Shown here one piece after another: positions 1-64,000 of a stretch of 64,000 bases of DNA. The first letter of the stretch is position 1, and each line of letters starts with the position of its first letter. The notes under the pieces were generated by a model, which saw only the letters and a program-made list of their open reading frames with translations, was not told the origin of the DNA and did not search any database. The position numbers were made by a program, and so were the translations under genes. Source of the stretch: Muricea muricata (lineage: Eukaryota; Cnidaria; Anthozoa; Malacalcyonacea; Plexauridae). The stretch lies in assembly GCA_963855995.1 (NCBI GenBank), contig OY979717.1, forward strand, positions 6,133,428-6,197,427, written 5' to 3'.

Positions 1-382
1 CGGGGTAGAGGTGAAACGTGTAACTGGTTGTGCTGTGGTGGAAATGCTAGGCACACTTGAAGCAATTGTTGTTGGTAATATTGTAGGACAGTTCTCCTCA
101 TCTTCTCCTTGTGGACATTCTTCAGTTCCATCGCAGATGTAACTAATAGAGATACATTTATCACTTCTTGGACAGCGCCATTGTGTGGTGTTGGTACAAG
201 TGCAGTTAGTTTCATCCATACTGTTGTTGCAGTCTTTGAAATAATCACAGATTCTTGTCTTTGAAATGCACGTGCCATCTGAGCATAAGAACTCACAGGT
301 CGGTGGTTGAGTTGTAGTTGGACAGTTGTTACGATCTTCATCCTCACCTCCAGGGCAATCGTTTTCGCCATCACAAAGGAAT
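1..382 (-). CDS. Exon: LDLa repeats 3-5 and Thr/Ser linker, runs off window
   Basis: The acceptor gttgccag precedes 382. The frame is open through base 1 (127 codons). It completes an LDLa ([17 protein letters not shown]), then gives two more ([18 protein letters not shown] .. [27 protein letters not shown] .. [11 protein letters not shown]). It ends in a Thr/Ser/Pro stretch ([16 protein letters not shown]). The fourth LDLa is atypical: CDYFKDC lacks the usual Gly and the second acidic cluster is weak, so its calcium site may be poor. Confidence 0.82.
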
Positions 383-2827
383 CTGGCAACAAAATCATTC
401 CGAATGAATTTGGAGTCATGCTTGTAGTAAACGGTATAAAAATAACAAGGACATCGATGTTATTCGTAATTAAACTCTCAATTCATGATAAAACCTCAAA
501 TGCATACAGATTCCGTCCAGATTCATATCAATTGTTTTTCTCTGAAGTAGTTTCTCTATATTGCTAAGTATAGTTTACCTTACTGGTATACATTGACTGG
601 TGTTGCACATGAATTGGGTGGATGCACATGTTGGTTTCACACATCCGGGCTTCTCGTCGGACGCATCACCACAATCATCATCTCCATCACACACGCGATC
701 AATGCCAATACATTTGCTGTTGTTGCACGTGAAATGGTTGTCAGAGCACGTGACAGGTGGACATCCTATTTCATCTGAATCATCTCCACAGTCATTGCTT
801 CCGTCGCATTTCCATTTCGAGTTGATGCAGTGACTGTTGTTACAAATAAAGCCAGCACAAGGAGTTGGAGCCAGAGTAGCGGTGATGTTTGCGCAACCAA
901 ATACAACATATCGTGAGCAAAGCGACACATTCCAGTGTTCGGGTACGATTCTGACATATTGCGCATTGAATGGAGTTTTCATTTTGAACTGTGAAAGGTC
1001 GCCAACAGATCCCTGGAAAGAATCGTACAACAAAACTAATCAATTTGAGTTAAAAAATTAACGTGGACTGCGATAAAGTTACACCTGTTGATTATTGGCA
1101 ACCCTGTGAACAGAGCACTTTTTCCTTTGTTTTCTAGTGCTGAGGGAGCGAGAAAATAAGGTTCTGCAATACTCCAATTCCGCTTTCATTGCGCACACCC
1201 GATGCCCTGCATTTGGTTGCTTGATTACATTCAAATTCGTCTTCTGGTCCAAATTATTTTGTGCAATTAGTTTGTGTGAAGTCGAAATAAATTATTCAAA
1301 AGTACTTTTAAATTTTAATGTGTACATGTATTCATGTTGGTAATGATTAGGCCAAACCATCATTAGTTTCGTCAAAAAAACAAATGAAGCAAAATGCCAA
1401 AAAATAAAAGGGTAATTATTAGAGAAAACGCATGAGAAAATCCCTTCTACTTCACGTCTGTTATGTATATTACTATTTCAAATATTGAGAAAAAGAGTAA
1501 CTACAGAAGTAGATATCATACCGTTAGATTCCATCCCTTGTCGTATGTACCCCATTGAAGACCATCTGAACTGTAATTTACTTTAAACCTTTGATACGTT
1601 AAAGAAGTCATCCAAATTTCAGAACCGATCATTGTTACTGTCGAGAGATGTCCAAGATTAGCCTGCAACATCAAACTGTTGTTCTGTCTCTGTAAACAAT
1701 ACAGTGACTCTCCACTTTTTGATACATTCCTACTCCAACTGGAACGAGGATAACCTTCTACTTTTCCTACAGAAGGAAAAACGTGTAGGATTAAAACTAG
1801 AAAATACTAGAAGCCCCCCTCCCAAAACAATGACATTACATTGTCCTCTCAATGTCAGTTACCAAGTCAAAACACGACGGGAAATGTTCAGCAAAAGGCA
1901 CAACCTTAACTAGTGCCAAACCGCAGTTCAGGTTAAAACCTCTAAATCATTTGTTTCCAGTTTCAACTTACCTATTGTTTCGTTGCATAGTGTCACTTTT
2001 ACACAATTCTTTTCATCTTCTGCCATTGAACAATCCTGCGAACCATCGCACAACCAAGATTTGGGAATACAAGATTTATCAGACGGGCAATAGAACTCGT
2101 CAACGTTACACATAACTGCGGTTGTAGGTACAAATGCCGTAGTTGGGACCGAAACTGGGGCACATACATCACAGCAATTTTTTCGGCCAACTTCGTACTC
2201 TGGTGAAGGACAAAAACGTACGAAAGGACAAACTTGTGGCGCACAAATGACCTTGTTCTCCCAGCAGATGCAATCACTACAGTTATCACGCCAGGTCGTG
2301 CCAGCTTTATAGAAAATATTGTTGTAGTAACATGGACAGTCGGATGGTTCAACACAGTAAGTACCATTATAAACCAAACCCTCTGCACAAGTACATCCTG
2401 ACACACAGACGTTCACGGCTGCAGTACAACTAGCGTTTCGATATTGACAAGATGGTTCGCAAGATGGGACACAGCTCGTAAACACCTGAAACAAAAAAGA
2501 CCATGGGTTCACCCATAGATGTTAGAAAAAGGGATGGATTGGCAACTCTTTTGTTATCTATATTTTATCTTCAGTTTAGCACACCGGAAGCAAACATTGC
2601 CCAACTTCTATGGTAATTATGCTCATGAACTCAATTTCGTTTATGCGTATAATTACCATAGCGAGTTGTGCAATGTTCGTTTCCGGTTTATCCAAAATAA
2701 CTGAACCGAAGATCGTGTATAGTATTGAATAGAGTTGCCAATCCATTCCCCTTTCTAATATCTATGGTTCACCTTCATTCTGAAGGTTATTATATTAATT
2801 CAAGGTATTGCAATACACACGTACACG

Positions 2828-2862
<35 letters not shown>

Positions 2863-5800
2863 CACTATATTTCACAACAACCGAAAGCCCTTTGTCGGGA
2901 CTTTTTGGTTCGACGAATTTTGATACGCGCCGCACTCCGTTCGCATCCATAGCGAAATATCTTGTTTTGTGTGCTTCGCATTACATTACAGACATCCACA
3001 ACGCTAATCGAACTATAATTTTATTTTTCCAGTTAACTGTTAAACAAGGATGTTTTTTTTTTTCAACCGCCCACCACTTTATCAAGCACTAACAATTTAT
3101 CAACGTAAAATAACGTTTTATCACTAATGATAGAGCTCTGGGATTATAACAAATAAACATATCCAAATATAGCAAATGTGAAAAACGATATCAAATCTTC
3201 ATAAAAGATACAAGACTAAAAGATATCTCATACCTCTTTAAGCTTCCGATTATTTTTACCCTCGCACAAAATGGCCGTATGCTACTGAACGTCGAGTTTT
3301 AAATTTAGACTACACTACTTATTGGATAACCAGGCCGTTAAACGTCCAGACTAAAAACGCTTTCAAACGCCACCGAAAAAATTCTAACCGCGAGAAACAA
3401 ATATGCATTTCCAGTTAAAAAACCTTTCAATATTAAGTTACGACTATGACAAAGACAGGACATCTTCGTGGATGAAGATTTATGCTTTCTTATAAATATA
3501 TTTACTTGCAAAACACCTCTACATACTACATGCTAATTCAGTAATGAACTGAATACACATTTCACGAGAAAAATAACGACATTACAATTTATTACATACC
3601 ATTCCGCTCGAACAAAGCGTCGGCGCCTCCACCGACGGCCTTTCAGTTGAAGCTGTGGTTGTTACTGAAGTAGGAGCAGTTCTTGGTTTTGTTCTTACTG
3701 CAGTTACAGCAGTTGTTTCTTTTGCTGTTACACCAGTTGCAGCAGTTGTTGGTTTTGTTGTTACTCCAGTAGCAGAAGTTGTTGCTTTAGTTGTTACTCC
3801 AGTAGCAACAGTTGTTGCTTTAGTAGTTACTCCACTAGCAGAAGTTGTTGCTTTAGTAGTTACTCCAGTAGCGGCAGTTGTTCCTTTAGTTGTTACACCA
3901 GTTCTTGCTTTGGTTGTTACTCCAGTAGCAGCAGTTGTCAGCTTTGTTGTCACTCCAGTAGCAGCACTTGTTGCTTTTGTTGTTACACCAGTTGCAGCAG
4001 TTGGTTTTGTTGTTACTCCAGTAGAGGCAGTTGTCGCTTTTGTTGTTACACCAGTTGCAGCAGTTGGTTTTGTTGTTACTTCAGTAGCGGCAGTTGTCGC
4101 TTTAGTAATTACTCCAGTTGCCGCAGTTGTTGCTTTGGTTAATACTCGAGTAGCAGCAGTTGTTTCTTTAGTAGTTACTCCAGTAGCGGCAGTTGTTTCT
4201 TTAGTTGTTACCCCAGTTGTTGCTTTGGTTGTTACTCCAGTTGCAGCAGTTGTTCGTTTTGCTGTTACTCCAGTACCAGCAGTTGTTGCTTTAGTAGTTA
4301 CTCCAGTAGCAGCAGTTGTTCCTTTAGTTGTTACACCAGTTGCTGCTTTGGTTGTTACTCCAGTAGCCACAGTTGTTGCCTGACTAGTTACTCCAGTAGC
4401 GGCAGTTGTTGGTTTTGTTGTTAATACAGTAGCAGCAGTTGTGTGTTTTGTTGTTACTCCAGTAACAGCAATTGTTGCTTTAGTAGTTAGTCCAGTAGCA
4501 GCAGTAGTTGCTTTAGTTGTTACACTAGTTGTTGCTTTGGTTGTTACTCCAGTAGCAGGAGTTGTTGGTTTTGTTACTCTAGTAGCAACCGTTGTTGCTT
4601 TAGTTACTCCAGTTGCCGCAGTTGTTGCTTTGTTTGTTACTCCAATTGCAGAAGTTATTGCTTTAGTAGTTACTCTAGTAGCAGCAGTTGTTCCATTAGT
4701 TGTTACACCAGTTTTTGCTTCGGTTGTTACTTCAATAGCAGCAGTTGTTGGTTTTGTTGTTACCCCAGTAGCAGCAGTTGTTGCTTTTGTTGTTACACCA
4801 GTTGCACCAGTTGGTTTTGTTGTTACTTCAGTAGCGGCAGTTGTCGCTTTAGTAGTTACTCCAGTTGCCGCAGTTGTTTCTTTCGTTGTTACTCGAGTAG
4901 CAGCAGTTGTTGTTTTAGTAGTTACTCCAGTAGCGACAGTTGTTGCTTTAGTTATTACACCAGTTGTCGCTTTGGTTGTTACTCCAGTAGCAGCAGTTGT
5001 TGGTTTTGTTGTTACTCCAGTAGCAGCAGTTGTTGCTTTAGTAGTTACTGCAGTAGCGGCAGTGGTCGCTTTAGTTGTTACACCCGTTTTTCCTTTCGTT
5101 GTTACTCCAGTTGAAGCAGTTGCTGGTTTTGATGTTACTACAGTAGCAGCACTTGTTGCTTTTGTTACACCAGTTGCAGCAGTTGGTTTTGTTGTTACTT
5201 CAGTAGCGGCAGTTGTCGCTTTAGTAGTTACTCCAGTTGCCGCAGTTGTTGCTTTCGTTGTTACTCCAGTAGCAGCAGTTCTTTCTTTAGTAGTTACTCC
5301 AGTAGCGGCAGTTCTTTCTTTAGTTGTTACACCAGTTTTTGCTTTGGTTGTTACTCCAGTAGCAGCAGTTGTTGCTTTTGTTGTTACACCAGTTGCAGCA
5401 GTTGTTGCTTTAGTTGTTACTCCAGTAGCAGCAGTTGTTGTTTTAGTAGTTACTCCAGTTTTTGCTTTGGTTGTTACTCCAGCAGCAGCAGTTGTTATTT
5501 TTGTTGTTACACCAGTTGCAGCAGTTGGTTTTGTTGTTACTCCAGTAGCAGCAGTGGTCGCTTTAGTAGTTACTCCAGTTGCCGCAGTTGTTGCTTTGGT
5601 TGTTACTTGAGTAGCAACAGTTGTTGCTTTAGTAGTTACTTCAGTAGCGGCAGTTGTTGCTTTAGTTGTTACACCAGTTGTTGCTTTGGTTGTTACTCCA
5701 GTAGCAGCAGTTGTTTCTTTACTGGTTACTCCAGTAGCGGCAGTTGTTCGTTTTGTTGTTACTACAGTAGCAGCAGTTGTCGCTTTAGTAGTTACTCCAG

Positions 5801-8800
5801 TTGTCGCAGTTGTTACTTTGGTTGTTACTAGAGTAGCAGCAGTTGTTGCTTTAGTTATTACACCAGTTGCAGCAGTTGTTGCTTTAGTTGTTACTCCAGT
5901 AGCAGCAGTTGTTGTTTTAGTAGTTACTCCAGTTTTTGCTTTGGTTGTTACTCCAGCAGCAGCAGTTGTTATTTTTGTTGTTACTCGAGTGGCAGCAGTT
6001 GTTGCTTTAGTAGTTACTCCAGTAGCGGCAGTTGTTGCTTTAGTTGTTACCCCAGTTGTTGCTTTGGTTGTTACTCCAGTAGCAGCAGTTGTTGGTTTTG
6101 TTGTTACTCCAGTAGCAGCAGTTGTTGCTTTAGTAGTTACTCCAGTAGCAGCAGTTGTTGTTTTAGTTATTACACTAGTTGTTGCTTTGGTTGTTACTCC
6201 AGTTGCAGCAGTTGTCGGCTTTGTTGTTACTCCAGTAGCAGCACTTGTTGCTTTTGTTGTTACACCAGTTGGTTTTGTTGTTACTCCAGTAGCAGCAGTG
6301 GTCGCTTTAGTAGTTACTATAGTTGCCGCAGTTGTTGCTTTGGTTGTTACTTGAGTAGCAGCAGTTGTTGCTTTAGTAGTTACTCCAGTAGCAGCAGTTG
6401 TTGTTTTAGTTGTTACACTAGTTGTTTCTTTGGTTGTTACTCCAGTTGCAACAGTTGTCGGCTTTGTTGTTACTCCAGTAGCAGCACTTGTTGCTTTTGT
6501 TGTTACACCAGTTGCAGCAGTTGGTTTTGTTGTTACTTCAGTAGCGGCAGTTGTCGCTTTAGTAGTTACTCCAGTTGCCGAAGTTGTTTCTTTGGTTGTT
6601 ACTCGAGTAGCAGCAGTTGTTTCTTTAGTAGTTACTCCAGTAGCGGCAGTTGTTGCTTTAGTTGTTATCCCAGTTGTTGCTTTGGTTGTTACTCCAGTAG
6701 CAGCAGTTGTTGGTTTTGTTGTTACTCCAATAGCAGCAGTTGTTGCTTTAGTAGTTACTCCAGTAGCAGCAGTTGTTCCTTTAGTATTTACACCAGTTGC
6801 TGCTTTGGTTGTTACTCCAGTAGCCACAGTTGTTGCCTGACTAGTTACTCCAGTAGCGGCAGTTGTTGGTTTTGTTGTTACTCGAGTAGCAGCAGTTGTT
6901 TCTTTAGTAGTTACTCCCGTAGCGGCAGTTGTTGCTTTAGTTGTTATGCCAGTTGTTGCTTTGGTTGTTACTCCAGCAGCAGCAGTTGTTGGTTTTGTTG
7001 TTACTCCAGTAGCAGCAGTTGTTGCTTTAGTAGTTACTCCAGTAACAGCAGTTGTTGTTTTATTTGTTACACTAGTTGTTGCTTTGGTTGTTACTCCAGT
7101 TGCAGCAGTTGTCGGCTTTGTTGTTACTCCAGTAGCAGCACTTGTTGCTTTTGTTGTTACACCAGTTGCAGCAGTTGCTTTTGTTGTTACTCCAGTAGCA
7201 GCAGTGGTCGCTTTAGTAGTTACTCCAGTTGCCGCAGTTGTTGCTTTAGTTGTTACACCAGTTGCTGCTTTGGTTGTTACTCCAGTAGCCACAGTTGTTG
7301 CCTGACTAGTTACTCCAGTAGCGGCAGTTGTTGGTTTTGTTGTTACTCCAGTAGCAGCAGTTGTGTGTTTTGTTGTTACTCCAGTAGCAGCAGTTGTTGC
7401 TTTAGTTGTTACATTAGTTGTTGCTTTGGTTGTTACTCCAGTAGCAGCAGTTGTTGGTTTTGTTGTTACTCCAGTAGCAGCAGTTGTTGCTTTAGTAGTT
7501 ACTCCAGTAGCAGCAGTTGTTGTTGTTTTAGTTGTTACACTAGTTCTTGCTTTGGTTGTTACTCCAGTTGCAGCAGTTGTCGGCTTTGTTGTTACTCCAG
7601 TAGCAGCACTTGTTGCTTTTGTTGTTACAACAGTTGGTTTTGTTGTTACTCCAGTAGCAGCAGTGGTCGCTTTAGTAGTTACTCCTGTTGCCGCAGTTGT
7701 TGCTTTGGTTGTTACTTGAGTAGCAGCAGTTGTTGCTTTAGTAGTTACTTCAGTAGCGGCAGTTGTTGCTTTAGTTGTTACACCAGTTGTTGCTTTGGTT
7801 GTTACTCCAGTAGCGGCAGTTGTTGGTTTTGTTGCTACTACAGTAGCAGCAGTTGTCGCTTTAGTAGTTACTCCAGTTGCCGAAGTTGTTTCTTTGGTTG
7901 TTACTCGAGTAGCAGCAGTTGTTTCTTTAGTAGTTACTCCAGTAGCGGCAGTTGTTGCTTTAGTTGTTACCCCAATTTTTGCTTTGGTTGTTACTCCAGT
8001 AGCAGCAGTTGTTGGTTTTGTTGTTCCTCCAGTAGCAGCAGTTGTTGCTTTAGTAGTTACTCCAGTAGCAGCAGTTGTTGTTTTATTTGTTACACTAGTT
8101 GTTGCTTTGGTTGTTACTCCAGTTGCAGCAGTTGTCGGCTTTGTTGTTACTCCAGTAGCAGCACTTGTTGCTTTTGTTGTTACACCAGTTGCAGCAGTTG
8201 GTTTTGTTGTTAGTCCAGTAGTAGCAGCAGTTGTTGCTTTAGTAGTTACTGCAGTAGCAGCAGTTGTTCCTTTAGTTGTTACACCAGTTGCTGCTTTGGT
8301 TGTTACTCCAGTAGCCACAGTTGTTTCCTGACTAGTTACTCCAGTAGCAGCAGTTGTTGGTTTTGTTGTTACTCCAGTAGCAGCAGTTGTTGTTTTAGGG
8401 ATTACACTAGTTGTTTCTTTGATTGTTACTCCAGTTGCAGCAGTTGTCGGCTTTGTTGTTACTCCAGTTGCAGCACTTGTTGCTTTTGTTGTTACACCAG
8501 TTGCAGCAGTTGCTTTTGTTGTTACTCCAGTAGCAGCAGTGGTCGCTTTAGTAGTTACTCCAGTTGCCGCAGTTGTTGCTTTAGTTGTTACACCAGTTGC
8601 TGCTTTGGTTGTTACTCCAGTAGCCACAGTTGTTGCCTGACTAGTTACTCCAGTAGCGGCAGTTGTTGGTTTTGTTGTTACTCCAGTAGCAGCAGTTGTG
8701 TGTTTTGTTGTTACTCCAGTAGCAGCAGTTGTTGCTTTAGTTGTTACATTAGTTGTTGCTTTGGTTGTTACTCCAGTAGCAGCAGTTGTTGGTTTTGTTG

Positions 8801-11800
8801 TTACTCCAGTAGCAGCAGTTGTTGCTTTAGTAGTTACTCCAGTAGCAGCAGTTGTTGTTGTTTTAGTTGTTACACTAGTTCTTGCTTTGGTTGTTACTCC
8901 AGTTGCAGCAGTTGTCGGCTTTGTTGTTACTCCAGTAGCAGCACTTGTTGCTTTTGTTGTTACAACAGTTGGTTTTGTTGTTACTCCAGTAGCAGCAGTG
9001 GTCGCTTTAGTAGTTACTCCTGTTGCCGCAGTTGTTGCTTTGGTTGTTACTTGAGTAGCAGCAGTTGTTGCTTTAGTAGTTACTTCAGTAGCGGCAGTTG
9101 TTGCTTTAGTTGTTACACCAGTTGTTGCTTTGGTTGTTACTCCAGTAGCGGCAGTTGTTGGTTTTGTTGCTACTACAGTAGCAGCAGTTGTCGCTTTAGT
9201 AGTTACTCCAGTTGCCGAAGTTGTTTCTTTGGTTGTTACTCGAGTAGCAGCAGTTGTTTCTTTAGTAGTTACTCCAGTAGCGGCAGTTGTTGCTTTAGTT
9301 GTTACCCCAATTTTTGCTTTGGTTGTTACTCCAGTAGCAGCAGTTGTTGGTTTTGTTGTTCCTCCAGTAGCAGCAGTTGTTGCTTTAGTAGTTACTCCAG
9401 TAGCAGCAGTTGTTGTTTTATTTGTTACACTAGTTGTTGCTTTGGTTGTTACTCCAGTTGCAGCAGTTGTCGGCTTTGTTGTTACTCCAGTAGCAGCACT
9501 TGTTGCTTTTGTTGTTACACCAGTTGCAGCAGTTGGTTTTGTTGTTAGTCCAGTAGTAGCAGCAGTTGTTGCTTTAGTAGTTACTGCAGTAGCAGCAGTT
9601 GTTCCTTTAGTTGTTACACCAGTTGCTGCTTTGGTTGTTACTCCAGTAGCCACAGTTGTTTCCTGACTAGTTACTCCAGTAGCAGCAGTTGTTGGTTTTG
9701 TTGTTACTCCAGTAGCAGCAGTTGTTGTTTTAGGGATTACACTAGTTGTTTCTTTGATTGTTACTCCAGTTGCAGCAGTTGTCGGCTTTGTTGTTACTCC
9801 AGTTGCAGCACTTGTTGCTTTTGTTGTTACACTAGTTGCAGCAGTTGGTTTTGTTGTTACTCCAGTAGCAGCAGTGGTCGCTTCAGTAGTTACTCCAGTT
9901 GCCGCAGTTGTTGCTTTGGTTGTTACTTGAGTAGCAGCAGTTGTTGCTTTAGTAGTTACTCCAGTAGCGGCAGTTGTTGCTTTAGTTGTTACACTAGTTG
10001 TTGCTTTGGTTGTTACTCCAGTAGTAGCAGTTGTTTCTTTACTAGTTACTCCAGTAGCGGCAGTTGTTGGTTTTGTTGTTACTACAGTAGCAGCAGTTGT
10101 CGCTTTAGTAGTTACTCCAGTTGCCGCAGTTGTTACTTTGGTTGTTACTCGAGTAGCAGCAGTTGTTGCTTTAGTAGTTACTCCAGTAGCGACAGTTGTT
10201 GCTTTAGTTGTTGCTTTAGTTGTTACCCTAGTTGTTGCTTTGGTTGTTACTCCAGTAGCAGCAGTTGTGTGTTTTGTTGTAACTCCAGTAGCAGCAGTTG
10301 TTGCTTTAGTAGTTACTCCAGTAGCAGCAGTTGTTGTTTTATTTGTTACACTAGTTGTTGCTTTGGTTGTTACTCCAGTTGCAGCAGTTGTCGGCTTTGT
10401 TGTTACTCCAGTAGCAGCACTTGTTGCTTTTGTTTTTACACCAGTTGCAGCAGTTGGTTTTGTTGTTACTCCAGTAGTAGCAGCAGTTGTTGCTTTAGTA
10501 GTTACTCCAGTAGCAGCAGTTGTTGCTTTAGTAGTTACTCCAGTAGCAGCAGTTGTTCCTTTAGTTGTAACACCAGTTGCTGCTTTGGTTGTTACTCCAG
10601 TAGCCACAGTTGTTGCCTGACTAGTTACTCCAGTAGCGGCAGTTGTTGGTTTTGTTGTTACTCCAGTAGCAGCAGTTGTTATTTTAGGGATTACACTAGT
10701 TGTTTCTTTGGTTGTTACTCCAGTTGCAGCAGTTGTCGGCTTTGTTGTTACTCCAGTAGCAGCACTTGTTGCTTTTGTTGTTACACTAGTTGCAGCAGTT
10801 GGTTTTGTTGTTACTCCAGTAGCAGCAGTGGTCGCTTCAGTAGTTACTCCAGTTGCCGCAGTTGTTGGTTTTGTTGTTACTACAGTAGCAGCAGTTGTCG
10901 CTTTAGTAGTTACTCCAGTTGCCGCAGTTGTTACTTTAATTGTTACTCGAGTAGCAGCAGTTGTTGCTTTAGTAGTTACTCCAGTAGCGACAGTTGTTGC
11001 TTTAGTTGTTACACCAGTTGTTGCTTTGGTTGTTACTCCAGTAGTAGCAGTTGTTTCTTTACTAGTTACTCCAGTAGCGGCAGTTGTTGGTTTTGTTGTT
11101 ACACCAGTTGTCGCTTTGGTTGTTACTCCAGTAGCAGCAGTTGTGTGTTTTGTTGTTACTCCAGTAGCAGCAGTTGTTGCTTTAGTTGTTACACCAGTTG
11201 TTGCTTTGGTTGTTACTCCAGTAGCAGCAGTTGTTGGTTTTGTTGTTACTCCAGTAGCAGCAGTTGTTGCTTTAGTAGTTACTCCAGTAGCAGCAGTTGT
11301 TGTTTTAGTTGTTGCATTAGTTGTTGCTTTGGTTGTTACTCCAGTTGCAGAAGTTGTTGGTTTTGTTGTTACTACAGTAGCAGCACTTGTTGCTTTTGTT
11401 GTTACTCCAGTAGCAGCAGTTGTTGCTTTAGTAGTTACTGCAGTAGCGGCAGTGGTCGCTTTAGTTGTTACACCAGTTTTGGCTTTGGTTGTTACTCCAA
11501 TAGCAGCACTTGTTGCTTTTGTTGTTACACCAGTTGCAGCAGTTGTTGGTTTGGTTGTTAGTCGAGTAGCAGCAGTTGTTGCTTTGGTGGTTACTCCAGT
11601 AGCGGCAGTTGTTACCTTAATTGTTACACCAGTTGTTGCTTTGGTTGTTACTTGAGTAGCAGCAGTTGTTGCTTTAGTAGTTACTCCAGTAGCAGCAGTT
11701 GTTCCTTTAGTTGTTACACCAGTTGCTGCTTTGGTTGTTACTCCAGTAACCACAGTTCTTGCCTGACTAGTTATTCCAGTAGCGGCAGTTGTTGGTTTTG

Positions 11801-14800
11801 TTGTTACTCCAGTAGCAGCAGTTGTGTGTTTTGTTGTTACTCCAGTAGCAGCAGTTGTTGCTTTAGTTGTTACATTAGTTGTTGCTTTGGTTGTTACTCC
11901 AGTAGCAGCAGTTGTTGGTTTTGTTGTTACTCCAGTAGCAGCAGTTGTTGCTTTAGTAGTTACTCCAGTAACAGCAGTTTTAGTTTTAGTTGTTGCACTA
12001 GTTGTTGCTTTGGTTGTTACTTCAGTTGCAGAAGTTGTTGGTTTTGTTGTTACTACAGTAGCAGTACTTGTTGCTTTTGTTGTTACACCAGTTGCAGCAG
12101 TTGGTTTTGTTGTTACTCCAGTAGCAGCAGTTGTTGCTTTAGTAGTTACTGCAGTAGCGGCAGTGGTCGCTTTAGTTGTTACACCAGTTTTGGCTTTGGT
12201 TGTTACTCCAATAGCAGCACTTGTTGCTTTTGTTGTTACACCAGTTGCAGCAGTTGTTGGTTTGGTTGTTAGTCGAGTAGCAGCAGTTGTTGCTTTGGTG
12301 GTTACTCCAGTAGCGGCAGTTGTTACCTTAATTGTTACACCAGTTGTTGCTTTGGTTGTTACTTGAGTAGCAGCAGTTGTTGCTTTAGTAGTTACTCCAG
12401 TAGCAGCAGTTGTTCCTTTAGTTGTTACACCAGTTGCTGCTTTGGTTGTTACTCCAGTAACCACAGTTCTTGCCTGACTAGTTATTCCAGTAGCGGCAGT
12501 TGTTGGTTTTGTTGTTACTCCAGTAGCAGCAGTTGTGTGTTTTGTTGTAACTCCAGTAGCAGCAGTTGTTGCTTTAGTAGTTACTCCAGTAGCAGCAGTT
12601 GTTGTTTTATTTGTTACACTAGTTGTTGCTTTGGTTGTTACTCCAGTTGCAGCAGTTGTCGGCTTTGTTGTTACTCCAGTAGCAGCACTTGTTGCTTTTG
12701 TTTTTACACCAGTTGCAGCAGTTGGTTTTGTTGTTACTCCAGTAGTAGCAGCAGTTGTTGCTTTAGTAGTTACTCCAGTAGCAGCAGTTGTTGCTTTAGT
12801 AGTTACTCCAGTAGCAGCAGTTGTTCCTTTAGTTGTAACACCAGTTGCTGCTTTGGTTGTTACTCCAGTAGCCACAGTTGTTGCCTGACTAGTTACTCCA
12901 GTAGCGGCAGTTGTTGGTTTTGTTGTTACTCCAGTAGCAGCAGTTGTTATTTTAGGGATTACACTAGTTGTTTCTTTGGTTGTTACTCCAGTTGCAGCAG
13001 TTGTCGGCTTTGTTGTTACTCCAGTAGCAGCACTTGTTGCTTTTGTTGTTACACTAGTTGCAGCAGTTGGTTTTGTTGTTACTCCAGTAGCAGCAGTGGT
13101 CGCTTCAGTAGTTACTCCAGTTGCCGCAGTTGTTGGTTTTGTTGTTACTACAGTAGCAGCAGTTGTCGCTTTAGTAGTTACTCCAGTTGCCGCAGTTGTT
13201 ACTTTAATTGTTACTCGAGTAGCAGCAGTTGTTGCTTTAGTAGTTACTCCAGTAGCGACAGTTGTTGCTTTAGTTGTTACACCAGTTGTTGCTTTGGTTG
13301 TTACTCCAGTAGTAGCAGTTGTTTCTTTACTAGTTACTCCAGTAGCGGCAGTTGTTGGTTTTGTTGTTACACCAGTTGTCGCTTTGGTTGTTACTCCAGT
13401 AGCAGCAGTTGTGTGTTTTGTTGTTACTCCAGTAGCAGCAGTTGTTGCTTTAGTTGTTACACCAGTTGTTGCTTTGGTTGTTACTCCAGTAGCAGCAGTT
13501 GTTGGTTTTGTTGTTACTCCAGTAGCAGCAGTTGTTGCTTTAGTAGTTACTCCAGTAGCAGCAGTTGTTGTTTTAGTTGTTGCATTAGTTGTTGCTTTGG
13601 TTGTTACTCCAGTTGCAGAAGTTGTTGGTTTTGTTGTTACTACAGTAGCAGCACTTGTTGCTTTTGTTGTTACTCCAGTAGCAGCAGTTGTTGCTTTAGT
13701 AGTTACTGCAGTAGCGGCAGTGGTCGCTTTAGTTGTTACACCAGTTTTGGCTTTGGTTGTTACTCCAATAGCAGCACTTGTTGCTTTTGTTGTTACACCA
13801 GTTGCAGCAGTTGTTGGTTTGGTTGTTAGTCGAGTAGCAGCAGTTGTTGCTTTGGTGGTTACTCCAGTAGCGGCAGTTGTTACCTTAATTGTTACACCAG
13901 TTGTTGCTTTGGTTGTTACTTGAGTAGCAGCAGTTGTTGCTTTAGTAGTTACTCCAGTAGCAGCAGTTGTTCCTTTAGTTGTTACACCAGTTGCTGCTTT
14001 GGTTGTTACTCCAGTAACCACAGTTCTTGCCTGACTAGTTATTCCAGTAGCGGCAGTTGTTGGTTTTGTTGTTACTCCAGTAGCAGCAGTTGTGTGTTTT
14101 GTTGTTACTCCAGTAGCAGCAGTTGTTGCTTTAGTTGTTACATTAGTTGTTGCTTTGGTTGTTACTCCAGTAGCAGCAGTTGTTGGTTTTGTTGTTACTC
14201 CAGTAGCAGCAGTTGTTGCTTTAGTAGTTACTCCAGTAACAGCAGTTTTAGTTTTAGTTGTTGCACTAGTTGTTGCTTTGGTTGTTACTTCAGTTGCAGA
14301 AGTTGTTGGTTTTGTTGTTACTACAGTAGCAGTACTTGTTGCTTTTGTTGTTACACCAGTTGCAGCAGTTGGTTTTGTTGTTACTCCAGTAGCAGCAGTT
14401 GTTGCTTTAGTAGTTACTGCAGTAGCGGCAGTGGTCGCTTTAGTTGTTACACCAGTTTTGGCTTTGGTTGTTACTCCAATAGCAGCACTTGTTGCTTTTG
14501 TTGTTACACCAGTTGCAGCAGTTGTTGGTTTGGTTGTTAGTCGAGTAGCAGCAGTTGTTGCTTTGGTGGTTACTCCAGTAGCGGCAGTTGTTACCGTAAT
14601 TGTTACACCAGTTGTTGCTTTGGTTGTTACTTGAGTAGCAGCAGTTGTTGCTTTAGTAGTTACTCCAGTAGCAGCAGTTGTTCCTTTAGTTGTTACACCA
14701 GTTGCTGCTTTGGTTGTTACTCCAGTAACCACAGTTCTTGCCTGACTAGTTATTCCAGTAGCGGCAGTTGTTGGTTTTGTTGTTACTCCAGTAGCAGCAG

Positions 14801-17800
14801 TTGTGTGTTTTGTTGTTACTCCAGTAGCAGCAGTTGTTGCTTTAGTTGTTACATTAGTTGTTGCTTTGGTTGTTACTCCAGTAGCAGCAGTTGTTGGTTT
14901 TGTTGTTACTCCAGTAGCAGCAGTTGTTGCTTTAGTAGTTACTCCAGTAACAGCAGTTTTAGTTTTAGTTGTTGCACTAGTTGTTGCTTTGGTTGTTACT
15001 TCAGTTGCAGAAATTGTTGGTTTTGTTGTTACTACAGTAGCAGTACTTGTTGCTTTTGTTGTTACACCAGTTGCAGCAGTTGGTTTTGTTGTTACTTCAG
15101 TAGCGGCAGTTGTCGCTTTAGTAGTTACTCCAGTTGCCGAAGTTGTTTCTTTGGTTGTTACTCGAGTAGCAGCAGTTGTTTCTTTAGTAGTTACTCCAGT
15201 AGCGGCAGTTGTTGCTTTAGTTGTTACACCAGTTGTTGCTTTGGTTGTTACTCCAGTAGCAGCAGTTGTTGCTTTAGTTGTTACATTAGTTGTTGCTTTA
15301 ATTGTTACACCAGTTGCAGCAGTTGGTTTTGTTGTTACTTCAGTAGCGGCAGTTGTCGCTTTAGTAGTTACTCCAGTTGCCGAAGTTGTTTCTTTGGTTG
15401 TTACTCGAGTAGCAGCAGTTGTTTCTTTAGTAGTTACTCCAGTAGCGGCAGTTGTTGCTTTAGTTGTTACACCAGTTGTTGCTTTGGTTGTTACTCCAGT
15501 AGCAGCAGTTGTTGCTTTAGTTGTTACATTAGTTGTTGCTTTGGTTGTTACTCCAGTAGCAGCAGTTGTTGGTTTTGTTGTTACTCCAGTAGCAGCAGTT
15601 GTTGCTTTAGTAGTTACTCCAGTAGCAGCAGTTGTTGTTTTATTTGTTGCACTAGTTGTTGCTTTGGTTGTTACTCCAGTTGCAGCAGTTGTCGGCTTTG
15701 TTGTTACTCCAGTAGCAGCACTTGTTGCTTTTGTTGTTACTCCAGTTGCAGCAGTTAGTTTTGTTGTTACTCCAGTAGCAGCAGTGGTCGCTTCAGTAGT
15801 TACTCCAGTTGCCGCAGTTGTTGCTTTGGTTGTTACTTGAGTAGCAGCAGTTGTTGCTTTAGTAGTTACTCCAGTAGCGGCAGTTGTTGCTTTAGTTGTT
15901 ACACCAGTTGTTGCTTTGGTTGTTACTCCAGTAGCAGCAGTTGTTTCTTTACTAGTTACTCCAGTAGCGGCAGTTGTTGGTTTTGTTGTTACTACAGTAG
16001 CAGCAGTTGTCACTTTAGTAGTTACTCCAGTTGCCGCAGTTGTTACTTTGGTTGTTACTCGAGTAGCAGCAGTTGTTGCTTTAGTAGTTACTCCAGTAGC
16101 AACAGTTGTTGCTATAGTTGTTACACCAGTTGTCGCTTTGGTTGTTACTCCAGTAGCAGCAGTTGTGTGTTTTGTTGTTACTCCAGTAGCAGCAGTTGTT
16201 GCTTTAGTTGTTACACTAGTTGTTGCTTTGGTTGTTACTCCAGTAGCAGCAGTTGTTGGTTTTGTTGTTACTCCAATAGCAGCAGTTGTTGCTTTAGTAG
16301 TTACTCCAGTAGCAGCAGTTGTTGTTTTAGTTGTTGCACTAGTTGTTGCTTTGGTTGTTACTCCAGTTGCAGAAATTGTTGGTTTTGTTGTTACTACAGT
16401 AGGAGCACTTGTTGCTTTTGTTGTTACTCCAGTAGCAGCAGTTGTTGCTTTAGTAGTTACTGCAGTAGCGGCAGTGGTCGCTTTAGTTGTTACACCAGTT
16501 TTGGCTTTGGTTGTTACTCCAGTAGCAGCACTTGTTGCTTTTGTTGTTACACCAGTTGCAGCAGTTGTTGCTTTGGTTGTTAGTCGAGTAGCAGCAGTTG
16601 TTGCTTTGGTGGTTACTCCAGTAGCGGCAGTTGTTACCTTAGTTGTTACACCAGTTGTTGCTTTGGTTGTGACTCCAGTAGCAGCAGTTGTGTGTTTTGT
16701 TGGTACTCCAGTAGCAGCAGTTGTTGCTTTAGTTACTCCAGTTGCCGCAGTTGTTGCTTTGGTTGTTACTCCAGTTGCAGAAGTTATTGCTTTAGTAGTT
16801 ACTCCAGTAGCAGCAGTTGTTGCATTAGTTGTTACACCAGTTTTTGCTTTGGTTGTTACTCCAGTAACAACAGGTGTTGGTTTTGTTGTTACTACATAAG
16901 CAGCAGTTGTTGCTTTTGTTATTACACCAGTTGCAGCAGTTGTTGGTTTTGTTGTTACCCCAGTAGCAGCAGTTGTTGGTTTTGTTGTTACTACAGTAGC
17001 AGCACTTGTTGCTTTTGTTGTTACACCAGTTGCAGCACTTGGTTTTGTTGTTACTCCAGTAGCGGCAGTTGTCGCTTTAGTAGTTACTCCAGTTGCCGCA
17101 GTTGTTGCTTTGGTTGTTACACCAGTTGTTGCCTTGGTTGTTACTCCAGTAGCAGCAGTTGTTATTTTTGTTGTTACTCGAGTGGCAGCAGTTGTTTCTT
17201 TAGTAGTTACTCCAGTAGCGGCAGTTGTTGCTTTAGTTGTTACCCCAGTTGTTATTTTGGTTGTTACTCCAGTAGCAGCAGTTGTTGGTTTTGTTGTTAC
17301 TCCAGTAGCAGCAGTTGTTGCTTTAGTAGTTACTCCAGTAGCAGCAGTTGTTGTTTTAGTTTTCACACTAGTTGTTGCTTTGGTTGTTACTCCAGTAGCA
17401 GCAGTTGGCTTTGTTGGCACTCCAGTAGCAGCACTTGTTGCTTTTGTTGTTACACCAGTTGCAGGAGTTGGTTTTGTTGTTACTCCAGTAGCGGCAGTTG
17501 TCGCTTTAGTAGTTACTCCAGTTTCCACAGTTGTTGCTTTAGTTGTTACTTGAGTAGCAGCAGTTGTTTCTTTAGTAGTTACTCCAGTAGCGGCAGTTGT
17601 TGCTTTAGTTGTTACACCAGTTGTTGCTTTGGTTGTTACTCCAGTAGCAGCAGTTGTTGCTTTAGTAGTTACTCCAGTAGCAGCAGTTGTTGTTTTAGTT
17701 GTTACACTAGTTGTTGCTTTGGTTGTTACTCCAGTTGCAGCAGTTGTCGGCTTTGTTGTTACTCCAGTAGCAGCACTTGTTGCTTTTGTTGTTACACCAG

Positions 17801-20800
17801 TTTCAACAGTTGGTTTTGTTGTTACTCCAGTAGCAGCGGTGATCGCTTTAGTAGTTACTCCTGTTGCCGCAGTTGTTGCTTTGGTTGTTACTTGAGTAGC
17901 AGCAGTTGTTGCTTTAGTAGTTACTTCAGTAGCGGCAGTTGTTGCTTTAGTTGTTACACCAGTTGTTGCTTTGGTTGTTACTCCAGTAGCGGCAGTTGTT
18001 GGTTTTGTTGTTACTACAGTAGCAGCAGTTGTCGCTTTAGTAGTTACTCCAGTTGCCGCAGTTGTCGCTTTAGTAGTTTTTCCAGTTGCCGCAGTTGTTG
18101 CTTTGGTTGTTACTCGAGTAGCAGCTGTTGTTGCTTTAGTAGTTACTCCAGTAGCAGCGGTTGTTGCTTTAGTTGTTACACCAGTTGTCGCTTTGGTTGT
18201 TACTCCAGTAGCAGCAGTTGTTTGTTTTGTTGTTACTCCAGTAGTAGCAGTTGTTGCTTTAGTAGTTACGGCAGTAGCGGCAGTGGTCGCTTTAGTTGTT
18301 GCACCAGTTTTTTCTTTGGTTGTTACTCCAGTAGCAGCACTTGTTGCTTTTGTTGTTACACCAGTTGCAGCAGTTGTTTCTTTGGTTGTTACACCAGTTG
18401 TTGCTTTGGTTGTTGTTCCAGTAGCAGCAGTTGTTGGTTTTGTTGTTACTACAGTAGCAGCACTTGTTGCTTTTGTTGTTACACCAGTTGCAGCACTTGG
18501 TTTTGTTGTTACTCCAGTAGCGGCAGTGGTCGCTTCAGTAGTTACTCCAGTTGCCGCAGTTGTTGGTTTTGTTGTTACTACAGTAGCAGCAGTTGTCGCT
18601 TTAGTAGTTACTCCAGTTTCCGCAGTTGTTACTTTGGTTGTTACTCGAGTAGCAGCAGTTGTTGCTTTAGTAGTTACTCCAGTAGCGACAGTTGTTGCTT
18701 TAGTTGTTACACCAGTTGTCGCTTTGGTTGTTACTCCAGTAGCAGCAGTTGTGTGTTTTGTTGTTACTCCAGTAGCAGCAGTTGTTGCTTTAGTTGTTAC
18801 ACTAGTTGTTGCTTTGGTTGTTACTCCAGTAGCAGAAGTTCTTGGTTTTGTTGTTACTCCAGTAGCAGCAGTTGTTGCTTTAGTAGTTACTCCAGTAGCA
18901 GCAGTTGTTGTTTTAGTTGTTGCACTAGTTGTTGCTTTGGTTGTTACTCCAGTTGCAGAAGTTGTTGGTTTTGTTGTTACTACAGTAGCAGCACTTGTTG
19001 CTTTTGTTGTTACTCCAGTAGCAGCAGTTGTTGCTTTAGTTGTTACACCAGTTGTCGCTTTGGTTGTTACTCCAGTAGCAGCAGTTGTGTGTTTTGTTGT
19101 TACTCCAGTAGCAGCAGTTGTTGCTTTAGTTGTTACACTAGTTGTTGCTTTGGTGTTTACTCCAGTAGCAGCAGTTGTTGGTTTTGTTGTTACTCCAGTA
19201 GCAGCAGTTGTTGCTTTAGTAGTTACTCCAGTAGCAGCAGTTGTTGTTTTAGTTGTTGCACTAGTGGTTGCTTTGGTTGTTACTCCAGTTGCAGAAGTTG
19301 TTGGTTTTGTTGTTACTACAGTAGCAGCACTTGTTGCTTTTGTTGTTACTCCAGTAGCAGCAGTTGTTGCTTTAGTAGTTACTGCAGTAGCGGCAGTGGT
19401 CGCTTTAGTTGTTACACCAGTTTTGGCTTTGGTTGTTACTCCAGTAGCAGCACTTGTTGCTTTTGTTGTTACACCAGTTGCAGCAGTTGTTGGTTTGGTT
19501 GTTAGTCGAGTAGCAGCAGTTGTTGCTTTGGTGGTTACTCCAGTAGCGGCAGTTGTTACCTTAATTGTTACACCAGTTGTTTCTTTGGTTGTTACTCGAG
19601 TAGCAGCAATTGTTGCTTTAGTAGTTACTCCAGTAGCGACAGTTGTTGCTTTAGTTGTTACACCAGTTGTCGCTTCGGTTGTTACTCCAGTAGCAGCAGT
19701 TGTGTGTTTTGTTGTTACTCCAGTAGCAGCAGTTGTTGCTTTAGTTGTTACACTAGTTGTTGCTTTGGTTGTTACTCCAGTAGCAGCAGTTGTTGGTTTT
19801 GTTGTTATTTCAGTAGCAGCAGTTGTTGCTTTAGTAGTTACTCCAGTAGCAGCAGTTGTTGTTTTAGTTGTTGCACTAGTTGTTGCTTTGGTTGTTACTC
19901 CAGTTGCAGAAGTTGTTGGTTTTGTTGTTACTACAGTAGCAGCACTTGTTGCTTTTGTTGTTACTCCAGTAGCAGCAGTTGTTGCTTTAGTTGTTACACC
20001 AGTTGTCGCTTTGGTTGTTACTCCAGTAGCAGCAGTTGTGTGTTTTGTTGTTACTCCAGTAGCAGCAGTTGTTGCTTTAGTTGTTACACTAGTTGTTGCT
20101 TTGGTGTTTACTCCAGTAGCAGCAGTTGTTGGTTTTGTTGTTACTCCAGTAGCAGCAGTTGTTGCTTTAGTAGTTACTCCAGTAGCAGCAGTTGTTGTTT
20201 TAGTTGTTGCACTAGTGGTTGCTTTGGTTGTTACTCCAGTTGCAGAAGTTGTTGGTTTTGTTGTTACTACAGTAGCAGCACTTGTTGCTTTTGTTGTTAC
20301 TCCAGTAGCAGCAGTTGTTGCTTTAGTAGTTACTGCAGTAGCGGCAGTGGTCGCTTTAGTTGTTACACCAGTTTTGGCTTTGGTTGTTACTCCAGTAGCA
20401 GCACTTGTTGCTTTTGTTGTTACACCAGTTGCAGCAGTTGTTGGTTTGGTTGTTAGTCGAGTAGCAGCAGTTGTTGCTTTGGTGGTTACTCCAGTAGCGG
20501 CAGTTGTTACCTTAATTGTTACACCAGTTGTTGCTTTGGTTGTTACTTGAGTAGCAGCAGTTGTTGCTTTAGTAGTTACTCCAGTAGCAGCAGTTGTTCC
20601 TTTAGTTGTTACACCAGTTGCTGCTTTGGTTGTTACTCCAGTAGCCACAGTTCTTGCCTGACTAGTTATTCCAGTAGCGGCAGTTGTTGGTTTTGTTGTT
20701 ACTCCAGTAGCAGCAGTTGTGTGTTTTGTTGTTACTCCAGTAGCAGCAGTTGTTGCTTTAGTTGTTACATTAGTTGTTGCTTTGGTTGTTACTCCAGTAG

Positions 20801-23800
20801 CAGCAGTTGTTGGTTTTGTTGTTACTCCAGTAGCAGCAGTTGTTGCTTTAGTAGTTACTCCAGTAACAACAGTTTTAGTTTTAGTTGTTGCACTAGTTGT
20901 TGCTTTGGTTGTTACTTCAGTTGCAGAAGTTGTTGGTTTTGTTGTTACTACAGTAGCAGTACTTGTTGCTTTTGTTGTTACACCAGTTGCAGCAGTTGGT
21001 TTTGTTGTTACTTCAGTAGCGGCAGTTGTCGCTTTAGTAGTTACTCCAGTTGCCGAAGTTGTTTCTTTGGTTGTTACTCGAGTAGCAGCAGTTGTTTCTT
21101 TAGTAGTTACTCCAGTAGCGGCAGTTGTTGCTTTAGTTGTTACACCAGTTGTTGCTTTGGTTGTTACTCCAGTAGCAGCAGTTGTTGCTTTGGTTGTTAC
21201 ATTAGTTGTTGCTTTGGTTGTTACTCCAGTAGCAGCAGTTTTTGGTTTTGTTGTTACTCCAGTAGCAGCAGTTGTTGCTTTAGTAGTTACTCCAGTAGCA
21301 GCAGTTGTTGTTTTATTTGTTGCACTAGTTGTTGCTTTGGTTGTTACTCCAGTTGCAGCAGTTGTCGGCTTTGTTGTTACTCCAGTAGCAGCACTTGTTG
21401 CTTTTGTTGTTACACCAGTTGCAGCAGTTAGTTTTGTTGTTACTCCAGTAGCAGCAGTGGTCGCTTCAGTAGTTAGTCCAGTTGCCGCAGTTGTTGCTTT
21501 GGTTGTTACTTGAGTAGCAGCAGTTGTTGCTTTAGTAGTTACTCCAGTAGCGGCAGTTGTTGCTTTAGTTGTTTCACCAGTTGTTGCTTTGGTTGTTACT
21601 CCAGTAGCAGCAGCTGTTTCTTTACTAGTTACTCCAGTAGCGGCAGTTGTTGGTTTTGTTGTTACTACAGTAGCAGCAGTTGTCGCTTTAGTAGTTACTC
21701 CAGTTGCCGCAGTTGTTACTTTGGTTGTTACTCGAGTAGCAGCAGTTGTTGCTTTAGTAGTTACTCCAGTAGCAACAGTTGTTGCTTTAGTTGTTACACT
21801 AGTTGTCGCTTTGGTTCTTACTCCAGTAGCAGCAGTTGTGTGTTTTGTTGTTACTCCAGTAGCAGCAGTTGTTGCTTTAGTTGTTACACTAGTTGTTGCT
21901 TTGGTTGTTACTCCAGTAGCAGCAGTTGTTGGTTTTGTTGTTACTCCAATAGCAGCAGTTGTTGCTTTAGTAGTTACTCCAGTAGCAGCAGTTGTTGTTT
22001 TAGTTGTTGCACTAGTTGTTGCTTTGGTTGTTACTCCAGTTGCAGAAGTTGTTGGTTTTGTTGTTATTACAGTAGGAGCACTTGTTGCTTTTGTTGTTAC
22101 TCCAGTAGCAGCAGTTGTTGCTTTAGTAGTTACTGCAGTAGCGGCAGTGGTCGCTTTAGTTGTTACACCAGTTTTGGCTTTGGTTGTTACTCCAGTAGCA
22201 GCACTTGTTGCTTTTGTTGTTACACCAGTTGCAGCAGTTGTTGCTTTGGTTGTTAGTCGAGTAGCAGCAGTTGTTGCTTTGGTGGTTACTCCAGTAGCGG
22301 CAGTTGTTACCTTAGTTGTTACACCAGTTGTTGCTTTGGTTGTGACTCCAGTAGCAGCAGTTGTGTGTTTTGTTGGTACTCCAGTAGCAGCAGTTGTTGC
22401 TTTAGTTACTCCAGTTGCCGCAGTTGTTGCTTTGGTTGTTACTCCAGTTGCAGAAGATTTTGCTTTAGTAGTTACTCCAGTAGCAGCAGTTGTTGCATTA
22501 GTTGTTACACCAGTTTTTGCTTTGGTTGTTACTCCAGTAACAACAGGTGTTGGTTTTGTTGTTACTACATAAGCAGCAGTTGTTGCTTTTGTTATTACAC
22601 CAGTTGCAGCAGTTGTTGGTTTTGTTGTTACCCCAGTAGCAGCAGTTGTTGGTTTTGTTGTTACTACAGTAGCAGCACTTGTTGCTTTTGTTGTTACACC
22701 AGTTGCAGCACTTGGTTTTGTTGTTACTCCAGTAGCGGCAGTTGTCGCTTTAGTAGTTACTCCAGTTGCCGCAGTTTTTGCTTTGGTTGTTACACCAGTT
22801 GTTGCCTTGGTTGTTACTCCAGTAGCAGCAGTTGTTATTTTTGTTGTTACTCGAGTGGCAGCAGTTGTTTCTTTAGTAGTTACTCCAGTAGCGGCAGTTG
22901 TTGCTTTAGTTGTTACCCCAGTTGTTATTTTGGTTGTTACTCCAGTAGCAGCAGTTGTTGGTTTTGTTGTTACTCCAGTAGCAGCAGTTGTTGCTTTAGT
23001 AGTTACTCCAGTAGCAGCAGTTGTTGTTTTAGTTTTCACACTAGTTGTTGCTTTGGTTGTTACTCCAGTAGCAGCAGTTGGCTTTGTTGGCACTCCAGTA
23101 GCAGCACTTGTTGCTTTTGTTGTTACACCAGTTGCAGGAGTTGGTTTTGTTGTTACTCCAGTAGCGGCAGTTGTCGCTTTAGTAGTTACTCCAGTTTCCA
23201 CAGTTGTTGCTTTAGTTGTTACTTGAGTAGCAGCAGTTGTTTCTTTAGTAGTTACTCCAGTAGCGGCAGTTGTTGCTTTAGTTGTTACACCAGTTGTTGC
23301 TTTGGTTGTTACTCCAGTAGCAGCAGTTGTTGCTTTAGTAGTTACTCCAGTAGCAGCAGTTGTTGTTTTAGTTGTTACACTAGTTGTTGCTTTGGTTGTT
23401 ACTCCAGTTGCAGCAGTTGTCGGCTTTGTTGTTACTCCAGTAGCAGCACTTGTTGCTTTTGTTGTTACACCAGTTTCAACAGTTGGTTTTGTTGTTACTC
23501 CAGTAGCAGCGGTGATCGCTTTAGTAGTTACTCCTGTTGCCGCAGTTGTTGCTTTGGTTGTTACTTGAGTAGCAGCAGTTGTTGCTTTAGTAGTTACTTC
23601 AGTAGCGGCAGTTGTTGCTTTTGTTGTTACACCAGTTGTTGCTTTGGTTGTTACTCCAGTAGCGGCAGTTGTTGGTTTTGTTGTTACTACAGTAGCAGCA
23701 GTTGTCGCTTTAGTAGTTACTCCAGTTGCCGCAGTTGTCGCTTTAGTAGTTTTTCCAGTTGCCGCAGTTGTTGCTTTGGTTGTTACTCGAGTAGCAGCTG

Positions 23801-26800
23801 TTGTTGCTTTAGTAGTTACTCCAGTAGCAGCGGTTGTTGCTTTAGTTGTTACACCAGTTGTCGCTTTGGTTGTTACTCCAGTAGCAGCAGTTGTTTGTTT
23901 TGTTGTTACTCCAGTAGTAGCAGTTGTTGCTTTAGTAGTTACGGCAGTAGCGGCAGTGGTCGCTTTAGTTGTTGCACCAGTTTTTTCTTTGGTTGTTACT
24001 CCAGTAGCAGCACTTGTTGCTTTTGTTGTTACACCAGTTGCAGCAGTTGTTTCTTTGGTTGTTACACCAGTTGTTGCTTTGGTTGTTGTTCCAGTAGCAG
24101 CAGTTGTTGGTTTTGTTGTTACTACAGTAGCAGCACTTGTTGCTTTTGTTGTTACACCAGTTGCAGCACTTGGTTTTGTTGTTACTCCAGTAGCGGCAGT
24201 GGTCGCTTCAGTAGTTACTCCAGTTGCCGCAGTTGTTGGTTTTGTTGTTACTACAGTAGCAGCAGTTGTCGCTTTAGTAGTTACTCCAGTTTCCGCAGTT
24301 GTTACTTTGGTTGTTACTCGAGTAGCAGCAGTTGTTGCTTTAGTAGTTACTCCAGTAGCGACAGTTGTTGCTTTAGTTGTTACACCAGTTGTCGCTTTGG
24401 TTGTTACTCCAGTAGCAGCAGTTGTGTGTTTTGTTGTTACTCCAGTAGCAGCAGTTGTTGCTTTAGTTGTTACACTAGTTGTTGTTTTGGTTGTTACTCC
24501 AGTAGCAGAAGTTGTTGGTTTTGTTGTTACTCCAGTAGCAGCAGTTGTTGCTTTAGTAGTTACTCCAGTAGCAGCAGTTGTTGTTTTAGTTGTTGCACTA
24601 GTTGTTGCTTTGGTTGTTACTCCAGTTGCAGAAGTTGTTGGTTTTGTTGTTACTACAGTAGCAGCACTTGTTGCTTTTGTTGTTACTCCAGTAGCAGCAG
24701 TTGTTGCTTTAGTTGTTACACCAGTTGTCGCTTTGGTTGTTACTCCAGTAGCAGCAGTTGTGTGTTTTGTTGTTACTCCAGTAGCAGCAGTTGTTGCTTT
24801 AGTTGTTACACTAGTTCTTGCTTTGGTTGTTACTCCAGTAGCAGCAGTTGTTGGTTTTGTTGTTACTCCAGTAGCAGCAGTTGTTGCTTTAGTAGTTACT
24901 CCAGTAGCAGCAGTTGTTGTTTTAGTTGTTGCACTAGTTGTTGCTTTGGTTGTTACTCCAGTTGCAGAAGTTGTTGGTTTTGTTGTTACTACAGTAGCAG
25001 CACTTGTTGCTTTTGTTGTTACTCCAGTAGCAGCAGTTGTTGCTTTAGTAGTTACTGCAGTAGCGGCAGTGGTCGCTTTAGTTGTTACACCAGTTTTGGC
25101 TTTGGTTGTTACTCCAGTAGCAGCACTTGTTGCTTTTGTTGTTACACCAGTTGCAGCAGTTGTTGGTTTGGTTGTTAGTCGAGTAGCAGCAGTTGTTGCT
25201 TTGGTGGTTACTCCAGTAGCGGCAGTTGTTACCTTAATTGTTACACCAGTTGTTGCTTTGGTTGTTACTTGAGTAGCAGCAGTTGTTGCTTTAGTAGTTA
25301 CTCCAGTAGCAGCAGTTGTTCCTTTAGTTGTTACACCAGTTGCTGCTTTGGTTGTTACTCCAGTAGCCACAGTTCTTGCCTGACTAGTTATTCCAGTAGC
25401 GGCAGTTGTTGGTTTTGTTGTTACTCCAGTAGCAGCAGTTGTGTGTTTTGTTGTTACTCCAGTAGCAGCAGTTGTTGCTTTAGTTGTTACATTAGTTGTT
25501 GCTTTGGTTGTTACTCCAGTAGCAGCAGTTGTTGGTTTTGTTGTTACTCCAGTAGCAGCAGTTGTTGCTTTAGTAGTTACTCCAGTAACAACAGTTTTAG
25601 TTTTAGTTGTTGCACTAGTTGTTGCTTTGGTTGTTACTTCAGTTGCAGAAGTTGTTGGTTTTGTTGTTACTACAGTAGCAGTACTTGTTGCTTTTGTTGT
25701 TACACCAGTTGCAGCAGTTGGTTTTGTTGTTACTTCAGTAGCGGCAGTTGTCGCTTTAGTAGTTACTCCAGTTGCCGAAGTTGTTTCTTTGGTTGTTACT
25801 CGAGTAGCAGCAGTTGTTTCTTTAGTAGTTACTCCAGTAGCGGCAGTTGTTGCTTTAGTTGTTACACCAGTTGTTGCTTTGGTTGTTACTCCAGTAGCAG
25901 CAGTTGTTGCTTTAGTTGTTACACTAGTTGTTGCTTTGGTTGTTACTCCAGTAGCAGCAGTTGTTGGTTTTGTTGTTACTCCAATAGCAGCAGTTGTTGC
26001 TTTAGTAGTTACTCCAGTAGCAGCAGTTGTTGTTTTAGTTGTTGCACTAGTTGTTGCTTTGGTTGTTACTCCAGTTGCAGAAGTTGTTGGTTTTGTTGTT
26101 ACTACAGCAGGAGCTTTTGTTGCTTTTGTTGTTACTCCAGTAGCAGCAGTTGTTGCTTTAGTAGTTACTGCAGTAGCGGCAGTAGTCGCTTTAGTTGTTA
26201 CACCAGTTTTGGCTTTGGTTGTTACTCCAGTAGCAGCACTTGTTGCTTTTGTTGTTACACCAGTTGCAGCAGTTGTTGCTTTGGTTGTTAGTCGAGTAGC
26301 AGCAGTTGTTGCTTTGGTGGTTACTCCAGTAGCGGCAGTTGTTACCTTAGTTGTTACACCAGTTGTTGCTTTGGTTGTGACTCCAGTAGCAGCAGTTGTG
26401 TGTTTTGTTGTTACTCCAGTAGCAGCAGTTGTTGCTTTAGTTACTCCAGTTGCCGCAGTTGTTGCTTTGGTTGTTACTCCAGTTGCAGAAGTTATTGCTT
26501 TAGTAGTTACTCCAGTAGCAGCAGTTGTTGCGTTAGTTGTTACACCAGTTTTTGCTTTGGTTGTTACTCCAGTAACAACAGGTGTTGGTTTTGTTGTTAC
26601 TACATAAGCAGCAGTTGTTGCTTTTGTTATTACACCAGTTGCAGCAGTTGTTGGTTTTGTTGTTACCCCAGTAGCAGCAGTTGTTGGTTTTGTTGTTACT
26701 ACAGTAGCAGCACTTGTTGCTTTTGTTGTTACACCAGTTGCAGCACTTGGTTTTGTTGTTACTCCAGTAGCGGCAGTTGTCGCTTTAGTAGTTACTCCAG

Positions 26801-29800
26801 TTGCCGCAGTTGTTGCTTTGGTTGTTACACCAGTTGTTGCCTTGGTTGTTACTCCAGTAGCAGCAGTTGTTATTTTTGTTGTTACTCGAGTGGCAGCAGT
26901 GGTTGCTTTAGTAGTTACTCCAGTAGCGGCAGTTGTTGCTTTAGTTGTTACCCCAGTTGTTGCTTTGGTTGTTACTCCAGTAGCAGCAGTTGCTGGTTTT
27001 GTTGTTACTCCAGTAGCAGCAGTTGTTGCTTTAGTAGTTACTCCAGTAGCAGCAGTTGTTGTTTTAGTTTTCACACTAGTTGTTGCTTTGGTTGTTACTC
27101 CAGTAGCAGCAGTTGGCTTTGTTGGCACTCCAGTAGCAGCACTTGTTGCTTTTGTTGTTACACCAGTTGCAGGAGTTGGTTTTGTTGTTACTCCAGTAGC
27201 GGCAGTTGTCGCTTTAGTAGTTACTCCAGTTTCCACAGTTGTTGCTTTAGTTGTTATTTGAGTAGCAGCAGTTGTTTCTTTAGTAGTTACTCCAGTAGCG
27301 GCAGTTGTTGCTTTAGTTGTTACACCAGTTGTTGCTTTGGTTGTTACTCCAGTAGCAGCAGTTGTTGCTTTAGTAGTTACTCCAGTAGCAGCAGTTGTTG
27401 TTTTATTTGTTGCACTAGTTGTTGCTTTGGTTGTTACTCTAGTTTCAGCAGTTGTCGGCTTTGTTGTTACTCCAGTAGCAGCACTTGTTGCTTTTGTTGT
27501 TACACCAGTTGCAGCAGTTAGTTTTGTTGTTACTCCAGTAGCAGCAGTGGTCGCTTCAGTAGTTACTCCAGTTGCCGCAGTTGTTGCTTTGGTTGTTACT
27601 TGAGTAGCAGCAGTTGTTGCTTTAGTAGTTACTCCAGTAGCGGCAGTTGTTGCTTTAGTTGTTTCACCAGTTGTTGCTTTGGTTGTTACTCCAGTAGCAG
27701 CAGTTGTTTCTTTACTAGTTACTCCAGTAGCGGCAGTTGTTGGTTTTGTTGTTACTACAGTAGCAGCAGTTGTCGCTTTAGTAGTTACTCCAGTTGCCGC
27801 AGTTGTTACTTTGGTTGTTACTCGAGTAGCAGCAGTTGTTGCTTTAGTAGTTACTCCAGTAGCAACAGTTGTTGCTTTAGTTGTTACACCAGTTGTCGCT
27901 TTGGTTGTTACTCCAGTAGCAGCAGTTGTGTGTTTTGTTGTTACTCCAGTAGCAGCAGTTGTTGCTTTAGTTGTTACACTAGTTGTTGCTTTGGTTGTTA
28001 CTCCAGTAGCAGCAGTTGTTGGTTTTGTTGTTACTCCAATAGCAGCAGTTGTTGCTTTAGTAGTTACTCCAGTAGCAGCAGTTGTTGTTTTAGTTGTTGC
28101 ACTAGTTGTTGCTTTGGTTGTTACTCCAGTTGCAGAAGTTGTTGGTTTTGTTGTTACTACAGTAGGAGCTTTTGTTGCTTTTGTTGTTACTCCAGTAGCA
28201 GCAGTTGTTGCTTTAGTAGTTACTGCAGTAGCGGCAGTGGTCGCTTTCGTTGTTACACCAGTTTTGGCTTTGGTTGTTACTCCAGTAGCAGCACTTGTTG
28301 CTTTTGTTGTTACACCAGTTGCAGCAGTTGTTGCTTTGGTTGTTAGTCGAGTAGCAGCAGTTGTTGCTTTGGTGGTTACTCCAGTAGCGGCAGTTGTTAC
28401 CTTAGTTGTTACACCAGTTGTTGCTTTGGTTGTGACTCCATTAGCAGCAGTTGTGTGTTTTGTTGTTACTCCAGTAGCAGCAGTTGTTGCTTTAGTTACT
28501 CCAGTTGCCGCAGTTGTTGCTTTGGTTGTTACTCCAGTTGCAGAAGTTATTGCTTTAGTAGTTACTCCAGTAGCAGCAGTTGTTGCATTAGTTGTTACAC
28601 CAGTTTTTGCTTTGGTTGTTACTCCAGTAACAACAGGTGTTGGTTTTGTTGTTACTACATAAGCAGCAGTTGTTGCTTTTGTTATTACACCAGTTGCAGC
28701 AGTTGTTGGTTTTGTTGTTACCCCAGTAGCAGCAGTTGTTGGTTTTGTTGTTACTACAGTAGCAGCACTTGTTGCTTTTGTTGTTACACCAGTTGCAGCA
28801 CTTGGTTTTGTTGTTACTCCAGTAGCGGCAGTTGTCGCTTTAGTAGTTACTCCAGTTGCCGCAGTTGTTGCTTTGGTTGTTACACCAGTTGTTGCCTTGG
28901 TTGTTACTCCAGTAGCAGCAGTTGTTATTTTTGTTGTTACTCGAGTGGCAGCAGTGGTTGCTTTAGTAGTTACTCCAGTAGCGGCAGTTGTTGCTTTAGT
29001 TGTTACCCCAGTTGTTGCTTTGGTTGTTACTCCAGTAGCAGCAGTTGTTGGTTTTGTTGTTACTCCAGTAGCAGCAGTTGTTGCTTTAGTAGTTACTCCA
29101 GTAGCAGCAGTTGTTGTTTTAGTTTTCACACTAGTTGTTGCTTTGGTTGTTACTCCAGTAGCAGCAGTTGGCTTTGTTGGCACTCCAGTAGCAGCACTTG
29201 TTGCTTTTGTTGTTACACCAATTGCAGGAGTTTGTTTTGTTGTTACTCCAGTAGCGGCAGTTGTCGCTTTAGTAGTTACTCCAGTTTCCACAGTTGTTGC
29301 TTTAGTTGTTATTTGAGTAGCAGCAGTTGTTTCTTTAGTAGTTACTCCAGTAGCGGCAGTTGTTGCTTTAGTTGTTACACCAGTTGTTGCTTTGGTTGTT
29401 ACTCCAGTAGCAGCAGTTGTTGCTTTAGTAGTTACTCCAGTAGCAGCAGTTGTTGTTTTATTTGTTGCACTAGTTGTTGCTTTGGTTGTTACTCCAGTTG
29501 CAGCAGTTGTCGGCTTTGTTGTTACTCCAGTAGCAGCACTTGTTGCTTTTGTTGTTACACCAGTTGCAGCAGTTAGTTTTGTTGTTACTCCAGTAGCAGC
29601 AGTGGTCGCTTCAGTAGTTACTCCAGTTGCCGCAGTTGTTGCTTTGGTTGTTACTTGAGTAGCAGCAGTTGTTGCTTTAGTAGTTACTCCAGTAGCGGCA
29701 GTTGTTGCTTTAGTTGTTTCACCAGTTGTTGCTTTGGTTGTTACTCCAGTAGCAGCAGTTGTTTCTTTACTAGTTACTCCAGTAGCGGCAGTTGTTGGTT

Positions 29801-32800
29801 TTGTTGTTACTACAGTAGCAGCAGTTGTCGCTTTAGTAGTTACTCCAGTTGCCGCAGTTGTTACTTTGGTTGTTACTCGAGTAGCAGCAGTTGTTGCTTT
29901 AGTAGTTACTCCAGTAGCAACAGTTGTTGCTTTAGTTGTTACACCAGTTGTCGCTTTGGTTGTTACTCCAGTAGCAGCAGTTGTGTGTTTTGTTGTTACT
30001 CCAGTAGCAGCAGTTGTTGCTTTAGTTGTTACACTAGTTGTTGCTTTGGTTGTTACTCCAGTGGCAGCAGTTGTTGGTTTTGTTGTTACTCCAATAGCAG
30101 CAGTTGTTGCTTTAGTAGTTACTCCAGTAGCAGCAGTTGTTGTTTTAGTTGTTGCACTAGTTGTTGCTTTGGTTGTTACTCCAGTTGCAGAAGTTGTTGG
30201 TTTTGTTGTTACTACAGTAGGAGCACTTGTTGCTTTTGTTGTTACTCCAGTAGCAGCAGTTGTTGCTTTAGTAGTTACTGCAGTAGCGGCAGTGGTCGCT
30301 TTAGTTGTTACACCAGTTTTGGCTTTGGTTGTTACTCCAGTAGCAGCACTTGTTGCTTTTGTTGTTACACCAGTTGCAGCAGTTGTTGCTTTGGTTGTTA
30401 GTCGAGTAGCAGCAGTTGTTGCTTTGGTGGTTACTCCAGTAGCGGCAGTTGTTACCTTAGTTGTTACACCAGTTGTGGCTTTGGTTGTGACTCCAGTAGC
30501 AGCAGTTGTGTGTTTTGTTGTTACTCCAGTAGCAGCAGTTGTTGCTTTAGTTACTCCAGTTGCCGCAGTTGTTGCTTTGGTTGTTACTCCAGTTGCAGAA
30601 GTTATTGCTTTAGTAGTTACTCCAGTAGCAGCAGTTGTTGCATTAGTTGTTACACCAGTTTTTGCTTTGGTTGTTACTCCAGTAACAACAGGTGTTGGTT
30701 TTGTTGTTACTACATAAGCAGCAGTTGTTGCTTTTGTTATTACACCAGTTGCAGCAGTTGTTGGTTTTGTTGTTACCCCAGTAGCAGCAGTTGTTGGTTT
30801 TGTTGTTATTACAGTAGCAGCACTTGTTGCTTTTGTTGTTACACCAGTTGCAGCACTTGGTTTTGTTGTTACTCCAGTAGCGGCAGTTGTCGCTTTAGTA
30901 GTTACTCCAGTTGCCGCAGTTGTTGCTTTGGTTGTTACACCAGTTGTTGCCTTGGTTGTTACTCCAGTAGCAGCAGTTGTTACTTTTGTTGTTACTCGAG
31001 TGGCAGCAGTGGTTGCTTTAGTAGTTACTCCAGTAGCGGCAGTTGTTGCTTTAGTTGTTACCCCAGTTGTTGCTTTGGTTGTTACTCCAGTAGCAGCAGT
31101 TGTTGGTTTTGTTGTTACTCCAGTAGCAGCAGTTGTTGCTTTAGTAGTTACTCCAGTAGCAGCAGTTGTTGTTTTAGTTTTCACACTAGTTGTTGCTTTG
31201 GTTGTTACTCCAGTAGCAGCAGTTGGCTTTGTTGGCACTCCAGTAGCAGCACTTGTTGCTTTTGTTGTTACACCAGTTGCAGGAGTTGGTTTTGTTGTTA
31301 CTCCAGTAGCGGCAGTTGTCGCTTTAGTAGTTACTCCAGTTTCCACAGTTGTTGCTTTAGTTGTTATTTGAGTAGCAGCAGTTGTTTCTTTAGTAGTTAC
31401 TCCAGTAGCGGCAGTTGTTGCTTTAGTTGTTACACCAGTTGTTGCTTTGGTTGTTACTCCAGTAGCAGCAGTTGTTGCTTTAGTAGTTACTCCAGTAGCA
31501 GCAGTTGTTGTTTTAGTTGTTACACTAGTTGTTGCTTTGGTTGTTACTCCAGTTGCAGCAGTTGTCGGCTTTGTTGTTACTCCAGTAGCAGCACTTGTTG
31601 CTTTTGTTGTTACACCAGTTTCAGCAGTTGGTTTTGTTGTTACTCCAGTAGCAGCGGTGATCGCTTTAGTAGTTACTCCTGTTGCCGCAGTTGTTGCTTT
31701 GGTTGTTACTTGAGTAGCAGCAGTTGTTGCTTTAGTAGTTACTTCAGTAGCGGCAGTTGTTGCTTTAGTTGTTACACCAGTTGTTGCTTTGGTTGTTACT
31801 CCAGTAGCGGCAGTTGTTGGTTTTGTTGTTACTACAGTAGCAGCAGTTGTCGCTTTAGTAGTTACTCCAGTTGCGGCAGTTGTCGCTTTAGTAGTTTTTC
31901 CAGTTGCCGCAGTTGTTGCTTTGGTTGTTACTCGAGTAGCAGCTGTTGTTGCTTTAGTAGTTACTCCAGTAGCAGCGGTTGTTGCTTTAGTTGTTACACC
32001 AGTTGTCGCTTTGGTTGTTACTCCAGTAGCAGCAGTTGTTTGTTTTGTCGTTACTCCAGTAGTAGCAGTTGTTGCTTTAGTAGTTACTGCAGTAGCGGCA
32101 GTGGTCGCTTTAGTTGTTGCACCAGTTTTTTCTTTGGTTGTTACTCCAGTAGCAGCACTTTTTGCTTTTGTTGTTACACCAGTTGCAGCAGTTGTTTCTT
32201 TGGTTGTTACACCAGTTGTTGCTTTGGTTGTTACTCCAGTAGCAGCAGTTGTTGGTTTTGTTGTTACTACAGTAGCAGCACTTGTTGCTTTTGTTGTTAC
32301 ACCAGTTGCAGCACTTGGTTTTGTTGTTACTCCAGTAGCGGCAGTTGTCGCTTTAGTAGTTACTCCAGTTGCCGCAGTTGTTGCTTTGGTTGTTACTCGA
32401 GTAGCAGCAGTTGTTTCTTTAGTAGTTACTCCAGTAGCAGCAGTTGTTGTTTTAGTTGTCACACTAGTTGTTGCTTTGGTTGTTACTCCAGTAGCAGCAG
32501 TTGTTGCTTTAGTAGTTACTGCAGTAGCGGCAGTGGTCGCTTTAGTTGTTGCACCAGTTTTTGCTTTGGTTGTTACTCCAGTAGCAGCACTTGTTGCTTT
32601 TGTTGTTACACCAGTTGCAGCAGTTGTTGCTTTGGTTGTTACTCGAGTAGCAGCAGTTGTTGCTTTGGTGGTTACTTCAGGAGCAGCAGTTTTTGCCTTA
32701 GTTGTTACACCAGTTGTTGCTTTGGTTGTTACTCCAGTGGCAGCAGTTGTGTGTTTTGTTGTTACTCCAGTAGCAGCAGTTGTTGCTTTAGTTACTCCAG

Positions 32801-35800
32801 TTGCCGCAGTTGTTGCTTTGGTTGTTACTCCAGTTGCAGAAGTTATTGCTTTAGTAGTTACTCCAGTAGCAGCAGTTGTTGCATTAGTTGTTAGACTAGT
32901 TGTTGCTTTGGTTGTTACTGCAGTAGCAGCAGCAGTTGTTGGTTTTGTTGTTACAGCAGTTACACCAGTTGTTGCTTGGGTTGTTACTCCACTAGCAGCA
33001 GTTGTTTCTTTTGTTGTTACACCAGTTGCCGCAGTTGTTGCTTTAGTTGTTACTCCAGTTGTTGCTTTGGTTTTTACTCCAGTCGCAGCAGTTGTTGCTT
33101 TAGTAGTTACCCCAGTTGCTGCAGTAGTTTCTTTGATTGTTACTCCAGTAGCAGCAGTTGTTGGTTTTGTTGTTACACCAGTTGCTGCAGTTGTTTCTTT
33201 GGTTGTTGCAGCAGTTGTTGGTATTATCTTTACACCAGTTGCAGCAGTTGTTTTAATGGTTGTGACTTGTGTTGCTGCAGTTGTTGCTTTTGTCGTTACT
33301 CCAGTTGTACTTGATCGAGCTTTTGTTGTCACCTCTGTTACTGGTGGAATTGTTGCCACTCCAGGTGCAGCTGATGTCAATTTTGTAACAATTGCTGGAG
33401 GAGCAGTTGTTATATTCGTTATATTCGTTGTCACGCCAGTTGATGCTTTTGTTGTTATTCCTGTTGCAGCAGTTGTTGCTTTGGTTGTTGGTCCAGTTGT
33501 AACAGCTGTTGGTTGTGCTTTGAATCCAGTTGAAGCCGTTGCCCCTATTAAACGATAAGTAGGTGGGAACAGGACACTTAGGCCAAAGAGCTACTTCATT
33601 CAAAAGGCATAAGGTGCTGTCGTCATGGTATGTCATGTTCCTAGGTAGTTGCAAAAACTAAAGCATTTCCCCCTGGTATTAGTAACCCTTTTTAATATTT
33701 CCGGGGGTGACTTCTTCTTTTTAGGGCACTGGCTAGGAACACAGCGCTTATGACGGATGTTGCACGCTCATTCCCCCAGGAAATATTAAGAATGGCTACT
33801 AATAGCGGGGGGAAATGCTTCTGTTTAGGGCACTGGCTAGGAACATGGCGCCCATGGCGTATCATGACGACAGCACCTTACGCTTTTTTGAATGAAGTGA
33901 CCCCTCTTTGTAGTTTCTACACTTTGCTTAGGCTATGGTTAAATGTAATTTATAATGCAAATGATGTAGTATTGTAATAACCTGGTAAAATAGAGCAGGT
34001 TGGTCCGGTACATTCTAGACAGCCAGATTTGCAGATGCTGGAATGGAAATGTCAGTGTAAAATATTATGAGAATGTGTATACCGAGAGATTTGATGGATT
34101 TTACGAAATATGTTCATTAATTCATGAAAATAGAATATACCCTGGGAAGGATGACTGATGTAATGAGAATGCAATAGCTCACACCTCTAGCGGATACTGT
34201 TTTGACATTGTGGATTGTACGATTGTTCACAGGTGCTGGTAATAAATGCTACCAACGGGTTCAAGTGGATCTCGTGTTCGAAGTTGTATGTATCTGAGAA
34301 ATGTATTTGCTGATCTGTTGATATTACGCGTTAGTTATGTTCTTACCAATTTTGACAGTTACTGATAACGAATGAACCGTTCTTGTACTCTTGACCATTA
34401 ACAACACACGGGCACGCTTGTGGTTCGATACATGCGCCGCTGTGAAGAACTGTGCCATTTGGACAATGACAGCCCTCAGTACATGGTATTGGGCAGGAAG
34501 GATGTGCTCCACATTGTGTCTCGCATGTTTCTGCGCAGGCTGATCCGCAGGCTTTGTATTCTAGACCATTCTCGCATTGAGCCGCTAAAAATAGAGATGA
34601 CCGTTTTTTATCGAAGCTTGCGGTTAATACCTTTTCAAGATTTGGATATAGTAGTTTAGGTTTTACTAGACTGCTAACTGATTCCATGCGTTGTCTTAAT
34701 TTACAATCATTATGATTCATTGCTGTTTTGGGCTGATCGATTTTTCTGCCTATTCAGCAAGACTAATAGCCTGTTCACCGACCTAACTTTAAAAGAGCAA
34801 GGTCCGTCAGGGCTTCAAGGATTGGTCATGGCTTTATAGGATACCCTAAAGGTCGAAATGTCGAGAGAGCACTGGGACCGAGTTGTCCCGGTGTTTTATG
34901 TATTTCTCACTCACTGGGACTCAATCTACTTCACCAAATTTACCTAAAGAGGGAGCGCGTAGCGCGACAATAAGCGTACTGTTTTGCTATATTAAAACTA
35001 TTCTCACTCACTGGGACTGTATCTACTTCACCAAATTTAGCAAAGCGCGAGCCCGAAGGGCGAGTAATGTTTGTCGCGCTACGCGCCCCCTCTTTAGCTA
35101 AATTTGGTGAAGTAGATACAGTCCAGTGAATGAGAAATGTGACAACCCAAGTATGACTCGATATTGATAGTAATATGTATGGGGATACACAAAACACAGG
35201 GGCAACTCGGTCCCAGTGCTTTCTCGACATTTCGACCTTTAGGGTATCCTATAAAGCCATGACCTTCAAGGATTGTTTGTTTGTGACCGAAAGAAGAATG
35301 AAAACAAATTTTAGTAAAATATACTAATTACTCTCTGTTTACATCGCAAATATTTGCTTCTAGTGCACTTTATCGTGGGGATTTTTTAATTTTATAGGAA
35401 AAAATGGGCATGGTAATTTTTCTTCCAAAAAACGCATTTTAAACACATCAATTGACGATGTGTTATAATGTTGCAGAAATTAATTTTTGAAAGCTTGAGA
35501 TTTAATTTATGTATGGACAAGAAAGTATTCACAGACCTTGATCATTCTGATACAGATCTGTGCACAGGCTACAAGAGTAATCATTTGGATTTGTGCGAAT
35601 TGTGTGCAGTTATCAACGGACTATCCTCTTCAATAAAAATGACCCGTATTTTTAGTGGAACAAAGACTGGTTATTACTTGCATTTGGAGCAGAATGTTTT
35701 AAGCGGACGCCACATTTGTCTTTATGAGCACACTGGTACTAACAACTAGCATTTTGATGCCAACTTAGCAGTTTGGGTGCGAACCTGGATTCTGAAACCC

Positions 35801-38800
35801 CCAGGCCTTATTCTTAACGCTATTTTACAAAGTTTTCACTTACGACAAAGTTCTTGTGTTCTCCACTTGATATGAATACCATGTCTGTTACATTCTCTTG
35901 AATAAGCAGCTATTGCTGTGCACATACATTCACAATCCCCACCTGTGTCGCAGCCACAAGCATCATAATAACAATCCTCAAAGAAGGGCTCTGGATCAAC
36001 CTGAAGGCAAGGACAAATTTGCTTTAGTCGTACATCTGGAAAAGGATTTCTTTGGTCAAGATGTATAGAAAATGTTAATGTCGAGTGGACTGATTTGGGC
36101 AACAAGAATATTTTTTAGTATTGAACGTTTTGGATACGAAGATGAACCCTTGAAAAATGTCAAGTTTCGAAAGTGTTTAATTAAATGAAGATGAAATTTT
36201 ACACTCGGTAGTGCATCTACGAATTCTGCGTGGAGGAGTCGTTATAGCTCTTCAGTTTTACCAACTCAGTGCAATTTTATTGACATATCCAAATAAATTT
36301 ACGCAAAGTCTTGTTTTTACACAAAAAAATACCAAAGTTGGGGGGGGGGGGATGGCTGGCCCACACACCCTGTTCACAATTGGGTCCTATGGAGGAAAAT
36401 TGCATCATTGTAAAATATACATGGAGGTAATTTTTTATTGCGAGCAAGTCTACTTACTTTATCATGACAAGGTTGGAAAACATCTCTACGTATGATGTTG
36501 CAGGTCTTGTAAGCCCAAGCAGCTCGATGTTTGTTCGTCTTACAAGGATGTTCTATAATATGTGCGTCCGCGCAAGAGGGTTCTACTTTCCAAGAATCAC
36601 CGAAGTCTGATGGCAGTGTTTCCGGAAGATTTTGTGGCGTCAAAAAGTCATCATTTTGGTTGTCGTTCAAATTTCCACATAAACCGCACGTGTTACCTTA
36701 AAATTGCATTAGTATAATGTTATTAGCTAAGTTCCAAAGAAGGGGTATCCAGCCATTTATTTGACCGTGAAAATGTAGAAAATATAAGAAATTGTGAATC
36801 GCCTGAAAAGTCTGAAATTGAAGTTTTTTAAGTTATGCATTTCTTCATTTGAACAGCCAGCTTTTTAGCTTTAATTGTACGCGTAACCCGAGTATCTTAC
36901 CTTGGTAACTGGGTTCCAAATTTACATACACCATAGTTCCATGATTCCATTCCACCGTCAAACCAATCTCGGTCGTTAGTACTGTGAAGAACTGACTATC
37001 GTATATTTTATACCCTGCAGTCAAATTCACATCCCCAGCGCCAGGTAAAGCTTCAATCTTTGGTTTTTCTCCGCGAATGAATGATATCATAATTTGGTTC
37101 AATGTTACGACAGGTGCTTTGGTACAGGTCACCCCACTCGTACCACAAGGGATATTCTGTATTTCAACACGATAATTACCGTAGCTGCTACCACAATAGT
37201 CTTCAGATAAGATGTACTCACAAGAGCCTTGAAACTCGTATCTTTTACCATCGAAGGTTTTAAAATGAGGATCACCAATTGCACTGCAAACTTTGGGACA
37301 TTTCTTCGTTGTACATTGCCATGATGTATCCTTGCAGGTACTTGTATGAAACAAACGAAAAGTTAGATAAATCTAAGATGTCAATTGAATTCTTTTTTAA
37401 CTTTTTAATTCTTACCAGGTATTACAGTCCATAGAGATAGTTTCTCCTGAACTGTAGTGATGCCCATCATAATGACAAGGGCATTCTGAGACGTTAATAC
37501 ATCCAGAACCATCAAAGACAAGATCTCCAGGACAGACGCATCCTTCCTTGCATTGTTGATTCAAACATGGCATATTCACATTGTCACAGGTTTTAGCACA
37601 TTGAGCACAAGAGGACCAAACACGCTCAAAGGAGCACTCCACGCCTAGGAAAAAACCATCACACTAGTCATCCAATAGAAACAAAAGCATAGGGCAATTT
37701 TTTGGCAGTTTCCTCTGTTTTGTATTGGAAAGATTTAGACAATAGATTTACAGATTATCAGTTTGTCCCTCGACTTGGTGAAGAAATGGTGAATGCCAGT
37801 TTACATTAGATCGCAGTATATAGCGCATAAACAGCTGACCACTCAGAAGTGCAATATGAAGCAGCCAGTTCAGCATTTCGGTTGGCCAGAAAAAGCAATT
37901 GACAGGCCAGAACCTGCATAATGAAGGTGCGTAACGCGTAGGGACACAAACTACAAAGTTTCCGACGAGTGGCCCTTCTGGTTATTTTCTATTCTGTGAT
38001 CAGATATTGATGACATTAAAACATCAGTTTTTTTATCAAATGTCATTAAGAATTAATGAAGCATATTTCCTACCTTCGCATGTCTCGTTTCTGCAGTCGA
38101 ATTTTCCATTACGACAGGTGCTGAAAATAAATATTCGTGAATTACTGATGAATACAAAATAACAGGCAATCCAAATGTTGTAGCCCAATAAAATTACTGG
38201 TTACAACGTTTAATAATTCCAATACTTATTGGAATGCATATAAAATGAACCCTAACCGTCATAATCCCAGTAATTTATTGGAACAAAAATCTGATAATAA
38301 TCTTACTAGATCACAACGTTCGGATCGGGTGCGAAATAATTAACAGTTATTCAACGAACGACGAGATGCGTAGCGCCGAGTTGGCTATCGCTTACATACG
38401 AAGAGAGTGAGTAGAATAACTGTTTTATTATATAGACAACAACTGCTACCAAAGAAACTTCCCAGTGCAGTTATATTTTAAAGAAATATGCTTATTAGTC
38501 AGTTTAGCAATGTAAACAAGTTCAGCTAATACCGTATAGAACAATACTTATCGTTATTTAAAATTATGTTTCAAAATTCTTGAAAAATATGTTTTGGGCG
38601 AAACAAACGCTTGTTGACCCCAAAACAATTATAATCTTTTCCAGCCTTCGCCTTCCGGGAGACTTATTTAGTGTTAAATTCATAAAAAACTGTATTTTAT
38701 AGTTGTTTAGGTGACATTTAAATCAAGTACTAACCTTAAAAAACTTTATCTAAGTTTGCGTGTTGTACGTATGGTCAAGAAAGGCTGCCATGCGGCCAAA

Positions 38801-41800
38801 ACAAGATTTTTTGCGATCGAAAACTTTCGGCCGCCATCTTGTTTTCTCTACTAGTAGGACAGGAGCAAATATCCTACTAGTAGCAAGCCAATCAGATTAC
38901 AGAATGATTAATATTCGATGGCAGTTATATAATAATGCTGGTTAGCTGTGAGTCAGGTCTGTTTAATAGGTGACAGTCTCAAATTGTCACACATTGTACT
39001 TCTTTCCACAGAATCTTTTATAGTGCACTTTTAAAGTTTAGTTTTTGTCATTGTCTAGTCATAATTGGAAAAGTTTTATTATTCTCCCACCATTCGTGTG
39101 TCCAGAAACACGAAGGAATAATATAATCTGTAGGACGGCAACGCGACAACGACGGCTATAGTAATACAATAAACTTAAAATTATTAAAGAAAGACTACGA
39201 ATAATCAAAGTCACAGCAGAGATGAAGACGTCGTCTTTGCTCTCGTTACAACGCGAGAATGTATACTCTTACGTTGAGTCTACAAAACTTCAGCATTTCA
39301 AGCCGCGAGAATAGCGAACTAAGCAAATTCATCAGCAATTAAATTGGAACTTTTCTTAACAAGAAAACAACGGATTTTATCATCTCAAACGGTGTATCAT
39401 CGATAACGAACCATAATATTTTTATTTCATCGGTTTGCTTTACGGTAGACGTCATGTCGGTCACCGTGACAGCTACGTTACCTATTGTTGTCATAGATAA
39501 CGTGTGGAGTTTATGCCGATGAACTGATAATTAGAATTGAGTTCAAACGGGAAACATGATTTCTATACAGCTATAAGTTTATGGGACAGTGCTACAGAGC
39601 TGTGCAATGACCGAAATATAAGTACAATATTAACCATTTTATGGTTGAGCGATAAAATCTCTAATAAATTCTTACTATTATGAAAAATTACCTACCATAT
39701 AGTACATCTATCAGGCCAATAGGAAGCACCGGGATCATAATCCTCGCCATCATGATGACATGAACATTTTGAATGTGGTACACATTTGTAGTTCTTATCC
39801 AAAACTGTTCCATTGGGACAGTAACATCCTGGTGAACATTCCTCAACACAACCTTCGTTTTCTTGTAAATCACGACACGTTTCATAACACGAAGTACCAC
39901 ATTGTTGATATTCTTGTTCCTTGTTTTCACATATGACATCTGATGTGAATATATTAAACGGTTTGTTAGTTAGTGACGATGAACAACATGTCCATGTCGA
40001 TATGGAACGTGGATTTCAAAAATTAAAAATATATAATACACTTGCTTTGTTTTCCTGTTTTGGAAACCAATTGTGCAGCCTTAGCTGGATAAACACTTTG
40101 AACCTATAATTATAACAACTATTTTCATTATAAAATTAGGAAACTCGTACCACACTCAGGAACCAGACCAGTATTCCTCCAGTTTATAACGTGACCATGA
40201 AGTGCACACGCATGCGCATAATCTTCGAGCGCTGAACAATAACACACTGTACCGTCCTGGCAACCACAGACGTCATACTTGCAGTTCTGAATGAAATGAT
40301 CTGATGGATCAACGCTGTGATGACACACTTGGAAGGGCTTCTTATTCAAAGCACTGCATTTCATCTCAGCTTCAGCAGCTCGCTGCACCATCGTCTCGCA
40401 CGGGTTTTTCACATACACAGATTTGTTGCACTCAATTGTTGCCCACGAGTCAGCAAATGCAAGCACATTCGTCTCAATGGCATGGTCATTGCTCATGAAA
40501 TCATCATTTTGAATATTATTGTAGTTACCACAAAGTCCACATGTTTTGTTAAAAAAATGAGGTTGAACGGTGACGTAAAGACGCATCATGCCATCCCACT
40601 TGACATCGAGACCAATGTTAGATTGCAGACGAGTCATCCGGGAGGATATTCGGGTCATAGTGATTCCTAAAATGAAATTCCTCCAATTATCAGTAAATGT
40701 AATTCAAGATTAAGATGGTATAGAGCATTCAACCTTTAAAGGTAATAATCGTCTAACTTTCTGCTGCATTTCATCAAAGAATGACAAATTTCGACACAAT
40801 GAAACTTAACTACCGCATTAAACTGAAAATACAACTGGATAAAGCTTCTGCCATGCATAAATAAAGCCGATGGCAGCCATATTCAGTGGCGGATCCAGGG
40901 TAAGTCAAAATAAATTATAGCAGCTCAATTTTAAACTCAAAATAACTTTATAACAATGTCATAGGTTATGAATTTTAAAAGAATAAAATCTAACCAATGA
41001 AGTTGCTTTGAGGTATTTTAAAATATATCGTAGAATGAGCTGTGGTAATTTATTTTGACTTACGCTAGATCCACCACTGGCCATATTTGACTATCCACTA
41101 TAAATGTACATTGGTAGTATTGACGTAATGGTAGAGGTTTCAAAGTTTTAGGGGAATGAATAAACTTTGTGTTTGTTAAGGATAGTCCAGACCTTCTCGA
41201 AACGATTAGAGAAGTTGTCGCAAGTTATGTCTTCGCAGTTAGTATAGAAAAGTCATTTGCTTGATAATTTTCCCAGTTTTGACACGTCTTGATTTGATTT
41301 GCTGAAACTTTGATCGATTTTAGTATATCTCATAAAGATTCTGCCTTCAAATTTGGGTTACTGAATTCAAAAGGATGCTTTATAAAGGATGCTATAAATG
41401 CAGGATATTTATCTTGAAGGCTAGCAATTATGGGTGAACCGTACTTAATATCTTTCTACAGACAATTACACGACTCCTACCTCCTGAAAAATATGGCAAA
41501 GCAGTTTCCTTGCCATTCAGCATTACGGCACCACCTCGCAGCAGAACAATCGAAGAACCATTGACGTAGACAAAAACAGTTTTAGTGCACGTTACTGTAT
41601 CATCTGCGCCACATGGAGTGTTTTCAACTAAAATCTCGAAGGTGTTATCATGGCAATCTCTTGCGAAGATATATCGACAATGACCCATGAGGGAATACGC
41701 TCTACCGTCAAATGTTCTGTAGTGAGGATCACCTGTAGCTGAACATGTTCCTGTAGACATATGAAAAATTGCCGAGAGTTAATTTGTTGTACTAGATCGT

Positions 41801-44800
41801 AGTTTACCAAAGCTAGATTTTTAGCTAACCGCTGGAAAGCACTTGGACATTCCGTGTCTCTAACAAGAGTCAACTGTACTGTTATATTATTCGCCGAAGG
41901 CGAGGCGATTATCGGGAAATATTCACCAAGACTCAGACGTCAAGGTGAAAATTCCCCCATAATCACCGAGTCCGAGGCGAATAGTTGTTTTCGAATTTTT
42001 ACAGAAGTGAATTTACCGAACAACACGCTTTTTATAAAATTTTATTATTTTTACTGTTATGTTCACCTGTAGGTGAATATAAGGAATGTCACGGTAAATT
42101 TTACCAGTCACAACGTCGGATTTCTTCTATTCACTTGTGTAAAAATTACTAATATGAAATAAGTAATAACTTGAAAAGGCGTATCCGATACTTTTAGTTA
42201 GGGTAATTACGCTGTTTACTTTGCAAGAGGCCTCATATGGACAGTAATTTCAGTTTACCAGACTGTAGTTTTTTATATATAGAATTCACCTTACCAGGGC
42301 AAATGTCTTTTGTGCAAGACCAAGATCCACTTGTACAAACACTGTAAAAACAAGGATTGATACATGAGCAAACATACTCTGGCTATTTCCCAGCCCGTCA
42401 CCCATAAAGTATTTGGGGTTATTCTTTTATGTTACGAGTCACAAATGTATCACCTTTAATCTCATCACAAATTTGGGATTAGGATCAAAATTCGTGATCG
42501 TAACACGAAATAACTGTATTTTGAATGAAAGACATACGACGTACCACTGATTACAATCACTTTGGATGGTCGATCCTACAGGATACATTTTCCTATGATG
42601 TTCACAAGGACATTCGCTTTCAGCAACACATTTTTCTCCATTGTGGTAAGTACCATTTGGACACGTGCAACCATCAATGCAGTGCATGTCGCAAACGTAT
42701 TTCACATCTCTGTGAGCACAAGTTCTTGGGCAAGCTGTTTCACATTCTCTGAACTCCATTGTTGCTGGACATGTCACTCCTGAAGAAGAACATTTATCTT
42801 TTATAAAACATTCATTTTACACAAATTAATGTCAGTATATTTTATGTAATATTTAAAACATGACAGGAGTGTATCAGATTATAAACCGCGAGGTGAAGGC
42901 GAGCGTCTTATATCAGATAAAGCACGAATTACGAGTATTTTAAATGCCTTCATAGCGTCCATATGATACCCGTCTTGTCAGTTTGTTTACGAAAGAATTT
43001 AATATATATAGATGTTGTATAAGCAGAGAAAATCTAGGAATATTGTTGGGAGAATCTGCGTGTCTTTTAGCACATACAAAGACTTGAAAGGGATCATAGC
43101 TAGCTGATTTTCTGCGTTTTACGTTTTGTTTCATGAGGAATATTCGATATTGTGCACTACCGGTGCATATTGTACCGGTGCATTTGACTCTACGATCAAG
43201 ATTTTCACAAGTTAACACACTCCACTTCTGGCCTTCTCGCTACCTCGTTCTGCTAGTCGCTCAAAATTGACGTAAAACAATTTTAATTGTCAATTTTACT
43301 ATGACGTTACAATAGTTGCCACTGGTTTTGGAATATACTATTAGCAACGGTGTTAATTTTGGACTTTGGAGCGGAACATGAATGTTCTCGCAATACAATA
43401 ATCTCGGCAAAATTTAAGTATATTCTTGGTTTTTTAAACATGGCACACTTTTATGTACATACCGCAAATATTCAGATCATTCCTCCATGACAGTTCGAGT
43501 CCATTCCTTGAACAGGCTCTCGAGTATTGTGTTAAAGCATCGCATGTATTGGCATTCATTGAAGTATAGTTCGCGTACGCACATGCATCTTCTTCACACA
43601 TCTTTATAAACAGAGCAGGATCTACAGCAGCGTGACAAGACATGAAAGGGGCTTGCAACAACGTCGCACAAGTCACCCGAATTTTTGTGTATTCTTCATT
43701 GCTCAGTTTGGTGCAGGGAAAGGAGTCTTGATCGGCTGGAATATCTTTGCAGGTTTCACCAAAGTTAGTCATTTTGAAGCTGTTACCGAAAGTGTTAATA
43801 GATGAGACCTCGTGACCAGATAAAGTAATGAGATCATCACTTGGGTCACCATTATAGTTGCCACACAAACCACATGTTTTTCCTCGGTATTCATTAGAAA
43901 TGTGAACATAGACACCATTATGACCATCCCATTGCACAGTCAAACCACTAAATCCGTACACTACGATGTAACTTGCAACCTCTTGGACAACAATTTTTTT
44001 AACCAAGTGAGGCAATGTTACGTTCACGTTGTTTACGTAGACATGTCGTCCTTGATCAAACACCACCTGGGAAGAAATTCATATTTTAATTAATTTATTT
44101 GGAATCACTTTCATTATCCAATGCTTCCGCCACAGATATAAGACCGTATTATTTATCCGCGATTTTTCTGTAGGACTGATGCGAAATCAGGTACTTTATA
44201 ACGGGAACGTACTGAAAAATTGATTGTGGGACAGTTCAGTTTCTTAATGACCTCGTTATTCGTTATCGATGTTCTCTAATTTTCGTTCGACGTACGACAA
44301 ATGCCACTGCCACTAATTGAAAACTTTCTTTATTCACTTTACATTAACATGTGGTACACTTGTTGTAATACAATTGTTTTGTTTGAAAAAGTGAGCTTTT
44401 TCCTCATTTCGACCATCTCAGTTCTAGCAAAGAGACAATACCCAAATTTGTCTGAAAGCGCAATTATCTTCATTCCTATTTACCTTTATCTCATGTCCAC
44501 CAAGATACAGTTCTATACCACGGCTACATTTCATATCTTCAGGGCAGTTAGGATCATTCGTTACATGTACCGAGAACATATCATCAACACAGTCAGCGAC
44601 CAGTTTGTATGTACAACGTCCAGGGAAGTAGAAATATTTGCCGTCGAATGTTTTGTAATGATGTTGACCCCACGTGTAGCACAAGTCAGGTTCACCTGCA
44701 GGACAAAGAAACAGGTCAAAAAATTGCTACCAACAAGATATGTTTTAACGACATACATCTTAAGAAAGTACCGAAATAGCTCATGCGAAACCTAGGATTT

Positions 44801-47800
44801 TGCTTCAGTGACAAACTCATGCAACATTTTGAGCTTCCTGGAACATGCTTTTTGTATTGCAAATATGACAATGTTCCCCGAAGATACTGTGCTTTGGGGG
44901 TTGTTTGAGAAAAATGCATGGTAAAATGCATGGCTGAAACGCTGTTTACCAGATATTGTCCAAACCAACTGTCTCTTGGACATAAACGAGAAGTCATTTT
45001 CTTCATTCGATATCACAGCTGCAAATAACGGAAATTAAAAAAATTAGCACTGAACAGAGATGAATTTTTGGAAAGATTGATTGTTAAGTTCCATTGTAGC
45101 TACAACAATTAGTCCATATATGGGCTAATTTCTGTAATGTCTCAAGCACTTCCATACGGAGACAGTGAAACTGGTATCAAATGAAAGCTTATTATTGTCT
45201 GTAAGTTCCTTGCATGTTTGCATGATGTTGAATACCAAATTAAAATATGATTTTGGGGAGACACCACGTAAGTTTATCATCGCAAAGCTTTCGGTCCGTA
45301 AGCTCGGATGTTCATCTTTGCTTAATTACGAAGACCCGAGCTTACGGATCGAAAGCTTTGCAAAACAGACCAGGCTTGTTGGGAGAGCAAGCATCCGGAA
45401 TAACAACACCATTTTGTTGTTTTGTGATCTGATAATCGGCTAGGGATTTGAAAACAACCCGAATGAAATACTTTTCTATCTATATTCCCCTCGGTTCGTT
45501 TTAATTACCTACAAACTAAAGCATACTTAAGCAAAGCGTAATATACATGTTTTTTACAACAATATCATGCTTTAAAACTTAAGATACTTACAGACACAAC
45601 AGGTAGAAAATTTCCAAGACGGACACCGGTTGGTCACGTGATGTAATTTTGCATTGCCTTGTGGGATGTTTATCACGGTTCATAAAATCCGTTTTTGCGT
45701 CTCCCAACATAATTTTTAACATAAAATTTTGATTCATTATTTCATAACCATCTTTGGTTACCATTAATATTTGAAATTCTTCAGCTACATAATTTTTGAA
45801 TTTTTTAATCCAATCCAAAGATTTAATCATTGATGAGATCTTAACATTCTAAACTTGCAGTTTATGAATAAAAATCATTGAAAATGCTGAAAATTAGCTA
45901 CTCTGAACTCTCGACATTTCCTTATAGAGCCTGTTTCCATTGAAACATTAAATCACCCTATGTATAATGCTGGTCATACACAACCAAGGAACTTTTGTGA
46001 TAGAATTTGCAGATATTGAAGTTATACCCACAATATTAATTCATCATATGCGGAGAGTATCTTAATGCATGAGAAAAATCCCCCCCTGGATGTTCCGAGC
46101 AAACGTGGCCCAGTTGAAAGTATTCATTGCAGTATAGGAAGTTTGAACTTGTTAAAAAAGGAACAAAATACTCCGAAAAATATACAGTCACTTCAGTTTG
46201 TACTCACCAATTTCACAGTTTTTCCCTGAATAACCAAGAGCGCAAAGACAAGTATCTGGAGCTACGCAGGTACCACCCATTTGACATCCACCTTCACAAA
46301 CAGCTGAAAGAAAAATTCAAAAATGGAAATAAACTGATATGATAACGATGACGATCACGATGGTACACCATTTTAAAACTATACTGACCGAGTCAGAACA
46401 GTGACAAAAAGCAGGTCAGACACAAAATCTTTTTCTACTCACAAGAAAATATGAAATTGACATAAAAAATTGTTTTTTGTTTCAAATTTATACGGATTTC
46501 CATTATTCCGTTATTTTTTTTCTGTACATCAACAGTTCGTCTACTCAAAATATTTGCGATTCAGTGAAGGCACAATTATTTCGTAACAGTGTTAAACGTC
46601 AAATCTAAGCATGGTACATTATTTAACAGAAGGGTGCGGTGTCTATTTTTTCAATGCGGCTTCCTAGTTTTCAAAATCCAGGAAGTGAATGTATGAATTA
46701 TACTAACGTTCTTCGCAAGTAAGTCCACTCCAACCAAGTTTACAATAACAAGATCCAGCAACGCATATTCCATCGTTTTTACACGACTCTGCACAATTTT
46801 CTAATAACACATGTACAAATTATAAGTAAGGAAGATCTTGCAATACCAGTCAATGTTGAGTAATGTTATTCTGATATAGTACCCACGCTCTCTTCTCCAC
46901 TTGAGGGAGGAAAAGGCTCTGGTGAATGCTGGTCATGTGTCTCGTACAAATCCTTTCGTAACTAGTGATGGATATCTCAGTGGCTCCCAAAATTTGGGAA
47001 CCACGTAACCAGTATTTACAAGGGTCTCTTTAAGTCTATGCTTTAAGCGAGGAGCGTAAAGAAGAGAACCTCCCACTCATGAACACAAAAAGTGACGACT
47101 TTTTGAAGAAAATTTCCTGCAATTGCGAACACTTAACAATTTTATAGCTATTTTGAGAGTTCCTAATTTATGATATTAATATGTTTTAAGAACCGTTTTG
47201 CAGCCAGTCGTTTCAGTAAGTTAGCCGCAGAACTGGATTTACGTCTTTACCTGTTTGACATTTATCTCCAGTGAAACCGCTGACACAAGTACAAGCGTTT
47301 GGAGCCGAACAAGTTCCACCATTTTGACATTGTTCCTCACATATTGCTGGAAATAGAAACGAAGGCGATCAACATTGTTAAATATTTACACGGGCTCTTT
47401 AACACAGCACAAATACATTCTTTCCCACACCGACATAGACGGCACCAAATCCTAGCCAATCCTGACAGTTTAGAGACAGTAACTAACAACAGACTGTTTT
47501 CGACAACAGACTGTTTTAGTAAAGCTTGTCGTTTTTAATGGGGCTAGAATGAAGTTCTTACTGCGGTCATACCTGTTTGACAAGTTGGACCAGTCCATCC
47601 TTCAGCACAGAAACATACATCGGGTTTGATACACTTTCCGTTTGCGCATGCGAATTGACACACAGCTGAAGTGGAAGACGCAACGAGAACTGAATTTTTT
47701 GACGATGTATTATAATTTGAAGGAGGTCGCATAATTTTAGATCATTTAAATATTCCTAGCAAATCAGTTATGTTCGTTGTTACAGACAGACATCACTCGT

Positions 47801-50171
47801 GAGAACAATCAGAGTGAACTTCGCGATTTGATTAGCTCCCAATCGGCCTCATATGCCAAGTGTCGCAATAAAAACTGGCTTTCTGATTATGTATATAGAC
47901 GCATTGCGCTACCTCAATGCCGTAAAAAACAATTTTTTAAACTATAATGAAGAGAATGGACATACACGAAATTTAATGAGAAAATGTCAGTCTACCTTCG
48001 GAGCACGTTGTTCCTGTATATCCATCGGGACAAAAACATTTTTCATTTCTACAAACTCCACCATTATCACAAGCTGGATCACAATCTCCTTGAATGTTGG
48101 AAACACAAAGATTATCATTACGATGGACTCATTATAACTTGCCATCACACGGTTTTTTATCACTACAAATGAGATTCATTTGCGCTCCTCCATGTTTCAT
48201 AGAGTGCACTGCAATTCACTCTTCACCACTGGCATTACGTAAGAACTTCAAAGGTCTACTCTTATTTATTCGACAAAGAATTCAAAATCTCCTGCAGATA
48301 ATTGAATTCCTAAAGTTATTACAAGAGCATGTATTTTTTGAGACATGTTAAGATAGTCAATTTACTTTCATGATACATAAATTCAGAAGAAATATATATA
48401 TATGGCTTTAATAAAGGATCGCAGTAATTGGCAAGAGTTGTGGCGGAGACCCCGCCAGTTCTAAATTAGATAACTATTAATTAGATAACTCAATTGTATG
48501 TTTATATTGTGTGTATTTCTTTACATTGAATAGTATATACTGTATATTGTACAATCTACTAAAATTGGAAAAGCAACAAGAGAATTGTAATGCTAACTCA
48601 CGTTTCGTACAGTCGACTCCAGTCCACCCACTGCAACACTTCGATCTAACAACGTATGTTCTTTTAAATACTTCCCGTTTCTTCGTTACAAGAATTGACC
48701 TGATATGTAAAAAATATTTTTTAGTAAAATAAAAGGCAGGCAGTTAGGACAATTGAACACATGGTATACTTTTAATAGCAGAGATAAAGTCTCCTCAGAC
48801 GCTACATGGGACCAGTTTTTGCGTTCTTCCCAAACGCGTTCATTTTAGGCTAATCTGGAGTAATGTCGTATGAAGATGTCTTATGTACAGCCTATCATAT
48901 CAGTATATGCTTTATCTTTTCGTATCAACAACCTTAACATAGTTATACCTGTTTTCTTTACAAAACGTTTAAAATTGCCAAGTTAATTCTATAAAAAGTG
49001 ATGTACGATTGTTGCTTAGTCGATCAGATTAAGCAGTTACTGCTCAGTTTAATTTACTGGTTGCGAATGTAACAGGGTTACTACCGAGGACATACCGAGT
49101 AAAACGACATTGATTGGTGCCATCACTGAGCGGTATTCCATCAGGTTCATTTCCACATAATGCAACAAACGTTTTAACTTCAGTAATGTTGTATGGTTCA
49201 GTAACGCGGCGTACGTACGGTTCTTGGTAGAAACAAATTCTACCATCAGATTCTGAAAAATTGACGTATCTGGTTTCTCTGTCAAGTTGGTCTAATTCTT
49301 TGTAGCTAACAGAAAAAAATAAAAGTAAAACAACTAAACAGATAAACAAGAGATAAATAAAATGAAATGAGGTAAACTATGTTATAAAAATTGTGTATTA
49401 ACATGAAAGCTGTAGGACTGCTGTACAATCTAGTTTTTTGCACAATAATGCGCGCGTCTGCCACTTCACAATGTTTGGACGCATAATTCGGCAATTCTGG
49501 CTTTGCTAATTTTAACTGAAGTCTAACAGTCTATGCGTATTACACAAGACTTATGCATCGCGAACAAGTTTTTCTGATAGCTTTGGTCCATAAATGCTTA
49601 CAAGAAATGCGGCCATTCGTTTGATGTTTATTCTTTATTGAAAATTCAACATTGCATTTGGGTGTTGCCACCACTATGCGAAACCTGCTCGAAATATTTC
49701 TTCTTTGTAATATCCGGCTAAAATTTAGAATAAGTTAAGTCCCAATTCACTTAACCTTGTAATTCCATAGCGATAACTATAAGCTAGTTGGTCAATCGCT
49801 AAATCTGATTACAAACTATACCCGTGCAGGCCTTTACCACGCACTTCTAATATAGTTTTCTGATGGGAAAACAATACAAAGTGAACGTTAACAAGTCCAT
49901 ATCACACCAAATAAGAAACCAAACTTAAGCCTAAGTAGTTTTATCAGCGAAGGCGAACACGAAAAGCCTTTGAAAGACCTTCTAAAAAATTTGTTTGATA
50001 AGCCACGAAGTAATACTGTTGTTCTGAAGTAAATATGTTTATAACTCACACAGGTACGTCTTGCTGGTTTATCTGACTTGTCTCAGCATTGTCTCGTCCG
50101 ACCAGCAGACAAGCAAGGAAGATGAAACCAGCCAAGGTGTTGGCGGCCAAGATGCAGCGCTTTCTAGCCAT
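1..50171 (-). CDS. Giant secreted SCO-spondin/gel-forming-mucin-like protein, 3' partial
   Basis: A multi-exon gene read from 50171 down past base 1. I joined 27 exons by GT..AG sites. Their lengths keep phase throughout and sum to 35,955 bases (11,985 aa), open at base 1. Exons (high to low): 50171-50050, 49305-49096, 48699-48602, 48088-47996, 47665-47573, 47346-47251, 46800-46708, 46303-46208, 44695-44484, 44066-43463, 42779-42545, 42341-42295, 41750-41481, 40666-40151, 39939-39696, 38120-38074, 37644-37416, 37340-36901, 36696-36458, 36000-35844, 34584-34347, 34037-33982, 33544-3600, 2485-1972, 1766-1522, 1012-579, 382-1. Domain order is signal peptide, EMI, 5 EGF, three VWD-C8-TIL units (an extra TIL before the third), a huge Thr-rich block, TIL, VWC-like, LDLa, F5/8C and at least 5 LDLa. 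Family knowledge: EMI plus three VWD units plus LDLa and F5/8C is the SCO-spondin plan; VWD/C8/TIL assemblies form disulfide-linked extracellular polymers. Inference: a secreted gel, matrix or mucus component. Splice sites are predictions without transcripts. Confidence 0.85.
579..1766 (-). CDS. Two exons: F5/8 type C (discoidin) domain and LDLa repeats
   Basis: The exons are 1766-1522 and 1012-579, about residues 11,632-11,857. The first, after acceptor ctgtag, gives the discoidin-like segments [33 protein letters not shown] and [15 protein letters not shown]. The second finishes the domain ([22 protein letters not shown]). It then encodes two complete LDLa modules ([33 protein letters not shown]) and the first half of a third. 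The acidic CDGxxDCxDxSDE box is the calcium-binding signature of LDLa. The donor after 579 (AAG|GTAAAC) was preferred over the one after 584 because only it continues the third LDLa in frame. Confidence 0.85.
1972..2485 (-). CDS. Exon: TIL-5, VWC-like module and LDLa
   Basis: The exon is 514 bases, phase 0 in and phase 1 out, about residues 11,461-11,631. It completes the TIL begun at the end of the giant exon ([10 protein letters not shown] .. [13 protein letters not shown] .. DCPCYY). It continues with a VWC-like Cys cluster ([14 protein letters not shown] .. NCCDVC) and a short Thr/Pro linker ([12 protein letters not shown]). It then encodes one LDLa module ([18 protein letters not shown], then [13 protein letters not shown]). 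It ends at CNETIG, the first residues of the F5/8C domain. The donor is GTAAGT. Confidence 0.85.
2514..2766. mobile_element. Palindromic MITE in an intron, ends CATAGAT..ATCTATG
   Basis: The two arms are inverted copies over almost the whole 253 bases, with a short centre near 2,640. Both termini read CATAGAT(A/G)TTAGAAA. It is flanked on both sides by GTTCACC (2507-2513 and 2767-2773), a probable 7-base target duplication. The termini resemble those of the P-superfamily elements at 53233 and 58720 (CATAGATATAGTAG). There is no coding capacity. It sits in the intron just downstream of the giant exon. Confidence 0.75.
2815..2861. repeat. (AC)n microsatellite
   Basis: A CA-dinucleotide run, slightly impure at its left end (ACGTACACGC), beside the palindromic MITE in the same intron. 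Confidence 0.95.
3600..33544 (-). CDS. Single ~29.9-kb exon encoding ~9,980-residue Thr-rich repeat domain
   Basis: The acceptor is at 33546-33545 (tttaatag) and the donor GTATGT follows 3600. The exon is 29,945 bases with no stop in frame. Near its start it has non-repeat sequence with NIT glycosylation sequons ([11 protein letters not shown]). Then come about 900 tandem copies of an 11-residue unit, consensus [11 protein letters not shown], mixed with 8-residue (TTKATTGV) and 10-residue ([10 protein letters not shown]) versions. Position 4 is often A, P, E or H, and position 10 is G, V, R, E or Q. The tail ([16 protein letters not shown]) contains the first Cys of the next TIL module, which confirms the donor and frame. 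Thr is close to half of all residues, so dense O-glycosylation is expected (inference). There is no Cys inside the repeats, Ser is scarce and one Lys occurs per unit. Repeat-copy number may differ between alleles or be mis-assembled. Confidence 0.88.
7100..9770 (-). repeat. Higher-order tandem duplication, period 1,335 bp
   Basis: Sequence around 7,100-8,435 recurs 1,335 bases later with almost no differences. For example, landmarks at 7363, 7795 and 8401 match 8698, 9130 and 9736. The period is 445 codons, so frame is kept. Exact edges are approximate. Confidence 0.85.
10255..14790 (-). repeat. Higher-order tandem duplication, period 2,268 bp (with 711-bp subunits)
   Basis: Landmarks at 10261, 10708, 11652 and 11824 recur at 12529, 12976, 13920 and 14092, all 2,268 bases (756 codons) apart. 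Within the block a 711-base (237-codon) period relates 13920 to 14631 and 14092 to 14803. Differences are few by eye; one is accttaatt at 12,328 versus accgtaatt near 14,596. Confidence 0.85.
15300..25694 (-). repeat. Higher-order duplication, periods 5,673 and 4,722 bp
   Basis: Landmarks at 15837, 16692, 17110 and 17629 recur 5,673 bases later (21510, 22365, 22783, 23302). Landmarks at 20547 and 20719 recur 4,722 bases later (25269, 25441). The 951-base difference is itself a multiple of three. It corresponds to a segment around 19,550-20,500 that is itself a repeat and is present only in the first copy. Confidence 0.8.
25920..32050 (-). repeat. Three higher-order copies, period 2,055 bp
   Basis: Landmarks at 26400, 28455 and 30510, and at 27600 and 29655, are spaced exactly 2,055 bases (685 codons). 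The copies differ at scattered single bases only. The last copy then diverges from about 31,500 onwards into a version resembling the 17,600-18,600 segment. Confidence 0.8.
33592..33899. mobile_element. Inverted-repeat MITE in the intron before the giant exon
   Basis: The left end ACTTCATTCAAAA, followed by GGTGCTGTCGTCATG and GTTCCTAG, is matched in reverse complement at the right end (CATGACGACAGCACC .. TTTTTGAATGAAGT). The arms are about 100 bases with an imperfect inner match around GGGGGAAATGC. There is no coding capacity and no convincing target duplication. Confidence 0.65.
33982..37644 (-). CDS. Exons: extra TIL, VWD3, C8-3, TIL-4 and connector
   Basis: The exons are 37644-37416, 37340-36901, 36696-36458, 36000-35844, 34584-34347 and 34037-33982, about residues 1026-1478. 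A TIL ([10 protein letters not shown] .. [13 protein letters not shown]) precedes VWD3 ([32 protein letters not shown]). The VWD/C8 border exon has [17 protein letters not shown]8 is split by an intron at HDK|VDP and ends [14 protein letters not shown]-4 reads [10 protein letters not shown] .. [11 protein letters not shown] .. ACPCVVNG. The final 56-base exon ([15 protein letters not shown]) is the longer counterpart of the 47-base connectors and splices in phase 1 straight into the Thr-rich exon. Confidence 0.85.
34824..35264. mobile_element. 441-bp MITE with 10-bp target duplication
   Basis: The termini GGTCATGGCTTTATAGGATA and its complement are perfect, and the match extends for about 90 bases with a few mismatches. 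TTCAAGGATT flanks both sides (34814-34823 and 35265-35274). The interior has a second inverted pair around the phrase CTTCACCAAATTTA. It lies in the intron between C8-3 and TIL-4. A 9-10 base duplication hints at a Mutator-like mover; the superfamily is not proven. Confidence 0.8.
38074..41750 (-). CDS. Exons: VWD2, C8-2, TIL-2 and connector
   Basis: The exons are 41750-41481, 40666-40151, 39939-39696 and 38120-38074, about residues 667-1025. The VWD start is canonical ([19 protein letters not shown]). The next exon gives [13 protein letters not shown] and [15 protein letters not shown], then a C8 ([18 protein letters not shown] .. [12 protein letters not shown]). The TIL exon reads [10 protein letters not shown] .. 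[11 protein letters not shown] .. KCSCHHDG. The last exon is again 47 bases ([17 protein letters not shown]), matching the connector after TIL-1 in length and phase. This shows the VWD-C8-TIL-connector block was duplicated as a genomic unit. Confidence 0.87.
38121..39695 (-). other. Large intron between TIL-2 and its connector exon
   Basis: It is 1,575 bases long and contains small inverted repeats. One is a 15-base pair near 38186/38268 (CCAATAAAATTACTGG and its near complement). Others are a GAATAACTGT pair near 38347/38413 and a CTACTAGTAGGA pair near 38850/38870. These are probably remnants of short foldback elements. No exon is seen. Confidence 0.5.
40884..41079. mobile_element. hAT-like MITE, 196 bp, 8-bp target duplication
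   Basis: The ends read CAGTGGCGGATCCAGGGTAA and its near-complement ending CCACTG. The 8-base duplication GCCATATT is at 40876-40883 and 41080-41087. An 8-base duplication with CAGTGGCGG-type termini is typical of non-autonomous hAT elements. It lies in the intron inside the VWD2 unit. Confidence 0.82.
41887..41986. repeat. Foldback sequence (~100 bp)
   Basis: ATTATTCGCC .. GGAAATATTCACC on the left pairs with GGTGAAAATTCCCC .. GGCGAATAGT on the right, around a 16-base loop. It can form a long imperfect hairpin. It is probably a small repetitive element in the intron before VWD2. Confidence 0.6.
42295..44695 (-). CDS. Exons: VWD1, C8-1, TIL-1 and connector
   Basis: The exons are 44695-44484, 44066-43463, 42779-42545 and 42341-42295, about residues 301-666. 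The first starts the VWD fold ([17 protein letters not shown]). The second completes it ([28 protein letters not shown]) and runs into a C8 module ([19 protein letters not shown] .. [12 protein letters not shown]). The third is a TIL module ([10 protein letters not shown] .. [12 protein letters not shown] .. ECPCEHH). The fourth is a 47-base exon giving a short C-x-C connector ending [13 protein letters not shown] is the CxxC motif shared with VWF D assemblies and linked to disulfide exchange. Odd point: the usual GDPHY at the start of the VWD is GQHHY here. Confidence 0.87.
44950..45018 (-). CDS. Possible optional 69-base exon between EGF5 and VWD1
   Basis: A pyrimidine-rich acceptor ending in ttgcag precedes 45018, and a GTAAAC donor follows 44950. 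The interval is open in the needed frame and is phase 1 at both ends. It would add 23 residues (about [20 protein letters not shown] and three more) without breaking the frame. It has no cysteine and no recognised motif. The gene reads equally well without it, so it may be a cassette exon or an accident. Confidence 0.3.
45281..45363. repeat. Foldback hairpin with 26-base arms
   Basis: GCAAAGCTTTCGGTCCGTAA and the following CTCGG pair with CCGAGCTTACGGATCGAAAG plus CTTTGC, one mismatch, separated by about 30 bases. Intronic, no coding potential. Confidence 0.7.
46208..48088 (-). CDS. Exons 4-8: five EGF-like repeats, one exon each
   Basis: There are five exons of 93, 93, 96, 93 and 96 bases: 48088-47996, 47665-47573, 47346-47251, 46800-46708 and 46303-46208. 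Each begins and ends in phase 1 and each encodes one six-Cys EGF. Example patterns are [76 protein letters not shown] and [18 protein letters not shown]. The family fold has three disulfides. No calcium-binding N-terminal D-x-D/N-E signature is seen, so they are probably non-calcium EGFs. The acceptor of the first repeat could be 3 bases further in (ag before ATTGTG); both keep frame. Identical phase at both ends makes the modules easy to duplicate or skip. Confidence 0.85.
48602..49305 (-). CDS. Exons 2-3: EMI domain
   Basis: The exons are 49305-49096 (210 b) and 48699-48602 (98 b), joined inside an Arg codon (CG|G). Together they give about residues 41-143. The joined sequence carries the Cys pattern of an EMI module: an early RICFYQEP, a central ALCGN, then CRFTRYR, and the diagnostic ending [11 protein letters not shown] (CCxGWxGxxC). 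EMI modules sit at the N-terminus of SCO-spondin, emilins and multimerins and support multimer assembly. The second exon ends in phase 1 (donor GTGAGT), which suits the following phase-1 EGF exons. Confidence 0.82.
49306..50049 (-). other. Intron 1 of giant gene, 744 bases
   Basis: The GTGAGT donor is at its start and a pyrimidine-rich acceptor (ttttttctgttag) at its end. I see no exon, RNA gene or clear repeat inside. Confidence 0.7.
50050..50171 (-). CDS. Exon 1: start codon and signal peptide
   Basis: The ATG is at 50171-50169. The exon encodes 40 residues plus two bases of the next codon. The first residues, MARKRC, are basic. They are followed by a hydrophobic run of about 18 residues ([18 protein letters not shown]) and a polar stretch (GRDNAETSQ), the layout of a cleavable signal peptide. 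The donor is GTGAGT, directly after the codon fragment GT. This start was chosen because it gives the signal peptide and splices in phase to the EMI exons. Confidence 0.8.
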
Positions 50172-50223
50172 GTCGACGACTCGAAAACCAAGGGCAAAAG
50201 CGAAGTAACAAGCGTTTGCGATC

Positions 50224-50235
50224 CTTCATATAGCC
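50224..50235 (-). promoter_or_regulatory. TATA-like box upstream of the giant gene (candidate)
   Basis: Read on the minus strand, GGCTATATGAAG lies about 55-65 bases before the ATG at 50171. About 12 bases further upstream is TGATGTCA, one base from a CRE. Spacing allows a transcription start near 50,200 and a short 5' leader. There is no experimental support and the leader could contain an unseen intron. Confidence 0.3.
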
Positions 50236-51236
50236 TGACCATGTGACATCACCATGAAATTTATGAATGTGCAATACATGTACAAGTATTTATGCCATTC
50301 AAGTTTGAATCCAATGTAGGGTAATTTTATCGGACGAAAAGCATATTATAAAAGCAAAATCAATTGACAGTGTTTGCATAGTCTAGCCTGACAATAGACA
50401 ATAGTGTTATTTAGTCATAATTCAATGATCCAAATTGAATCCAAACCCCACTGTTCACCATGCCATCCAATCACAGGCAGCTATGTCAGTTTTAAACAAT
50501 ATACATGTCAATGACAATAAATAAATATTCTGAAGATACCATTCTGCATAATTTAGACACATCACTGGCTTTGATAATTTTACCACAAGTTTCGGACTCT
50601 TTCTTCATTTTATATCCATTAATTAAAAACTTTCGCAGTAAAACGCAAACTAATTCCGGGCCAGTATACACGGGTAAAAAAACACACAAGGCGAAATCTC
50701 TCTTACTCATGCAGTTAAATCTAATTCTTGACTTGCACGTCGTCGTCGGCCACGTTGGTGGTGAAGCACAAAAAAATATTTTATCAGTTCCATTGTGGTC
50801 ACCAGCCAACGTGGGTGAGAAACATTGTCTCGTGTGACCCGAGAGATTTGTCAGTGCAAGTCAAGAATCAGGGCTCTCACAACTCTGAGGAAATTTCCTC
50901 AGATTTAGGTTATGTGGAAAACACGGACAACACGGACACAAACAACATGCTAAACCGTAACCCTAACTGTAACCCTAACCTTGACTATTATTTCACATAG
51001 AATTGTTACTTTATAAAATGGATGATATGATTTTTTTCTCATTTTCCGCTTTGATTGCTTTTTGTCGTATTTTTTACGTGTCCGTGTCCGCGTTGTCCGT
51101 GTCCATGTTGTCCGTGTTTTCCAGATCACCTCAGATTTATGCTGTTTCTGTGGGGGTGGTAATAGTCATAATGAGGATGGCTTATTTTCAAAAGCTTATT
51201 CATATTGTTCTCTTATTCTTAGCTACTCTACCCCTA
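50236..51236. other. Intergenic region upstream of giant gene
   Basis: No gene is recognised. It contains an inverted-repeat pair at 50915-50931 and 51107-51123 (GGAAAACACGGACAAC and complement) with tandem GTCCGTGT units on the right side. A short telomere-like stretch at about 50957-50983 (units of AACCCT/AACTGT) lies between the arms, so 50915-51123 may be a small foldback element. Confidence 0.5.
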
Positions 51237-51238
51237 TA

Positions 51239-51737
51239 CAGGGTGTCCCAAAAAACCAAAAACTATTGAAATCACCTATTGTTAACATTTGAATGCCCTA
51301 GCCCTTGTTAAAAAATTAAAATATCTTTGTAAAGTACGTTTGTTTTGCCCATGCGAATTTACATTTGTAAATTGTTTTCTCTAAACTCTAAAAGCAAATC
51401 AGGCTTAGAAAAAATGAAATTAAACATTACTATCTTGTTAGTTTGTTTGATGTTGTCATTTTCCCCGCTGAAACAACTTATACCTGTAGGTAATATTGAT
51501 AAAAACCAAATTGAATAGGCTAAAATAACCATGCATAAAATTTGATTGCATTTTTAATATGCACTCGTAGGTTTAGTTTTTATGTCTGGTATAAAAATGG
51601 TTAACACTGAGTATTACATTAATCGTGACGGTTATGTCAATAGTTTATCCGCTCGTGGGTTTGATTTAGTGCATAGGCATTGAAATTCTAACAATAGATC
51701 ATTTTCAATAGTTTTTGGGGTTTTTTGGGACACCCTG
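51239..51737. mobile_element. 499-bp MITE with CAGGGTGTCCC termini and TA duplication
   Basis: The ends CAGGGTGTCCCAAAAAACC and complement are almost perfect over about 33 bases (both continue with AAAAACTATTGAAA). Both sides are flanked by TA (51237-51238, 51738-51739), as expected for a Tc1/mariner-type insertion. The interior is AT-rich with no transposase. Confidence 0.8.
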
Positions 51738-52169
51738 TACAGGTAGAAATATGGATATGGAAATTAGTTGTGAGAGTACTGTCAAGAATAGTTTACAACC
51801 TCGCGAAGCAATGGTGTGTAACAGGCTAAAATTACTGCTTAGTAACATGGTGCTCAACTTTGCTCGACAAACTGAAATGAGTGACCAAGGACGAAGTTAT
51901 ACTGTTATAACAACCACAAGCAAACCAGTACCATGGTCACGCCTCATGAAATCAACTCGACGTTAGTCAGGAATGTCTCTATAGAGTCTCTAGCAGCACC
52001 ACAGTAGCCCAAGAGCAACAGTTGTGTTCATTTGTAGCTTTCATTTGTATACACAGCCAGAAACGCGCAAGTTGCAGCAAGTCTGCTGCAGGCTTGCTGC
52101 AAGTTGCGATCATCAAGCCGATATCAGGATGCGTTCGCATCGCTTGCTCCGGCTTGATGATAACAAGTC

Positions 52170-52404
52170 TACTGCAAGTTGTCAACAGGCTTGCTGCAAG
52201 TTGTGAACTGCAGACTTGCTGCAAGTTGTGAACTGCAGACTTGCTGCAAGTTGTGAACTGCAGACTTGCTGCAAGTTGTGAACTGCAGACTTGCTGCAAG
52301 TTGTGAACTGCAGACTTGCTGCAAGTTGCGAAATGCAGACTTGCTGCAAGTTGCGAAATGCAGACTTGCTGCAAGTTGTGAACTGCAGACTTGCTGCAAG
52401 TTGT
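52170..52404. repeat. 25-bp tandem repeat, about nine copies
   Basis: The unit is GACTTGCTGCAAGTTGTG followed by AACTGCA. It contains the small dyad CTTGC-T-GCAAG. Copies are nearly identical, with TGCGAAATGCA variants near 52330-52370. Related looser copies begin near 52,070. No gene function is evident; the open frames through it are by-products of the 25-base period. Confidence 0.9.
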
Positions 52405-52728
52405 TGAAATCAGGCTTGCATATCATATTGACAAAACCATAAAAAAACACAGGAAATACATGAATTTCTTTATTTTATCCGTCTTACAGTATATACTCGT
52501 ATACATTTGTCATTTATTACGTTAACATTAATCATTATGTAAAAATAGCATTACGGCATTAGCATAAAACTACGATCTATTAAAACATTAAAAACCGTTA
52601 AGAACCTTTTATTATCAGCAGGCTAGCTAAAACATTGTCATCTGTTAGCACAGTCTTCTTCTTTATTAGATGCTATCGATTTTTTAGTATGCTCCTCCAT
52701 ATAATGTCAATATTTCACTTGCGTAGGA

Positions 52729-53117
52729 GAAAGGCACTAGATAGGATCGAGTAAAACCACGGCGAGCCCGCAATAGGTTAATATTTCATACATTTGACAG
52801 CGGTGCTTACAAGCACGGTTACATAAGCAGTATAAATTTAGTTTTTAACACAGTGGTCTAGGTCTCGCGCTTCTGACCTGTTTGTTCCGGGTTCGAGCCC
52901 AGTTACGCGGTTATGTTTTATACTTTTTTTTCTTAATTTTTTGAATACTTTTTTTTCTTATATTCTTATATTTTTTTCTTATTAAAACTATTCTCACTCA
53001 CTATTCTCACTCACTGGGACTGTATCTACTTCACCAAATTTAGCTAAAGCGCGAGCCCGAAGGGCGAGTAAGGACTTGGCCCGCCGTGGTTTTACTCGAT
53101 CCTATCTAGTGCCTTCC
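52729..53117. mobile_element. 389-bp inverted-repeat element with 9-bp target duplication
   Basis: The ends GAAAGGCACTAGATAGGATC and complement match over about 45 bases with few differences. TGCGTAGGA flanks both sides (52720-52728; 53118-53126). Inside are a tRNA-like pol III box and, near the right end, a segment of about 70 bases shared with the MITE at 34824-35264. Confidence 0.75.
52851..52900 (+). other. tRNA-like A-box/B-box remnant inside a MITE
   Basis: AGTGGTCTAG resembles a tRNA D-arm/A-box. GGTTCGAGCCC at 52890-52900 matches the T-arm/B-box consensus GGTTCRANNCC. Spacing is near that of a tRNA but no acceptor stem closes, so this is a tRNA-derived SINE fragment or a pseudogene, not a tRNA gene. 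Confidence 0.4.
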
Positions 53118-53232
53118 TGCGTAGGATGGTCAAGCCACTGAGCTTTACTACATCTGGAGAAAGAACGCGCCGCCATCTTTGAAGCCATTTTAATGGCGGC
53201 GATTTGCAAAATTGGTTCCCGATTGGTTCCCG

Positions 53233-53675
53233 CATAGACATAGTAGGTCTAGATTGCTGACTCATAAATCGGAGGCGTGACCTGTATGATAAATCCAAGA
53301 TGGCGCGGGAACCGGGCAAAAAACTATAAGACTCTACAGGGAAATCCATGTTTTTCGCGATTTAAAACGTCTCGTTGCTTGGAATCGCTTCGAACCAACT
53401 TTTTTTGGAAACAACTAATTATTGCGGAAATTTTAAGCACTATTCGTGTAATTTCTGTTGAATTCCTCGTGAAAATCTCGCTCGTGAAATGTGTTGGGAA
53501 TTGGTCACTTGGTCAGTTCGAGACATTTGTTGTCCAAAATATGTATTTTTGACCGGCTTTGGCCTCTTGGGTGTTATTGTGACCTACAGCTATCCTAAAT
53601 CAAACATTTACAAAACCATGGAGCAAGATGTTCGAGTACAAATCGATTATTCGCTTGATTTGTGTGGTGTGTGAT
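53233..53675. repeat. Left terminal inverted repeat of P element
   Basis: About 443 bases. It pairs with 58208-58663 in inverse orientation up to GTGGTGTGTGAT. It contains AAGATGGCG (53297-53305) and ACCGGGCAAAAA close to the end, motifs also kept in the neighbouring related element. Confidence 0.88.
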
Positions 53676-53869
53676 TTTCATTTACAATCATGTATACTGT
53701 AATGCAGTGTCACAGTGTGTCGATGAATCTATGAAGCAAGATGATACATTTTTTAACGTTGCCAATTTGAAAATTATTCTAACGGTATTTGTGTTCACTT
53801 CATACAATGTCTTTCACGCTTAATTTAATAGGTTAAATTTGTGTTGAGTGTGTGCAAACTAGAAACTAC

Positions 53870-56800
53870 TCAGTCGTTTCCAAAAAGGATGAGTTTGTTG
53901 AGCTTCTGCCGTTTAGATGGTGCTCCTTGACGAACAATTCTCTCAGTATACACTTTTGAAAATTGATGGAGAAAGATCTTGGTATAAAGAAAAGTGATTT
54001 TCTTGATGATAGTGGTGATATGGTCATCTTGAAGGTTCTCATCCAGCACATGAGTCTCCTTTGAGTGTTGTTCCAATGACTTGAATACTGTTGGCTTTAC
54101 CTCTTGAAGAACATCACGTTGCACAACTGGGATAGATTTATCTGCCAACTGGCTCCACTTAACAACCATATTTCGAAGAGATTTATCTGCTTGCTTCACA
54201 ACCTTTAAGACAGATGAGGATGGACTGATTAGCTTGCCATAGGTCTTAAAGGAAGTCAAGCTTGATTTTGATGAACTTGGCTGGCTGTAAGAATTATGAT
54301 CTGATTGGATTTGGGAAGGCTGGGTATCTTCCTCGGTGATTAACGCAGTCGCACATTCAGCACACTTGATACATCCAGTGACTTTCTTAACTATGTAGCC
54401 TCCTATGTACATCAGTACATCCTCATGCCAGATGGTGGAACTGTTTAACAGGGCTGCAACCTTGTTATCAATATGATCAGCTTCTTCTGCCAATTTACTT
54501 TCCTCTACAACAGAGCAATTGGCACGTTGAGAAGCAGTCACCTGGTTCTTTTGTAGAAGTGCTCTGAGGGCCCACTTGAATTGGAGAGCATTTGGGTTGT
54601 TGTTCCATCCCATGCGACTTCTTATTTTGCTAAAAAACATTTCTAGCTGATCTTGGGAGAAACGGTAGGTAAGAACATACTCAAAGGGGTTATAGCTTCT
54701 GTTTAATAGGTGTTTTGCCAATGCTAGAATTGATTTTGATGATACTGCAAATCCTTGGATAAAGGTTTTTCTTGGCCCATTAATCAGTTTAACTCCATTA
54801 CTGTCCTTTAGTTTCTGTAAGTAAAGTATGGTTTCATCTAAATCACACTGTAATTCATCCAAGTTGTTTAAAGTGATTGGGCTCTTGTAATTCTTGCCAA
54901 ATTTGCTTTTGGAATTTAGTATGTCAAACATGTTGTTAATATTTAGAACAAATTCAGCTGTTTCTTCACTGTTTTCAAACTGCTTCAACTTGAGGTTTTT
55001 AAGGTACATTATACCGGCTGCAACCGAATTACTCAAGGTTTGTGCAGCAATTGCTACTTTCATTTTTTGGTTATGCCATTTAATGTGCATGTTTTTGAGC
55101 TTATTTGCAAGATGCAAAACATCACTTTTTTGAACATTAAATAGTTCTTCGATATGTTGCCAGCTGATTATGTTGCCATCATCAGTAAAGAAAACTTTCA
55201 TGTCTCCCAAGCTGCTACGTGCCAGCTTCAGCATGTGGCAAACATCAAGAATTACATACAGGATTTTGCCTGGACGGGATGGGTGCTTGAATGAGCCATC
55301 GAGGTTGTTGAGATTGCATCCTAGATGCCTGGCTGTAGCCAAATTTTTTGCACAACCATCAAAGGTAACTCCATGAACATCCAGTCCCGCTTCAGTTAGT
55401 AGGTTGATAGCTTCTTTAATTATCTGTGCCTGCATTTCAGCATTGACACGATCCACTAGAAAGTAGGCAATGGGGTGAAACCATGGTCTCTTAAGACCAA
55501 CAGCCATGACTACCAAAGCATTTTTGGCAATACTGTCCTGTTCGTCTGCCAAAATGGAACCATAGTCTGTGTTGCCTGCAAACTTTTTGTTTTTAGTGTC
55601 CCATACTACTTCTTTTTTTATAGCCATTTCATCTACCAGTAGGAAACAATCTTTATCATCCTCCTCCAGACTATTCTGCAAATGTTGAATGACATTCGTT
55701 AAAAAACCAGGCTCACAGTTGATAGCTGCTGCCCAACATCGTATGGTTGATGGACAAGGTAAGTGAAGGGATCTTCGTACAAACTTGTATGCTCGTGGAC
55801 TATAGAAATGCAATGTAATAGCAAATTGCTTGATGGTATCCGCATATGTTGAGGTTGTTGATTTGTTGGCATTTTTTTGCTTGTTCAAAAATATATCCTT
55901 TGTCATGTGTCCAAAGTTTGACAACAGGCTTTGACTTTGCTCTTTTGATAACTGTTTCATGTTTTCTAGCTTCTTCACCAGTCCTTTTATTGTTTTCTCC
56001 TTGCGAAGATTTTTACTTGTCAGTGCTCTTATTTTCTTCTTTTTCTTTTCTAAGGATTTTTTCAGTTGTGGGATAACCTTGGAAGGGGATGTGCAGTAAC
56101 TATGGTCTTGCATATTTGGCTGAGTGGGATGCTTTCGTTTTTTCTTAGGGACTGTTTTTTTTGGACTTGGGGCTTTTCTCTTTGTTGGAGGTTTTCTATT
56201 CTTGACTGAGGTTTTCAAATTTTTAGGGAAGTCAAAAATTGATGGTACTGCATCAGGTTTTAAATATTTCTTTGTCTGACCAGCACATTTGACTGACTGG
56301 ATTTGTGGCATGGCATAATCATTGGGTGTAAAGTGCTTTTCACATAAAACAGAGTATGTAGTTGGCTTCCAGTTAGCCCGTTTCATAGCAGTTACCCAGC
56401 TGTTTAATAGACTGGGATTTCTTAAGGGAAATCTAAAAAGAGTGTACTTAAATTATTTACCAGACTAGTGTGATGTATAAACATACATAACCCAGTGTGG
56501 TAATTTTCAATTTTTTTTGTAAGCCTTGACCAGGGGCATAAGAATTTTGGGACTGGGGTTAGGGTTAGGGTTAGGGTTGTGGCTACCCAATATTTTATGA
56601 AAGGGGACTGGAGTAGCTTTCATACTCCCTCCCTTTAAAGTAATTGAATTTATAAGAAAAATAGACGTAGAAGGTAGAGAAGACTCTGAAAATCCAGTAA
56701 GGTTCCTATGCCCTGACAACACTTGTTGGCAATGTGAAACTATTGTGTGACTTCTGTACTTTACAAAATATTTTGATAAGTATAAATTTTTTTTCATTTA

Positions 56801-57086
56801 TACAGCATTTCAAAGATGTGCCTTGTATTGACAATAAGCTTAAAATATTTCAGTTTGTTGGCCTTTGGGGCGAGTTATTCCATAACATTTAGAATAAGCC
56901 TCCCTCTTTATGTCTCCTTTAACAATGCTCAAGTAAGCCCCAGGTTGATTCATCAGGAAATTATGGTATTATATGCAACCTATACGAGAATACATTTTTG
57001 ACTTACTTATGAAATGTCAAATGTGTCCCATCACTGGATTTCGCTCTTCTCTCTGTGCAGTTAAAAGCTGCACACGATTCAGGCAT
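53870..57086 (-). CDS. THAP9/P-element-like transposase, two exons, 880 aa
   Basis: The exons are 57086-57007 and 56432-53870, joined in a Lys codon (AA|A) by a GTAAGT donor and an acceptor ending ttttag. Residues 1-93 form a THAP DNA-binding zinc module: C5-x4-C10, W, then C57-x2-H60 (LCEKHF) and the AVPSIF box at 88-93. A basic linker (KRK and PKKKRK, likely nuclear localisation) and a probable coiled coil (about 145-195) follow. The RNase H-like core shows Asp294 (LLVDEM), Asp385 (VTFDG), the D-x2-H-x-L-K motif near 423 and Glu624 in FSQDQLEMFF, followed by MGWNNNPNALQF. This is the P/THAP9 signature and a plausible D-D-E set. A C-terminal CIKCAEC cluster follows. Length is close to THAP9 (about 900). 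No frameshift or stop is seen, so it may be active. Confidence 0.9.
56555..56578. repeat. Short (TTAGGG)n tract in transposase intron
   Basis: About three to four GGGTTA units on the plus strand inside the single intron of the P transposase gene (56433-57006). The rest of that intron shows nothing else. TTAGGG is the metazoan telomere unit; this is an interstitial tract. Confidence 0.8.
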
Positions 57087-58207
57087 CCTTTCTTACTACA
57101 AAGAAAACTCTAGTCCCTTCTTACAAAAAAGTAAAACAAATAGTATTGAAAATATTTTTAAAACCTTGGATTAATAAAAAATTTTTCGTTGAAGAATATG
57201 CCAATTCGAATTCGATGAAAGATCGTAATTCCCGCGTTTAATCGGTTTTACACGTGACTGAGAATAGCGGTTTTATATAATTATCATAGAAAATGAAAAA
57301 AGATATGAACTGTAAGTTTTAGTAATTCGTAGTGAAAGGTTTTTGCATTATTTTAAGGAACTGCATGAAATTGACTAATATTTTTTGAAGTGACAGTTCA
57401 ATTCAAGATTGTAGATATGAGGCAGGATACTTGCGTGCATGTAATTCATATATGCAATCCTATTTCTGCCGTTGTAGAAGAATATACATTCTTCAGATGA
57501 TGAAATTTTTATTAAAAAGACAATACATTTGGAAGAGGTGCTCCAAAAACAAACTGCTATATTTCTTGTGCTTATAATATATATGCAATTATAATTTTTA
57601 CAGTCACAATTGTCCATAATAGGCATGTGTATTAGTTGTATTCAAAAATAAAACTTAGAAGCCTAATTCCACTTCACTTTACTTAGTAATATTAGTAAAA
57701 ATTGACTTGTAAGTACTAGTTGAAAGACGAGCAGGAGACCTTTATCCGATTTTAAAACTCGAGCGGAACGCGAGTTTTGAATCGGATAAAGGTCTCCTTC
57801 TCGTCTTTTAATGTGCTTATAAAACGAATGATCTTCTGAGTTGATTAGCGAAGTTATTGTTGCACAATGTTGCACAAGCTAGCAAGCAGGAGCATGTTGC
57901 ATTCTATGTACAGTGTATGCAAAAGTTTACCATTATGTTAATTTTAAATTACACATATAGTTTAAATTCAAATAAAAAAATTTCGGTCATTAAACTGTGC
58001 ACTGTTCAGTTAATTCTACCCACATTTCACACACGATTTACACGAACGAAACTAGCAGCTGTAGCACCAGTTTTTGATTATATTTTGGTAGTGCATATTA
58101 CATAATTCAGACAATATTTACTTGATAACCTATCCGTCTTTGAAGTTCGAAAACAGTACGTTGGCTTGAAGTCGTATCTATGTAGTAAATATTACTAACG
58201 TATCAGG
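57087..58207. other. 5' region of P element between gene and right terminal repeat
   Basis: AT-rich and non-coding, apart from the palindrome at 57723-57808. The transposase promoter should lie here; no clear TATA could be assigned. Confidence 0.5.
57723..57808. repeat. 86-bp near-perfect palindrome
   Basis: AAAGACGAG-x-AGGAGACC, TTTATCCGATT and AAAACTCG on the left are mirrored on the right as CGAGTTTT, AATCGGATAAA and GGTCTCC-x-TCTCGTCTTT, around a short centre AGCGGAACG. It forms a stem of almost 40 base pairs inside the P element. Confidence 0.85.
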
Positions 58208-58663
58208 TATCACACACCACACAAATCAAGCGAACAATCGATTTGTACGCGAAGATCTTGCTCCATCGTTTTGTAAATGTTTAATTTAGGATAGCTGTAG
58301 GTCACAATAACACCCAAGAGGGCAAAGCCGGTCAAAAATACATATTTTGGACAGCAAATGTCTCGAACTGACCAAGTGACCAATTCCCAACACATTTCAC
58401 GAGCGAGATTTTCACGAGGAATTCAGCAGAAATTACACAAATAGTGCTCAAAACTTCCACAATAATTAGTTGTTTCCAAAAAAAGTTGATTCGAAGCGAT
58501 TCCAAGCAACGAGACGTTTTAAATCGCGAAAAACATGGATTTCCCTGTAGAGTCTTATAGTTTTTTGCCCGGTTCCCGCGCCATCTTGGATTTATCATAC
58601 AGGTCACGCCTACGCAATAGTAATTATGCTATGAGTCAGCAATCTATACCTACTATATCTATG
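58208..58663. repeat. Right terminal inverted repeat of P element
   Basis: About 456 bases. It is slightly longer than the left copy because of a small insertion near 58,615-58,635 (around CTACGCAATAGTAATTATGC). Otherwise it matches closely. Confidence 0.88.
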
Positions 58664-58719
58664 GGTTCCCGGCTACAGGTAGCTACCACTGACCCAAAAT
58701 GCGATGCTATACGTCCGAC

Positions 58720-60658
58720 CATAGATATAGTAGACCTAGATTGCTGACGTATACCTAGCGCGCGTGACCCCCGATAGAAGAATCCAAGATGGCGTCGCAA
58801 CCGGGCAAAAACATTAGGAATTGTATTACAAAAAACAGGTTTTTGAGCTTTTTTGACGGTTTAACTGCTGCGAATCACGTTCAACTGGACTTTTTTGAAA
58901 ATAGATCACTATTGCGGAGGTTTTGAACGCAAAATGAGAAGAGTGGGCTAGATTCTTACAAAATTATCGTTCGATAAAGATTTCAAGGAGTGGACGTTTT
59001 GACCGGTTTCGTTAGTTTGCGTGGATTATTGGACTTTTAACACTTCGAATCACGACCGATCGCATATATTTAAAAAACGATGTTTATCATATATCAAATA
59101 TCGTTCGTTAAAGACTTCTGGAGTAGACAACTGGTTGTTTAGTATGTTCTTGTAGTAAATCTAACTTTTTTGCAAATTATTACCTCTAGTGATTTTGATT
59201 TTGAGTGTTATTTTGATTTTTGCCTAGTATTAAATGTGAAATTGAACATCTGCGTAAAGTCCTTCAGTACAGGTACACTACAAGTTTTGCAGGAGGCAGC
59301 ATGATTGACTTTAAGTTGGGATAAGCTAATAATGGACATGCAGAGTTCTGCTTTAGGCTTGCAGAGATGTCATATTTATTACAAATGAAAATTGATACCT
59401 ATAGGCAGAAGTCAATATTACTTAATTATCTCTGTAGCAAGTTATATTGCTTAATTATCTCTGTAGCAAGTTATATTGCTTAATTATCTCTGTAGCAATC
59501 CTAAAGAATATCTAATTTTATAATAGACTGTTTTGCAAAAACTGTGTTTACATTCCCACACATTTACAAGCATTTATAAATGTCTTGTTAACAAGCTTAC
59601 AGGAGCTTTATAAAATTACAGCATTTCACAACTTGTTTTCATCTTTGCAACACATTTGTTACAGGCACAGCTTGTTGACAAATGGTGAGATTTTCATGTG
59701 CAGATTTCAATATTGTAATTGATTTTGAGCAAAATCAGAAGCACATTGGCAACCAGCAATATGTATTTTGAACTTTATTAAGCTGTACATCTATAATTTA
59801 TAATACCAGACACTTTCTGAGTTTTGATGACACAAAACCTGGTCATTTAACATTTTAACAGATCTTTGCTTCAAGTATATTAAATGTTAATTTTATTCAT
59901 GCATGTTATCAAGCCCCAAGCATGTTCACATACACTTTAATAATATCATGAGTCTCTAAAACTATGCTTAGCTTCTCAGATTTACACAAATTATATGTAT
60001 TGATATCAATAATCATAAATCAATAGAAACCAATTGGAAACATGGGTTTTTTTTATACTTATTTAAATCATTTGTTGTTACATTTGTGCTACTTTGTCAG
60101 CAGATTCTACACAAACAATCATTTCTCATAAATTTTAAAAATCATAATCAGCAAACAAACAAACTAAATTCTACCTCCTAGCTGGGGTGAATGTGCAGTC
60201 ATAATAGCTGTTGATACTGAGGAAATTAACCCACGATATTTTTCATAAAATTCGGCAAACGCTTTCTTGTTCACAACTAAAACATCGATAATAAACATCG
60301 TTTCCTAAATATACGCGATCGATCGTGATTCGAAGTGTTAAAAGTGCAATAATCCACGCAAACTAACGGAACCGATCAAAACGTCCACTCCTTGGAATCT
60401 TCCGCGAACGATAATTTTGTAAGAATCTAGCCCACTCGTCTCATTTCAGGTTCAAAACCTCCGCAATAGGGACTTATTTTCAAAAAAGTCCAGTTGAACG
60501 TGATTCGCAGCAGTTAAACGATCAAAAAAGCCCAAAAACCTGTTTTTCGTAATACTATTCCTAGTTTTTTTGCCCGGTTGCGACGCCATCTTGGATTCTT
60601 CTATTGGGGGTCACGCGCGCTAGGTATACGTCAGCAATCTAGGTCTACTATATCTATG
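58720..60658. mobile_element. Non-autonomous P-like element, 1.94 kb
   Basis: Terminal inverted repeats are about 370 bases (58720-59092 and 60291-60658). The outer bases CATAGATATAGTAGACCTAG, then ATTGCTGAC, are nearly the same as the ends of the adjacent complete P element. Internal landmarks AATCCAAGATGGCG and ACCGGGCAAAAA are shared too. The rest of the repeat differs, so it is a related subfamily, not a deletion copy. The centre (59093-60290) is AT-rich without an open gene. No matching 8-base duplication is visible (CGTCCGAC left, GCTGACGC right). Confidence 0.8.
59421..59498. repeat. 29-bp tandem repeat, about 2.7 copies
   Basis: The unit CTTAATTATCTCTGTAGCAA plus GTTATATTG is repeated head to tail inside the non-autonomous P-like element. 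Confidence 0.9.
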
Positions 60659-60819
60659 GCTGACGCCATATGGAACAGTTGGGAATTTTGTCTGAGCATG
60701 CGCGAAATAATATTTGCGTGGGTCAACGTGGGTCACGCGCGGGAAAAGTTATATGGATTTTCCCCGAGAGGCGCGGGAAAATTTAAATGCTCTAAAAATT
60801 TAAAACCCAAACAAACAAA

Positions 60820-63800
60820 ATGAACATAAAGAAAAAATTCGCCTTCTCTGTTGTGCTATTCGTTGTGTTTCTTCAGCTCTTCTTTACCTTATCAATTTTT
60901 GCCGGTAAAGAAAAGAGCAAAGAACCACAGTGCTGTATTTGCGGTCGAAAGCACTCGCACGGAAAGAAAACGTCGGAAAGATTCTACGAAGTAAACTCAA
61001 GCAGCTTGGATTTTTCAAATTGTTTTGGACAAGTTGACAACCCCAACGGCGTGCTGTGCAATACTTGTAACCGAGCTTTAAGTAGATACAAAATATCAAG
61101 GAAAACGTCAACCAGAGTGAGTAAACAAAACTTAACTTGAAGCATTCGTATTTTCGAAATTTTATTAAAACAAGGTCAAGGTATATTTTTTCAATATTTT
61201 AGTCTACAAGTTGTAGTTTAAGACCGCCTGGACGGCCAAAGAAACGCCGTGGACTTCAACCGAAGCGAGTAAACTCGGACACAAATGAACGCCAAATAGA
61301 CCAAGACGAATGGCATGAGGAGACAACTAGGTTTGGTAACATTCTTCGTGGACAACAAGGGGTTCTTTTACCAGCGAATATGTGGCAGGAAATTGAACAA
61401 GACATGAACAGGCTGTTTCAGAGTGAGTCCCAGTGTTTCCCAGGCAAATTATACAGTATATAGTGTGTTTTCTACAATCATACTTATTTACAGTGCAAGT
61501 TTTTTTTGCATTTCCAAATATACTATATCACCCCACTGAAATGCTGCATGAGCTAGTATAACACATACATTACAAATGTAAATACAGTTCTATCGAAACA
61601 CAAGGAGGGTTAGGGGCTGACTGGATGGAGCAAAACTTTTGGCATGAGGTTGCCGTTGGGGCCCATGCCACAGATTCCCCCCACCTGTTGGCTGCTGTGT
61701 ACTGTATACAATTATTACTTGTGAGTTATTAATTATAATTATCTTTCTTACAATTTAGGATGTGATATTAAATCTGAGCTGGTAGTCATCAAAGAAGCAA
61801 TGTACCAAACATTTATTGTTGGAAAACAACCACCTATTTACGAACCACACAAGTTTAGAAACTTTTGCTTCTCATCTGGTGCCCCAACATTATTTGATAC
61901 AATCCTTGCTGCAGTTACCAGTTCCAGACATTCCCAGAAGCGAGTTCAGCTGAATGAAAAGAGAGTTGTAAATTTCATTTATAAAATGTGTTATTGTTTA
62001 AGTCAGCAATGTAATACCATTCAAGTTGACCATGCCTTGTACCTGCACAGTAATCGCATAAACCAAGAGGGAATTGACACTGAGAATCGTATGGGAAATA
62101 CCTGTTGTCGACGAACCATGGACGCCACCCTTAATTTGCTAGCTAAACAAAGCTTACAGCGACTAAATAGTTTTCTCCTGGAGGCTTTACAAAATGAATG
62201 GTTGTTGGTATTAATAATTGATGATTACACCAATGTCCACACACACAGGAGACCAAAAGGTAACCATCCATCAAGTGCTGTTAGCATGTGTACAATTGTT
62301 GTAAAGGCTTTTAAGAATGTCAATGCAATAAGGTGTCCATCCAATATAGTCAACCTTCATGATGAGTGGGGTGTGGATATAAGTTCCTGTAAACAAGACA
62401 TCTGTTCCGATAATCAATTGTATCAAATTGCAAATACATATGCATCGACAATGCCAGACTGGATGGTGACAGAATTTTTTCAACCTGAATCAGAACGCCA
62501 GCGACTTTCTGTCCACGAATATTGCGAGAGTACATCTGTTCGTACCATGAGGAGAATGGATAACTTGCACCTGGTCGACTTTGTTGAACTTCAACTGAAA
62601 TCAAAAGAAAATTTCAAACAAGCATTTGACATTGTACTTAACACTAATTTGAAATTATACATGGAAAAGTTTATATTACTACAACCAGGTGATTGGCCAT
62701 GTCAATTTTTCAGTAGACAATTGGTATATGAACATGTCACTCATTACATTCAGTTGATGACAACAATTGAGCAACAACAAAACATGGAAATTGCAAATGG
62801 CAAAAGCACGCATGACCAACATTGCCTCACATTAAATCCACCAATGTCATATCAAATCACCAGTGTCCCACCAATGGCCTCTGTCATTCCTATAATTGGT
62901 CCCCTCCATATATCGCTAAATAGTAAGGAGCATGTACTACTCTCCTTCCACCCATTCTTCAAAAATGCCTACCAATATCTCTTTCCATCTAGCAAGTTTC
63001 CTGAGAAACCCAAACCCTGGTGCATTAGTCTTCTATTAGAACTTCTTTATGGTGGATGGACACTTATTAGGGACACCACAAGAGAGGTATATGCTGAATG
63101 CAAAGACCTTCAATATGGGACACTCTTGAATCTCCTGGACAATTATATTCCTTTGGTATTGTCAATTTACCCAGTCACATTTAAATCGAACAGGTTTACT
63201 GAATATTTCAATGGAATTATCAGAATTTGGATCATGTTTACATGTTTAAAAAGGAGGCATTATAACAAGGCAACATTAGTTTGGATTGCCAACATTTTAC
63301 ACTGGAAGAGAAGCTACCCAGATTTATACAATTTGTTCAAGAATTGGCTCACAGTATCAGATGAATATCCAGTGGAAAATACTCACAGTGTCATTAGGGC
63401 CCAAACTAAACATTCAGATACTGCTGCAATACTCACACGAAAAGTAAAAAGCATTTTCCAGTCCAAAGCAAAGCAAGTGAATTTCCGGTCCATATTTACA
63501 CCTCCCAAGCAATTTTCATTCTCCCATGGCCAACTGAAGTATCTTAAACTGAAGTGTTCCGGATTCTTAGCAAATGTACTTTCAGGAATTAGAAACAACC
63601 CATCCAACACAACTTTTCATCTGTCTAAGAAAAAAAATCAAAGAAAATTAACAGTCACAATGCCTGAAGTGTTTGGAAAGAAGCAAATGAATGAGATTGT
63701 ATTACCCCTTGGTTACCATGGAGAAAGACCCCCTGATGAAGATATGAAGTGTGATCTACCATCCTGTAAAGTAAAAAGTGGTGAATCCTCAATTCTACAA

Positions 63801-64000
63801 GGTTGCTGGCACTCGTTCCATGATGAGTGCTTAGGAGGTCTCACTCACTGTTCATTGTGTAAGAAAACATTGGAAAAAAAGATAGATGAACTTGGCAAAG
63901 TTGCAAAGGATGGCATATTCAATGGCAAATCAAATGTTGTTAACGACAGAGAAGAGATGCCAGACACTGAACAAGATGATGACGAAGACAACGACAGTGG
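60820..64000 (+). CDS. Uncharacterised multicopy-type gene: zinc cluster, AT-hook, long domain, RING-like end (partial)
   Basis: Three exons, 60820-61116, 61203-61422 and 61759 to beyond 64000, with GTGAGT donors and pyrimidine-rich acceptors in phase; at least 919 residues. Exon 1 has CCICGRKHSHGKK .. CFG .. GVLCNTCNRAL, a probable C-x2-C zinc cluster. Exon 2 has PPGRPKKRRG, an AT-hook. Exon 3 has a long region with LVLIIDDYTNVH, LLELLYGGW, KSNRFTEYFNGIIRIW, LKRRHYNKATLVW and DEYPVENTHSVIRAQT. From memory it resembles an uncharacterised, highly multicopy invertebrate family that I cannot name with confidence. A RING-like end follows: C-x4-C, then CWHSFHDECL, then CSLC. A hydrophobic start (FSVVLFVVFLQLFFTLSIF) is odd for a nuclear-looking protein, so the true start may differ. 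It is probably transposon-derived or domesticated; the catalytic nature is unproven. Confidence 0.65.

Follow-up and report, generated by a model that had tools for sequence, protein, structure and literature searches.

A single exon of 29,945 nt on the minus strand of a 64,000-nt stretch of Muricea muricata DNA (hereafter the window) very probably encodes the mucin (PTS) domain of a cnidarian secreted gel-forming-type mucin, judging from the sequence of the gene and its relatives. The exon represents a known mucin design in an extreme, unusually positively charged form and not a novel protein type, and the new structural mucus or matrix filament proposed in the preliminary description is replaced by this reading. 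Going by the lengths stated in the respective accounts, the exon exceeds the giant exons found in the literature, including MUC16 exon 3 (>21 kb; PMC5338267) and spider AgSp1, whose 42,270 bp are distributed across two similarly sized exons (PMC6553539); that it is longer than known large mucin exons had been proposed before and holds against MUC16. The whole caddisfly H-fibroin gene is given as 25,250 bp (PMC9693786).

Gene structure and reading frame of the giant exon

The exons of the gene were mapped as follows (window positions).

50050..50171, minus strand: E1, start codon and hydrophobic leader (ORF and splice model; 97.5% identity in copy 2)
48602..49305, minus strand: E2-E3, EMI-type domain (49305-49096 and 48699-48602; Pfam EMI, sub-threshold)
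46208..48088, minus strand: E4-E8, five EGF-like modules, one per exon (Pfam EGF_2, 5 stretches; splice model)
43463..44695, minus strand: E9-E10, VWD1-C8 (Pfam VWD 7.5e-38, C8 4e-15; alignment to MUC2 and VWF chains)
42295..42779, minus strand: E11-E12, TIL1 and VWC-like connector (Pfam, splice model)
39696..41750, minus strand: E13-E15, VWD2-C8-TIL2 (domain scan, splice model)
37416..38120, minus strand: E16-E17, connector and D' TIL module (domain scan, splice model)
34347..37340, minus strand: E18-E21, VWD3-C8-TIL3 (domain scan, splice model)
33982..34037, minus strand: E22, Cys-rich connector exon, end phase 1 (splice model)
3600..33544, minus strand: E23, giant exon of 29,945 nt with 11-aa/33-nt repeats, last six residues LCSSGM (ORF, splice model)
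1972..2485, minus strand: E24, remainder of TIL4, VWC and first LDLa (Pfam)
1522..1766, minus strand: E25, start of the F5/8 type C domain (splice sites by eye; Pfam F5_F8_type_C 8.7e-08 on the joined piece)
579..1012, minus strand: E26, end of F5/8C and LDLa modules (splice sites by eye; Pfam)
1..382, minus strand: E27, more LDLa modules, cut by the window edge (Pfam)

The leader that follows the Met at 50171 is hydrophobic and resembles a signal peptide by eye. The combination of EMI, EGF, three VWD units, F5/8C and LDLa described earlier was recovered with Pfam, the EMI domain weakly, with 18.0 bits in the window against a cut-off of 25; in three anthozoan relatives scanned it scored 25.1, 41.7 and 27.1 and was above the cut-off in all three. 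The 3' end of the gene lies outside the window, where TIL, VWC and cystine-knot pieces extend to ~5.4 kb past window position 1 (Cys_knot match 8.9e-07; VWC stretches below cut-off). The C-terminal piece submitted to Pfam included ~10 residues assigned to an intron in the later model, on which none of the domain assignments depends. Searches of the window for tRNA genes and Rfam families gave no match.

In the splice model the minus strand is read from 33544 to 3600 as one open exon of 2 nt plus 9,981 codons, enclosed by a stop-to-stop ORF of 10,002 codons (3582-33590, minus strand). Across this exon the coding strand contains no stop in the frame used and 1,013 and 514 stops in the two alternative frames. 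The acceptor at 33544 reads TCGTTTAATAG/GGGCAACG and the donor at 3600 GGAATG/GTATGT (slashes mark exon borders); the connector exon upstream (34037-33982) ends in phase 1 and the TIL exon downstream (2485-1972) starts in phase 0. The ORF and the splice model thus bear out the ~29.9-kb exon that had been described as in phase at both borders. Reading of the junction LCSSGM/VFTSC also confirmed that the end of the exon supplies the first Cys of the following TIL module, which is the only Cys of the giant exon.

Omission of the giant exon in the model resulted in a frameshift and a stop after 18 residues, and simple skipping was dropped because the frame would break. The best splice-like scores within the exon were 3.0 (donor) and 1.2 (acceptor), compared to 4.0 and 3.8 for its own sites; internal splicing is nevertheless compatible with these scores, since the modelled sites in other parts of the gene include some with scores at or below those of the best internal ones.

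Repeat units and tandem copies

The repeat has a consensus of 11 aa (33 nt) and is arranged in higher-order blocks. Composition of the exon is dominated by Thr (43.5%), followed by Lys (9.8%), Ser (2.1%) and Pro (2.1%), with a pI of 11.2; the predicted mucin carries Lys at about every tenth residue and its backbone would be strongly cationic. Thr and Ser together lie above the level of >40% stated for mucin domains in PMC9080433, whereas proline lies below the ~5% cited there. The low proline content is one reason to class the window gene as a variant whose function would be that of a gel-forming mucin. A likeness to antifreeze glycoproteins (Ala-Ala-Thr) was dropped, the unit being no (AAT)n repeat. 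When the same repeat was sought in proteins of 5,490-17,466 aa, none of 453 scored candidates reached E 0.001, a negative result weakened by low-complexity scoring.

All 277 high-identity self-matches of the exon are offset by a multiple of 3. Single changes in the repeat comprise 1,551 synonymous and 859 non-synonymous ones with no stops, while ~40 would be expected under neutrality; the count omits 307 multi-change codons and its copies are non-independent, so it is not to be read as a P value. Genome-wide (453 Mb), the 33-bp unit gave 704 matches, every one of them inside the giant exon or the homologous exons of two tandem copies. In copy 2, which carries all 23 of the other modelled exons, the giant exon measures 19,694 nt and is fully open; in copy 3 it measures 41,885 nt and is interrupted by two in-frame TGA codons, which are separated by 2,067 bp and located in duplicated blocks. 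Its length is 2 mod 3 in all three copies. Best matches of 150-bp segments between copies were offset by multiples of 3 in 131/131, 199/199, 199/199 and 279/279 cases.

A passenger satellite was dropped on the basis of this genome-wide count, the phase and the selection pattern. Phase, the frameshift on skipping and the confinement of the unit to three homologous exons agree with the earlier view that the exon is an integral part of the gene. That the exon is nonetheless a coding relic or passenger, skipped in the mature RNA or part of a decaying duplicate, is very improbable: the stops in copy 3 raise the possibility of damage to one copy or more, but skipping breaks the frame, copies 1 (the window gene) and 2 are open throughout, and their 22 unique exons differ by 14 synonymous and 20 non-synonymous changes (pN/pS 0.38, E3 being omitted as its alignment is two bases short).

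An over-expanded array or mis-joined haplotypes in the assembly, so that 29.9 kb would not be the true exon length, appear unlikely. Duplicated segments within the exon (identity ≥95% over 300 bp) account for 94% of its length, the longest exact repeat being 2,085 bp, and the tandem units are alike including their spacers (main colinear pieces 95.5-99.5%); because of this likeness, one of the copies may represent a haplotype left uncollapsed, and the real array may be longer or shorter than assembled. On the other hand, the three copies have three lengths that all leave the same remainder, the frame is unbroken through 29.9 and 19.7 kb, and many blocks diverge by 1-5%. The contig spans 71.7 Mb and 0 N were present in the 264 kb joined.

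Cnidarian relatives and comparison with vertebrate proteins

Among the matches listed (the best 120 of 742 and the best 120 of 467), the top-scoring relatives are mucins of cnidarians that have a PTS domain at the same position. In 4/4 cnidarian relatives measured (Dendronephthya, Actinia, Hydra and Hydractinia), the same connector is immediately followed by a Cys-free stretch rich in Thr and Ser; the Oculina and Porites models were left out of this measurement, the Porites model ending there. The 'mucin-2-like' proteins of Dendronephthya gigantea (P0001, 4,064 aa), whose D1-D3 is 50% identical to that of the window gene, and Actinia tenebrosa (P0004, 3,267 aa) and the Hydra protein P0016 ('SCO-spondin isoform X2') share with the window gene D1-D2-D'-D3, the connector, the PTS, the TIL-VWC-LDLa-F5/8C-LDLa tail and a C-terminal cystine-knot region, F5/8C being Pfam-listed for Actinia and Hydra and recognized by eye in Dendronephthya. 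In these three and in Hydractinia (P0012) the PTS after the connector comprises 264-522 aa with 1.6-5.4% Lys, in contrast to ~9,980 aa with 9.8% Lys in the window gene. An LDLa module between PTS and TIL is present in Dendronephthya, Actinia and Hydra but absent from the window gene.

Gene A (C2:18,664,000-18,673,999), a paralogue within the Muricea genome and the counterpart of the Dendronephthya mucin (79, 94, 74 and 60% identity over four exon pieces), also has this module; the search that located gene A revealed no near-identical copy of it. The gene A PTS is one exon of 1,232 nt, 2 mod 3, with a phase-1 start and a 33-bp period, and it shares homologous borders and the downstream junction ATG/GT...VFTxC with the giant exon. 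It is 24 times shorter and contains 22% Ser, 0.5% Lys and 4.4% Pro, compared to 2%, 9.8% and 2.1% in the giant exon. By this comparison the giant exon is a PTS exon ~24-fold enlarged and apparently shifted from Ser-rich to Lys-rich. Since gene A and the four measured relatives have a PTS in the corresponding position, the repeat is not an insert peculiar to the window gene.

D1-D3 aligned end to end with the MUC2 chain 7pov_A (4.9e-226), and a CGLC motif is present in D1, D2 and D3. Window Cys residues were aligned with Cys at 99/119 positions in bat MUC2, 108/119 in frog VWF and 108/119 in Xenopus SCO-spondin. Human gel-forming mucins are not known to contain EMI, LDLa or F5/8C domains. MUC2, MUC5AC, MUC5B and MUC6 are described with D1-D2-D'-D3 and a cystine-knot C-terminus as here (PMC9712336; PMC9080433), and the mucin domain of the human gel-forming mucins is encoded in one large central repeat exon (PMC9712336), which is 3.0-13.5 kb long in the assemblies covered by these sources (PMC9712336; PMC9080433), compared to 29.9 kb in the window gene.

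In a 40-row tree of D1-D3, for which 39 of 235 fetched proteins were chosen by name for spread, the window gene fell inside a cnidarian group (SH-aLRT 99) together with Anthozoa (99). Five vertebrate SCO-spondins formed one clade (SH-aLRT 100) apart from this group, and the vertebrate MUC/VWF rows were also separate; the tree places the gene no nearer to the gel-forming mucins of vertebrates than to SCO-spondin. Separation from vertebrate MUC/VWF would be expected of cnidarian genes that branched off long ago. Four arthropod hemocytins formed a clade of their own without the window gene, and membership in the hemocytin/hemolectin family was dropped.

The preliminary description had read the gene as a SCO-spondin-type protein with a giant Thr domain that the vertebrate plan lacks, and had suggested that it may form a new kind of filament. 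EMI, three VWD, F5/8C, LDLa, TIL, VWC, EGF and CTCK are indeed shared with SCO-spondin (PMC8487547), some databases label the hydrozoan relatives SCO-spondin(-like), and the Cys agreement with the Xenopus protein points the same way. However, the minus-strand reading frames scanned to either side of the giant exon gave no TSP1/TSR match at E 0.01, and PF00090 is unlisted for the Dendronephthya, Actinia and Hydra proteins, whereas the published plan of chick SCO-spondin contains 27 TSR and names no PTS (PMC8487547). With the separate clade in the tree, the grouping with cnidarian mucins and the PTS at the same place in 4/4 relatives and gene A, SCO-spondin membership was dropped and is highly improbable.

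Predicted product and meaning for cnidarian mucins

Growth of the giant exon in this gel-forming-type mucin very probably proceeded by repeated tandem duplication of blocks of whole codons. By analogy with the mucin/VWF family, the cystine knot would link monomers C-terminally and the D assemblies N-terminally into long disulfide-linked polymers, and O-glycans on the ~4,500 Thr/Ser would hold the repeat in an extended, hydrated state. The cationic Lys backbone could bind anionic glycans or surfaces, and the product would be a very long mucin in mucus or an adhesive coat.

A role as skeletal-matrix or adhesive protein rather than mucus gel former is compatible with the main reading but rather unlikely. 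A positively charged repeat would be well suited to attach to anionic surfaces, and SCO-spondin is mentioned 25 times in a paper on limpet adhesive mucus (PMC7333891); on the other side, the red-coral protein carries the annotation sushi-domain-containing 2-like.

More tentatively, and with somewhat less than even a one-in-four weight in our judgement, the locus may be a tandem cluster of megadalton polycationic mucins duplicated from an ordinary Ser/Thr-rich mucin, in which the 11-residue register was kept, most Ser apparently changed to Ala and roughly one residue in ten became Lys along 6,500-14,000 residues. They would form a new mucin class whose naked backbone would be a giant polycation condensing anionic glycans, DNA, microbes or mineral. 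If this is true, the exons may rank among the longest animal coding exons.

A Thr/Ser repeat between D3 and the LDLa/F5-8C tail is common to cnidarian mucins, and because they share it at that place, the SCO-spondin labels on some database entries may mislead. Within one genome, a mucin exon has gone from 1.2 kb to 20-42 kb and preserved its codon register, which provides a system for asking how giant repeat exons arise, are spliced and are translated, and opens the question of the role that so long and positively charged a mucin has in the mucus or adhesion of cnidarians.

Coding integrity of the giant exon

Coding integrity, position and domain plan of the giant-exon gene, as well as its tandem copies, were observed directly. 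Features of the window are:
34037-33982, minus strand: connector exon (E22)
33544-3600, minus strand: giant exon (E23), 9,981 codons of mucin-type Thr-rich repeat (PTS)
2485-1972, minus strand: TIL exon (E24)
33590-33900 (by eye) and 34824-35264 (inverted match between copies): inverted repeats resembling small transposons, in the introns flanking the connector
52172-52419: tandem array, 25-bp unit, 10 copies
53870-56452, minus strand: 860-aa open frame upstream of the mucin gene, a THAP/P-element-type transposase with THAP, Tnp_P_element and TNP-like domains
61725-63998, plus strand: open frame, 758 aa within the window and 925 aa in the genome, where it runs on to C2:6197926 (C2 is contig OY979717.1, with the window at 6,133,428-6,197,427); no Pfam match for the 758 aa at E 0.01

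An ORF scan and translation of the minus strand revealed no stop codon from 33590 to 3582. On the coding strand of the giant exon no stop was found in this frame, versus 1,013 and 514 in the other two. In a splice-site scan in which nothing except recognised domain cores was forced, the acceptor at 33544 and the donor at 3600 were each the sole in-phase candidate above threshold on their side, giving an exon of 29,945 nt. The preliminary description, which had proposed an open frame over ~29.9 kb with both borders in phase with the neighbouring exons, was thus borne out. In the splice model the giant exon lies between a phase-1 end (connector exon, upstream) and a phase-0 start (TIL exon, downstream); its length is thus 2 mod 3, and simple skipping would cause a frameshift. 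Splicing within the giant exon would require sites whose best scores (3.0 for GT, 1.2 for AG) fall short of those of its own borders (4.0 and 3.8), but other modelled sites of the gene score equally low or lower (e.g. -0.2 for the E7 donor), and, judged by score, the giant exon might therefore be spliced internally. The precursor calculated through the end of E24 has 11,631 aa and an unglycosylated mass of 1.13 MDa.

Repeat structure and tandem copies

The consensus unit of the giant exon is 11 residues (33 nt) long, and 184 three-codon jumps lead to short units of 8 residues. Self-comparison revealed repeated blocks of up to 4.4 kb with 95-99% identity; such duplications cover 94% of the exon, exact repeats reach 2,085 bp and the offsets of all 277 high-identity self-matches are divisible by three. 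Relative to the consensus, 1,551 synonymous and 859 non-synonymous single changes were counted and no stops, versus ~40 expected if neutral, which is a description and not a test because blocks were copied and the changes are non-independent. The protein segment encoded by the exon consists of 43.5% Thr, 20.8% Ala, 9.8% Lys and 2.1% Pro, with one Cys and no Asp, and has a calculated pI of 11.2.

When a 401-base stretch containing the connector exon was compared with the 453-Mb genome, three matches were obtained, all on C2: itself (copy 1) and two at 99%. Their giant exons are:
Copy 2: 19,694 nt, open, 2 mod 3
Copy 3: C2:6385873-6427757, 41,885 nt, same phase, 2 mod 3, two in-frame TGA codons

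The 33-bp unit (up to 2 mismatches) occurs 704 times genome-wide, always on one strand, and 236, 170 and 298 occurrences in the three giant exons account for this sum; a reversed-pattern control gave 0. The two TGA codons of copy 3 are 2,067 bp apart and lie within duplicated blocks, which would reflect damage to the copy, an allele or a base-call error that was copied together with its block. Copy 2 retains the 23 other modelled exons, with GT donors throughout and AG acceptors in all but the start exon. Full-length alignment was obtained for 22 of them, with 14 synonymous and 20 non-synonymous differences from copy 1 (pN/pS 0.38). In the part of copy 2 that corresponds to the transposase frame, an 843-aa open frame is present at C2:6297936-6300464. 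As the spacers between copies are also similar (main colinear pieces 95.9-99.5%), the duplicated unit seems to span ~119-129 kb, and one tandem copy could be an uncollapsed haplotype.

Domain plan and cnidarian relatives

From N- to C-terminus, the gene encodes a leader, an EMI-type domain, five EGF domains, two VWD-C8-TIL units, a D' TIL, VWD3-C8-TIL3, the connector and the giant exon, followed by TIL-VWC-LDLa, F5/8C and several LDLa. Past window position 1, pieces of TIL (two more) and of VWC follow in the same genome, together with a cystine knot, out to ~5.4 kb. The EMI-type domain scored 18.0 bits, below the cut-off of 25, while three anthozoan relatives reached 25.1, 41.7 and 27.1 and a Xenopus SCO-spondin piece scanned alongside only 12.5. 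The N-terminal VWD-C8-TIL assembly (D1-D3) aligns with MUC2 chains end to end, and each of its three VWD units carries a CGLC motif. Of 119 Cys in the window, 117 have a counterpart in Dendronephthya, 108 in a frog VWF, 99 in a bat MUC2 and 108 in Xenopus SCO-spondin, so that the Cys pattern does not separate mucin from SCO-spondin.

Among the best 120 of 742 proteins, the top four relatives are all cnidarian (Dendronephthya mucin-2-like, Oculina, Porites, Actinia). All four proteins measured (Dendronephthya, Actinia, Hydractinia, Hydra) continue straight from the connector into 264-522 residues that are rich in Thr/Ser and free of Cys; the Porites model ends at this point. In the Dendronephthya, Actinia and Hydra proteins (P0001, P0004, P0016), this stretch is followed by LDLa, further PTS and TIL-VWC-LDLa-F5/8C-LDLa, the F5/8C of Dendronephthya being recognised by eye. 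A D1-D3 tree of 40 rows, ten of them of odd composition, was built by a quick method with SH-aLRT support only. Seven cnidarian rows form one group (99), which also includes row P0018, without an order among the window gene, Dendronephthya and hexacorals. Vertebrate SCO-spondins (100), vertebrate MUC/VWF with four invertebrate-chordate rows (99) and hemocytins (at least 99) form separate groups. The earlier assignment as a SCO-spondin-type protein is thus not supported; in this tree the cnidarian group is not nearer vertebrate mucins than SCO-spondin either. At the drawing root it joins hemocytins, mollusc and acorn-worm rows with a support of only 84.

Gene A, the origin of the giant exon and known mucins

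The genomic VWD3 match that ranks next after the three copies lies at C2:18,663,755 (45% identity). The second mucin gene of this genome, gene A, lies within the 10 kb of C2:18664000-18673999 (L029) and is closest to Dendronephthya mucin-2-like, with 79, 94, 74 and 60% identity in four exon pieces; for the window gene the values are 63, 85, 51 and 42%. This affinity points to an octocoral as the source animal. Its PTS lies in a single 1,232-nt exon with the start phase of the giant exon, a length of 2 mod 3 and a 33-bp period; its PTS part has 22% Ser and 0.5% Lys. Next comes an exon with the remainder of an LDLa, ending in CCTAACAATATG/GTGAGA, and the TIL exon after it starts with VFTAC; the window gene has GGAATG/GTATGT and VFTSC. 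The two downstream junctions are therefore homologous, and the window gene has lost the intervening LDLa. Together with the single-exon PTS of gene A, this identifies the giant exon as the PTS exon of the family, enlarged 24-fold (16-fold in copy 2, 34-fold in copy 3). Genome-wide, 74 VWD-type exon matches were found at E up to 0.001, own copies included. Many others lie on C1 around 108-109 Mb, C3 at 57.15-57.19 Mb and C4 at 12.3-12.9 Mb, some spaced ~3.5 or 4.3 kb, and such regular spacing suggests large tandem VWD families or arrays.

In human gel-forming mucins the mucin domain occupies one tandem-repeat exon, which measures 3.0-13.5 kb and varies between people's assemblies (PMC9712336). 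For Nematostella, PMC9080433 cites a report of mucin genes by Lang et al. (2007); the same paper describes partial gel-forming mucin sequences of Actinia, and PMC11452194 reports gel-forming mucins of placozoans, Hydra and a ctenophore. Among exons and repetitive genes in the literature searched, with partial coverage, the longest were MUC16 exon 3 (>21 kb; PMC5338267), spider AgSp1 (42,270 bp over two similarly sized exons; PMC6553539) and the fibroin gene of a caddisfly (25,250 bp; PMC9693786); no giant cnidarian mucin exon was found in the titles and abstract openings of the matches listed. By analogy with the mucin/VWF family, as described in PMC8487547 and PMC9080433, the C-terminal cystine knot would form dimers, the N-terminal D assemblies would form multimers and the repeat would be O-glycosylated and extended. 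Its Lys-rich backbone may, as a guess from composition, bind anionic partners. The gene belongs to a known kind of mucin, from which the extreme length, the polycationic repeat, the loss of the LDLa and the tandem cluster set it apart.
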